Part shown: piece by piece, positions 1 through 64,000 of the stretch
Position numbering within the stretch: the first letter of the stretch is position 1
Layout of the letters: each line of letters opens with the position of its first letter
Assembly: GCA_026874595.1 (NCBI GenBank)
Contig: CM049316.1
Span: 18,191,839 to 18,255,838 of the forward strand
Source of the DNA: Sipunculus nudus
Taxonomy: Eukaryota; Annelida; Sipuncula; Golfingiida; Sipunculidae
Direction of reading: 5' to 3'
DNA: 64,000 nt
Notes under the pieces: generated by a model
What the model was told of the DNA's origin: nothing
The model's database searches: none
Seen by the model: the letters and a program-made list of their open reading frames with translations, nothing else
Program-made: the position numbers and the translations under genes

Positions 1-430
1 ATATCACTATGTCCACTGTGTCCAGATTTGAAAATTCAAACTGGCCCTAATTTTTTTTCTGAGGGATTTGAACCTAATGCTTTGAGATTCCAGCCAGTGG
101 GTGTAAATGGATTGCAATGGTAGCCAAACCAGGTGTGTGTGATGAGTCTGGTGGAGATGAGGTGGTCCAAAACACTATTTGCCTGTGTATAATAAGCCAT
201 AAGTCCTCAGCTGAAATCAGCTTTCTGGGGGCTTGAAATGTTTGCTGGTGGGAACAAGGTAATATTATCTTGTTATCATGGATATACACCCTAAAATGGG
301 CCTGAGAACACCAAATACATGCATGTTGGACCATGAGTACAGATTTGAGGTAACAAATTGTCTGTCTATAAATTAAAAAAAAATCAAATATCAAACTGTT
401 ATAAACATGTATCAATATATTTAATAAAAT
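1..430 (+). repeat. 365-bp satellite, terminal unit of macro-repeat copy 1 (S365)
   Basis: This is the last, somewhat diverged unit of a tandem satellite whose other copies lie at 19,515-21,330 and 26,761-28,580. It begins with the phrase ATATCACTATG that opens every unit, and it is essentially identical to 20,952-21,380. The end runs into AT-rich sequence that has no further satellite similarity. Upstream units would lie outside the window. No coding potential is supported: the frame on the minus strand here is simply the satellite and recurs with every copy. Confidence 0.9.
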
Positions 431-542
431 CTCTTTTCATCCAATGAATTGCATCTTATTTTTTTAATAAATAAACCATGATATTCAACTACATCCAGTA
501 ATAAAAAATAAAAATAAAATGAATAAAAGTTTGTTTTTTTTT

Positions 543-561
543 GGGGGGGGGGGGGGGGGGG
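543..561 (+). repeat. Poly-G run (19 G) after a T run
   Basis: Uninterrupted run of 19 G preceded by a T tract. The equivalent runs in the other U copies are 18 G (21,494-21,511) and 15 G (28,769-28,783). It is the only difference I noticed between U copies 1 and 2, as expected for a slippage-prone homopolymer. It could form a G-quadruplex on the + strand, but run length is also error-prone in sequencing. Confidence 0.95.
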
Positions 562-979
562 TGGTTGTGTTTTTTTGCAGTAAAATCCAGGCTTCTCTTT
601 GGATCCCGGCGATGGGCGAGGGTACAATGGACACCACACAACATTTGAAAGAACATTTTTTTCTGCTGTTATTGGATGACCAAGTCTCTATGAATTTAAA
701 AAAAAAATATTTATTCCGTTATTCAAGATGACAGTGAAAATGACCCTATTTTTTCAATCATTCACCACTCTTTTCGAGCGTTCATCGAATAAGAAAGAGC
801 CCGTCCCACCGCATTCCCTGCGAGGGTTCGTTTCTTCAGAGTCCAAACAATCCTACCGGGGCGGGGTTTAGTCCATCTCGTCTTAAATTTGTGTCCGGGG
901 CACGGCAAACATTATGAAAGCGGACAAAAACTTTCATACGGCTGGTAAATGCGTTTATATGTAAACGCGGGGAATTCCC

Positions 980-1350
980 GGAGAATTCACGGAGAGATTT
1001 TATATGCAATGATACTTTTAATTACACGTTAAAATCATTTAAAATCTACCACTATATTACTCTAAAGACATTTATTCACTGTTAAATTACCGAAATAATA
1101 ACCAGCGCAAACAATGTGGGACTGCCACGAACACCAATCAGGATCACCAGCTAACATTGACTACCGATCTTACATCAGACGAAAACGCTAAACACTATAT
1201 ATTTTTTTCAACAGTTTACTGTGCAAACCGTAACAAAACCATGCAGGATATCAAATTTACAGGTTCTTAAGGAAATATGATACAAAACATAAATTGTACC
1301 TTTGCTCACATTTAATAATATCATCATGATGAATTCTCCGCGAATTCTCC
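980..1350. repeat. Internal inverted repeat pair within the U block
   Basis: The 16 bases at 980-995 (GGAGAATTCACGGAGA) match the reverse complement of 1,335-1,350 at 15 of 16 positions. The 370-bp span is AT-rich and featureless. The arrangement resembles the inverted ends of a MITE or an inversion scar. It is duplicated in U copy 2; in copy 3 one arm carries a further mismatch. The true element ends are not clear. Confidence 0.55.
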
Positions 1351-2385
1351 AGCTGTCCGCGTTATAGATGTATATGTATTTATTAATGACAAAAACTGAC
1401 ATACAATTTTATGGATACCCGTATAATTGCGGTTTTCTGGACCGTCCCAGCCCACAGGTAGGATAATATGGATTCCCGACAATATTCTAATGACCGTTCC
1501 CTGAGCTGGAACGGGCTAAGAAGGTCCCTGTCATTTTTTTAATTGTCAATTCCCAGGTTTTTCTGATAAAAAAATGGCCCAATCCTTCATTCAATCTCCA
1601 GCCTCTTCTGGCGTTCCGGGTTTAAAAAAGAGCCCGTCCCATGCCTATTTCAGCTAGGACTGCGAACTCTGGGGTCAAAACAACTCAACTACGGCTTGGG
1701 ATTACCACCTTTCCTCTTAAATATCCATCGCGCCCGTGTCAAGTGTACCGTTATTATTCACAAACGTGCGGCAGGCGCCAAAAAATTTGACAGCACCCCT
1801 TTCGGATGCCAGAATATATTTTTATATATAAAGTCCAAACCCACCACGGAACTAGGGACTCGCAATTTTTTATCTTATTACTTACCATTTCAGACTCCTT
1901 AAAAATCACCGCTTTCCTTTTTTAACCAAAGATTCCAATTTTTTAACATATATTAAATTTCACATTACAGATAACTTACACCAAGGGGACATTACAGTTA
2001 ATCCGTGATGGGCAGGACTTCTTGGAATATTATAATTCCCGGACGCAGGCTGACCGGCTAACCTTTTTTCTTCAAGGAAAGCCCTAATTTAAGCCGAGAC
2101 CTTAAAGGATGGTCTAGATAGGCACCTAGCTTGTCCAGGAATGAAAGGTCACGTCTCCCTTACCCAGATGTCGGGTCTCTGTCTAACACGAACGCGGCTT
2201 CGCTTGCATTTCGGCATTCTGGACGTTCAACTCTTCAAGTTTCATTTTCATCGCTTTTTCTTATTTCCAGCACTCAAGAATAGAAGAAGTATTCAGTTGG
2301 ATTTGTATTATTTTTTATTTCTGTCAAAAAGTGATTGTCCTGTACAGGATAGCTACTAATAATAACACTAATAATGTGTCTCCAG

Positions 2386-2440
2386 CTGTCTGTCTCTCTG
2401 CCTGTCTGTCTGTCTGTCTGTCTGTCTCTCTGTCTGTCTA
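2386..2440 (+). repeat. TCTG-type microsatellite
   Basis: Imperfect run of CTGT/TCTG tetranucleotides near the 3' part of the U block. Counterparts lie at about 23,336-23,390 and 30,607-30,652 with different lengths, so it is polymorphic between copies. It precedes the A-family start by about 160 bp. Confidence 0.92.
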
Positions 2441-2591
2441 CTCCTCTTTGACTTTTGAAAATCAGCAAGACCTTATTCATATGTGCTACTGTTTCCCCCA
2501 TGATAGAGCTTTTTCATTTGATCAGATCCGAATGTTCCCTGTCTGTCTGTCTGCCTAGTAACTGTCCATCTAATTCGCTGTCTTATTTCCG

Positions 2592-2650
2592 GTCACTTCC
2601 GGCAAGCGCGTGACCTCTGGTCATCTAGTTTGTTTGTCTGTCTGTTTGTT
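2592..2650 (+). repeat. A-family start of 'half-hairpin' type
   Basis: TTCCGGCAAGC is the right arm of the hairpin that normally opens the units; the left arm (GCTTGCCGGAA) is missing here. It is followed by a small stem (TGACC at 2,611-2,615 and GGTCA at 2,619-2,623), then CTAG and the GTTT/GTCT microsatellite. The same start recurs at about 23,542, 30,802, 53,993, 58,144, 60,279 and 62,411 with unrelated or only partly related sequence upstream. This suggests a true element boundary. Confidence 0.75.
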
Positions 2651-3831
2651 TGTCTGTATGTACACGCTCTACAGGCCACAGTTTTTAAGCGATCGCTCTG
2701 AAACTTATGCATTAAGTGTAAGATTGGTTCTCCTCGGAGCCTATTGTTTTTGGTCATGATCGGTCAAAGGTCAAGGTCAGGGTCACCAAAAAACCTAAAA
2801 TTTTTACTTTCTTCATATCTTTGTCAATAATAATCGTATCCCCATAATCTGTAGCTCATTTTATTCCTCACTATGTTAGCTTTCCAAGTGCTGGCAAATT
2901 TTTCCGGTCAATGGTTACCATGGTAACGTATTTTGGGGGGAAATTCAGAAAATTCGAAAATTTCCCTCCAAATTTCTCATTATTCAAGTTAGAGAGGTCT
3001 AGTTTCTTGCAATGCATAGCATTTAATATGCTCTGTGCGAAATTAATGTAAGTCTCGCAAAATCTCGTGCCATTTGTCGTCAAATGAGACTTTTCGATAT
3101 TTCATTAAATACGATTTACAGGTGGCAGTTTTACAGCTAAGGTTCTGAAAGTGACATATTTTCTGTTGTTCTGTATTATCTCGAACTTGTTTTTTCATTT
3201 TTCGGAAATAGCCACCAGGGGGCGTGGTACTGGAAACACTACAACTTATCATTTTTCCGCAATATCTAAAAAAATATTAAGCATAGAACAATTTTTTTTT
3301 GTCGCATCTAAAATTAGGATCATTGCCTTATTCCTTCGTACATTTAGCCTTGTGCTGCCGTTACCATGGTTACCAAATTTTGGGGTAAAACTTGACAATC
3401 TGAAATACGGAGTGTTCCTGCTTCTGTCTCTGTCAATATTTGCGATAGAACGCTCTGGTTTTTGGCGTTAGATAGCATTAGTTTACTTCTTAGTCATTCA
3501 ATAGAAAGGCTCGTCATATCTCGCACCGTTTCTCGTGAAACGAGAACACGAGACCATTCAAAGAAATGCCTATAATTCTGTCATTTTTCACGCTACAGAC
3601 ACATGGTTTGCAGCGCTGGTTAGCGGCTGACACTCGCAGTCACATTCAGGGGTCACATTGTTAGTCTCGTCAAATCTCGCGCCGTTTTTCGCCATACCAC
3701 GAAGACACGTGCCGTCGCCGCAAGTGGCGGCAGGGTCCTTACGGTGGGCGGCCGGCGTGTGCAGCGGTGCGTGACGGCCTCTCCGGGCCCTATCTATTAT
3801 CATACATGTTGGAGGCACAGTCCTAACTTTA
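2629..3831 (+). repeat. A unit, first copy (A' variant start)
   Basis: First A-family unit of macro-repeat copy 1, opening with the half-hairpin start. Sequence order: microsatellite, 'aggccacag' box, half-site cluster, GTTACCATGGTAAC palindrome, TCTCG-rich stretch, CTCF-like GCCACCAGGGGGCG at 3,211-3,224, second palindrome, TCTCGT/ACGAGA dyad, then a GC-rich 3' part. Up to 3,582 it matches 16,337-17,350 and 23,580-24,532. After that it matches the 1,258-bp A array instead, so it is a mosaic of A' and A. Confidence 0.9.
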
Positions 3832-3833
3832 TT

Positions 3834-3863
3834 GCTTGCCGGAAATCTTCGATTTTCGCAAGC
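3834..3863 (+). repeat. Unit-opening hairpin (A type, representative)
   Basis: Left arm GCTTGCCGGAAATC, loop TTC, right arm GATTTTCGCAAGC, with one mismatch and one bulge. Every A unit begins this way. B units use GCTTGCCGGAATC, AGA, GATTTCGACAAGT. The best-paired versions are in the 55.3-55.6 kb modules and at 62,454-62,482. Confidence 0.8.
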
Positions 3864-4019
3864 ATGTTGATCAACCGCGTATGTTTGTTTGTTTGTTTGT
3901 CTGTCTGTTTGTCTGTATGTACACGCGCTAGAGGCCACAGTTTTTAAGCAATCGCTCTGAAACTTATACATAAACTGTAAGATCTGTTCTCCTCGGAGCC
4001 TATTGTTTTTGGTGATGAT

Positions 4020-4044
4020 CGGTCAAAGGTCAAGGTCAGGGTCA
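4020..4044 (+). promoter_or_regulatory. Tandem nuclear-receptor-like half-sites (A unit, representative)
   Basis: CGGTCA, one base, AGGTCA, AGGTCA, GGGTCA: four half-sites in the same direction, spaced DR1, DR0, DR0. Positions 4,030-4,038 read TCAAGGTCA, the extended half-site known for ERR/SF-1/FTZ-F1-type receptors. The cluster lies at the same place in every A unit and recurs in B, D, F and G units with slightly different spacing. Motif identity is read from the sequence; receptor binding is not shown. Confidence 0.4.
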
Positions 4045-4172
4045 CCAAAAAACCTAAAATCTTTATTTTCTTCATATCTTCGTCAATAATAATCGTAGCC
4101 GCATAATCTGTAACTCATTTTATTCCTCACTATGTTAGCTTTCCAAGTGCTGGCAAATTTTTCCGGTCAATG

Positions 4173-4186
4173 GTTACCATGGTAAC
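4173..4186. promoter_or_regulatory. X-box-like palindrome (A unit, representative)
   Basis: GTTACCATGGTAAC is a perfect 14-bp palindrome and fits the RFX X-box pattern GTNRCC(N0-3)RGYAAC. Each A unit has a second, imperfect copy GTTACCATGGTTAC (4,618-4,631 in this unit). Equivalent sites: B units 10,498-10,511 and 35,001-35,014; D units 55,881-55,894, 56,331-56,344, 58,907-58,920, 60,593-60,606 and 61,041-61,054; F unit GTAACCATGGTTAC at 62,788-62,801, again perfectly palindromic. Functional use is unproven. Confidence 0.4.
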
Positions 4187-4469
4187 GTATTTTGGGGGGA
4201 AAATCAGAAAATTCGAAAATTTCCCTCCAAATTTCTCATTTTTTAAGTTAGAGAGGCCTAGTTTTTTGCAATGCGTAGCATTTAATATGCTCTATGCGAA
4301 ATTAATGTAAGTCTCGCAAAATCTCGTGCCATGTGTCGTCAAATGGGACTTTTCGAGATTTCATTAAATACGATTTACAGGTCGCAGTTTTACAGCTAAG
4401 GTTCTGAAAGTGACACATTTTCTGTTGTTTTGTATTATCTCGAACTTGTTTTTTCATTTTTCGGAAATA

Positions 4470-4483
4470 GCCACCAGGGGGCG
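4470..4483 (+). promoter_or_regulatory. CTCF-like site, A type (representative)
   Basis: GCCACCAGGGGGCG equals the core of the vertebrate CTCF consensus. All 16 A-type copies start at 3,211, 4,470, 5,728, 6,986, 8,244, 9,502, 14,343, 15,601, 16,979, 18,306, 24,161, 25,548, 31,420, 32,682, 33,944 and 54,607, and all have the same orientation. The bases just upstream (GGAAATA, or GAAATTA at 18,306) and downstream (TGGTACTGG) are conserved too, so copying alone can explain conservation within this family. Confidence 0.45.
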
Positions 4484-4776
4484 TGGTACTGGAAACACTG
4501 TAACATATCATTTTTCCGCAATATCTAAAAAAATATTTAGCATATAACAATTTTTTTTGTCGCATCTAAAATTAGGATCATTGCCTTATTCCTTCGTACA
4601 TTTAGCCTTGTGCTGCCGTTACCATGGTTACCAAATTTTGGGGTAAAACTTGACAATCTGAAATACGGAGTGTTCCTGCTTCTGTCTCTGTCAATATTTG
4701 CGATAGAACGCTCTGGTTTTTGGCGTTAGATAGCATTAGTTTACTTCTTAGTCATTCAATAGAAAGGCTCGTCATA

Positions 4777-4811
4777 TCTCGCACCGTTTCTCGTGAAACG
4801 AGAACACGAGA
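4777..4811. promoter_or_regulatory. TCTCG/CGAGA dyad (A unit, representative)
   Basis: Half-sites TCTCGC, TCTCGT, ACGAGA, ACGAGA in order, the central pair forming a perfect inverted repeat around GAA. The same four-part arrangement occurs in B units (central pair TCTCGT and ATGAGA) and about ten times in each D unit. It could be a cruciform-prone element or a protein site. No known factor is assigned. Confidence 0.5.
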
Positions 4812-7800
4812 CCATTCAAAGAAATGCCTATAATTCTGTCATTTTTCACGCTACAGACACATGGTTTGCAGCGCTGGTTAGCGGCTGACACTCGCAGTCA
4901 CATTCAGGGGTCACATTGTTAGTCTCGTCAAATCTCGCGCCGTTTTTCGCCATACCACGAAGACACGTGCCGTCGCCGCAAGTGGCGGCAGGGTCCTTAC
5001 GGTGGGCGGCCGGCGTGTGCAGCGGTGCGTGACGGCCTCTCCGGGCCCTATCTATTATCATACATGTTGGAGGCACAGTCCTAACTTTATTGCTTGCCGG
5101 AAATCTTCGATTTTCGCAAGCATGTTGATCAACCGCGTATGTTTGTTTGTTTGTTTGTCTGTCTGTTTGTCTGTATGTACACGCGCTAGAGGCCACAGTT
5201 TTTAAGCAATCGCTCTGAAACTTATACATAAACTGTAAGATCTGTTCTCCTCGGAGCCTATTGTTTTTGGTGATGATCGGTCAAAGGTCAAGGTCAGGGT
5301 CACCAAAAAACCTAAAATCTTTATTTTCTTCATATCTTCGTCAATAATAATCGTAGCCGCATAATCTGTAACTCATTTTATTCCTCACTATGTTAGCTTT
5401 CCAAGTGCTGGCAAATTTTTCCGGTCAATGGTTACCATGGTAACGTATTTTGGGGGGAAAATCAGAAAATTCGAAAATTTCCCTCCAAATTTCTCATTTT
5501 TTAAGTTAGAGAGGCCTAGTTTTTTGCAATGCGTAGCATTTAATATGCTCTATGCGAAATTAATGTAAGTCTCGCAAAATCTCGTGCCATGTGTCGTCAA
5601 ATGGGACTTTTCGAGATTTCATTAAATACGATTTACAGGTCGCAGTTTTACAGCTAAGGTTCTGAAAGTGACACATTTTCTGTTGTTTTGTATTATCTCG
5701 AACTTGTTTTTTCATTTTTCGGAAATAGCCACCAGGGGGCGTGGTACTGGAAACACTGTAACATATCATTTTTCCGCAATATCTAAAAAAATATTTAGCA
5801 TATAACAATTTTTTTTGTCGCATCTAAAACTAGGATCATTGCCTTATTCCTTCGTACATTTAGCCTTGTGCTGCCGTTACCATGGTTACCAAATTTTGGG
5901 GTAAAACTTGACAATCTGAAATACGGAGTTTTCCTGCTTCTATCTCTGTCAATATTTGCGATAGAAAGCTCTGGTTTTTGGCGTTAGATAGCATTAGTTT
6001 ACTTCTTAGTCATTCAATAGAAAGTCTCGTCATATCTCGCACCGTTTCTCGTGAAACGAGAACACGGGACCATTCAAAGAAATGCCTATAATTCTGTCAT
6101 TTTTCACGCTACAGACACATGGTTTGCAGCGCTGGATAGCGGCTGACACTCGCAGTCACATTCAGGGGTCACATTGTTAGTCTCGTCAAATCTCGCGCCG
6201 TTTTTCGCCATACCACGAAGACACGTGCCGTCGCCGCAAGTGGCGGCAGGGTCCTTACGGTGGGCGGCCGGCGTGTGCAGCGGTGCGTGACGGCCTCTCC
6301 GGGCCCTATCTATTATCATACATGTTGGAGGCACAGTCCTAACTTTATTGCTTGCCGGAAATCTTCGATTTTCGCAAGCATGTTGATCAACCGCGTATGT
6401 TTGTTTGTTTGTTTGTCTGTCTGTTTGTCTGTATGTACACGCGCTAGAGGCCACAGTTTTTAAGCAATCGCTCTGAAACTTATACATAAACTGTAAGATC
6501 TGTTCTCCTCGGAGCCTATTGTTTTTGGTGATGATCGGTCAAAGGTCAAGGTCAGGGTCACCAAAAAACCTAAAATCTTTATTTTCTTCATATCTTCGTC
6601 AATAATAATCGTAGCCGCATAATCTGTAACTCATTTTATTCCTCACTATGTTAGCTTTCCAAGTGCTGGCAAATTTTTCCGGTCAATGGTTACCATGGTA
6701 ACGTATTTTGGGGGGAAAATCAGAAAATTCGAAAATTTCCCTCCAAATTTCTCATTTTTTAAGTTAGAGAGGCCTAGTTTTTTGCAATGCGTAGCATTTA
6801 ATATGCTCTATGCGAAATTAATGTAAGTCTCGCAAAATCTCGTGCCATGTGTCGTCAAATGGGACTTTTCGAGATTTCATTAAATACGATTTACAGGTCG
6901 CAGTTTTACAGCTAAGGTTCTGAAAGTGACACATTTTCTGTTGTTTTGTATTATCTCGAACTTGTTTTTTCATTTTTCGGAAATAGCCACCAGGGGGCGT
7001 GGTACTGGAAACACTGTAACATATCATTTTTCCGCAATATCTAAAAAAATATTTAGCATATAACAATTTTTTTTGTCGCATCTAAAACTAGGATCATTGC
7101 CTTATTCCTTCGTACATTTAGCCTTGTGCTGCCGTTACCATGGTTACCAAATTTTGGGGTAAAACTTGACAATCTGAAATACGGAGTTTTCCTGCTTCTA
7201 TCTCTGTCAATATTTGCGATAGAAAGCTCTGGTTTTTGGCGTTAGATAGCATTAGTTTACTTCTTAGTCATTCAATAGAAAGTCTCGTCATATCTCGCAC
7301 CGTTTCTCGTGAAACGAGAACACGGGACCATTCAAAGAAATGCCTATAATTCTGTCATTTTTCACGCTACAGACACATGGTTTGCAGCGCTGGATAGCGG
7401 CTGACACTCGCAGTCACATTCAGGGGTCACATTGTTAGTCTCGTCAAATCTCGCGCCGTTTTTCGCCATACCACGAAGACACGTGCCGTCGCCGCAAGTG
7501 GCGGCAGGGTCCTTACGGTGGGCGGCCGGCGTGTGCAGCGGTGCGTGACGGCCTCTCCGGGCCCTATCTATTATCATACATGTTGGAGGCACAGTCCTAA
7601 CTTTATTGCTTGCCGGAAATCTTCGATTTTCGCAAGCATGTTGATCAACCGCGTATGTTTGTTTGTTTGTTTGTCTGTCTGTTTGTCTGTATGTACACGC
7701 GCTAGAGGCCACAGTTTTTAAGCAATCGCTCTGAAACTTATACATAAACTGTAAGATCTGTTCTCCTCGGAGCCTATTGTTTTTGGTGATGATCGGTCAA

Positions 7801-10121
7801 AGGTCAAGGTCAGGGTCACCAAAAAACCTAAAATCTTTATTTTCTTCATATCTTCGTCAATAATAATCGTAGCCGCATAATCTGTAACTCATTTTATTCC
7901 TCACTATGTTAGCTTTCCAAGTGCTGGCAAATTTTTCCGGTCAATGGTTACCATGGTAACGTATTTTGGGGGGAAAATCAGAAAATTCGAAAATTTCCCT
8001 CCAAATTTCTCATTTTTTAAGTTAGAGAGGCCTAGTTTTTTGCAATGCGTAGCATTTAATATGCTCTATGCGAAATTAATGTAAGTCTCGCAAAATCTCG
8101 TGCCATGTGTCGTCAAATGGGACTTTTCGAGATTTCATTAAATACGATTTACAGGTCGCAGTTTTACAGCTAAGGTTCTGAAAGTGACACATTTTCTGTT
8201 GTTTTGTATTATCTCGAACTTGTTTTTTCATTTTTCGGAAATAGCCACCAGGGGGCGTGGTACTGGAAACACTGTAACATATCATTTTTCCGCAATATCT
8301 AAAAAAATATTTAGCATATAACAATTTTTTTTGTCGCATCTAAAACTAGGATCATTGCCTTATTCCTTCGTACATTTAGCCTTGTGCTGCCGTTACCATG
8401 GTTACCAAATTTTGGGGTAAAACTTGACAATCTGAAATACGGAGTTTTCCTGCTTCTATCTCTGTCAATATTTGCGATAGAAAGCTCTGGTTTTTGGCGT
8501 TAGATAGCATTAGTTTACTTCTTAGTCATTCAATAGAAAGTCTCGTCATATCTCGCACCGTTTCTCGTGAAACGAGAACACGGGACCATTCAAAGAAATG
8601 CCTATAATTCTGTCATTTTTCACGCTACAGACACATGGTTTGCAGCGCTGGATACCGGCTGACACTCGCAGTCACATTCAGGGGTCACATTGTTAGTCTC
8701 GTCAAATCTCGCGCCGTTTTTCGCCATACCACGAAGACACGTGCCGTCGCCGCAAGTGGCGGCAGGGTCCTTACGGTGGGCGGCCGGCGTGTGCAGCGGT
8801 GCGTGACGGCCTCTCCGGGCCCTATCTATTATCATACATGTTGGAGGCACAGTCCTAACTTTATTGCTTGCCGGAAATCTTCGATTTTCGCAAGCATGTT
8901 GATCAACCGCGTATGTTTGTTTGTTTGTTTGTCTGTCTGTTTGTCTGTATGTACACGCGCTAGAGGCCACAGTTTTTAAGCAATCGCTCTGAAACTTATA
9001 CATAAACTGTAAGATCTGTTCTCCTCGGAGCCTATTGTTTTTGGTGATGATCGGTCAAAGGTCAAGGTCAGGGTCACCAAAAAACCTAAAATCTTTATTT
9101 TCTTCATATCTTCGTCAATAATAATCGTAGCCGCATAATCTGTAACTCATTTTATTCCTCACTATGTTAGCTTTCCAAGTGCTGGCAAATTTTTCCGGTC
9201 AATGGTTACCATGGTAACGTATTTTGGGGGGAAAATCAGAAAATTCGAAAATTTCCCTCCAAATTTCTCATTTTTTAAGTTAGAGAGGCCTAGTTTTTTG
9301 CAATGCGTAGCATTTAATATGCTCTATGCGAAATTAATGTAAGTCTCGCAAAATCTCGTGCCATGTGTCGTCAAATGGGACTTTTCGAGATTTCATTAAA
9401 TACGATTTACAGGTCGCAGTTTTACAGCTAAGGTTCTGAAAGTGACACATTTTCTGTTGTTTTGTATTATCTCGAACTTGTTTTTTCATTTTTCGGAAAT
9501 AGCCACCAGGGGGCGTGGTACTGGAAACACTGTAACATATCATTTTTCCGCAATATCTAAAAAAATATTTAGCATATAACAATTTTTTTTGTCGCATCTA
9601 AAACTAGGATCATTGCCTTATTCCTTCGTACATTTAGCCTTGTGCTGCCGTTACCATGGTTACCAAATTTTGGGGTAAAACTTGACAATCTGAAATACGG
9701 AGTTTTCCTGCTTCTATCTCTGTCAATATTTGCGATAGAAAGCTCTGGTTTTTGGCGTTAGATAGCATTAGTTTACTTCTTAGTCATTCAATAGAAAGTC
9801 TCGTCATATCTCGCACCGTTTCTCGTGAAACGAGAACACGGGACCATTCAAAGAAATGCCTATAATTCTGTCATTTTTCACGCTACAGACACATGGTTTG
9901 CAGCGCTGGATAGCGGCTGACACTCGCAGTCACATTCAGGGGTCACATTGTTAGTCTCGTCAAATCTCGCGCCGTTTTTCGCCATACCACGAAGACATGT
10001 GCCGTCGCCGCAAGTGGCGGCAGGGTCCTTACGGTGGGCGGCCGGCGTGTGCAGCGGTGCGTGACGGCCTCTCCGGGCCCTATCTATTATCATACATGTT
10101 GGAGGCACAGTCCTAACTTTA

Positions 10122-10177
10122 TTGCTTGCCGGAAATCTTCGATTTTCGCAAGCATGTTGATCAACCGCGTATGTTTG
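10122..10177 (+). repeat. Orphan A hairpin module at the A-to-B switch
   Basis: A 56-bp A-type hairpin plus a short GTTT stretch, immediately followed by a B-type hairpin at 10,178. The switch from A to B therefore happened at the hairpin/microsatellite module, not inside the unit body. Confidence 0.85.
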
Positions 10178-10344
10178 TTGCTTGCCGGAATCAGAGATTT
10201 CGACAAGTATGTTGATCAGTTCCGTTTGTTTGTTTGTCTGTATGTCCTCGCTCTACAGGCCACAATTTTGCACCAATCGTCCTGAAACTTATCGATAGAG
10301 TGTATAATCGGTTCTTCTCGGAGCCTATTGTTTTTGGTCATGAT

Positions 10345-10369
10345 CGGTCAAGGGTCAAGGTCAGGGTCA
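10345..10369 (+). promoter_or_regulatory. Tandem nuclear-receptor-like half-sites (B unit, representative)
   Basis: CGGTCA, one base, GGGTCA, AGGTCA, GGGTCA, all in the same direction. The second half-site is GGGTCA here and AGGTCA in A units. The surrounding sequence (TATTGTTTTTGGTCATGAT upstream, CACCAAAAA downstream) is shared with A units. It repeats in all B units with the array period. Confidence 0.4.
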
Positions 10370-10636
10370 CCAAAAAGCTCAAAAACGGTTTTTTCTTCAT
10401 ACCTTCGTCAAAAATAGCCGTAGGCACCTAATCTGTAGCCCGTTTTATTTGCCACTGCATGGCCACTTCCAACACTGCAAAATTGCCTCATTTCGCTGTT
10501 ACCATGGTCACGCAATTTCGGGGTGAAATCATGGAATTTCGTGATATTTTCCAAATTTGCAGCAATTTTACTGATTCTGAGATATTTTATGCAACATAAG
10601 AATATCTCGAAATTGTTTTTTCAGATTTTGGAAATG

Positions 10637-10650
10637 GCCGCCAGGGGGCG
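10637..10650 (+). promoter_or_regulatory. CTCF-like site, B type 1 (representative)
   Basis: GCCGCCAGGGGGCG. Copies in this array start at 10,637, 11,901 and 13,165. In the second B array they start at 35,140 and every 1,274 bp through 52,976, giving 18 copies in total. Up to 40,236 the next bases are TTGCAG; from 41,510 onward they are TGGCAG. Confidence 0.45.
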
Positions 10651-11093
10651 TTGCAGATGAAAAAACATGAAAATTTGTTTTGGTGCTATACCTCCAGAAC
10701 TATTAAACATTGGGCCATTTCCATCACAGCACCTTAAACTAGGGTCCATGGGCTTATTTTTGCGCATAGGTGCCAAAGTGCGCTATTGCCAGATTTCTCT
10801 ATTTTTGGGGTAAAACTTTTGAATTTTGAAAATATGCAGTTTTCAGCTTCTAACTCTGTCAGTTTTTATGCTAGAGAGGTCAAAATTTTTGCATCTTGTA
10901 GCCCTTGGTGAGTTCTCGGTGATCCAACCAAAAATCTTGCAAAATCTCGCACCGTTTCTCGTCGAATGAGATTTCGCGATTTCACGGTGACATGCCCTAT
11001 AGGCCACAGATATGCAGGCATCCTTTTGAAACTGATACATGTTACGTCATACACTAATATCTCGAAAGCAATTGTTCAGTTTTTGGAAAATTA

Positions 11094-11109
11094 CCGCTAG
11101 GGGGCGCTG
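11094..11109 (+). promoter_or_regulatory. CTCF-like site, B type 2 (representative)
   Basis: CCGCTAGGGGGCGCTG, about 457 bp downstream of the type 1 site in the same unit and in the same orientation. Copies start at 11,094, 12,358 and then 35,597 plus multiples of 1,274 through 52,159 (16 in total). The truncated third unit of this array and the truncated last unit of the second array both lack it. Confidence 0.45.
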
Positions 11110-11310
11110 CACTGCGACCCCGTACCTACTATCATTGTTTAACCATATCTCCAAAACTACACATTATAGGTACATAAACTGTACACCATATGAATTGGCG
11201 TCTCATGGCCTTTCTGCCCATGACCTCTTTTGTTTAATCATACACGGTCCCCACAAATTTTAGCAACTTTGTAAAAATTAAAACCCGCATGCACAAATAC
11301 ATATGCCATC

Positions 11311-11328
11311 ACGCATGCATGCACGCGT
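11311..11328. other. Alternating purine-pyrimidine tract
   Basis: Eighteen bases of strict purine-pyrimidine alternation (ACGCATGCATGCACGCGT), a Z-DNA-prone pattern. It is present in the B units of the first array and the first four units of the second (e.g. 35,814-35,831). From the unit starting 39,777 onward a G-to-T change (GCATTCACG) breaks it. Confidence 0.6.
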
Positions 11329-13566
11329 TTGAGTATGAAAGACAGACACGCCTGCAAAAATTATAGCGTTCGCCGTATAAAATAAGTGACCACAGGCACT
11401 CTTTGCGGGCCGGTTTGCCATTTCTGTCGCGTTATAGTTTATTGCTTGCCGGAATCAGAGATTTCGACAAGTATGTTGATCAGTTCCGTTTGTTTGTTTG
11501 TCTGTATGTCCTCGCTCTACAGGCCACAATTTTGCACCAATCGTCCTGAAACTTATCGATAAAGTGTATAATCGGTTCTTCTCGGAGCCTATTGTTTTTG
11601 GTCATGATCGGTCAAGGGTCAAGGTCAGGGTCACCAAAAAGCTCAAAAACGGTTTTTTCTTCATACCTTCGTCAAAAATAGCCGTAGGCACCTAATCTGT
11701 AGCCCGTTTTATTTGCCACTGCATGGCCACTTCCAACACTGCAAAATTGCCTCATTTCGCTGTTACCATGGTCACGCAATTTCGGGGTGAAATCATGGAA
11801 TTTCGTGATATTTTCCAAATTTGCAGCAATTTTACTGATTCTGAGATATTTTATGCAACATAAGAATATCTCGAAATTGTTTTTTCAGATTTTGGAAATG
11901 GCCGCCAGGGGGCGTTGCAGATGAAAAAACATGAAAATTTGTTTTGGTGCTATACCTCCAGAACTATTAAACATTGGGCCATTTCCATCACAGCACCTTA
12001 AACTAGGGTCCATGGGCTTATTTTTGCGCATAGGTGCCAAAGTGCGCTATTGCCAGATTTCTCTATTTTTGGGGTAAAACTTTTGAATTTTGAAAATATG
12101 CAGTTTTCAGCTTCTAACTCTGTCAGTTTTTATGCTAGAGAGGTCAAAATTTTTGCATCTTGTAGCCCTTGGTGAGTTCTCGGTGATCCAACCAAAAATC
12201 TTGCAAAATCTCGCACCGTTTCTCGTCGAATGAGATTTCGCGATTTCACGGTGACATGCCCTATAGGCCACAGATATGCAGGCATCCTTTTGAAACTGAT
12301 ACATGTTACGTCATACACTAATATCTCGAAAGCAATTGTTCAGTTTTTGGAAAATTACCGCTAGGGGGCGCTGCACTGCGACCCCGTACCTACTATCATT
12401 GTTTAACCATATCTCCAAAACTACACATTATAGGTACATAAACTGTACACCATATGAATTGGCGTCTCATGGCCTTTCTGCCCATGACCTCTTTTGTTTA
12501 ATCATACACGGTCCCCACAAATTTTAGCAACTTTGTAAAAATTAAAACCCGCATGCACAAATACATATGCCATCACGCATGCATGCACGCGTTTGAGTAT
12601 GAAAGACAGACACGCCTGCAAAAATTATAGCGTTCGCCGTATAAAATAAGTGACCACAGGCACTCTTTGCGGGCCGGTTTGCCATTTCTGTCGCGTTATA
12701 GTTTATTGCTTGCCGGAATCAGAGATTTCGACAAGTATGTTGATCAGTTCCGTTTGTTTGTTTGTCTGTATGTCCTCGCTCTACAGGCCACAATTTTGCA
12801 CCAATCGTCCTGAAACTTATCGATAAAGTGTATAATCGGTTCTTCTCGGAGCCTATTGTTTTTGGTCATGATCGGTCAAGGGTCAAGGTCAGGGTCACCA
12901 AAAAGCTCAAAAACGGTTTTTTCTTCATACCTTCGTCAAAAATAGCCGTAGGCACCTAATCTGTAGCCCGTTTTATTTGCCACTGCATGGCCACTTCCAA
13001 CACTGCAAAATTGCCTCATTTCGCTGTTACCATGGTCACGCAATTTCGGGGTGAAATCATGGAATTTCGTGATATTTTCCAAATTTGCAGCAATTTTACT
13101 GATTCTGAGATATTTTATGCAACATAAGAATATCTCGAAATTGTTTTTTCAGATTTTGGAAATGGCCGCCAGGGGGCGTTGCAGATGAAAAAACATGAAA
13201 ATTTGTTTTGGTGCTATACCTCCAGAACTATTAAACATTGGGCCATTTCCATCACAGCACCTTAAACTAGGGTCCATGGGCTTATTTTTGCGCATAGGTG
13301 ACAAAGTGCGCTATTGCCAGATTTCTCTATTTTTGGGGTAAAACCTTTGAATTTTGAAAATATGCAGTTTTCAGCTTCTAACTCTGTCAGTTTTTATGCT
13401 AGAGAGGTCAAAATTTTTGCATCTTGTAGCCCTTGGTGAGTTCTCGGTGATCCAACCAAAAATCTTGCAAAATCTCGCACCGTTTCTCGTCGAATGAGAT
13501 TTCGCGATTTCACGGTGACATGCCCTATAGGCCACAGATATGCAGGCATCCGTTTGAAACTGATAC

Positions 13567-16220
13567 ATACCACGAAGACACGTGCAATTACCGCAAGTGG
13601 CGACAGGGTCCTTACGGTGGGCAGCCGGCGTGTGAAGCGGTGCGTGTCTGCCTTTCCGGGCCCTATCTATTATCATACATGTTGGAGGCACAGTCCTAAC
13701 TTTATTGCTTGCCGGAAATCTTCGATTTTCGCAAGCATGTTGATCAACCGCGTATGTTTGTTTGTTTGTTTGTCTGTCTGTTTGTCTGTATGTACACGCG
13801 CTAGAGGCCACAGTTTTTAAGCAATCGCTCTGAAACTTATACATAAACTGTAAGATCTGTTCTCCTCGGAGCCTATTGTTTTTGGTGATGATCGGTCAAA
13901 GGTCAAGGTCAGGGTCACCAAAAAACCTAAAATCTTTATTTTCTTCATATCTTCGTCAATAATAATCGTAGCCGCATAATCTGTAACTCATTTTATTCCT
14001 CACTATGTTAGCTTTCCAAGTGCTGGCAAATTTTTCCGGTCAATGGTTACCATGGTAACGTATTTTGGGGGGAAAATCAGAAAATTCGAAAATTTCCCTC
14101 CAAATTTCTCATTTTTTAAGTTAGAGAGGCCTAGTTTTTTGCAATGCGTAGCATTTAATATGCTCTATGCGAAATTAATGTAAGTCTCGCAAAATCTCGT
14201 GCCATGTGTCGTCAAATGGGACTTTTCGAGATTTCATTAAATACGATTTACAGGTCGCAGTTTTACAGCTAAGGTTCTGAAAGTGACACATTTTCTGTTG
14301 TTTTGTATTATCTCGAACTTGTTTTTTCATTTTTCGGAAATAGCCACCAGGGGGCGTGGTACTGGAAACACTGTAACATATCATTTTTCCGCAATATCTA
14401 AAAAAATATTTAGCATATAACAATTTTTTTTGTCGCATCTAAAACTAGGATCATTGCCTTATTCCTTCGTACATTTAGCCTTGTGCTGCCGTTACCATGG
14501 TTACCAAATTTTGGGGTAAAACTTGACAATCTGAAATACGGAGTTTTCCTGCTTCTATCTCTGTCAATATTTGCGATAGAAAGCTCTGGTTTTTGGCGTT
14601 AGATAGCATTAGTTTACTTCTTAGTCATTCAATAGAAAGTCTCGTCATATCTCGCACCGTTTCTCGTGAAACGAGAACACGGGACCATTCAAAGAAATGC
14701 CTATAATTCTGTCATTTTTCACGCTACAGACACATGGTTTGCAGCGCTGGATAGCGGCTGACACTCGCAGTCACATTCAGGGGTCACATTGTTAGTCTCG
14801 TCAAATCTCGCGCCGTTTTTCGCCATACCACGAAGACACGTGCCGTCGCCGCAAGTGGCGGCAGGGTCCTTACGGTGGGCGGCCGGCGTGTGCAGCGGTG
14901 CGTGACGGCCTCTCCGGGCCCTATCTATTATCATACATGTTGGAGGCACAGTCCTAACTTTATTGCTTGCCGGAAATCTTCGATTTTCGCAAGCATGTTG
15001 ATCAACCGCGTATGTTTGTTTGTTTGTTTGTCTGTCTGTTTGTCTGTATGTACACGCGCTAGAGGCCACAGTTTTTAAGCAATCGCTCTGAAACTTATAC
15101 ATAAACTGTAAGATCTGTTCTCCTCGGAGCCTATTGTTTTTGGTGATGATCGGTCAAAGGTCAAGGTCAGGGTCACCAAAAAACCTAAAATCTTTATTTT
15201 CTTCATATCTTCGTCAATAATAATCGTAGCCGCATAATCTGTAACTCATTTTATTCCTCACTATGTTAGCTTTCCAAGTGCTGGCAAATTTTTCCGGTCA
15301 ATGGTTACCATGGTAACGTATTTTGGGGGGAAAATCAGAAAATTCGAAAATTTCCCTCCAAATTTCTCATTTTTTAAGTTAGAGAGGCCTAGTTTTTTGC
15401 AATGCGTAGCATTTAATATGCTCTATGCGAAATTAATGTAAGTCTCGCAAAATCTCGTGCCATGTGTCGTCAAATGGGACTTTTCGAGATTTCATTAAAT
15501 ACGATTTACAGGTCGCAGTTTTACAGCTAAGGTTCTGAAAGTGACACATTTTCTGTTGTTTTGTATTATCTCGAACTTGTTTTTTCATTTTTCGGAAATA
15601 GCCACCAGGGGGCGTGGTACTGGAAACACTGTAACATATCATTTTTCCGCAATATCTAAAAAAATATTTAGCATATAACAATTTTTTTTGTCGCATCTAA
15701 AACTAGGATCATTGCCTTATTCCTTCGTACATTTAGCCTTGTGCTGCCGTTACCATGGTTACCAAATTTTGGGGTAAAACTTGACAATCTGAAATACGGA
15801 GTTTTCCTGCTTCTATCTCTGTCAATATTTGCGATAGAAAGCTCTGGTTTTTGGCGTTAGATAGCATTAGTTTACTTCTTAGTCATTCAATAGAAAGTCT
15901 CGTCATATCTCGCACCGTTTCTCGTGAAACGAGAACACGGGACCATTCAAAGAAATGCCTATAATTCTGTCATTTTTCACGCTACAGACACATGGTTTGC
16001 AGCGCTGGATACCGGCTGACACTCGCAGTCACATTCAGGGGTCACATTGTTAGTCTCGTCAAATCTCGCGCCGTTTTTCGCCATACCACGAAGACACGTG
16101 CCGTCGCCGCAAGTGGCGGCAGGGTCCTTACGGTGGGCGGCCGGCGTGTGCAGCGGTGCGTGACGGCCTCTCCGGGCCCTATCTATTATCATACATGTTG
16201 GAGGCACAGTCCTAACTTTA
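13567..16220 (+). repeat. Partial A unit plus two 1,258-bp A units
   Basis: After the B-to-A junction there is a 138-bp 3' end of an A unit whose variants (GCAATTACCGC, GGGCAGCCGG) differ from the neighbouring array, so it came from another A lineage. Two full units then start at 13,705 and 14,963, each exactly 1,258 bp. They match the late units of the first A array. The unit at 14,963 shares the GGATACCGG variant with the one starting at 7,606. Confidence 0.95.
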
Positions 16221-16336
16221 TTGCTTGCCGGAAATCTTCGATTTTCGCAAGCATGTTGATCACCCGCGTATGTTTGTTTGTTGCTTGCCGGAAATCTTCG
16301 ATTTTCGCAAGTATGTTGATCACCCGCGTATGTTTG
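16221..16336 (+). repeat. Tandem hairpin modules (60 and 56 bp)
   Basis: Two extra copies of the opening hairpin plus GTTT stretch, at 16,221 and 16,281, before the hairpin that opens the next unit at 16,337. The hairpin module has been amplified independently of the unit body. The reading of the right flank changes from 'gatcaacc' to 'gatcaccc' here. Confidence 0.92.
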
Positions 16337-17599
16337 TTGCTTGCCGGAAATCTTCGATTTTCGCAAGTATGTTGATCACCCGCGTATGTTTGTTTGTTTG
16401 TTTGTCTGTCTGTTTGTTTGTCTGTATGTACACGCTCTACAGGCCACAGTTTTTAAGCGATCGCTCTGAAACTTATGCATTAAGTGTAAGATTGGTTCTC
16501 CTCGGAGCCTATTGTTTTTGGTCATGATCGGTCAAAGGTCAAGGTCAGGGTCACCAAAAAACCTAAAATTTTTACTTTCTTCATATCTTTGTCAATAATA
16601 ATCGTATCCGCATAATCTGTAGCTCATTTTATTCCTCACTATGTTAGCTTTCCAAGTGCTGGCAAATTTTTCCGGTCAATGGTTACCATGGTAACGTATT
16701 TTTGGGGGAAATTCAGAAAATTCGAAAATTTCCCTCCAAATTTCTCATTATTCAAGTTAGAGAGGTCTAGTTTCTTGCAATGCATAGCATTTAATATGCT
16801 CTGTGCGAAATTAATGTAAGTCTCGCAAAATCTCGTGCCATTTGTCGTCAAATGAGACTTTTCGATATTTCATTAAATACGATTTACAGGTGGCAGTTTT
16901 ACAGCTAAGGTTCTGAAAGTGACATATTTTCTGTTGTTCTGTATTATCTCGAACTTGTTTTTTCATTTTTCGGAAATAGCCACCAGGGGGCGTGGTACTG
17001 GAAACACTACAACTTATCATTTTTCCGCAATATCTAAAAAAATATTAAGCATAGAACAATTTTTTTTTGTCGCATCTAAAATTAGGATCATTGCCTTATT
17101 CCTTCGTACATTAAGCCTTGTGCTGCCGTTACCATGGTTACCAAATTTTGGGGTAAAACTTGACAATCTGAAATACGGAGTGTTCCTGCTTCTGTCTCTG
17201 TCAATATTTGCGATAGAACGCTCTGGTTTTTGGCGTTAGATAGCATTAGTTTACTTCTTAGTCATTCAATAGAAAGGCTCGTCATATCTCGCACCGTTTC
17301 TCGTGAAACGAGAACACGAGACCATTCAAAGAAATGCCTATAATTCTGTCGTTTTTTACGCTACAGACACATGGTTTTCAGCGTTGGGTAGCGCCTGACA
17401 CTCGCAGTCACATTCAGGGGTCATATTGTAAGTCTCGTCAAATCTCGCGCCGTTTTTCGCCAAACCACGAAGACCCGCGCAATTGCCGCAAGTGGCGACA
17501 GGGTCCTTACGGTGGGCGGCCGGCGTGTGCAGCGGTGCGTGACGGCCTCTCCGGGCCCTGTCTATGATCATACATGTTGGAGGCACAGTCCATACTTTA
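16337..17599 (+). repeat. A' unit (1,263 bp)
   Basis: A-family unit with the same variants as 2,629-3,582 (ACGCTCTACAGG, TTAAGCGATCG, GCATTAAGTG). It corresponds to 23,580-24,781 in macro-repeat copy 2, offset by 7,182. Its recurrence on both sides of the 3.6-16.3 kb arrays shows that those arrays are an expansion inside one macro-repeat. Confidence 0.92.
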
Positions 17600-17659
17600 T
17601 TGCTTGCCGGAAATCTTCGATTTTCGCAAGTATGTTGATCACCCGCGTATGTTTGTTTG
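17600..17659 (+). repeat. Single extra hairpin module
   Basis: One 60-bp hairpin module before the next unit. At the matching place in macro-repeat copy 2 there are two extra modules (24,782-24,901). Confidence 0.9.
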
Positions 17660-19134
17660 TTGCTTGCCGGAAATCTTCGATTTTCGCAAGCATGTTGATC
17701 ACCCGCGTATGTTTGTTTGTTTGTTTGTTTGTTTGTCTGTCTGTTTGTCTGTATGTACACGCGCTACAGGCCACAGTTTTTAAGCAATCGCTCTGAAACT
17801 TATACATAAACTGTAAGATCTGTTCTCCTCGGAGCCTATTGTTTTTGGTCATGATCGGTCAAAGGTCAAGGTCAGGGTCACCTAAAAACCTAAAATCTTT
17901 ATTGTCTTCATATCTTCGTCAATATTAATCGTAGCCGCATAATCTGTAGCTCATTTTATTCCTCTTAATGTTAGCTTTCCAAGTGCTGGCAAATTTTTCC
18001 GGTCAATGGTTACCATGGTAACGTATATTTGGGGGGAAATCAGAAAATTCGAAAATTTCCCTCCAAATTTCTCATTTTTTAAGTTAGAGAGGTCTAGTTT
18101 TTTGCAATGCGTAGCATTTAATATGCTCTATGCGAAATAAATGTAAGTCTCGCAAAATCTCGCGCCATTCGTCGTCAAATGAGACTTTCCGAGATTTCAT
18201 TAAATACGATTTACAGTTGGAATTTTTACAGCTAAGGTTCTGAAAGTGACATATTTTCTGTTTTTCTGTATTATCTCGAACTTGTTTTTTCATTTTTTGA
18301 AATTAGCCACCAGGGGGCGTGGTACTGGAAACACTACAACTTACCATTTTTCTGCAATACCACAAAAAAATATTAAACGTGGCACAATGTTTACTGTCTT
18401 ATCTGAAACTAGGATCGTCGGCTTATTCCTGCGTACATGTAGCTTTGCGCTGCTGTTACCATGGTAACCAAATTTTGGGGTAAAACTTGGCAATCTGAAA
18501 ATAATAAGTTTTTTGCTTCTATCTCTGTTGATATTTATACTACAAGTGTCTAGTTTTCTGCATGAGGAAGCATTCCCTTGCCACTAATGCAGTTCATTGC
18601 AAGTCTCGTAGAATCTCGCTCTGTTTTCCGTCAAACGAGAAATTACGAGATTTCACAGAAATGCTTATAACTTGGTCACCTTTTCGGCTAAAGAGGAGCA
18701 GTTTTCAGCATTTTGTTGCGTTTTGTTAGCTTAACAAGATAATAACTTATATCTCGCCATATCTCGTACCATCTCCCGCCAAACGAGAATATTCGAGAAT
18801 TCGAACAAATGTCTATATCTCTGTCATTTGAATGCCAGAGATTTTATTTTTCTATTGTTCAAGATTCACTTGACTAGTTTGAAGTGACAAAATTGAATAT
18901 CTCGTCATATCTCGCATCATTTCTTGTCAAACGAGAACATGGGACCATTCAAAGATACGCCTATAATTCTGTTATTTAAATGCTGAAGACCTTTAGTTTT
19001 CAGCATTCGATAGCGTCTAACACTCTCGGTCACATTATGTGTTTATATTGTAAGTTTCGTCAAATCTGGGATCGTTTTTTCTTCAAATAAAAAAGTACAT
19101 CCTATTGCCGTGACCATAAGTGGCGGCAGTATGT
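17660..19134 (+). repeat. A'' unit with extended core tail
   Basis: Starts as an A unit (CTCF-like site at 18,306-18,319, X-box-like palindrome GTTACCATGGTAAC near 18,457). From about 18,500 it continues with diverged tandem copies of the TCTCG/CGAGA core (around 18,600, 18,760 and 18,900). This unit shows how the D-type 148-bp core array relates to A units. It is duplicated at 24,902-26,385 with scattered substitutions. Confidence 0.85.
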
Positions 19135-19514
19135 GATAGTAAATGTCGGCAGGGGCATTACACTTGACAGTTGGAGCCATGTTCTATGGGTGTGCGATGG
19201 CCCATGAAGAAGACTTCTATTGTGTTGTTATCGTCTTCCTTTGATTGCTGCTTCGTAAGCTTCACAGACCAGCGCCAACCCCCTGGTTGCCATGTGTCCT
19301 CAATGTAAACAACCTTTGCTGTTTTCCTTTCCCTAAGATATGTATGGTAGCCTGTTGACTTGTCCTTAGATTGTTTATTGTTGGTGTATTGAAGTAAAAT
19401 AAAATGCCAGGTTTTCCTGCATAATGATTGTAAATTGAATAAAATCATACCAGAACCAACCAATGTTCTATGACCACTATTTCAGATTTGAGATCAGAAC
19501 AATTGATTTCTGCA
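19135..19514. other. Spacer between A'' tail and the 365-bp satellite (copy 1)
   Basis: About 380 bp with no repeat motif that I recognise, duplicated at about 26,386-26,760. An open frame of roughly 100 codons on the minus strand is interrupted by a stop in the other copy (GAC to CAC at the base pair near 26,598 on the + strand). Substitutions between the copies show no third-position bias by eye. I therefore do not call a gene. An ancient exon or element remnant cannot be excluded. Confidence 0.6.
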
Positions 19515-21330
19515 TAAACCACTATGACCAGATTTGATAAACTTTAAAGTGGTCTATATTTTTTTTCTGAAGAAGTTGAGCTATATGCTTGGAGATGCCA
19601 GCCAGTGGGTGTGAATGGATTGCAATGAAACCCAAGCCAGGTGTTTGTGAAGAGTCTGGTGGAGATGAAGGGGGCCAAAACCTGTTTGACTGTGTATAAG
19701 CATAAACTGGCCTGAAATCAGGTTTCTGGGGGCATGAAATTTTTGTTTGTGGGAACAGGGTAATATTTTCTTGTTTCCCTGTATATACACCCTAAACTGG
19801 GCCTAATGACACCAAAACCAGGTTTGTGGGACCATCAGTACAGATTTGAGGGGAAAAAATGGATTTTCTCTGTATATCACTATGTTCACTGTGTCCAGAT
19901 TTGGAAATTCAAACTGGTCCTAATTTTTTTTCTGATGGAGTTGAGCCAAATGCTTTGAGATACCAGCCAGTGGGTGTAAATGGATTGCAATGAGTGTTGA
20001 GTTTTGTGGAGATGAGGGGGGCCAGAACCTATCTGACTGTGTATAAGCATAAACTGGCCTGAAATCAGGTTTCTGGGGGCATGAAATTTTTGTTTGTGTC
20101 AGCAGGGTTATATTATCTTGTTTCCCTGTATATACACCTTGAATTGGGCCTAATGACACCTAAACCATGTTTTAGGGACCATCATTACAGATTTGAGGTA
20201 AAAAAAATGGATTTTCCCTGTATATCACTATGTTCACTGTGTCCAGATTTGGAAATTCAAACTGGTCCTAATTTTTTTTCTGAGGGAGTTGAGCCAAATG
20301 CATGGTGATGCCAGCCAGTGGGTGTAAATGGATTGCAATGATACCCAAACCAGGAGTGTGTGTTGAGTTTTGTGGATATGAAGGGGGCCAGAACCTATTT
20401 GACTGTGTATAAGCATAAACTGGCCTGAAATCAGGTTTCTGGGGGCATGGAATTTTTGTTTGTGGGAACAGGATAATATTATCTTGTTTCCCTGTATATA
20501 CACCCTAAACTGGGCCTAATGACACCAAAACCAGGTTTGTGGGACCATCAGTACAGATTTGAGGGGGAAATATGGATTTTCTCTGTATATCACTATGTTC
20601 ACTGTGTCCAGATTTGGAAATTCAAACTGGCCCTAATTTTATTTCTGAGGGAGTTGAGCCAAATGCTTGGTGGAGCCAGCCAGTGGGTGTAAATGGATTG
20701 CAATGATACCCAAACCAGGAGTGTGTGTTGAGTTTTGTGGAGATGAGGGGGGCCAGAACCTATTTGACTGTGTATAAGCATAAACTGGCCTGAAATCAGG
20801 TTTCTGGGGGCATGAAATTTTTGTTTGTGGGAACAGGGTATTATTATCTTGTTTCCCTGTATATACACCCTAAACTGGGCCTAATGACACCAAAACCAGG
20901 TTTGTGGGACCATCAGTACAGATTTGAGGGGGGAAAATGGATTTTCTCTGTATATCACTATGTCCACTGTGTCCAGATTTGAAAATTCAAACTGGCCCTA
21001 ATTTTTTTTCTGAGGGATTTGAACCTAATGCTTTGAGATTCCAGCCAGTGGGTGTAAATGGATTGCAATGGTAGCCAAACCAGGTGTGTGTGATGAGTCT
21101 GGTGGAGATGAGGTGGTCCAAAACACTATTTGCCTGTGTATAATAAGCCATAAGTCCTCAGCTGAAATCAGCTTTCTGGGGGCTTGAAATGTTTGCTGGT
21201 GGGAACAAGGTAATATTATCTTGTTATCATGGATATACACCCTAAAATGGGCCTGAGAACACCAAATACATGCATGTTGGACCATGAGTACAGATTTGAG
21301 GTAACAAATTGTCTGTCTATAAATTAAAAA
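19515..21330 (+). repeat. 365-bp satellite array (five units)
   Basis: Units open with ATATCACTATG at 19,874, 20,222, 20,587 and 20,952, preceded by a more diverged unit from about 19,515. Spacings are 348, 365 and 365 bp; the 348-bp unit has a deletion after GGATTGCAATGA. Each unit contains an imperfect stem (GGGAACA and TGTTTCCC) around a TAATATTA-like loop. The last unit is the beginning of macro-repeat copy 2. Confidence 0.95.
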
Positions 21331-21380
21331 AAAATCAAATATCAAACTGTTATAAACATGTATCAATATATTTAATAAAA

Positions 21381-23540
21381 TCTCTTTTCATCCAATGAAT
21401 TGCATCTTATTTTTTTAATAAATAAACCATGATATTCAACTACATCCAGTAATAAAAAATAAAAATAAAATGAATAAAAGTTTGTTTTTTTTTGGGGGGG
21501 GGGGGGGGGGGTGGTTGTGTTTTTTTGCAGTAAAATCCAGGCTTCTCTTTGGATCCCGGCGATGGGCGAGGGTACAATGGACACCACACAACATTTGAAA
21601 GAACATTTTTTTCTGCTGTTATTGGATGACCAAGTCTCTATGAATTTAAAAAAAAAATATTTATTCCGTTATTCAAGATGACAGTGAAAATGACCCTATT
21701 TTTTCAATCATTCACCACTCTTTTCGAGCGTTCATCGAATAAGAAAGAGCCCGTCCCACCGCATTCCCTGCGAGGGTTCGTTTCTTCAGAGTCCAAACAA
21801 TCCTACCGGGGCGGGGTTTAGTCCATCTCGTCTTAAATTTGTGTCCGGGGCACGGCAAACATTATGAAAGCGGACAAAAACTTTCATACGGCTGGTAAAT
21901 GCGTTTATATGTAAACGCGGGGAATTCCCGGAGAATTCACGGAGAGATTTTATATGCAATGATACTTTTAATTACACGTTAAAATCATTTAAAATCTACC
22001 ACTATATTACTCTAAAGACATTTATTCACTGTTAAATTACCGAAATAATAACCAGCGCAAACAATGTGGGACTGCCACGAACACCAATCAGGATCACCAG
22101 CTAACATTGACTACCGATCTTACATCAGACGAAAACGCTAAACACTATATATTTTTTTCAACAGTTTACTGTGCAAACCGTAACAAAACCATGCAGGATA
22201 TCAAATTTACAGGTTCTTAAGGAAATATGATACAAAACATAAATTGTACCTTTGCTCACATTTAATAATATCATCATGATGAATTCTCCGCGAATTCTCC
22301 AGCTGTCCGCGTTATAGATGTATATGTATTTATTAATGACAAAAACTGACATACAATTTTATGGATACCCGTATAATTGCGGTTTTCTGGACCGTCCCAG
22401 CCCACAGGTAGGATAATATGGATTCCCGACAATATTCTAATGACCGTTCCCTGAGCTGGAACGGGCTAAGAAGGTCCCTGTCATTTTTTTAATTGTCAAT
22501 TCCCAGGTTTTTCTGATAAAAAAATGGCCCAATCCTTCATTCAATCTCCAGCCTCTTCTGGCGTTCCGGGTTTAAAAAAGAGCCCGTCCCATGCCTATTT
22601 CAGCTAGGACTGCGAACTCTGGGGTCAAAACAACTCAACTACGGCTTGGGATTACCACCTTTCCTCTTAAATATCCATCGCGCCCGTGTCAAGTGTACCG
22701 TTATTATTCACAAACGTGCGGCAGGCGCCAAAAAATTTGACAGCACCCCTTTCGGATGCCAGAATATATTTTTATATATAAAGTCCAAACCCACCACGGA
22801 ACTAGGGACTCGCAATTTTTTATCTTATTACTTACCATTTCAGACTCCTTAAAAATCACCGCTTTCCTTTTTTAACCAAAGATTCCAATTTTTTAACATA
22901 TATTAAATTTCACATTACAGATAACTTACACCAAGGGGACATTACAGTTAATCCGTGATGGGCAGGACTTCTTGGAATATTATAATTCCCGGACGCAGGC
23001 TGACCGGCTAACCTTTTTTCTTCAAGGAAAGCCCTAATTTAAGCCGAGACCTTAAAGGATGGTCTAGATAGGCACCTAGCTTGTCCAGGAATGAAAGGTC
23101 ACGTCTCCCTTACCCAGATGTCGGGTCTCTGTCTAACACGAACGCGGCTTCGCTTGCATTTCGGCATTCTGGACGTTCAACTCTTCAAGTTTCATTTTCA
23201 TCGCTTTTTCTTATTTCCAGCACTCAAGAATAGAAGAAGTATTCAGTTGGATTTGTATTATTTTTTATTTCTGTCAAAAAGTGATTGTCCTGTACAGGAT
23301 AGCTACTAATAATAACACTAATAATGTGTCTCCAGCTGTCTGTCTCTCTGCCTGTCTGTCTGTCTGTCTGTCTGTCTCTCTGTCTGTCTACTCCTCTTTG
23401 ACTTTTGAAAATCAGCAAGACCTTATTCATATGTGCTACTGTTTCCCCCATGATAGAGCTTTTTCATTTGATCAGATCCGAATGTTCCCTGTCTGTCTGT
23501 CTGCCTAGTAACTGTCCATCTAATTCGCTGTCTTATTTCC
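21381..23540. repeat. U block, copy 2
   Basis: Matches 431-2,590 base for base in every line I compared, apart from one G fewer in the poly-G run (21,494-21,511). Such identity over more than 2 kb implies either a very recent duplication or an assembly duplication. It contains the same microsatellite and internal inverted repeat. No gene is recognised. Confidence 0.93.
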
Positions 23541-24781
23541 GGTCACTTCCGGCAAGCGCGTGACCTCTGGTCATCTAGTTTGTTTGTCTGTCTGTTTGTT
23601 TGTCTGTATGTACACGCTCTACAGGCCACAGTTTTTAAGCGATCGCTCTGAAACTTATGCATTAAGTGTAAGATTGGTTCTCCTCGGAGCCTATTGTTTT
23701 TGGTCATGATCGGTCAAAGGTCAAGGTCAGGGTCACCAAAAAACCTAAAATTTTTACTTTCTTCATATCTTTGTCAATAATAATCGTATCCCCATAATCT
23801 GTAGCTCATTTTATTCCTCACTATGTTAGCTTTCCAAGTGCTGGCAAATTTTTCCGGTCAATGGTTACCATGGTAACGTATTTTGGGGGGAAATTCAGAA
23901 AATTCGAAAATTTCCCTCCAAATTTCTCATTATTCAAGTTAGAGAGGTCTAGTTTCTTGCAATGCATAGCATTTAATATGCTCTGTGCGAAATTAATGTA
24001 AGTCTCGCAAAATCTCGTGCCATTTGTCGTCAAATGAGACTTTTCGATATTTCATTAAATACGATTTACAGGTGGCAGTTTTACAGCTAAGGTTCTGAAA
24101 GTGACATATTTTCTGTTGTTCTGTATTATCTCGAACTTGTTTTTTCATTTTTCGGAAATAGCCACCAGGGGGCGTGGTACTGGAAACACTACAACTTATC
24201 ATTTTTCCGCAATATCTAAAAAAATATTAAGCATAGAACAATTTTTTTTTGTCGCATCTAAAATTAGGATCATTGCCTTATTCCTTCGTACATTTAGCCT
24301 TGTGCTGCCGTTACCATGGTTACCAAATTTTGGGGTAAAACTTGACAATCTGAAATACGGAGTGTTCCTGCTTCTGTCTCTGTCAATATTTGCGATAGAA
24401 CGCTCTGGTTTTTGGCGTTAGATAGCATTAGTTTACTTCTTAGTCATTCAATAGAAAGGCTCGTCATATCTCGCACCGTTTCTCGTGAAACGAGAACACG
24501 AGACCATTCAAAGAAATGCCTATAATTCTGTCGTTTTTTACGCTACAGACACATGGTTTTCAGCGTTGGGTAGCGCCTGACACTCGCAGTCACATTCAGG
24601 GGTCATATTGTAAGTCTCGTCAAATCTCGCGCCGTTTTTCGCCAAACCACGAAGACCCGCGCAATTGCCGCAAGTGGCGACAGGGTCCTTACGGTGGGCG
24701 GCCGGCGTGTGCAGCGGTGCGTGACGGCCTCTCCGGGCCCTGTCTATGATCATACATGTTGGAGGCACAGTCCATACTTTA
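23541..24781 (+). repeat. A' unit of macro-repeat copy 2
   Basis: Opens with the half-hairpin start (stem at 23,561-23,573, CTAG at 23,575-23,578) and matches 2,592-3,582, then follows the 3' end of the A' unit at 17,350-17,599. CTCF-like site at 24,161-24,174. This is the simple, unexpanded arrangement against which copy 1 can be compared. Confidence 0.92.
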
Positions 24782-24901
24782 TTGCTTGCCGGAAATCTTC
24801 GATTTTCGCAAGTATGTTGATCACCCGCGTATGTTTGTTTGTTGCTTGCCGGAAATCTTCGATTTTTGCAAGCATGTTGATCACCCGCGTATGTTTGTTT
24901 G
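24782..24901 (+). repeat. Two tandem 60-bp hairpin modules
   Basis: Modules start at 24,782 and 24,842; a third hairpin at 24,902 opens the next unit. The second has TTTTGCAAG instead of TTTCGCAAG in the right arm. The same variant occurs at 34,625-34,680. Confidence 0.92.
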
Positions 24902-26385
24902 TTGCTTGCCGGAAATCTTCGATTTTCGCAAGCATGTTGATCACCCGCGTATGTTTGTTTGTTTGTTTGTTTGTTTGTCTGTCTGTTTGTCTGTATGTAC
25001 ACGCGCTACAGGCCACAGTTTTTAAGCAATCGCTCTGAAACTTATGCATCAAGTGTAAGATTGGTTCTCCTCGGAGCCTATTGTTTTTGGTCATGATCGG
25101 TCAAAGGTCAAGGTCAGGGTCACCAAAAAACCTAAAATTTTTACTTTCTTCATATCTTTGTCAATAATAATCGTAGCCGCATAATCTGTAGCTCATTTTA
25201 TTCCTCACTATGTTAGCTTTCCAAGTGCTGGCAAATTTTTCCGGTCAATGGTTACCATGGTAACGTATTTTTGGGGGAAATTCAGAAAATTCGAAAATTT
25301 CCCTCCAAATTTCTCATTATTCAAGTTAGAGAGGTCTAGTTTTTTGTATTGCGTAGCATTTAATATGCTCTATGCGAAATTAATGTAAGTCTCGCAAAAT
25401 CTCGTGCCATTTGTCGTCAAATGAGACTTTTCGAGATTTCATTAAATACGATTTACAGGTGGCAGTTTTACAGCTAAGGTTCTGAAAGTGACATATTTTC
25501 TGTTGTTCTGTATTATCTCGAACTTGTTTTTTCATTTTTCGGAAATAGCCACCAGGGGGCGTGGTACTGGAAACACTGCAACTTAGCATTTTTCTGCAAT
25601 ACCAAAAAAAATATTAAACGTGGCACAATGTTTACTGTCTTATCTGAAACTAGGATCGTCGGCTTATTCCTGCGTACATGTAGCTTTGCGCTGCTGTTAC
25701 CATGGTAACCAAATTTTGGGGTAAAACTTGGCAATCTGAAAATAATAAGTTTTTTGCTTCTATCTCTGTTAATATTTATACTACAAGTGTCTAGTTTTCT
25801 GCATGAGGTAGCATTCCCTTGCCACTAATGCAGTTAATTGCAAGTCTCGTAGAATCTCGCTCTGTTTTCCGTCAAACGAGAAATTACGAGATTTCACAGA
25901 AATGCATATAACTTGGTCACCTTTTCGGCTAAAGAGGAGCAGTTTTCAGCATTTTGTTGCGTTTTGGGAGCTTAACAAGATAATAACTTATATCTCGCCA
26001 CATCTCGTACCATCTCCCGCCAAACGAGAATATTCGAGAATTCGAACAAATGTCTTTATCTCTGTCATTTGAATGCCAGAGATTTTATTTTTCTATTGTT
26101 CAAGATTCACTTGACTAGTTTGAAGTGACAAAATTGAATATCTCGTCATATCTCGCATCATTTCTTGTCAAACGAGAACATGGGACCATTCAAAGATACG
26201 CCTTTAATTCTGTTATTTTAATGCTGAAGACCTTTAGTTTTCAGCATTCGATAGCGTCTAACACTCTCGGTCACATTATGTGTTTATATTGTAAGTTTCG
26301 TCAAATCTGGGATCGTTTTTTCTTCAAATAAAAAAGTACATCCTATTGCCGTGACCATAAGTGGCGGCAGTATGTGATAGTAAAT
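24902..26385 (+). repeat. A'' unit with extended core tail (copy 2)
   Basis: Counterpart of 17,660-19,134. The first 700 bp carry A'-type variants (GCATCAAGTG, TTTTTACTTTC) rather than those of the first copy, while the tail matches it closely. The front half has therefore been exchanged with an A' unit. CTCF-like site at 25,548-25,561. Confidence 0.87.
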
Positions 26386-26760
26386 GTCGGCAGGGGCATT
26401 ACACTTGACAGTTGGAGCCGTGTTCTATGGGTGTGCGATGGCCCATGAAGAAGACTTCTATTGTGTTGTTTTCGTCTTCCTTTGATTGCTGCTTCGTAAG
26501 CTTCACAGACCAGCGCCAACCACCTGGTTGCCATGTGTCCTCAATGTAAACAACCTTTGCTGTTTTCCTTTCCCTAAGATATGTATGGTAGCCTGTTCAC
26601 TTGTCCTTAGATTGTTTATTGTTGGTGTATTGAAGTAAAATAAAATGCCAGGTTTTCCTGCATATTGATTGTAAATTGAATAAAATCATACAAGAACCAA
26701 CCAATGTTCTATGACCACTATTTCAGATTTGAGATCAGAACAATTGATTTCTGCATAAAC
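26386..26760. other. Spacer, copy 2
   Basis: Duplicate of 19,135-19,514 with a handful of single-base differences, one of which creates a stop in the only longish frame. No gene, RNA or regulatory element recognised. Confidence 0.6.
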
Positions 26761-28580
26761 CACTATGACCAGATTTGATCAACTTTAAAGTGGTCTATAT
26801 TTTTTTCTGAAGAAGTTGAGCTATATGCTTGGAGATGCCAGCCAGTGGGTGTGAATGGATTGCAATGAAACCCAAGCCAGGTGTTTGTGAAGAGTCTGGT
26901 GGAGATGAAGGGGGCCAAAACCTATTTGACTGTGTATAAGCATAAACTGGCCTGAAATCAGGTTTCTGGGGGCATGAAATTTTTGTTTGTGGGAACAGGG
27001 TAATATTTTCTTGTTTCCCTGTATATACACACTAAACTGGGCCTAATGACACCAAAACCAGGTTTGTGGGACCATCAGTACAGATTTGAGGGGGGAAAAT
27101 GGATTTTATCTGTATATCACTATGTTCACTGTGTCCAGATTTGGAAATTCAAACTGGTCCTAATTTTTTTTCTGATGGAGTTGAGCCAAATGCTTTGAGA
27201 TACCAGCCAGTGTGTGTAAATGGATTGCAATGATACCCAAACCAGGAGTGTGTGTTGAGTTTTGTGGAGATGAGGGGGGCCAGAACCTATCTGACTGTGT
27301 ATAAGCATAAACTGGCCTGAAATCAGGTTTCTGGGGGCTTGAAATTCTTGTTTGTGTCAACAGGGTAATATTATCTTGTTTCCCTTTATATACACCTTGA
27401 ATTGGGCCTAATGACACCTAAACCATGCTTTAGGGACCATCATTACAGATTTGAGGTAAATAAAATGGATTTTCCCTGTATATCACTATGTTCACTGTGT
27501 CCAGATTTGGGAATTCAAACTGGCCCTAATTTTTTTCTGAGGGAGTTGAGCCAAATGCTTGGTGATGCCAGCCAGTGGGTGTAAATGGATTGCAATGATA
27601 CCCAAACCAGGAGTGTGTGTTGAGTTTTGTGGATATGAAGGGGGCCAGAACCTATTTGACTGTGTATAAGCATAAACTGGCCTGAAATCAGGTTTCTGGG
27701 GGCATGAAATTTTTGTTTGTGGGAACAGGGTAATATTTTCTTGTTTCCCTGTATATACACCCTAAACTGGGCCTAATGACACCAAAACCAGGTTTGTGGG
27801 ACCATCAGTACAGATTTGAGGGGGGAAAATGGATTTTCTCTGTATATCACTATGTTCACTGTGTCCAGATTTGGAAATTCAAACTGGCCCTAATTTTTTT
27901 TCTGAGGGAGTTGAGCCAAATGCTTGGTGATGCCAGCCAGTGGGTGTAAATGGATTGCAATGATACCCAAACCAGGAGTGTGTGTTGAGTTTTGTGGGGA
28001 TGAGGGGGGTCAGAACCTATTTGACTGTGTATAAGCATAAACTGGCCTGAAATCAGGTTTCTGGGGGCATGAAATTTTTGTTTGTGGGAACAGGGTAATA
28101 TTATCTTGTTTCCCTGTATATACACACTAAACTGGGCCTAATGACACCAAAACCAGGTTTGTGGGACCATCAGTACAGATTTGAGGGGAAAAAATGGATT
28201 TTTTCTGTATATCACTATGTCCACTGTGTCCAGATTTGGAAATTCAAACTGGCCCTAATTTTTTTTCTGAGGGATTTGAACCAAATGCTTTGAGATTCCA
28301 GCCAGTGGGTGTAAATGGATTGCAATGATAGCCAAACCAGGTGTGTGTGATGAGTCTGGTGGAGATGAGGTGGTCCAAAACACTATTTGCCTGTGTATAA
28401 TAAGCCATATACTGTCCTCAGCTGAAATCAGCTTTCTGGGGGCTTGAAATGTTTGCTGGTGGGAACAAGGTAATATTATCTTGTTATCATGGATATACAC
28501 CCTAAAATGGGTCTAAGAACACCAAATACATGCATGTTGGACCATGAGTACAGATTTGAGGTAACAAATTGTCTGTCTAT
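26761..28580 (+). repeat. 365-bp satellite array (second, five units)
   Basis: Unit starts at 27,114, 27,480, 27,844 and 28,209 after a diverged first unit; spacings 366, 364 and 365 bp. Here the second unit is full length, unlike its shortened counterpart at 19,874. The last unit (from 28,209) begins macro-repeat copy 3. Confidence 0.95.
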
Positions 28581-28619
28581 AAATTAAAAAAAATCAAATA
28601 TCAAACTGTTATAAACATG

Positions 28620-30800
28620 TATCAATATATTTAATAAAATCTCTTTTCATCCAATGAATTGCATCTTATTTTTTTATAAATAAACCATGATATTCAATTA
28701 CATCCAGTAATAAAAAATAAAAATAAAATGAATAAAAGTTTTTTTGTTTTTGTTTTTGTTTTTTTTTTGGGGGGGGGGGGGGGTTTGTGTTTTTTTTTTG
28801 CAGTAAAATCCAGGCTTCTCTTTGGATCCCGGCGGTGGGCGAGGGTACAATGGACACCACACAACATTTGAAAGAACATTTTTTTCTGCTGTTATTGGAT
28901 GACCAAGTCTCTATGAATTTAAAAAAAAATATTTTTTCCGTTATTCAAGATGACAGTGAAAATGACCCTATTTTTTCAATCATTCACCACTCTTTTCGAG
29001 CGTTCATCGAATAAGAAAGAGCCCATCCCACCGCATTTCCTGCGAGGGTTCGTTTCTTCAGAGTCCAAACAATCCTACAGGGGCGGGGTTTAGTCCATCT
29101 CGTCTTAAATTTGTGTCCGGGGCACGGCAAACATTATGAAAGCGGACAAAAACTTTCATACGGCTGGTAAATGCGTTTATATGTAAACGCGGGGAATTCC
29201 CGGACAATTCACGGAGAGATTTTATATGCAATGATACTTTTAATTATACGTTAAAATCATTTAAAATCTACCACTATATTACTCTAAAGACATTTATTCA
29301 CTGTTAAATTACCGAAATAATAACCAGCGCAAACAATGTGGGACTGCCACTAACACCAATCTGGATCACCAGCTAACATTGACTGACTACCGATCTTACA
29401 TCAGACGAAAACGCTAAACACTATATATTTTTTCAACAGTTTACTGTGCAAACCGTAACAAAACCATGCAGGATATCAAATTTACAGGTTCTTAAGGAAA
29501 TATGATACAAAACATAAATTGTACCTTTGCTCACATTTAATAATATCATCATGATGAATTCTCCGCGAATTCTCCGGCTGTCCGCGTTATAGATGTATAT
29601 GTATTTATTAATGACAAAAATTGACATACAATTTTATGGATACCCGTATAATTGCGGTTTTCTGGACCGTCCCAGCCCACAGGTAGGATAATATGGATTC
29701 CCGACAATATTCTAATGACCGTTCCCTGAGCTGGAACGGGCTAAGAAGGTCCCTGTCATTTTTTTAATTGTCAATTCCCAGGTTTTTCGGATAAAAAAAT
29801 GGCCCAATCCTTCATTCAATCTCCAGCCTCTTCTGGCGTTCCGGGTTTAAAAAAGAGCCCGTCCCATGCCTATTTCAGCTAGGACTGCAAACTCTGGGGT
29901 CAAAACAACTCAACTACGGCTTGGGATTACTACCTTTCCTCTTAAATTTCCATCGCGCCCGTGTCAAGTGTACCGTTTTATTCACAAACGTGCGGCAGGC
30001 GCCAAAAAATTTGACAGCACCCCTCTCTCAAGCCAGAATATATTTTTTATATATGAAGTCCTAACCCACCACGGAACTAGGGCCTCAAATTTTTTTATCT
30101 TATTACTTACCACTTCAGACTCCTTAAAAGTCTCTCCTTTTTTAACCAAAGATTCCAATTTTTAAAATATATTAAATTTCACATTACAGATAACCTACAC
30201 CAAGGGGACATTACAGTTAATCCGTGATGGGCAGGACTTCTTGGAATTTTATAATTCCCGGACGCAGGCTGACCGACTGCCTTTTTTCTTCAAGGACAGC
30301 CCTAATTTAAGCCATCATCAGACTTGAAGATGTCCTCAGGCCGACCTATTTGTCCAGGAATGAAAGGTCACGTCTCCCTTACCCAGAGGTTGGGTCTCTG
30401 TCTAACACGAACGCGGCTTCGCTTGCATTTCGGCATTCTGGACGTTCAACTCTTCAAGTTTCATTTTCAGTGCTTTTCTTATTTCCAGCACTCAAGAATA
30501 GGAGAACTGCCAAGGATTCAGTTGGACTTCCTTTATTTTTATTTCTGTCCAAAAATGGATTATCCTGTATAGGATGGCTACTAATAACAACACTATTAAT
30601 GTCTCTCTATCCGTCTGTCTGTCTGTCTGTCTCTCTGTCTGTCTCTCTGTCTACTCCTCTTTGACTTTTGAAAATCAGCAAGACCTTATTCATATGTGCT
30701 ACTGTTTTCCCCATGATAGAGGTTTTTCATTTGATCAGATCCAAATGTTCCCTGTCTGTCTGCCTAGTAACTGTCCATCTATTTCGCTGTCTTATTTCCG
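28620..30800. repeat. U block, copy 3 (diverged)
   Basis: Aligns along its whole length with U copies 1 and 2 but with many substitutions and small indels. Examples are a longer T/GT stretch before the poly-G run (28,769-28,783, 15 G), a replaced segment near 30,317-30,350, and an insertion near 30,510. The copy 1/copy 2 pair is thus much younger than the copy 3 split. TCTG microsatellite at 30,607-30,652. Confidence 0.9.
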
Positions 30801-33800
30801 GTCACTTCCGGCAAGCGTTCGACCTCAGGTCGTCTAGTTTGTTTGTCTGTCTGTCTGTTTGTCTGTATGTACACGCGCTACAGGCCACAGTTTTTAAGCA
30901 ATCGCTCTGAAACTTATCCATAAACTGTAAGATCTGTTCTCCTCGGAGCCTATTGTTTTTGGTCATGATCGGTCAAAGGTCAAGGTCAGGGTCACCAAAA
31001 AACCTTAAATCTTTATTTTCTTCATATCTTCGTCAATAATAATCGTAGCCGCATAATCTGTGGCTCATTTTATTCCTCACTATGTTAGCTTTCCAAGTGC
31101 TGGCAAATTTTTCCGGTCAATTGTTACCATGGTAACGTATTTTGGGGGGAAAATAAGAAAATTCGAAAATTTCCCTCCAAATTTCTCATTTTTTGAGTTA
31201 GAGAGGCCTAGTTTTTTGCAATGCGTAGCATTTAATATGCTCTATGCGAAATTAATGTGAGTCTCGCAAAATCTCGTGCCATTTGTCGTCAAATGAGACT
31301 TTCCGAGATTTCATTAAATATGATTTACAGGTGGCAGTTTTACAGCTAAGGTTCTGAAAGTGACATATTTCCTGTTGTTCTGTATTATCTCAAACTTGTT
31401 TTTTCATTTTTCGGAAATAGCCACCAGGGGGCGTGGTACTGGAAACACTGTAACATATCATTTTTCCGCAATATCTAAAAAAATATTAAGCATATAACAA
31501 TTTTTTTTGTCGCATCTAAAACTAGGATCATTGCCTTATTCCTTCGTACATTTAGCCTGGTGCTGCCGTTACCATGGTGACCAAATTTTGGGGTAAAACT
31601 TGACAATCTGAAATACGGAGTGTTCCTGCTTCTGTCTCTGTCAATATTTGCGATAGAACGCTCTGGTTTTAGGCGTTAGATAGCATTAGTTTACTTCTTA
31701 GTCATTCAATAGAAAGGCTCGTCATATCTCGCACCGTTTCTCGTGAAACGAGAACACGAGACCATTCAAAGAAATGCCTATAATTCTGTCATTGTTTACG
31801 CTACAGACACACGGTTTGCAGCGTTGGATAGCGGCTGACGCTCGCAGTCACATTCAGGGGTCACATTGTTAGTCTCGTCAAATCTCGCGCCGTTTTTCGC
31901 CAAACCACGAAGACCCGTGCCATCGCCGCAAGTGCCGGCAGGGTCCTTATGGTGGGCGGCCGGCGTGTGCAGCGGTGCGTGTCGGCCTTTCCGGGCCCTG
32001 TCTATTATCCTACATGTTGGAGGCACAGTCACAACTTTATTGCTTGCCGGAAATCTTCGATTTTCGCAAGCATGTTGATCACCCGCGTATGTTTGTTTGT
32101 TTGTTTGTCTGTCTGTCTGTTTGTCTGTATGTACACGCGCTACAGGCCACAGTTTTTAAGCAATCGCTCTGAAACTTATCCATAAACTGTAAGATCTGTT
32201 CTCCTCGGAGCCTATTGTTTTTGGTCATGATCGGTCAAAGGTCAAGGTCAGGGTCACCAAAAAACCTTAAATCTTTATTTTCTTCATATCTTCGTCAATA
32301 ATAATCGTAGCCGCATAATCTGTGGCTCATTTTATTCCTCACTATGTTAGCTTTCCAAGTGCTGGCAAATTTTTCCGGTCAATTGTTACCATGGTAACGT
32401 ATTTTGGGGGGAAAATAAGAAAATTCGAAAATTTCCCTCCAAATTTCTCATTTTTTGAGTTAGAGAGGCCTAGTTTTTTGCAATGCGTAGCATTTAATAT
32501 GCTCTATGCGAAATTAATGTGAGTCTCGCAAAATCTCGTGCCATTTGTCGTCAAATGAGACTTTCCGAGATTTCATTAAATATGATTTACAGGTGGCAGT
32601 TTTACAGCTAAGGTTCTGAAAGTGACATATTTCCTGTTGTTCTGTATTATCTCAAACTTGTTTTTTCATTTTTCGGAAATAGCCACCAGGGGGCGTGGTA
32701 CTGGAAACACTGTAACATATCATTTTTCCGCAATATCTAAAAAAATATTAAGCATATAACAATTTTTTTTGTCGCATCTAAAACTAGGATCATTGCCTTA
32801 TTCCTTCGTACATTTAGCCTTGTGCTGCCGTTACCATGGTTACCAAATTTTGGGGTAAAACTTGACAATCTGAAATACGGAGTGTTCCTGCTTCTGTCTC
32901 TGTCAATATTTGCGATAGAACGCTCTGGTTTTTGGCGTTAGATAGCATTAGTTTACTTCTTAGTCATTCAATAGAAAGGCTCGTCATATCTCGCACCGTT
33001 TCTCGTGAAACGAGAACACGAGACCATTCAAAGAAATGCCTATAATTCTGTCGTTTTTTACGCTACAGACACATGGTTTTCAGCGTTGGGTAGCGCCTGA
33101 CACTCGCAGTCACATTCAGGGGTCATATTGTAAGTCTCGTCAAATCTCGCGCCGTTTTTCGCCAAACCACGAAGACCCGCGCAATTGCCGCAAGTGGCGA
33201 CAGGGTCCTTACGGTGGGCGGCCGGCGTGTGCAGCGGTGCGTGACGGCCTCTCCGGGCCCTGTCTATGATCATACATGTTGGAGGCACAGTCCATACTTT
33301 ATTGCTTGCCGGAAATCTTCGATTTTCGCAAGTATGTTGATCACCCGCGTATGTTTGTTTGTTTGTTTGTCTGTCTGTTTGTTTGTCTGTATGTACACGC
33401 TCTACAGGCCACAGTTTTTAAGCGATCGCTCTGAAACTTATGCATTAAGTGTAAGATTGGTTCTCCTCGGAGCCTATTGTTTTTGGTCATGATCGGTCAA
33501 AGGTCAAGGTCAGGGTCACCAAAAAACCTAAAATTTTTACTTTCTTCATATCTTTGTCAATAATAATCGTATCCCCATAATCTGTAGCTCATTTTATTCC
33601 TCACTATGTTAGCTTTCCAAGTGCTGGCAAATTTTTCCGGTCAATGGTTACCATGGTAACGTATTTTGGGGGGAAATTCAGAAAATTCGAAAATTTCCCT
33701 CCAAATTTCTCATTATTCAAGTTAGAGAGGTCTAGTTTCTTGCAATGCATAGCATTTAATATGCTCTGTGCGAAATTAATGTAAGTCTCGCAAAATCTCG

Positions 33801-34564
33801 TGCCATTTGTCGTCAAATGAGACTTTTCGATATTTCATTAAATACGATTTACAGGTGGCAGTTTTACAGCTAAGGTTCTGAAAGTGACATATTTTCTGTT
33901 GTTCTGTATTATCTCGAACTTGTTTTTTCATTTTTCGGAAATAGCCACCAGGGGGCGTGGTACTGGAAACACTACAACTTATCATTTTTCCGCAATATCT
34001 AAAAAAATATTAAGCATAGAACAATTTTTTTTTGTCGCATCTAAAATTAGGATCATTGCCTTATTCCTTCGTACATTAAGCCTTGTGCTGCCGTTACCAT
34101 GGTTACCAAATTTTGGGGTAAAACTTGACAATCTGAAATACGGAGTGTTCCTGCTTCTGTCTCTGTCAATATTTGCGATAGAACGCTCTGGTTTTTGGCG
34201 TTAGATAGCATTAGTTTACTTCTTAGTCATTCAATAGAAAGGCTCGTCATATCTCGCACCGTTTCTCGTGAAACGAGAACACGAGACCATTCAAAGAAAT
34301 GCCTATAATTCTGTCGTTTTTTACGCTACAGACACATGGTTTTCAGCGTTGGGTAGCGCCTGACACTCGCAGTCACATTCAGGGGTCATATTGTAAGTCT
34401 CGTCAAATCTCGCGCCGTTTTTCGCCAAACCACGAAGACCCGCGCAATTGCCGCAAGTGGCGACAGGGTCCTTACGGTGGGCGGCCGGCGTGTGCAGCGG
34501 TGCGTGACGGCCTCTCCGGGCCCTGTCTATGATCATACATGTTGGAGGCACAGTCCATACTTTA
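30801..34564 (+). repeat. Three A units of macro-repeat copy 3
   Basis: A half-hairpin start (stem CGACC at 30,820-30,824 with GGTCG at 30,828-30,832, then CTAG) opens the first unit. Full hairpins at 32,040 and 33,302 open the next two (1,262 and 1,263 bp). The first two are nearly identical to each other, and the third is of A' type, like 16,337-17,599. CTCF-like sites start at 31,420, 32,682 and 33,944. Confidence 0.93.
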
Positions 34565-34680
34565 TTGCTTGCCGGAAATCTTCGATTTTCGCAAGTATGT
34601 TGATCACCCGCGTATGTTTGTTTGTTGCTTGCCGGAAATCTTCGATTTTTGCAAGCATGTTGATCACCCGCGTATGTTTG
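34565..34680 (+). repeat. Hairpin modules at the second A-to-B switch
   Basis: A-type hairpin modules at 34,565 (60 bp) and 34,625 (56 bp), followed directly by the B-type hairpin at 34,681. As at 10,122-10,178, the change from A to B occurs exactly at the hairpin/microsatellite module. Confidence 0.92.
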
Positions 34681-37600
34681 TTGCTTGCCGGAATCAGAGA
34701 TTTCGACAAGTATGTTGATCAGTTCCGTTTGTTTGTTTGTCTGTATGTCCCCGCTCTACAGGCCACAATTTTGCACCAATCGTCCTGATACTTATAGATA
34801 GAGTGTATAATCGGTTCTTCTCGGAGCCTATTGTTTTTGGTCATGATCGGTCAAGGGTCAAGGTCAGGGTCACCAAAAAGCTCAAAAACGGTTTTTTCTT
34901 CATACCTTCGTCAAAAATAGCCGTAGGCACCTAATCTGTAGCCCGTTTTATTTGCCACTGCATGGCCACTTCCAACACTGCAAAATTGCCTCATTTCGCT
35001 GTTACCATGGTTACGCAATTTTGGGGAGAAATCATGGAATTTCGTGATATTTTTCAAATTTGCAGCAATTTTACTGATTCTGAGATATTTTATGTAACAT
35101 AAGAATATCTCGAAACGGGTTTTTCAGATTTTGGAAATGGCCGCCAGGGGGCGTTGCAGATGAAAAAACATGAAAATTTGTTTTGGTGCTATACCTCCAG
35201 AACTATTAAACATTGGGCCATTTCCATCACAGCACCTTAAACTAGGGTCCATGGGCTTATTTTTGCGCATAGGTGCCAAAGTGCGCTATTGCCAGATTTC
35301 TCTATTTTTGGGGTAAAACCTTTGAATTTTGAAAATATGCAGTTTTCAGCTTCTAACTCTGTCAGTTTTTATGCTAGAGAGGTCAAAATTTTTGCATCTT
35401 GTAGCCCTTGGTGAGTTCTCGGTGATCCAACCAAAAATCTTGCAAAATCCCGCACCGTTTCTCGTCGAATGAGATTTCGCGATTTCACGGTGACATGCCC
35501 TATAGGCCACAGATATGCAGGCATCCTTTTGAAACTGATACATGTTACGTCATACACTAATATCTCGAAAGCAATTGTTCAGTTTTTGGAAAATTACCGC
35601 TAGGGGGCGCTGCACTGCAACCCCGTACCTACTATCATTGTTTAACCATATCTCCAAAACTACACATTTTAGGTACATAAACTGTACACCATATGAATTG
35701 GCGTTTCATGGCCTTTCTGCCCATGACCTCTTTTGTTTAATCATACACGGTCCCCGCAAATTTTAGCAACTTTGTAAAAATTAAAACCCGCATGCACAAA
35801 TACATATGCCATCACGCATGCATGCACGCGTTTTAGTATGAAAGACAGACACGCTTTCCCGTGACTGCAAAAATTATAGCGTTCGCCGTATAAAATAAGT
35901 GACCACAGGCACTCTTTGCGGGCCGGTTTGCCATTTCTGTCGCGTTATAGTTTATTGCTTGCCGGAATCAGAGATTTCGACAAGTATGTTGATCAGTTCC
36001 GTTTGTTTGTTTGTCTGTATGTCCCCGCTCTACAGGCCACAATTTTGCACCAATCGTCCTGATACTTATAGATAGAGTGTATAATCGGTTCTTCTCGGAG
36101 CCTATTGTTTTTGGTCATGATCGGTCAAGGGTCAAGGTCAGGGTCACCAAAAAGCTCAAAAACGGTTTTTTCTTCATACCTTCGTCAAAAATAGCCGTAG
36201 GCACCTAATCTGTAGCCCGTTTTATTTGCCACTGCATGGCCACTTCCAACACTGCAAAATTGCCTCATTTCGCTGTTACCATGGTTACGCAATTTTGGGC
36301 AGAAATCATGGAATTTCGTGATATTTTTCAAATTTGCAGCAATTTTACTGATTCTGAGATATTTTATGTAACATAAGAATATCTCGAAACGGGTTTTTCA
36401 GATTTTGGAAATGGCCGCCAGGGGGCGTTGCAGATGAAAAAACATGAAAATTTGTTTTGGTGCTATACCTCCAGAACTATTAAACATTGGGCCATTTCCA
36501 TCACAGCACCTTAAACTAGGGTCCATGGGCTTATTTTTGCGCATAGGTGCCTAAGTGCGCTATTGCCAGATTTCTCTATTTTTGGGGTAAAACCTTTGAA
36601 TTTTGAAAATATGCAGTTTTCAGCTTCTAACTCTGTCAGTTTTTATGCTAGAGAGGTCAAAATTTTTGCATCTTGTAGCCCTTGGTGAGTTCTCGGTGAT
36701 CCAACCAAAAATCTTGCAAAATCTCGCACCGTTTCTCGTCGAATGAGATTTCGCGATTTCACGGTGACATGCCCTATAGGCCACAGATATGCAGGCATCC
36801 TTTTGAAACTGATACATGTTACGTCATACACTAATATCTCGAAAGCAATTGTTCAGTTTTTGGAAAATTACCGCTAGGGGGCGCTGCACTGCAACCCCGT
36901 ACCTACTATCATTGTTTAACCATATCTCCAAAACTACACATTTTAGGTACATAAACTGTACACCATATGAATTGGCGTTTCATGGCCTTTCTGCCCATGA
37001 CCTCTTTTGTTTAATCATACACGGTCCCCGCAAATTTTAGCAACTTTGTAAAAATTAAAACCCGCATGCACAAATACATATGCCATCACGCATGCATGCA
37101 CGCGTTTTAGTATGAAAGACAGACACGCTTTCCCGTGACTGCAAAAATTATAGCGTTCGCCGTATAAAATAAGTGACCACAGGCACTCTTTGCGGGCCGG
37201 TTTGCCATTTCTGTCGCGTTATAGTTTATTGCTTGCCGGAATCAGAGATTTCGACAAGTATGTTGATCAGTTCCGTTTGTTTGTTTGTCTGTATGTCCCC
37301 GCTCTACAGGCCACAATTTTGCACCAATCGTCCTGATACTTATAGATAGAGTGTATAATCGGTTCTTCTCGGAGCCTATTGTTTTTGGTCATGATCGGTC
37401 AAGGGTCAAGGTCAGGGTCACCAAAAAGCTCAAAAACGGTTTTTTCTTCATACCTTCGTCAAAAATAGCCGTAGGCACCTAATCTGTAGCCCGTTTTATT
37501 TGCCACTGCATGGCCACTTCCAACACTGCAAAATTGCCTCATTTCGCTGTTACCATGGTTACGCAATTTTGGGGAGAAATCATGGAATTTCGTGATATTT

Positions 37601-39776
37601 TTCAAATTTGCAGCAATTTTACTGATTCTGAGATATTTTATGTAACATAAGAATATCTCGAAACGGGTTTTTCAGATTTTGGAAATGGCCGCCAGGGGGC
37701 GTTGCAGATGAAAAAACATGAAAATTTGTTTTGGTGCTATACCTCCAGAACTATTAAACATTGGGCCATTTCCATCACAGCACCTTAAACTAGGGTCCAT
37801 GGGCTTATTTTTGCGCATAGGTGCCAAAGTGCGCTATTGCCAGATTTCTCTATTTTTGGGGTAAAACCTTTGAATTTTGAAAATATGCAGTTTTCAGCTT
37901 CTAACTCTGTCAGTTTTTATGCTAGAGAGGTCAAAATTTTTGCATCTTGTAGCCCTTGGTGAGTTCTCGGTGATCCAACCAAAAATCTTGCAAAATCCCG
38001 CACCGTTTCTCGTCGAATGAGATTTCGCGATTTCACGGTGACATGCCCTATAGGCCACAGATATGCAGGCATCCTTTTGAAACTGATACATGTTACGTCA
38101 TACACTAATATCTCGAAAGCAATTGTTCAGTTTTTGGAAAATTACCGCTAGGGGGCGCTGCACTGCAACCCCGTACCTACTATCATTGTTTAACCATATC
38201 TCCAAAACTACACATTTTAGGTACATAAACTGTACACCATATGAATTGGCGTTTCATGGCCTTTCTGCCCATGACCTCTTTTGTTTAATCATACACGGTC
38301 CCCGCAAATTTTAGCAACTTTGTAAAAATTAAAACCCGCATGCACAAATACATATGCCATCACGCATGCATGCACGCGTTTTAGTATGAAAGACAGACAC
38401 GCTTTCCCGTGACTGCAAAAATTATAGCGTTCGCCGTATAAAATAAGTGACCACAGGCACTCTTTGCGGGCCGGTTTGCCATTTCTGTCGCGTTATAGTT
38501 TATTGCTTGCCGGAATCAGAGATTTCGACAAGTATGTTGATCAGTTCCGTTTGTTTGTTTGTCTGTATGTCCCCGCTCTACAGGCCACAATTTTGCACCA
38601 ATCGTCCTGATACTTATAGATAGAGTGTATAATCGGTTCTTCTCGGAGCCTATTGTTTTTGGTCATGATCGGTCAAGGGTCAAGGTCAGGGTCACCAAAA
38701 AGCTCAAAAACGGTTTTTTCTTCATACCTTCGTCAAAAATAGCCGTAGGCACCTAATCTGTAGCCCGTTTTATTTGCCACTGCATGGCCACTTCCAACAC
38801 TGCAAAATTGCCTCATTTCGCTGTTACCATGGTTACGCAATTTTGGGGAGAAATCATGGAATTTCGTGATATTTTTCAAATTTGCAGCAATTTTACTGAT
38901 TCTGAGATATTTTATGTAACATAAGAATATCTCGAAACGGGTTTTTCAGATTTTGGAAATGGCCGCCAGGGGGCGTTGCAGATGAAAAAACATGAAAATT
39001 TGTTTTGGTGCTATACCTCCAGAACTATTAAACATTGGGCCATTTCCATCACAGCACCTTAAACTAGGGTCCATGGGCTTATTTTTGCGCATAGGTGCCT
39101 AAGTGCGCTATTGCCAGATTTCTCTATTTTTGGGGTAAAACCTTTGAATTTTGAAAATATGCAGTTTTCAGCTTCTAACTCTGTCAGTTTTTATGCTAGA
39201 GAGGTCAAAATTTTTGCATCTTGTAGCCCTTGGTGAGTTCTCGGTGATCCAACCAAAAATCTTGCAAAATCTCGCACCGTTTCTCGTCGAATGAGATTTC
39301 GCGATTTCACGGTGACATGCCCTATAGGCCACAGATATGCAGGCATCCTTTTGAAACTGATACATGTTACGTCATACACTAATATCTCGAAAGCAATTGT
39401 TCAGTTTTTGGAAAATTACCGCTAGGGGGCGCTGCACTGCAACCCCGTACCTACTATCATTGTTTAACCATATCTCCAAAACTACACATTTTAGGTACAT
39501 AAACTGTACACCATATGAATTGGCGTTTCATGGCCTTTCTGCCCATGACCTCTTTTGTTTAATCATACACGGTCCCCGCAAATTTTAGCAACTTTGTAAA
39601 AATTAAAACCCGCATGCACAAATACATATGCCATCACGCATGCATGCACGCGTTTTAGTATGAAAGACAGACACGCTTTCCCGTGACTGCAAAAATTATA
39701 GCGTTCGCCGTATAAAATAAGTGACCACAGGCACTCTTTGCGGGCCGGTTTGCCATTTCTGTCGCGTTATAGTTTA
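34681..39776 (+). repeat. Dimeric higher-order segment (P-Q-P-Q)
   Basis: Units 1 and 3 carry C at 35,450 and 37,998 (CAAAATCCCG). Units 2 and 4 carry T at 36,552 and 39,100 (GCCTAAG). The marker pairs are each 2,548 bp apart, exactly two units. All four share GCATGCACGCG in the 3' part. Confidence 0.85.
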
Positions 39777-41050
39777 TTGCTTGCCGGAATCAGAGATTTC
39801 GACAAGTATGTTGATCAGTTCCATTTGTTTGTTTGTCTGTATGTCCCCGCTCTACAGGCCACAATTTTGCACCAATCGTCCTGATACTTATAGATAGAGT
39901 GTATAATCGGTTCTTCTCGGAGCCTATTGTTTTTGGTCATGATCGGTCAAGGGTCAAGGTCAGGGTCACCAAAAAGCTCAAAAACGGTTTTTTCTTCATA
40001 CCTTCGTCAAAAATAGCCGTAGGCACCTAATCTGTAGCCCGTTTTATTTGCCACTGCATGGCCACTTCCAACACTGCAAAATTGCCTCATTTCGCTGTTA
40101 CCATGGTTACGCAATTTTGGGGAGAAATCATGGAATTTCGTGATATTTTTCAAATTTGCAGCAATTTTACTGATTCTGAGATATTTTATGTAACATAAGA
40201 ATATCTCGAAACGGGTTTTTCAGATTTTGGAAATGGCCGCCAGGGGGCGTTGCAGATGAAAAAACATGAAAATTTGTTTTGGTGCTATACCTCCAGAACT
40301 ATTAAACATTGGGCCATTTCCATCACAGCACCTTAAACTAGGGTCCATGGGCTTATTTTTGCGCATAGGTGCCAAAGTGCGCTATTGCCAGATTTCTCTA
40401 TTTTTGGGGTAAAACCTTTGAATTTTGAAAATATGCAGTTTTCAGCTTCTAACTCTGTCAGTTTTTATGCTAGAGAGGTCAACATTTTTGCATCTTGTAG
40501 CCCTTGGTGAGTTCTCGGTGATCCAACCAAAAATCTTGCAAAATCTCGCACCGTTTCTCGTCGAATGAGATTTCGCGATTTCACGGTGACATGCCCTATA
40601 GGCCACAGATATGCAGGCATCCTTTTGAAACTGATACATGTTACGTCATACACTAATATCTCGAAAGCAATTGTTCAGTTTTTGGAAAATTACCGCTAGG
40701 GGGCGCTGCACTGCAACCCCGTACCTACTATCATTGTTTAACCATATCTCCAAAACTACACATTTTAGGTACATAAACTGTACACCATATGAATTGGCGT
40801 TTCATGGCCTTTCTGCCCATGACCTCTTTTGTTTAATCATACACGGTCCCCGCAAATTTTAGCAACTTTGTAAAAATTAAAACCCGCATGCACAAATACA
40901 TATGCCATCACGCATGCATTCACGCGTTTTAGTATGAAAGACAGACACGCTTTCCCGTGACTGCAAAAATTATAGCGTTCGCCGTATAAAATAAGTGACC
41001 ACAGGCACTCTTTGCGGGCCGGTTTGCCATTTCTGTCGCGTTATAGTTTA
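39777..41050 (+). repeat. Transition B unit
   Basis: This unit retains the GCGTTGCAG and CTCCAGAAC readings of the dimer segment but already has the GCATTCACG reading of the trimer segment. It also has private changes (C at 40,483; CCATTTG near 39,821). It marks the boundary between the two higher-order patterns. Confidence 0.8.
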
Positions 41051-44000
41051 TTGCTTGCCGGAATCAGAGATTTCGACAAGTATGTTGATCAGTTCCGTTT
41101 GTTTGTTTGTCTGTATGTCCCCGCTCTACAGGCCACAATTTTGCACCAATCGTCCTGAAACTTATAGATAGAGTGTATAATCGGTTCTTCTCGGAGCCTA
41201 TTGTTTTTGGTCATGATCGGTCAAGGGTCAAGGTCAGGGTCACCAAAAAGCTCAAAAACGGTTTTTTCTTCATACCTTCGTCAAAAATAGCCGTAGGCAC
41301 CTAATCTGTAGCCCGTTTTATTTGCCACTGCATGGCCACTTCCAACACTGCAAAATTGCCTCATTTCGCTGTTACCATGGTTACGCAATTTTGGGGAGAA
41401 ATCATGGAATTTCGTGATATTTTTCAAATTTGCAGCAATTTTACTGATTCTGAGATATTTTATGTAACATAAGAATATCTCGAAACGGGTTTTTCAGATT
41501 TTGGAAATGGCCGCCAGGGGGCGTGGCAGATGAAAAAACATGAAAATTTGTTTTGGTGCTATACCTCCACAACTATTAAACATTGGGCCATTTCCATCAC
41601 AGCACCTTAAACTAGGGTCCATGGGCTTACTTTTGCGCATAGGTGCCAAAGTGCGCTATTGCCAGATTTCCCTATTTTTGGGGTAAAACCTTTGAATTTT
41701 GAAAATATGCAGTTTTCAGCTTCTAACTCTGTCAGTTTTAATGCTAGAGAGGTCCAAATTTTTGCATCTTGTAGCCCTTGGTGAGTTCTCGGTGATCCAA
41801 CCAAAAATCTTGCAAAATCTCGCACCGTTTCTCGTCGAATGAGATTTCGCGATTTCACGGTGACATGCCCTATAGGCCACAGATATGCAGGCATCCTTTT
41901 GAAACTGATACATGTTACGTCATACACTAATATCTCGAAAGCAATTGTTCAGTTTTTGGAAAATTACCGCTAGGGGGCGCTGCACTGCAACCCCGTACCT
42001 ACTATCATTGTTTAATCATATCTCCAAAACTGCACATTTTAGGTACATAAACTGTACACCATATGAATTGGCGTTTCATGGCCTTTCTGCACATGACCTC
42101 TTTTGTTTAATCATACACGGTCCCCACAAATTTTAGCAACTTTGTAAAAATTAAAACCCGCATGCACAAATACATATGCCATCACGCATGCATTCACGCG
42201 TTTTAGTATGAAAGACAGACACGCTTTCCCGTGACTGCAAAAATTATAGCGTTCGCCGTATAAAATAAGTGACCACAGGCACTCTTTGCGGGCCGGTTTG
42301 CCATTTCTGTCGCGTTATAGTTTATTGCTTGCCGGAATCAGAGATTTCAACAAGTATGTTGATCAGTTCCGTTTGTTTGTTTGTCTGTATGTCCCCGCTC
42401 TACAGGCCACAATTTTGCACCAATCGTCCTGAAACTTATAGATAGAGTGTATAATCGGTTCTTCTCGGAGCCTATTGTTTTTGGTCATGATCGGTCAAGG
42501 GTCAAGGTCAGGGTCACCAAAAAGCTCAAAAACGGTTTTTTCTTCATACCTTCGTCAAAAATAGCCGTAGGCACCTAATCTGTAGCCCGTTTTATTTGCC
42601 ACTGCATGGCCACTTCCAACACTGCAAAATTGCCTCATTTCGCTGTTACCATGGTTACGCAATTTTGGGGAGAAATCATGGAATTTCGTGATATTTTTCA
42701 AATTTGCAGCAATTTTACTGATTCTGAGATATTTTATGTAACATAAGAATATCTCGAAACGGGTTTTTCAGATTTTGGAAATGGCCGCCAGGGGGCGTGG
42801 CAGATGAAAAAACATGAAAATTTGTTTTGGTGCTATACCTCCACAACTATTAAACATTGGGCCATTTCCATCACAGCACCTTAAACTAGGGTCCATGGGC
42901 TTATTTTTGCGCATAGGTGCCAAAGTGCGCTATTGCCAGATTTCCCTATTTTTGGGGTAAAACCTTTGAATTTTGAAAATATGCAGTTTTCAGCTTCTAA
43001 CTCTGTCAGTTTTAATGCTAGAGAGGTCCAAATTTTTGCATCTTGTAGCCCTTGGTGAGTTCTCGGTGATCCAACCAAAAATCTTGCAAAATCTCGCACC
43101 GTTTCTCGTCGAATGAGATTTCGCGATTTCACGGTGACATGCCCTATAGGCCACAGATATGCAGGCATCCTTTTGAAACTGATACATGTTACGTCATACA
43201 CTAATATCTCGAAAGCAATTGTTCAGTTTTTGGAAAATTACCGCTAGGGGGCGCTGCACTGCAACCCCGTACCTACTATCATTGTTTAATCATATCTCCA
43301 AAACTACACATTTTAGGTACATAAACTGTACACCATATGAATTGGCGTTTCATGGCCTTTCTGCACATGACCTCTTTTGTTTAATCATACACGGCCCCCA
43401 CAAATTTTAGCAACTTTCTAAAAATTAAAACCCGCATGCACAAATACATATGCCATCACGCATGCATTCACGCGTTTTAGTATGAAAGACAGACACGCTT
43501 TCCCGTGACTGCAAAAATTATAGCGTTCGCCGTATAAAATAAGTGACCACAGGCACTCTTTGCGGGCCGGTTTGCCATTTCTGTCGCGTTATAGTTTATT
43601 GCTTGCCGGAATCAGAGATTTCGACAAGTATGTTGATCAGTTCCGTTTGTTTGTTTGTCTGTATGTCCCCGCTCTACAGGCCACAATTTTGCACCAATCG
43701 TCCTGAAACTTATAGATAGAGTGTATAATCGGTTCTTCTCGGAGCCTATTGTTTTTGGTCATGATCGGTCAAGGGTCAAGGTCAGGGTCACCAAAAAGCT
43801 CAAAAACGGTTTTTTCTTCATACCTTCGTCAAAAATAGCCGTAGGCACCTAATCTGTAGCCCGTTTTATTTGCCACTGCATGGCCACTTCCAACACTGCA
43901 AAATTGCCTCATTTCGCTGTTACCATGGTTACGCAATTTTGGGGAGAAATCATGGAATTTCGTGATATTTTTCAAATTTGCAGCAATTTTACTGATTCTG

Positions 44001-47000
44001 AGATATTTTATGTAACATAAGAATATCTCGAAACGGGTTTTTCAGATTTTGGAAATGGCCGCCAGGGGGCGTGGCAGATGAAAAAACATGAAAATTTGTT
44101 TTGGTGCTATACCTCCACAACTATTAAACATTGGGCCATTTCCATCACAGCACCTTAAACTAGGGTCCATGGGCTTATTTTTGCGCATAGGTGCCAAAGT
44201 GCGCTATTGCCAGATTTCCCTATTTTTGGGGTAAAACCTTTGAATTTTGAAAATATGCAGTTTTCAGCTTCTAACTCTGTCAGTTTTAATGCTAGAGAGG
44301 TCCAAATTTTTGCATCTTGTAGCCCTTGGTGAGTTCTCGGTGATCCAACCAAAAATCTTGCAAAATCTCGCACCGTTTCTCGTCGAATGAGATTTCGCGA
44401 TTTCACGGTGACATGCCCTATAGGCCACAGATATGCAGGCATCCTTTTGAAACTGATACATGTTACGTCATACACTAATATCTCGAAAGCAATTGTTCAG
44501 TTTTTGGAAAATTACCGCTAGGGGGCGCTGCACTGCAACCCCGTACCTACTATCATTGTTTAATCATATCTCCAAAACTACACATTTTAGGTACATAAAC
44601 TGTACACCATATGAATTGGCGTTTCATGGCCTTTCTGCACATGACCTCTTTTGTTTAATCATACACGGTCCCCACAAATTTTAGCAACTTTGTAAAAATT
44701 AAAACCCGCATGCACAAATACATATGCCATCACGCATGCATTCACGCGTTTTAGTATGAAAGACAGACACGCTTTCCCGTGACTGCAAAAATTATAGCGT
44801 TCGCCGTATAAAATAAGTGACCACAGGCACTCTTTGCGGGCCGGTTTGCCATTTCTGTCGCGTTATAGTTTATTGCTTGCCGGAATCAGAGATTTCGACA
44901 AGTATGTTGATCAGTTCCGTTTGTTTGTTTGTCTGTATGTCCCCGCTCTACAGGCCACAATTTTGCACCAATCGTCCTGAAACTTATAGATAGAGTGTAT
45001 AATCGGTTCTTCTCGGAGCCTATTGTTTTTGGTCATGATCGGTCAAGGGTCAAGGTCAGGGTCACCAAAAAGCTCAAAAACGGTTTTTTCTTCATACCTT
45101 CGTCAAAAATAGCCGTAGGCACCTAATCTGTAGCCCGTTTTATTTGCCACTGCATGGCCACTTCCAACACTGCAAAATTGCCTCATTTCGCTGTTACCAT
45201 GGTTACGCAATTTTGGGGAGAAATCATGGAATTTCGTGATATTTTTCAAATTTGCAGCAATTTTACTGATTCTGAGATATTTTATGTAACATAAGAATAT
45301 CTCGAAACGGGTTTTTCAGATTTTGGAAATGGCCGCCAGGGGGCGTGGCAGATGAAAAAACATGAAAATTTGTTTTGGTGCTATACCTCCACAACTATTA
45401 AACATTGGGCCATTTCCATCACAGCACCTTAAACTAGGGTCCATGGGCTTATTTTTGCGCATAGGTGCCAAAGTGCGCTATTGCCAGATTTCCCTATTTT
45501 TGGGGTAAAACCTTTGAATTTTGAAAATATGCAGTTTTCAGCTTCTAACTCTGTCAGTTTTAATGCTAGAGAGGTCCAAATTTTTGCATCTTGTAGCCCT
45601 TGGTGAGTTCTCGGTGATCCAACCAAAAATCTTGCAAAATCTCGCACCGTTTCTCGTCGAATGAGATTTCGCGATTTCACGGTGACATGCCCTATAGGCC
45701 ACAGATATGCAGGCATCCTTTTGAAACTGATACATGTTACGTCATACACTAATATCTCGAAAGCAATTGTTCAGTTTTTGGAAAATTACCGCTAGGGGGC
45801 GCTGCACTGCAACCCCGTACCTACTATCATTGTTTAATCATATCTCCAAAACTGCACATTTTAGGTACATAAACTGTACACCATATGAATTGGCGTTTCA
45901 TGGCCTTTCTGCACATGACCTCTTTTGTTTAATCATACACGGTCCCCACAAATTTTAGCAACTTTGTAAAAATTAAAACCCGCATGCACAAATACATATG
46001 CCATCACGCATGCATTCACGCGTTTTAGTATGAAAGACAGACACGCTTTCCCGTGACTGCAAAAATTATAGCGTTCGCCGTATAAAATAAGTGACCACAG
46101 GCACTCTTTGCGGGCCGGTTTGCCATTTCTGTCGCGTTATAGTTTATTGCTTGCCGGAATCAGAGATTTCAACAAGTATGTTGATCAGTTCCGTTTGTTT
46201 GTTTGTCTGTATGTCCCCGCTCTACAGGCCACAATTTTGCACCAATCGTCCTGAAACTTATAGATAGAGTGTATAATCGGTTCTTCTCGGAGCCTATTGT
46301 TTTTGGTCATGATCGGTCAAGGGTCAAGGTCAGGGTCACCAAAAAGCTCAAAAACGGTTTTTTCTTCATACCTTCGTCAAAAATAGCCGTAGGCACCTAA
46401 TCTGTAGCCCGTTTTATTTGCCACTGCATGGCCACTTCCAACACTGCAAAATTGCCTCATTTCGCTGTTACCATGGTTACGCAATTTTGGGGAGAAATCA
46501 TGGAATTTCGTGATATTTTTCAAATTTGCAGCAATTTTACTGATTCTGAGATATTTTATGTAACATAAGAATATCTCGAAACGGGTTTTTCAGATTTTGG
46601 AAATGGCCGCCAGGGGGCGTGGCAGATGAAAAAACATGAAAATTTGTTTTGGTGCTATACCTCCACAACTATTAAACATTGGGCCATTTCCATCACAGCA
46701 CCTTAAACTAGGGTCCATGGGCTTATTTTTGCGCATAGGTGCCAAAGTGCGCTATTGCCAGATTTCCCTATTTTTGGGGTAAAACCTTTGAATTTTGAAA
46801 ATATGCAGTTTTCAGCTTCTAACTCTGTCAGTTTTAATGCTAGAGAGGTCCAAATTTTTGCATCTTGTAGCCCTTGGTGAGTTCTCGGTGATCCAACCAA
46901 AAATCTTGCAAAATCTCGCACCGTTTCTCGTCGAATGAGATTTCGCGATTTCACGGTGACATGCCCTATAGGCCACAGATATGCAGGCATCCTTTTGAAA

Positions 47001-48694
47001 CTGATACATGTTACGTCATACACTAATATCTCGAAAGCAATTGTTCAGTTTTTGGAAAATTACCGCTAGGGGGCGCTGCACTGCAACCCCGTACCTACTA
47101 TCATTGTTTAATCATATCTCCAAAACTACACATTTTAGGTACATAAACTGTACACCATATGAATTGGCGTTTCATGGCCTTTCTGCACATGACCTCTTTT
47201 GTTTAATCATACACGGCCCCCACAAATTTTAGCAACTTTCTAAAAATTAAAACCCGCATGCACAAATACATATGCCATCACGCATGCATTCACGCGTTTT
47301 AGTATGAAAGACAGACACGCTTTCCCGTGACTGCAAAAATTATAGCGTTCGCCGTATAAAATAAGTGACCACAGGCACTCTTTGCGGGCCGGTTTGCCAT
47401 TTCTGTCGCGTTATAGTTTATTGCTTGCCGGAATCAGAGATTTCGACAAGTATGTTGATCAGTTCCGTTTGTTTGTTTGTCTGTATGTCCCCGCTCTACA
47501 GGCCACAATTTTGCACCAATCGTCCTGAAACTTATAGATAGAGTGTATAATCGGTTCTTCTCGGAGCCTATTGTTTTTGGTCATGATCGGTCAAGGGTCA
47601 AGGTCAGGGTCACCAAAAAGCTCAAAAACGGTTTTTTCTTCATACCTTCGTCAAAAATAGCCGTAGGCACCTAATCTGTAGCCCGTTTTATTTGCCACTG
47701 CATGGCCACTTCCAACACTGCAAAATTGCCTCATTTCGCTGTTACCATGGTTACGCAATTTTGGGGAGAAATCATGGAATTTCGTGATATTTTTCAAATT
47801 TGCAGCAATTTTACTGATTCTGAGATATTTTATGTAACATAAGAATATCTCGAAACGGGTTTTTCAGATTTTGGAAATGGCCGCCAGGGGGCGTGGCAGA
47901 TGAAAAAACATGAAAATTTGTTTTGGTGCTATACCTCCACAACTATTAAACATTGGGCCATTTCCATCACAGCACCTTAAACTAGGGTCCATGGGCTTAT
48001 TTTTGCGCATAGGTGCCAAAGTGCGCTATTGCCAGATTTCCCTATTTTTGGGGTAAAACCTTTGAATTTTGAAAATATGCAGTTTTCAGCTTCTAACTCT
48101 GTCAGTTTTAATGCTAGAGAGGTCCAAATTTTTGCATCTTGTAGCCCTTGGTGAGTTCTCGGTGATCCAACCAAAAATCTTGCAAAATCTCGCACCGTTT
48201 CTCGTCGAATGAGATTTCGCGATTTCACGGTGACATGCCCTATAGGCCACAGATATGCAGGCATCCTTTTGAAACTGATACATGTTACGTCATACACTAA
48301 TATCTCGAAAGCAATTGTTCAGTTTTTGGAAAATTACCGCTAGGGGGCGCTGCACTGCAACCCCGTACCTACTATCATTGTTTAATCATATCTCCAAAAC
48401 TACACATTTTAGGTACATAAACTGTACACCATATGAATTGGCGTTTCATGGCCTTTCTGCACATGACCTCTTTTGTTTAATCATACACGGTCCCCACAAA
48501 TTTTAGCAACTTTGTAAAAATTAAAACCCGCATGCACAAATACATATGCCATCACGCATGCATTCACGCGTTTTAGTATGAAAGACAGACACGCTTTCCC
48601 GTGACTGCAAAAATTATAGCGTTCGCCGTATAAAATAAGTGACCACAGGCACTCTTTGCGGGCCGGTTTGCCATTTCTGTCGCGTTATAGTTTA
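41051..48694 (+). repeat. Trimeric higher-order segment (X-Y-Z twice, 3,822-bp period)
   Basis: X units carry G at 42,032 and 45,854. Y units carry A at 42,349 and 46,171 and C at 43,395/43,418 and 47,217/47,240. Z units carry none of these. Every marker recurs after exactly 3,822 bp. X copy 1 has a private C (CTTACTTTTG near 41,630). Confidence 0.88.
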
Positions 48695-51600
48695 TTGCTT
48701 GCCGGAATCAGAGATTTCGACAAGTATGTTGATCAGTTCCGTTTGTTTGTTTGTCTGTATGTCCCCGCTCTACAGGCCACAATTTTGCACCAATCGTCCT
48801 GAAACTTATAGATAGAGTGTATAATCGGTTCTTCTCGGAGCCTATTGTTTTTGGTCATGATCGGTCAAGGGTCAAGGTCAGGGTCACCAAAAAGCTCAAA
48901 AACGGTTTTTTCTTCATACCTTCGTCAAAAATAGCCGTAGGCACCTAATCTGTAGCCCGTTTTATTTGCCACTGCATGGCCACTTCCAACACTGCAAAAT
49001 TGCCTCATTTCGCTGTTACCATGGTTACGCAATTTTGGGGAGAAATCATGGAATTTCGTGATATTTTTCAAATTTGCAGCAATTTTACTGATTCTGAGAT
49101 ATTTTATGTAACATAAGAATATCTCGAAACGGGTTTTTCAGATTTTGGAAATGGCCGCCAGGGGGCGTGGCAGATGAAAAAACATGAAAATTTGTTTTGG
49201 TGCTATACCTCCACAACTATTAAACATTGGGCCATTTCCATCACAGCACCTTAAACTAGGGTCCATGGGCTTATTTTTGCGCATAGGTGCCAAAGTGCGC
49301 TATTGCCAGATTTCCCTATTTTTGGGGTAAAACCTTTGAATTTTGAAAATATGCAGTTTTCAGCTTCTAACTCTGTCAGTTTTAATGCTAGAGAGGTCCA
49401 AATTTTTGCATCTTGTAGCCCTTGGTGAGTTCTCGGTGATCCAACCAAAAATCTTGCAAAATCTCGCACCGTTTCTCGTCGAATGAGATTTCGCGATTTC
49501 ACGGTGACATGCCCTATAGGCCACAGATATGCAGGCATCCTTTTGAAACTGATACATGTTACGTCATACACTAATATCTCGAAAGCAATTGTTCAGTTTT
49601 TGGAAAATTACCGCTAGGGGGCGCTGCACTGCAACCCCGTACCTACTATCATTGTTTAATCATATCTCCAAAACTACACATTTTAGGTACATAAACTGTA
49701 CACCATATGAATTGGCGTTTCATGGCCTTTCTGCACATGACCTCTTTTGTTTAATCATACACGGCCCCCACAAATTTTAGCAACTTTCTAAAAATTAAAA
49801 CCCGCATGCACAAATACATATGCCATCACGCATGCATTCACGCGTTTTAGTATGAAAGACAGACACGCTTTCCCGTGACTGCAAAAATTATAGCGTTCGC
49901 CGTATAAAATAAGTGACCACAGGCACTCTTTGCGGGCCGGTTTGCCATTTCTGTCGCGTTATAGTTTATTGCTTGCCGGAATCAGAGATTTCGACAAGTA
50001 TGTTGATCAGTTCCGTTTGTTTGTTTGTCTGTATGTCCCCGCTCTACAGGCCACAATTTTGCACCAATCGTCCTGAAACTTATAGATAGAGTGTATAATC
50101 GGTTCTTCTCGGAGCCTATTGTTTTTGGTCATGATCGGTCAAGGGTCAAGGTCAGGGTCACCAAAAAGCTCAAAAACGGTTTTTTCTTCATACCTTCGTC
50201 AAAAATAGCCGTAGGCACCTAATCTGTAGCCCGTTTTATTTGCCACTGCATGGCCACTTCCAACACTGCAAAATTGCCTCATTTCGCTGTTACCATGGTT
50301 ACGCAATTTTGGGGAGAAATCATGGAATTTCGTGATATTTTTCAAATTTGCAGCAATTTTACTGATTCTGAGATATTTTATGTAACATAAGAATATCTCG
50401 AAACGGGTTTTTCAGATTTTGGAAATGGCCGCCAGGGGGCGTGGCAGATGAAAAAACATGAAAATTTGTTTTGGTGCTATACCTCCACAACTATTAAACA
50501 TTGGGCCATTTCCATCACAGCACCTTAAACTAGGGTCCATGGGCTTATTTTTGCGCATAGGTGCCAAAGTGCGCTATTGCCAGATTTCCCTATTTTTGGG
50601 GTAAAACCTTTGAATTTTGAAAATATGCAGTTTTCAGCTTCTAACTCTGTCAGTTTTAATGCTAGAGAGGTCCAAATTTTTGCATCTTGTAGCCCTTGGT
50701 GAGTTCTCGGTGATCCAACCAAAAATCTTGCAAAATCTCGCACCGTTTCTCGTCGAATGAGATTTCGCGATTTCACGGTGACATGCCCTATAGGCCACAG
50801 ATATGCAGGCATCCTTTTGAAACTGATACATGTTACGTCATACACTAATATCTCGAAAGCAATTGTTCAGTTTTTGGAAAATTACCGCTAGGGGGCGCTG
50901 CACTGCAACCCCGTACCTACTATCATTGTTTAATCATATCTCCAAAACTACACATTTTAGGTACATAAACTGTACACCATATGAATTGGCGTTTCATGGC
51001 CTTTCTGCACATGACCTCTTTTGTTTAATCATACACGGTCCCCACAAATTTTAGCAACTTTGTAAAAATTAAAACCCGCATGCACAAATACATATGCCAT
51101 CACGCATGCATTCACGCGTTTTAGTATGAAAGACAGACACGCTTTCCCGTGACTGCAAAAATTATAGCGTTCGCCGTATAAAATAAGTGACCACAGGCAC
51201 TCTTTGCGGGCCGGTTTGCCATTTCTGTCGCGTTATAGTTTATTGCTTGCCGGAATCAGAGATTTCGACAAGTATGTTGATCAGTTCCGTTTGTTTGTTT
51301 GTCTGTATGTCCCCGCTCTACAGGCCACAATTTTGCACCAATCGTCCTGAAACTTATAGATAGAGTGTATAATCGGTTCTTCTCGGAGCCTATTGTTTTT
51401 GGTCATGATCGGTCAAGGGTCAAGGTCAGGGTCACCAAAAAGCTCAAAAACGGTTTTTTCTTCATACCTTCGTCAAAAATAGCCGTAGGCACCTAATCTG
51501 TAGCCCGTTTTATTTGCCACTGCATGGCCACTTCCAACACTGCAAAATTGCCTCATTTCGCTGTTACCATGGTTACGCAATTTTGGGGAGAAATCATGGA

Positions 51601-53234
51601 ATTTCGTGATATTTTTCAAATTTGCAGCAATTTTACTGATTCTGAGATATTTTATGTAACATAAGAATATCTCGAAACGGGTTTTTCAGATTTTGGAAAT
51701 GGCCGCCAGGGGGCGTGGCAGATGAAAAAACATGAAAATTTGTTTTGGTGCTATACCTCCACAACTATTAAACATTGGGCCATTTCCATCACAGCACCTT
51801 AAACTAGGGTCCATGGGCTTATTTTTGCGCATAGGTGCCAAAGTGCGCTATTGCCAGATTTCCCTATTTTTGGGGTAAAACCTTTGAATTTTGAAAATAT
51901 GCAGTTTTCAGCTTCTAACTCTGTCAGTTTTAATGCTAGAGAGGTCCAAATTTTTGCATCTTGTAGCCCTTGGTGAGTTCTCGGTGATCCAACCAAAAAT
52001 CTTGCAAAATCTCGCACCGTTTCTCGTCGAATGAGATTTCGCGATTTCACGGTGACATGCCCTATAGGCCACAGATATGCAGGCATCCTTTTGAAACTGA
52101 TACATGTTACGTCATACACTAATATCTCGAAAGCAATTGTTCAGTTTTTGGAAAATTACCGCTAGGGGGCGCTGCACTGCAACCCCGTACCTACTATCAT
52201 TGTTTAATCATATCTCCAAAACTACACATTTTAGGTACATAAACTGTACACCATATGAATTGGCGTTTCATGGCCTTTCTGCACATGACCTCTTTTGTTT
52301 AATCATACACGGTCCCCACAAATTTTAGCAACTTTGTAAAAATTAAAACCCGCATGCACAAATACATATGCCATCACGCATGCATTCACGCGTTTTAGTA
52401 TGAAAGACAGACACGCTTTCCCGTGACTGCAAAAATTATAGCGTTCGCCGTATAAAATAAGTGACCACAGGCACTCTTTGCGGGCCGGTTTGCCATTTCT
52501 GTCGCGTTATAGTTTATTGCTTGCCGGAATCAGAGATTTCGACAAGTATGTTGATCAGTTCCGTTTGTTTGTTTGTCTGTATGTCCCCGCTCTACAGGCC
52601 ACAATTTTGCACCAATCGTCCTGAAACTTATAGATAGAGTGTATAATCGGTTCTTCTCGGAGCCTATTGTTTTTGGTCATGATCGGTCAAGGGTCAAGGT
52701 CAGGGTCACCAAAAAGCTCAAAAACGGTTTTTTCTTCATACCTTCGTCAAAAATAGCCGTAGGCACCTAATCTGTAGCCCGTTTTATTTGCCACTGCATG
52801 GCCACTTCCAACACTGCAAAATTGCCTCATTTCGCTGTTACCATGGTTACGCAATTTTGGGGAGAAATCATGGAATTTCGTGATATTTTTCAAATTTGCA
52901 GCAATTTTACTGATTCTGAGATATTTTATGTAACATAAGAATATCTCGAAACGGGTTTTTCAGATTTTGGAAATGGCCGCCAGGGGGCGTGGCAGATGAA
53001 AAAACATGAAAATTTGTTTTGGTGCTATACCTCCACAACTATTAAACATTGGGCCATTTCCATCACAGCACCTTAAACTAGGGTCCATGGGCTTATTTTT
53101 GCGCATAGGTGCCAAAGTGCGCTATTGCCAGATTTCCCTATTTTTGGGGTAAAACCTTTGAATTTTGAAAATATGCAGTTTTCAGCTTCTAACTCTGTCA
53201 GTTTTAATGCTAGAGAGGTCCAAATTTTTGCATC
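48695..53234 (+). repeat. Tail of the B array (Y-like, Z, Z, truncated unit)
   Basis: The unit at 48,695 has the Y markers C at 49,765 and 49,788 but not the A near its start. The units at 49,969 and 51,243 are Z-like. The last unit ends at about 53,234, at TTTTTGCATC, where E-repeat sequence follows. The trimer order therefore breaks down towards the end of the array. Confidence 0.82.
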
Positions 53235-53992
53235 AATTTTTTAATTCGGCCGCTAGGGGGCGCTGGGTGCAAACTTCTCCAACATATCATGTTTTGGCAA
53301 TATCTCCAAAACTATAAACATCATTTACATAAACTATAGCTTATTTTCTTCCTCTGGGTCTTTCCAAAAACCTGGTGTATTCATTTGGTCCCAATCTTGT
53401 GTCAATTTGTCTGTGTGTCCGTCTGTTTCTCAGTTGTCCTCAAATTCGCTTGCTTGCCGGTTCTTGCATCTCACATATAGCATTCTACAGGCCACAGTTT
53501 TGAAAGAATCTTTTTAAAACTATTACATCTTATGTCTTACACTAATATCTCGAAACGGATTTTTCATTTTCCAGAATTGGCCGCTAGGGGGCGGTGCAAT
53601 CAAACTTGCACAACATATCATTTTTTGGCCATTTCTCCAAAACTATTAACCTCATTTACATAAATAATAGCTTATTATCTTCCTCTTAGGTTTCTTCATC
53701 ACATGATTAAGTCATCTGTTCTCAATCTTGGGTCAGTATGTTTGTCTGTTTGTCAGTTGTCCTCAATTTCGCCTGCTTCCTGGTTCTTGCGTCTCACATG
53801 TAGCATTCTACTGGCCACAGTTTTGCAGGAATCGTTTTGTAAATAACACTTGTCATATATCGTGATGATATCTGGATATATCAAAATCTTATTTTCTTTA
53901 AAACTTTGTTAATATTGGTTCTTTCTTCACAAACTATGGATTATTTTCTTTCACTTTGACACTGCTCGTTCATCTGACTAACTTTACATCAT
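53235..53992 (+). repeat. E repeats, about 330 bp (two units)
   Basis: Two diverged units with CTCF-like CCGCTAGGGGGCGCTG at 53,250-53,265 and CCGCTAGGGGGCGGTG at 53,581-53,596, 331 bp apart. They contain ATCTCCAAAACTAT, TTACATAAACTATAGC and a 'CAGTTGTCCTCAAATTCGC' box followed by 'ACAGGCCACAG'. The last of these is shared with A and B units, so E is a shortened relative of the B-unit 3' half. A related array occupies 63,011-64,000. Confidence 0.85.
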
Positions 53993-55226
53993 TTCCGGCA
54001 AGCGCGTGACCTCAGGTCATCTAGTTTGTTTGTTTGTCTGTCTGTTTGTCTGTATGTACACGCGCTAGAGGCCACAGTTTTTAAGCAATCGCTCTGAAAC
54101 TTATACATAAACTGTAAGATCTGTTCTCCTCGGAGCCTATTGTTTTTGGTGATGATCGGTCAAAGGTCAAGGTCAGGGTCACCAAAAAACCTAAAATCTT
54201 TATTTTCTTCATATCTTCGTCAATAATAATCGTAGCCGCATAATCTGTAACTCATTTTATTCCTCACTATGTTAGCTTTCCAAGTGCTGGCAAATTTTTC
54301 CGGTCAATGGTTACCATGGTAACGTATTTTGGGGGGAAAATCAGAAAATTCGAAAATTTCCCTCCAAATTTCTCATTTTTTAAGTTAGAGAGGCCTAGTT
54401 TTTTGCAATGCGTAGCATTTAATATGCTCTATGCGAAATTAATGTAAGTCTCGCAAAATCTCGTGCCATGTGTCGTCAAATGGGACTTTTCGAGATTTCA
54501 TTAAATACGATTTACAGGTCGCAGTTTTACAGCTAAGGTTCTGAAAGTGACACATTTTCTGTTGTTTTGTATTATCTCGAACTTGTTTTTTCATTTTTCG
54601 GAAATAGCCACCAGGGGGCGTGGTACTGGAAACACTGTAACATATCATTTTTCCGCAATATCTAAAAAAATATTTAGCATATAACAATTTTTTTTGTCGC
54701 ATCTAAAACTAGGATCATTGCCTTATTCCTTCGTACATTTAGCCTTGTGCTGCCGTTACCATGGTTACCAAATTTTGGGGTAAAACTTGACAATCTGAAA
54801 TACGGAGTTTTCCTGCTTCTATCTCTGTCAATATTTGCGATAGAAAGCTCTGGTTTTTGGCGTTAGATAGCATTAGTTTACTTCTTAGTCATTCAATAGA
54901 AAGTCTCGTCATATCTCGCACCGTTTCTCGTGAAACGAGAACACGGGACCATTCAAAGAAATGCCTATAATTCTGTCATTTTTCACGCTACAGACACATG
55001 GTTTGCAGCGCTGGATAGCGGCTGACACTCGCAGTCACATTCAGGGGTCACATTGTTAGTCTCGTCAAATCTCGCGCCGTTTTTCGCCATACCACGAAGA
55101 CACGTGCCGTCGCCGCAAGTGGCGGCAGGGTCCTTACGGTGGGCGGCCGGCGTGTGCAGCGGTGCGTGACGGCCTCTCCGGGCCCTATCTATTATCATAC
55201 ATGTTGGAGGCACAGTCCTAACTTTA
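53993..55226 (+). repeat. Isolated A unit
   Basis: Half-hairpin start with the small stem at 54,007-54,019 and CTAG at 54,021-54,024, then a body of the 1,258-bp array type (GTTTTCCTGC, GGATAGCGG). It is embedded between E repeats and the hairpin array. CTCF-like site at 54,607-54,620. Confidence 0.93.
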
Positions 55227-55606
55227 TTGCTTGCCGGAAATCTTCGATTTTCGCAAGCATGTTGATCACCCGCGTATGTTTGTTTGTTGCTTGCCGGAAA
55301 TCTTCGATTTCCGCAAGCATGTTCGTCAGTTGCGTATGTCTGTTTGTCTCTTTGTCTGTTTGTTTGTTGCTTGCCGGAAATCTTCGATTTCGGCAAGCAT
55401 GTTCGTCAGTTGCGTATGTCTGTTTGTCTCTTTGTCTGTTTGTTTGTTGCTTGCCGGAAATCTTCGATTTCGGCAAGCATGTTCGTCAGTTGCGTATGTC
55501 TGTTTGTCTCTTTGTTTGTTTGTTTGTTGCTTGCCGGAAATCTTCGATTTCGGCAAGCATGTTCGTCAGTTGCGTATGTCTGTTTGTCTCTTTGTTTGTT
55601 TGTTTG
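55227..55606 (+). repeat. Hairpin-module tandem array (60-bp and 80-bp modules)
   Basis: Modules start at 55,227 (60 bp), 55,287, 55,367 and 55,447 (80 bp each), and 55,527, which runs into a longer GTTT stretch. From 55,367 on the arms pair almost perfectly: left GCTTGCCGGAAATC, loop TTC, right GATTTCGGCAAGC, a 13-bp stem with one bulged G. Spacer bases change from GATCACCCGCG to CGTCAGTTGCG in the second module. The open frames across this array simply translate the microsatellite. Confidence 0.95.
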
Positions 55607-57291
55607 TTTGTTTGTTTGTTTGTTTGTCACGACTCTCCAGGTCACACTTTTGCATCAATCAACTTGAAACTTACAGGCTTGTTTGACAAACCGATTTCTA
55701 GGTGCCCTATTGTTTTTGGTCAACATTGCTCCAAGGTCAAGGGTCAAGGTCACGACAGGTATGGTTAACGGTTTTTGCACTATAACTTCGCCATAAATAG
55801 GCTTATCCACTTCTGCAATAGCTCATTTTTTTCGTCATCACCTGGCCTTTCTTTTGACATGTAGCTTACTTAAATTTGCCGTTACCATGGTTACATTTTT
55901 TGGGCAAAAATCACGGAAATTGGAAATAACACGACCATTTTTTGTAACTTTGTCAGTTTTTAAGCTAGGCAGATCTAGTTTTCGGCATTTTGTTCCACAT
56001 GACCAGCTTGACACGACAAAACTGAAAGTCTCACCAAATCTCGCGCCATATCTCGTCAAACAAGAAAAAAAACGAGACTTCGCGGAAATGCTTATAACTC
56101 GGCGACTTTTACAGCTAGACAGGTCTGGTTTTCGGCATTTCGTTCTACCAAACAAGCTTGACACGACAGAGCTGCAAGACAGGCCAAATCTCGCACCGTA
56201 TCTCGTCAAACGAGAAAACACGGGATTTCACGGAAATGCTTATAACTGGGCCAGTTTTACAGCTAGACACGTCTGGTTTTCGGCATTTAGTTCCACTAGA
56301 CAAGCTTGACACGACAGATATGCAAGTGCCGTTACCATGGTTACATTTTTTGGGCAAAAATCATGGAAATTGGAAATAACACGACCATTTTTTTGTAACT
56401 TTGTCAGTTTTTAAGCTAGGCAGATCTAGTTTTCAGCATTTTGTTCCACATGACCAGCTTGACACGACAGAACTGAAAGTCACGCCAAATCTCGCGCCAT
56501 ATCTCGTTAAACGAGAAAAAACGAGACTTCGCGGAAATGCTTATAACTCGGCGACTTTTACAGCTAGACAGGTCTGGTTTTCGGCATTTCTTTCCACCAA
56601 ACAAGCTTGACACGACAGATCTGCAAGACAGGCCAAATCTCGCACCATATCTCGTCAAACGAGAAAACACGGGATTTCACGGAAATGCTTATAACTGGGC
56701 CAGTTTTACAGCTAGACACGTCTGGTTTTCGGCATTTAGTTCCACTAGACCAGCTTGACACGACAGATATGCAAGTCTGGCAAAATCTCGCACCCTATCT
56801 CGTCAAACGAGAAAACACGAGATTTCACGGAAATGCTTATAACTCGGCGAGTTTTACAGCTAGACAGGTCTAGTTTTCGGCATTTTGTTTCACATGCCCT
56901 GCTGGACATGACAGAATTGAAAATCAGGCCGAATGTCGCACCGTATCTCGTCAAACGAGAAAACATGAGATTTCACGGCATTGGTTATAACTCGGCGAGT
57001 TTTACAGATAGACACGTCTGGTTTTCGGCATTTTGTTCCACTAGACCAGCTTGACACGACAGACATGAATGTCAGGCTAAATCTCGCACCGTATCCCGTC
57101 AAACGAGAAAACACGAGATTTCACGGAACTGCAGCTAGACAGGTCTAGTTTTCAGCATTTAGTTCCACATGACCTGCTTGACATGACAGAACTCCAATTC
57201 AGGCACAATCTCGCACCGTATCTCGTCAAACGAGAAAACACGAGATTTCAGGGAAACGCTGATATCTCGGCGAGTTTTACAGCTAGACAGG
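55607..57291 (+). repeat. D unit 1 with 148-bp core array
   Basis: Starts with CACGACTCTCCAGGTCACAC, a half-site cluster near 55,732-55,751 and X-box-like sites at 55,881 and 56,331. Ten diverged cores follow, each with 'cagttttacagctagac', a 'ttcggcatttt' box and the TCTCG dyad. Dyads start at 56,051, 56,201, 56,502, 56,650, 56,798, 56,946, 57,094 and 57,221. Most intervals are 148 bp; the 301-bp interval spans the inserted X-box segment and the last interval is 127 bp. There is no CTCF-like site in this unit. Confidence 0.9.
56786..56822. promoter_or_regulatory. TCTCG/ACGAGA four-half-site dyad (D core, representative)
   Basis: TCTCGC (56,786), TCTCGT (56,798), ACGAGA (56,807), ACGAGA (56,817). 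The central pair is a perfect inverted repeat around CAA, the right pair is offset by 10 bp, and the left pair by 12 bp. The whole block is roughly dyad-symmetric. It is the best-conserved part of the 148-bp core; intervening sequence varies more. Confidence 0.55.
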
Positions 57292-58140
57292 TCTAGTTTG
57301 TTTGTCAGTACTCTCCTGGGCACAATTTTCCAGCAATCGCCCTGAAACTTGCACAGCTGGTAGAAATTTCCAAATCCTGGAAGCCTATTCTTTTTGGGCA
57401 ATATAGGTCAGAGGTCAAGGTCAAGGTCGGCCAAAAACCTTGAAATTCTATTTTCTTCATAACTTTATCAAATTTGGTCTTATCTTCACAATCTTAGGCT
57501 CATTTTCTTCTTCTTGGTCTTCCCCACAACTTTTGTAAGGCCGTCTTTTGTGTCAGATGTGTCACTTAGTCAGTATTTCTGTCTCTTTGTCAGCTGTCCT
57601 CATTTTCGCCTTCTTGCTGGTTCTTTTGTCTTACATATAGCACTACAAAGGCCACAATTTTACAGCAACCGCTTTAAAACTTACAGAGATCATGGAAGAC
57701 CAAACGTTCTGCATGCCTTTTTTGTCAATATCTGCCACAAGTCAACGTCAAGATCATCAAAAAATTTTGAAATGTTATTTTCGTCATAACTTTGACAATT
57801 TTAATCCTATCTTCACAATCTTAGGCTCATTTTCTTCCGCTTGGTCTTCCCCACAACTTTTGTAAGGCCAACTTTTGTCTCAGATTCGTCACTTTGTCAG
57901 TATTTCTGTCTCTTTGTCAGCTCTCCTAAATTTTGCCTCTTAGCTGGTCCTTGTCTTAAATAAAACATTATACAGGCCACAGTTTCGCAGGAATCTATTT
58001 TAACTGATACATCTGATACATCTTGCACTAATATCTCGAAAAGAATTTTTCATTTTTGGAAAATAGCCGCTAGGGGCTCCTTTTCAGGGTCTTTGTCTTG
58101 GTTATGACATGTTCTTGTTATTCTACCAATCTGGGTCAAA
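57292..58140 (+). repeat. G segment: diverged cassette with two 328-bp repeats
   Basis: Begins TTTGTTTGTCAGTACTCTCC, then AGGTCA-type half-sites at 57,405-57,429 (AGGTCA, one base, AGGTCA, AGGTCA, AGGTCG). Two E-like repeats follow; 'cacaatcttaggctcatttt' occurs at about 57,488 and 57,816, 328 bp apart. A degenerate CTCF-like sequence (GCCGCTAGGGGCTCC) lies near 58,066. No gene recognised. Confidence 0.75.
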
Positions 58141-60276
58141 GTATTTCCGGCAAGCGCGTGACCTCTGGTCGTCTTGTTTGTTTGTTTGTTTGTTTGTTTG
58201 TTTGTCACGACTCTCCAGGTCACACTTTTGCATCAATCAACTTGAAACTTACAGGCTTGATTGACAAACCGATTTCTAGGTGCCCTATTGTTTTTGGTCA
58301 ACATTGCTCCAAGGTCAAGGGTCAAGGTCACGACAGGTATGGTTAACGGTTTTTGCACTATAACTTCGCCATAAATAGGCTTATCCACTTCTGCAATAGC
58401 TCATTTTTTTCGTCATCACCTGGCCTTTCTTTTGACATGTAGCTTACTTAAATTTGCCATTACCATGGTTACATTTTTTCGGCAAAAATCACGGAAATTG
58501 GAAATAACACGACCATTTTTTGTAACTTTGTCAGTTTTTAAGCTAGGCAGATCTAGTTTTCGGCATTTTGTTCCACATGACCAGCTTGACACGACAGAAC
58601 TGAAAGTCACGCCAAATCTCGCGCCATATCTCGTCAAACGAGAAAAAACGAGACTTCCCGGAAATGCTTATAACTCGGCGACTTTTACAGCTAGACAGGT
58701 CTGGTTTTCGGCATTTCGTTTCACCAAACAAGCTTGACACGACAAAGCTGCAAGACAGGCCAAATCTCGCACCGTATCTCGTCAAACGAGAAAACACGGG
58801 ATTTCACGGAAATGCTTATAACTGGGCCAGTTTTACAGCTAGACACGTCTGGTTTTCGGCATTTAGTTCCACTAGACCAGCTTGACACGACAGATATGCA
58901 AGTGCCGTTACCATGGTTACATTTTTTGGGCAAAAATCATGGAAATTGGAAATAACACGACCATTTTTTGTAACTTTGTCAGTTTTTAAGCTAGGCAGAT
59001 CTAGTTTTCGGCATCTTGTTCCACATGACCAGCTTGACAGGACAGAACTGAAAGTCACGCCAAATCTCGCGCCATATCTCGTCAAACGAGAAAAAACTAG
59101 ACTTCGCGGAAATGCTTATAACTCGGGGACTTTTACAGCTAGACAGGTCTGGTTTTCGGCATTTCGTTCAACCAAACAAGCTTGACACGACAGAGCTGCA
59201 AGACAGGCCAAATCTCGCACCGTATCTCGTCAAACGAGAAAACACGGGATTTCACGGATATGCTTATAGCTGGGCCAGTTTTACAGCTAGACACGTCTGG
59301 TTTTCGGCATTTAGTTCCACTAGACCAGCTTGACATGACAGATATGCAAGTCTGGCAAAATCTCGCACCGTATCTCGTCAAACGAGAAAACACGAAATTT
59401 CACGGAAATGCATATAACTCGGCCAGTTTTACAGCTAGACAGGTCTGGTTTCCGGCATTTCCTTCCAAATGACCAGCTTGACACGATTGATGTGCAAGTC
59501 AGGCCAAATCTCGCACCCTATCTCGTCAAACGAGAAAACACGAGATTTCACGGAAATGCTTATAACTCGGTGAGTTTTACAGCTAGACAGGTCTAGTTTT
59601 CGGCATTTTGTTTCACATGACCCGCTGGACATGACAGAACTGAAAGTCAGGCCGAATGTCGCACCGTATCTCGTCAAACGAGAAAACATGAGATTTCACG
59701 GCATTGGTTATAACTCGGCGAGTTTTACAGAAAGACACGTCTGGTTTTCGGCATTTTGTTCCACTAGACCAGCTTGACACGACAGACATGCATGTCAGGC
59801 AAAACCTCGCACCGTATCCCGTCAAACGAGAAAACACGAGATTTCATGGAACTGCAGCTAGACAGGTCTAGTTTCCGGCATTTTGTAATATTTGACAAAC
59901 CTGACATGACAAAACTGGAAATCTCGCCAAAGCTCGCACCATTTCCCGTCAAACGAGAAAACACGAGATTTCATGCAAATGCTTATAACTCAGCGGCTTT
60001 TATAGCTAGACAGGTCTAGTTTTCGGCATTTCATATCATTTGGCCAGCTTGGCATGACAAACCTGAAAACGTCTCACTGCTTCTTGTCAAACGAGATTAA
60101 CGGGATTTCATGAAAAAATTTTGAACTTGGTCCCTTTTACACTAGAAAGATATGCAGCTGTTAAAGGTCAGCATGCATAAATAAACATATTATCCGTTTC
60201 TGCTGCCCCCACAATGTTGCTCATTCATATGACTGTTTCTACATGCACTCTCTGTCTATCTGTCTGTATCATTTCC
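58141..60276 (+). repeat. D unit 2 with 148-bp core array
   Basis: Half-hairpin start at about 58,144 with the stem TGACC/GGTCG and CTTG instead of CTAG, then a six-fold GTTT run. Dyads start at 58,629, 58,777, 59,077, 59,225, 59,373, 59,521, 59,669, 59,817 and 59,944. The intervals are 148, 300, 148, 148, 148, 148, 148 and 127 bp, the same rhythm as D1 and D3. X-box-like sites at 58,459 (one base off) and 58,907. It ends with a CATGCATAAATAAAC segment and a short TCTG stretch. Confidence 0.93.
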
Positions 60277-62406
60277 ATTTCCGGCAAGCGCGTGACCTCT
60301 GGTCATCTTGTTTGTTTGTTTGTTTGTTTGTTTGTTTGTCACGACTCTCCAGGTCACACTTTTGCATCAATCAACTTGAAACTTACAGGCTTGATTGACA
60401 AACCGATTTCTAGGTGCCCTATTGTTTTTGGTCAACATTGCTCCAAGGTCAAGGGTCAAGGTCACGACAGGTATGGTTAACGGTTTTTGCACTATAACTT
60501 CGCCATAAATAGGCTTATCCACTTCTGCAATAGCTCATTTTTTTCGTCATCACCTGGCCTTTCTTTTGACATGTAGCTTACTTTAATTTACCGTTACCAT
60601 GGTTACATTTTTTGGGCAAAAATCATGGAAATTGGAAATAACACGACCATTTTTTGTAATTTTGTCAGTTTTTAAGCTAGGCAGATCTAGTTTTCGGCAT
60701 TTTGTTCCACATGACCAGCTTGACACGACAGAACTGAAAGTCACGCCAAATCTCGCGCCATATCTCGTCAAACGAGAAAAAACGAGACTTCGCGGAAATG
60801 CTTATAACTCGGCGACTTTTACAGCTAGACAGGTCTGGTTTTCGGCATTTCGTTCCACCAAACAAGCTTGACACGACAGAGCTGCAAGACAGGCCAAATC
60901 TCGCACCGTATCTCGTCAAACGAGAAAACACGGGATTTCACGGAAATGCTTATAACTGGGCCAGTTTTACAGCTAGACATGTCTGGTTTTCGGCATTTAG
61001 TTACACTAGACCAGCTTGACACGACAGATATGCAAGTGCCGTTACCATGGTTACATTTTTTGGGCAAAAATCATGGAAATTGGAAATAACACGACCATTT
61101 TTTGTAACTTTGTCAGTTTTTAAGCTAGGCAGATCTAGTTTTCGGCATTTTGTTTCACATGACCAGCTTGACACGACAGAACTGAAAGTCACGCCAAATC
61201 TCGCGCCATATCTCGTCAAACGAGAAAAAACGAGACTTCGCGGAAATGCTTATAACTCGGCGACTTTTATAGCTAGACAGGTCTGGTTATCGGCATTTCG
61301 TTCCACCAAACAAGCTTGACACGACAGAGCTGCAAGACAGGCCAAATCTCGCACCGTATCTCGTCAAACGAGAAAACACGGGATTTCACGGAAATGCTTA
61401 TAACTGGGCCAGTTTTACAGCTAGACACGTCTGGTTTTCGGCATTTAGTTCCACTAGAAAAGCTTGACACGACAGATATGCAAGTCTGGCAAAATCTCGC
61501 GCCATATCTCGTCAAACGAGAAACACGAAATTTCACGGAAATGCTTATAACTCGGCCAGTTTTACAGCTAGACACGTCTGGTTTCCGGCATTTCCTTCCA
61601 CATGACCAGCTTGACACGATAGATGTACAAGTCAGGCCAAATCTCGCACCCTATCTCGTCAAACGAGAAAACACGAGATTTCACGGAAATGCTTATAACT
61701 CGGCGAGTTTTACAGCTGGACAGGTCTAGTTTTCGGCATTTTGTTTCACATGTCCTGCTGGACATGACAGAACTGGAAGTCAGGCCGAATGTCGCACCGT
61801 ATCTCGTCAAACGAGAAAACATGAGATTTCACGGCATTGGTTATAACTCGGCGAGTGTTACAGATAGACACGTCTGGTTTTCGGCATTTTGTTCCACTAG
61901 ACCAGCTTGACACGACAGACATGCATGTGAGGCAAAATCTCGCACCGTATCCCGTCAAACAAGAAAACACGAGATTTCACGGAACTGCAGCTAGACAGGT
62001 CTAGTTTTCGGCATTTAGTTCCACATGACCCGCTTGACATGACAGAACTCCAAGTCAGGCACAAGCTCGCACCATTTCCCGTCAAACGAGAAAACACGAG
62101 ATTTCATGCAAATGCTTATAACTCAGCGGCTTTTATAGCTAGACAGGTCTAGTTTTCGGCATTTCATATCATTTGGCCAGCTTGACATGACAAACCTGAA
62201 AACGTGTCACTGCTTCTTGTCAAACGAGATTAACGGGATTTCATGAAAAAATTTTGAACTTGGTCCCTTTTACACTAGAAAGATATGCAGCTGTTAAGGG
62301 TCAGCATGCATAAATAAACATATTATCCGTTTCTGCTGCCCCCACAATGTTGCTCATTCATATGACTGTTTCTTCATGCACTCTCTGTCTGTCTGTCTCT
62401 ATCATT
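60277..62406 (+). repeat. D unit 3 with 148-bp core array
   Basis: Offset about 2,134 bp from D2, and closely similar including the 3' CATGCATAAATAAAC segment. Dyads start at 60,763, 60,911, 61,211, 61,359, 61,507, 61,654, 61,802, 61,950 and 62,077. One interval is 147 bp because an A is missing after the dyad at 61,507. X-box-like sites at 60,593 and 61,041. Confidence 0.93.
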
Positions 62407-63010
62407 TCCATTTCCGGCAAGCGCGTGACCTCTGGTCATCTTGTATGTTTGTTGCTTGCCGGAATCAAAGATTTCGGCAAGCATATTGGTCAGTTGCGTA
62501 TGTCTGTTTGTCTGTCTGTTTGTTTGTTTGTTTGTCACCACTCTCCTGGCCACAATTTTGCCACAATAACCTTGAAACTTACAGGGATGTTGGAAAATAT
62601 AATTTCTAGGTGCCCTATTGTTTTTGGTTAAAATAGGTCAAAGGTCAAGGTCAAGGTCGTCAAAACTTCTCAAAATGGTTTTTTCTTCATATCTTTGTGA
62701 CTATTAGTCGTATCTACTTCAACAATAGCTCATTTTAATCGTCATTCCAAGGCCTGTCATCTGGTGTGTAGCTGACTCAAATTTGCCGTAACCATGGTTA
62801 CAATTTTTTGGGGAAAAGTCATGATATTCGAAAATAAGGGATCTTATTTTTCTAACTTTGTCAGTTTTAAAGCTAGAGTGATCTAGTTTTCTGCATCAGG
62901 TAGCATTCAACTAGTACTACAAGATTTTATTACAAGTCTTGCAGTATCTCGTAAAATTTCTCGTGAATAGAGATATTTCGAGATTTCATTCATCTTGCGC
63001 CAAAGGCCAC
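62407..63010 (+). repeat. F unit (half-hairpin start plus full hairpin, single copy)
   Basis: Contains both boundary types in sequence: the half-hairpin start (stem 62,426-62,438) and, 13 bp later, a full hairpin at 62,454-62,482 with a 13-bp stem containing one G-T pair. Then come a GTCT/GTTT stretch, half-sites near 62,636-62,658, and the perfect palindrome GTAACCATGGTTAC at 62,788-62,801. A TCTCGT-rich stretch near 62,945 follows. It is the most diverged full cassette here and the best outgroup for judging motif conservation. Confidence 0.8.
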
Positions 63011-64000
63011 ATTATTGCAGGAATCTTTTTGAAACTGACATATCATAAGTCCTACACTAGTATCTCGAAATTGTTTTTTCATTTTTTGAATATGGCTGCT
63101 AGGGGGCGCTGCACACGACCCTCACACAGATATCATTACATTGGCCATATCTCTAAAACCCAAAGCCTCAATTACATAAACTATAGCTTATTTTTTCCCT
63201 CTGAGTCTTCTCCATAAACTGATAATGTCATCTGATCTCAATGTTGTGTCACTTTGTCATTGTGTCCGTCTGTTTGTCAGTTGTCCTCAAATTCGCCTGC
63301 TTGCTCTTGCGTCTCACATATAGCATTCTACAGGCCACAGTTTTGAAAGAATCCTTTTGAAACTATTACATCTTAAGTCTTGCACTAATATCTCGAAACC
63401 AATTTTTCATTTTCCGGATATGGCCGCTAGGGGGCGCTGAACTCGAACCTCTCCCAACATATCATGCTTTGGCAATATCTCCAAAACTATAAACCTCAGT
63501 TACATAAACTGTAGCTTTTTTCTTCCTTTGAGTCTTCTCCATAACCTGGAGAAGTCATCTGGACTCAATTTTGAGTCACTTTGTCAGTGTTTTCGTCTGT
63601 TTGTCAGTTGTCCTCAAATTCGCCTGCTTGTTGGCTCTTGCGTCTCACATATAAGCATTCTGTAGGCCACAGTTTTGACGGAATCCTTTTGAAACTATTA
63701 CATCTTATGTCTTACACTAATATCTAGAAATAAATTTTTCATTTTCCGCATATGGCCACTAGTGGGCGCTGCACATGACTGTCACACACATACCATTGTA
63801 TTGGCCATAACTCTACACCCAAAGCCTCAGTTACATAAGCTATAGCTTATTTTCTTCCTTTGAGTCTTCTCCATAGCCTGATTAAGGCATCTGGTTTCAA
63901 TCTTCTGTCACTTTGTCAGTGTGTCCATCTGTTTGTCCGTTATCCTCAAAGTCGCCTGCTTGCTGGTTCTTACGCCTTACATAGAGCATTCTACAGGCCA
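63011..64000 (+). repeat. E repeats, about 330 bp (three units, running off the window)
   Basis: CTCF-like sites at 63,096-63,111 (CTGCTAGGGGGCGCTG), 63,424-63,439 (CCGCTAGGGGGCGCTG) and 63,756-63,771 (CCACTAGTGGGCGCTG), 328 and 332 bp apart. Between them lie 'tcagttgtcctcaaattcgc' and 'aggccacagttttg' boxes. The units differ from each other by many substitutions, so they are older than the A and B arrays. The array continues past 64,000. Confidence 0.88.

What the first reader, a model, noticed from the sequence alone, without database searches (positions are those of the whole stretch)
3211..63771. About 55 CTCF-like sites, all in one orientation, built into tandem repeats
GCCACCAGGGGGCG (16 copies), GCCGCCAGGGGGCG (18), CCGCTAGGGGGCGCTG (16) and five E-type variants all match the known CTCF core consensus and all lie on the + strand. 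Counting copies within one array proves nothing, but the motif is also kept at the corresponding place in diverged families (A, B, E) whose flanking sequence differs. A 60-kb one-directional block of such sites would be a very unusual chromatin element if bound. Binding is inference.
Basis: partly seen in the sequence, partly recalled or inferred. Interest (0 to 1): 0.75.

Follow-up and report, generated by a model that had tools for sequence, protein, structure and literature searches.

The report
One-way CTCF-like sites in Helentron arrays
A 60-kb block of nested, tandemly copied rolling-circle transposons carries 55 close copies of a sequence resembling the binding site of the chromosome-folding protein CTCF, all pointing the same way; the shared direction can be explained by how these transposons copy and insert, while whether CTCF binds there is untested.

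Summary
In detail: 55 CTCF-like cores on the + strand, none on the - strand: 16 in family A, 18 B1, 16 B2, 5 E-type. One further copy, at 58067, is broken. The motif sits at the same place in modules whose flanks are 44-85% alike (seven lineages). It is the slowest-evolving 19-column window in three of four lineage sets and ties with an upstream box in the fourth, which includes the broken copy. The block is not an anonymous satellite: it is nested, tandem non-autonomous Helentrons (HINE / DINE-1-like), with 5' subTIR, inverted repeat, TTTG/TGTC microsatellite, 3' subTIR, palindrome, and insertion into relatives' microsatellites shown by empty sites. All element landmarks tested point one way. 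Tandem amplification, plus TT target steps that lie almost only on the + strand of these microsatellites, can account for that, so one-directionality is not evidence of insulator function. The nearest functional parallel is the DXZ4 macrosatellite. CTCF binding, the species, and the presence of a CTCF gene could not be tested; the genome search did not complete.

The parts
2629..10118 (+). A-type array 1: six ~1258-bp monomers, one CTCF-like core each (core base at 3216, 4475, 5733, 6991, 8249, 9507)
10178..13568 (+). B-type array 1: period 1264 bp, two cores per full monomer (10642, 11098, 11906, 12362, 13170); right end (about 13568, by eye) runs into an A tail
13569..17659 (+). A-type array 2 (cores 14348, 15606, 16984) with 5' ends at 13705, 14963, 16221, 16281, 16337, 17600
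17660..23578 (+). A2X-1, HINE of 5919 bp with both ends, inserted in an A microsatellite; core 18311; internal 365-bp tandem array
   Evidence: joined flanks 100% identical over 100 bp to uninterrupted A copies at 16352 and 33317
23579..24901 (+). A copy (core 24166), read as the right half of the A element interrupted by A2X-1, with stacked 5' ends at 24782 and 24842
   Evidence: the pairing is inferred
24902..30837 (+). A2X-2, second HINE with both ends, 5936 bp, 95.6% identical to A2X-1; core 25553
   Evidence: (joined flanks 99% to 32055-32154)
30838..34680 (+). A-type array 3 (cores 31425, 32687, 33949)
34681..54024 (+). B element, 19,344 bp: fifteen 5' ends, one 3' end, period 1274 bp; 15 B1 cores (35145-52981), 14 B2 cores (35601-52163), E1 53254, E2 53585; inserted in an A microsatellite
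   Evidence: (12 full-length uninterrupted hits, the six printed all 98%)
54025..55286 (+). A copy (core 54612), read as the right half of the A element interrupted by the B element
   Evidence: the pairing is inferred
55287..62443 (+). C block: four stacked 5' ends (55287, 55367, 55447, 55527) then three [body + 3' end] units ending 58176, 60310, 62443; 148-bp subunits; no intact core, one broken core at 58067
62452..64000 (+). D/E element (runs off the window): 5' end 62452, cores 63100, 63428, 63760 in ~332-bp modules
6953..7002 (+). Example of the conserved composite box: ATCTCGAA, about 30 bp, then the CTCF-like 19-mer (6984-7002); spacing 38 bp (38 sites) or 39 bp (16 sites), variants ATCTAGAA and ATCTCAAA counted
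34681..34716 (+). Example of HINE 5' end (B type): subTIR GCTTGCCGGAATC with an imperfect inverted repeat; TTGCTTGCCGGAA occurs 44 times on +, 0 on -
53991..54024 (+). Example of HINE 3' end: subTIR ATTTCCGGCAAGC, palindrome TGACCTCAGGTCA, terminal CTAG, followed by T; 7 such ends on +, 0 on -
3932..4122 (+). Example of the 5' module: profile-detected relative of the core-bearing module, with an AGGTCA half-site cluster where the core sits in the others

Best explanation
The block is a nest of non-autonomous rolling-circle transposons (HINE, Helentron type) of at least four related families (A, B, C, D/E). Modules of a few hundred bases inside them appear to share one ancestor and hold a protein-site-like motif in the same slot: a CTCF-like core in one type, an AGGTCA half-site cluster in the other. 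Shown: the HINE anatomy, empty sites for three insertions into relatives' microsatellites, and conservation of the core together with a box 38-39 bp upstream. Inferred: copies were amplified by rolling-circle or tandem events that multiply 5' ends without 3' ends; and insertion into TTTG microsatellites, whose TT steps lie on one strand, makes a new copy take its host copy's direction. The 55 one-way CTCF-like sites follow from that. Inferred with moderate weight: the core was kept because a CTCF-like zinc-finger protein of the host binds it; where bound, the block would act as a one-way bank of loop anchors, as at DXZ4.
For: HINE substructures present as defined in PMC7492417 and PMC4067079. 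Empty sites: three elements, joined 100-mers 100, 99 and 98% identical to uninterrupted A copies; 0 of 300 random joins at each of the three separations reach 97%. Landmarks + only: 5' ends 44/0, 3' ends 7/0, ATATCTCGAA 37/0, CCTATTGTTTTTGGT 38/0. In 22 TGYY runs of 24 nt or more: TT 208 times, AA 0, 2 runs without TT; in 35 bp after each of 44 5' ends: TT 335, AA 16. Nested order of ends (A(C(C(C(Cn)n)n)(D. Core slowest or tied-slowest window; fixed spacing to the left box in 54 of 55 sites. A profile with the motif masked recovers 55 of 55 cores and one module with a broken core. Change count falls with matrix information, rho -0.45, permutation p 0.024 (asymptotic 0.053); base changes milder than random, p 0.026. 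Same slot in related modules.
Against: No binding data; species unknown, so even the presence of CTCF is unknown. Position 6 of the recalled matrix is G in 38 of 55 sites. The upstream box is conserved as well as the core in the 7-lineage identity count (0.854 against 0.851) and ties with it when the broken copy is added, so the conserved thing may be a ~57-bp unit that CTCF does not explain. Besides F, a module start at 53813 has no core in its slot and may have lost one. The 3' palindrome folds no better than shuffles in the two copies folded. A monomers outside A2X and all B units but the last lack a 3' end, so the amplification route is inferred. The four kinds of insertion (A2X, B, C, D) in one direction could also be chance at about 1 in 16 (my arithmetic).
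Confidence: 0.72

Rival explanations
1. Neutral passenger: the core is just part of a slowly changing or gene-converted stretch of the transposon module; its likeness to the CTCF site is inherited from one ancestral module and no protein binds it.
For: The lineages descend from one module, so the likeness needs to have arisen once. The left flank is also conserved (0.69 against 0.53 on the right, 7 lineages). Within-array invariance is ordinary: 8% (A), 41% (B1) and 54% (B2) of 19-bp windows are invariant. A broken core (F) is carried along.
Against: 13-19 changes in the core against means of 34-50 in other windows; 2 of 258 windows match it in one of four lineage sets, none in the other three. 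Changes tend to fall at low-information CTCF positions.
Confidence: 0.4
2. Selected chromatin element: the host keeps a 60-kb one-way bank of CTCF sites as a boundary or hinge, as with mammalian DXZ4/Dxz4.
For: Tandem monomers with one-way CTCF-like motifs, as at Dxz4 (14 copies in mouse, an estimated 10-100 in human; PMC5899087, passages); there too conservation centres on the motif (PMC3491370, abstract and one section).
Against: Orientation can be explained by the transposons; the array is a patchwork of mobile copies with a near-identical duplication (2649 of 2651 columns); no evidence of occupancy or of conservation of the locus in another species.
Confidence: 0.12
3. Element's own signal: the composite box (ATCTCGAA, ~30 bp, GGGGGCG core) is read by the Helentron machinery or another zinc-finger host factor, not by CTCF.
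For: The upstream box is as conserved as the core and at fixed spacing; position 6 departs from the recalled CTCF preference in 38 of 55 sites.
Against: The Helentron signals described are terminal (PMC4067079, passages); the C family was copied with no intact core.
Confidence: 0.2

Closest known systems
HINE / DINE-1-like non-autonomous Helentrons with central tandem repeats (oyster Cg_HINE; bivalve Pearl elements, seen only as mentioned there)
   Same: 5' subTIR plus inverted repeat, tetranucleotide microsatellite, internal tandem repeats, 3' subTIR plus palindrome, T-rich/TT target without duplication, no coding capacity found
   Different: units of ~1.26 kb beside short ones, against a mean of 165 bp in oyster; a CTCF-like core in most units; elements sit inside relatives' microsatellites in one direction
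Helitron tandem arrays with many 5' ends and a single 3' end (plant Helitrons, Xiong et al. 2016, seen only as described in PMC12628747)
   Same: the B element has fifteen 5' ends and one 3' end
   Different: Helentron-type ends; CTCF-like cores
DXZ4/Dxz4 CTCF macrosatellite of mammals
   Same: tandem kilobase-scale monomers, CTCF-like motif in each, one orientation (in mouse), motif among the most conserved parts
   Different: here built from transposons, 55 sites of eight lineages, two cores per B monomer, no binding data, species or chromosome
CTCF sites spread by transposable elements in mammals (PMC9902604, PMC7520972, PMC11221086: search listing and abstract starts only)
   Same: mobile elements carrying a CTCF-like core
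   Different: Helentrons; clustered and one-way rather than dispersed

Membership tests
HINE / DINE-1-like Helentron | 5' subTIR of about 11 bp or more with a nearby complementary inverted repeat | tested here: met
   GCTTGCCGGAAAT / ATTTTCGCAAGC; 44 copies of TTGCTTGCCGGAA; two folded 5' ends z -3.2 and -5.9; B-type repeat imperfect
HINE / DINE-1-like Helentron | microsatellite after the 5' end and internal tandem repeats | tested here: met
   TTTG/TGTC runs and 148-, 332-, 365-bp arrays; 1258-, 1264-, 1274-bp periods
HINE / DINE-1-like Helentron | 3' subTIR followed by a palindrome near the 3' end | tested here: met
   7 copies: ATTTCCGGCAAGC (4) or ACTTCCGGCAAGC (3), then GACCTCWGGTC, then CTWG. 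As a fold the palindrome is not better than shuffles in the 2 copies tested
HINE / DINE-1-like Helentron | T-rich/TT target, no target-site duplication, empty sites | tested here: met
   three elements; control 0 of 900 random joins. Repeat-rich flanks leave the exact base uncertain
HINE / DINE-1-like Helentron | autonomous Rep/helicase partner in the genome | not testable with these tools
   genome search unreachable; longest stop-to-stop frame in the window 249 aa; no Pfam match above cut-off in two stretches tested in six frames
CTCF binding site | match to the CTCF core | tested here: met
   55 sites of 16.1-24.9 bits on a recalled matrix
CTCF binding site | base preference at every high-information position | tested here: inconclusive
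   position 6 is G in 38 of 55 sites, A in 17; D has T at position 5 and E4 T at position 11, both rare in the matrix; matrix is vertebrate and recalled
CTCF binding site | occupied by CTCF in vivo, CTCF gene present | not testable with these tools
   species unknown; no ChIP data
DXZ4-type CTCF macrosatellite | kilobase-scale tandem monomers with CTCF motifs in one orientation | tested here: met
   (motif likeness, not binding)
DXZ4-type CTCF macrosatellite | conservation restricted to the CTCF motif | tested here: inconclusive
   core is slowest or tied-slowest, but an upstream box is equally kept
DXZ4-type CTCF macrosatellite | X-linked next to PLS3, CTCF-bound on the inactive X | not testable with these tools
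   no genomic context beyond the window

The most novel reading that the evidence does not exclude
A family of animal Helentrons has evolved to carry a CTCF site in a fixed slot of its modules and to insert into its own kind's microsatellites in one direction, so that its spread builds ever longer one-way banks of CTCF anchors: a self-assembling, transposon-made counterpart of DXZ4 that shapes loop extrusion in an invertebrate.
Probability: 0.15. Interest if true: 0.9.

Novelty: new variant of a known kind. Interest (0 to 1): 0.55.

Why it matters
Whether CTCF sites act directionally outside vertebrates is open; two reviews of spiralian genomes say direct evidence is lacking or very limited (PMC10658181, PMC10658182, passages). 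If the source is a bilaterian with CTCF, a natural bank of 55 one-way sites would be an unusually clean test: it should leave a one-sided stripe in Hi-C. It would also show transposon copying and target choice, not selection, building such a bank. In the library searched I found no paper holding both Helentron and CTCF (0 papers); two hold Helitron and CTCF binding site, on pig SINEs and vertebrate transposons by title and abstract start.

Tried and rejected
Rejected: known RNA family or tRNA-derived SINE (no hits at gathering scores; no tRNA). Rejected for the parts tested: coding transposon (searched two stretches in six frames, with one sub-threshold Pfam match, DarT, E 0.066, 13.4 bits against a cut-off of 22.5). 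Rejected as evidence: within-array invariance of the motif. Relatives elsewhere: an exact composite pattern in viral contigs gave 2 matches that, by eye over the parts read, share nothing else with the modules; in prokaryote genomes 0; one 997-base query in phage records 0. Exact patterns would miss diverged relatives, and none of these collections is meant to hold animal genomes. The species could not be named; TTTG/TGTC microsatellites and AGGTCA repeats recall molluscs to me, but that is memory, not a test. First idea that the motif is the single most conserved block: softened, since it ties with the upstream box in two ways of counting.
Full report
OBSERVATION. The counts were repeated by script: 16 GCCACCAGGGGGCG, 18 GCCGCCAGGGGGCG, 18 CCGCTAGGGGGCGCTG (16 of them in family B2), AGGGGGCG 54 on + and 0 on -. 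With the single AGTGGGCG copy there are 55 sites; a recount by family agrees. A recalled vertebrate CTCF matrix scores the 55 between 16.1 and 24.9 bits (maximum possible 29.1). No - strand site reaches 10 bits; 200 simulated 64-kb sequences gave a mean of 0.225 sites >=16 bits, the best single chance site 21.1 bits.

WHAT THE BLOCK IS. The order of landmarks shows transposon ends throughout: 44 copies of a 5' end (TTGCTTGCCGGAA..., with a complementary inverted repeat; two copies folded at z -3.2 and -5.9) followed by TTTG/TGTC microsatellite, and 7 copies of a 3' end (subTIR complementary to the 5' one, palindrome GACCTCWGGTC, CTAG or CTTG). This is the anatomy given for HINE / DINE-1-like Helentrons (PMC7492417, Results section read; PMC4067079, passages). 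Three elements, 17660-23578, 24902-30837 and 34681-54024, lie inside the microsatellite of an A-type relative. Their flanks joined give 100-mers 100, 99 and 98% identical to uninterrupted A copies; 0 of 300 random joins at each separation reach 97%. Because all A microsatellites are alike, this test fixes the element ends and the kind of target, not which left flank belongs to which right flank. The first two elements are 95.6% identical and may descend from one insertion by duplication. No coding capacity was found: longest stop-to-stop frame 249 aa; no Pfam match above cut-off in two stretches.

WHY ALL SITES POINT ONE WAY. The landmarks tested are + only: 5' ends 44/0, 3' ends 7/0, CCTATTGTTTTTGGT 38/0, ATATCTCGAA 37/0. 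Helentrons prefer to insert within TT (PMC4067079, PMC7492417). In 22 TGYY runs of 24 nt or more TT occurs 208 times and AA (TT on the other strand) never; 2 runs hold no TT; in the 35 bp starting 45 bp into each of the 44 5' ends the counts are 335 and 16. So a copy entering such a run has to take its host's direction. That inference is mine; it predicts stacked 5' ends followed by stacked [body + 3' end] units, and the C block shows four 5' ends, then three bodies with 3' ends, then a D element that runs off the window. The missing fourth 3' end could lie beyond the window; that is not shown. The B element, with fifteen 5' ends and one 3' end, fits the many-5'-one-3' arrays reported for Helitrons (Xiong et al. 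2016 as told in PMC12628747, passages). Insertion of Helitron-like elements into microsatellites has been reported in Lepidoptera (Coates et al. 2010, seen only as a title in a reference list), so that part is not new.

IS THE CORE CONSTRAINED? Modules around the cores were aligned, one to three copies per family. Outside the motif, pairs among seven lineages are 44-85% identical, and down to 37% with E1 and F. Changes in the 19 motif columns against other 19-column windows: 7 lineages, 13 against mean 34.4, minimum 16, 0 of 241 as low; with E1, 14 against 42.9, minimum 22, 0 of 256; with the broken copy F, 18 against 43.0, minimum 18, 2 of 258 as low; with both, 19 against 50.5, minimum 27, 0 of 264. 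Windows overlap, so these are ranks, not independent tests. By pairwise identity over 15 columns a box ACTAATATCTCGAAA scores 0.854 and the core 0.851 (mean 0.57). The two lie at a fixed distance: 38 bp (38 sites) or 39 bp (16 sites), 54 of 55; E1 lacks the box; of 53 boxes found by exact search, 52 have a core and one (F) does not. To limit choosing sites by the motif, a profile of seven of these lineages with the motif masked was run on the window: 103 hits, of which 55 cover the 55 cores, 34 are 5' modules and 14 are others. Of the 14, one is F with its broken core; one (13529-13568) is cut off before the slot; one (53813-53874, E 1.5e-5) is a module start with no core in its slot, which may have lost one; the other eleven have E-values of 0.011 or more. 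So 55 of 56 or 57 core-type modules that reach the slot keep the core. Changes fall at low-information matrix positions (rho -0.45, permutation p 0.024, asymptotic p 0.053; 3.5% of other offsets as low) and are milder than random ones (p 0.026): weak support. Within arrays: A 0 variable of 19 (4.4 expected), B1 1 (2.4), B2 0 (0.5), but invariant 19-bp windows make up 8, 41 and 54% of each: not evidence by itself.

A SLOT. The masked profile hit the 5' modules too (best 6e-9; those printed mostly 1e-8 to 2e-5). They share the layout GGCCACA...TGAAACTT... Of 45 module starts found by pattern, 38 carry an AGGTCA-type cluster at offset 88 (35) or 94 (3), 4 carry the core at offset 95, and 3 carry neither; the 16 B2 modules, whose start the pattern missed, have the core at 96. 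Among four 5' modules (A-D) the most conserved blocks are CCTATTGTTTTTGGT (1.00), the microsatellite and the AGGTCA cluster (0.92) and GTTACCATGGTAAC (0.87). So the modules keep several protein-site-like motifs, of which the CTCF-like core is one. The names nuclear-receptor half-site and RFX X-box for these are recalled, not tested.

HOW IT MOST LIKELY WORKS. Shown: HINE nest, insertion into relatives' microsatellites, conserved core with fixed-distance box. Inferred: one-way orientation through TT on one strand and tandem amplification (about 0.8). Inferred with less weight: the core is or was bound by CTCF or a like zinc-finger protein (about 0.4). Not shown: any effect on chromatin.

WHAT IS KNOWN. 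Dxz4 has CTCF motifs in tandem orientation, 14 in mouse and an estimated 10-100 in human, and in mouse contacts follow their direction (PMC5899087, passages; the same passages say human DXZ4 has two sets in opposite orientation). Conservation there centres on the motif (PMC3491370, abstract and one section). CTCF orthologs are reported in molluscs, annelids and rotifers, and flatworms appear to lack it (PMC10658182, passages). [quoted passage not shown] A search for Helentron with CTCF gave 0 papers.

VERDICT. A new variant of a known kind: HINE arrays that carry a conserved CTCF-like core. Interest 0.55.

Noticed in passing
1-2650 and 20951-23600: Near-identical segments (2649 of 2651 aligned columns), while the two complete A2X elements, which hold the second and third copies, are 95.6% identical: a recent 21-kb duplication or an assembly duplication.
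   Followed up: partly
GTWACCATGGTWAC, 52 places in the window: X-box-like palindrome in 5' modules of several families, among their most conserved blocks.
   Followed up: partly
38 of 45 module starts, e.g. 3932-4122: AGGTCA half-site cluster in the slot that holds the CTCF-like core in the related modules.
   Followed up: yes
19994-21301 and 26800-28568: 365-bp tandem repeat (3.6 and 4.8 copies) inside the two complete A2X elements; copy number differs between otherwise 95.6% identical elements.
   Followed up: no
55954-62165: 148-bp subunits with TCTCGTCAAACGAGA-like inverted repeats in higher-order units of about 448 and 2134 bp.
   Followed up: no
about 53232-53260: Apparent junction of a B module into an E module just left of the E1 core; the core is intact although its left box is absent.
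   Followed up: partly
53813-53908: Module start with no core in its slot, possibly a second lost core besides F.
   Followed up: partly
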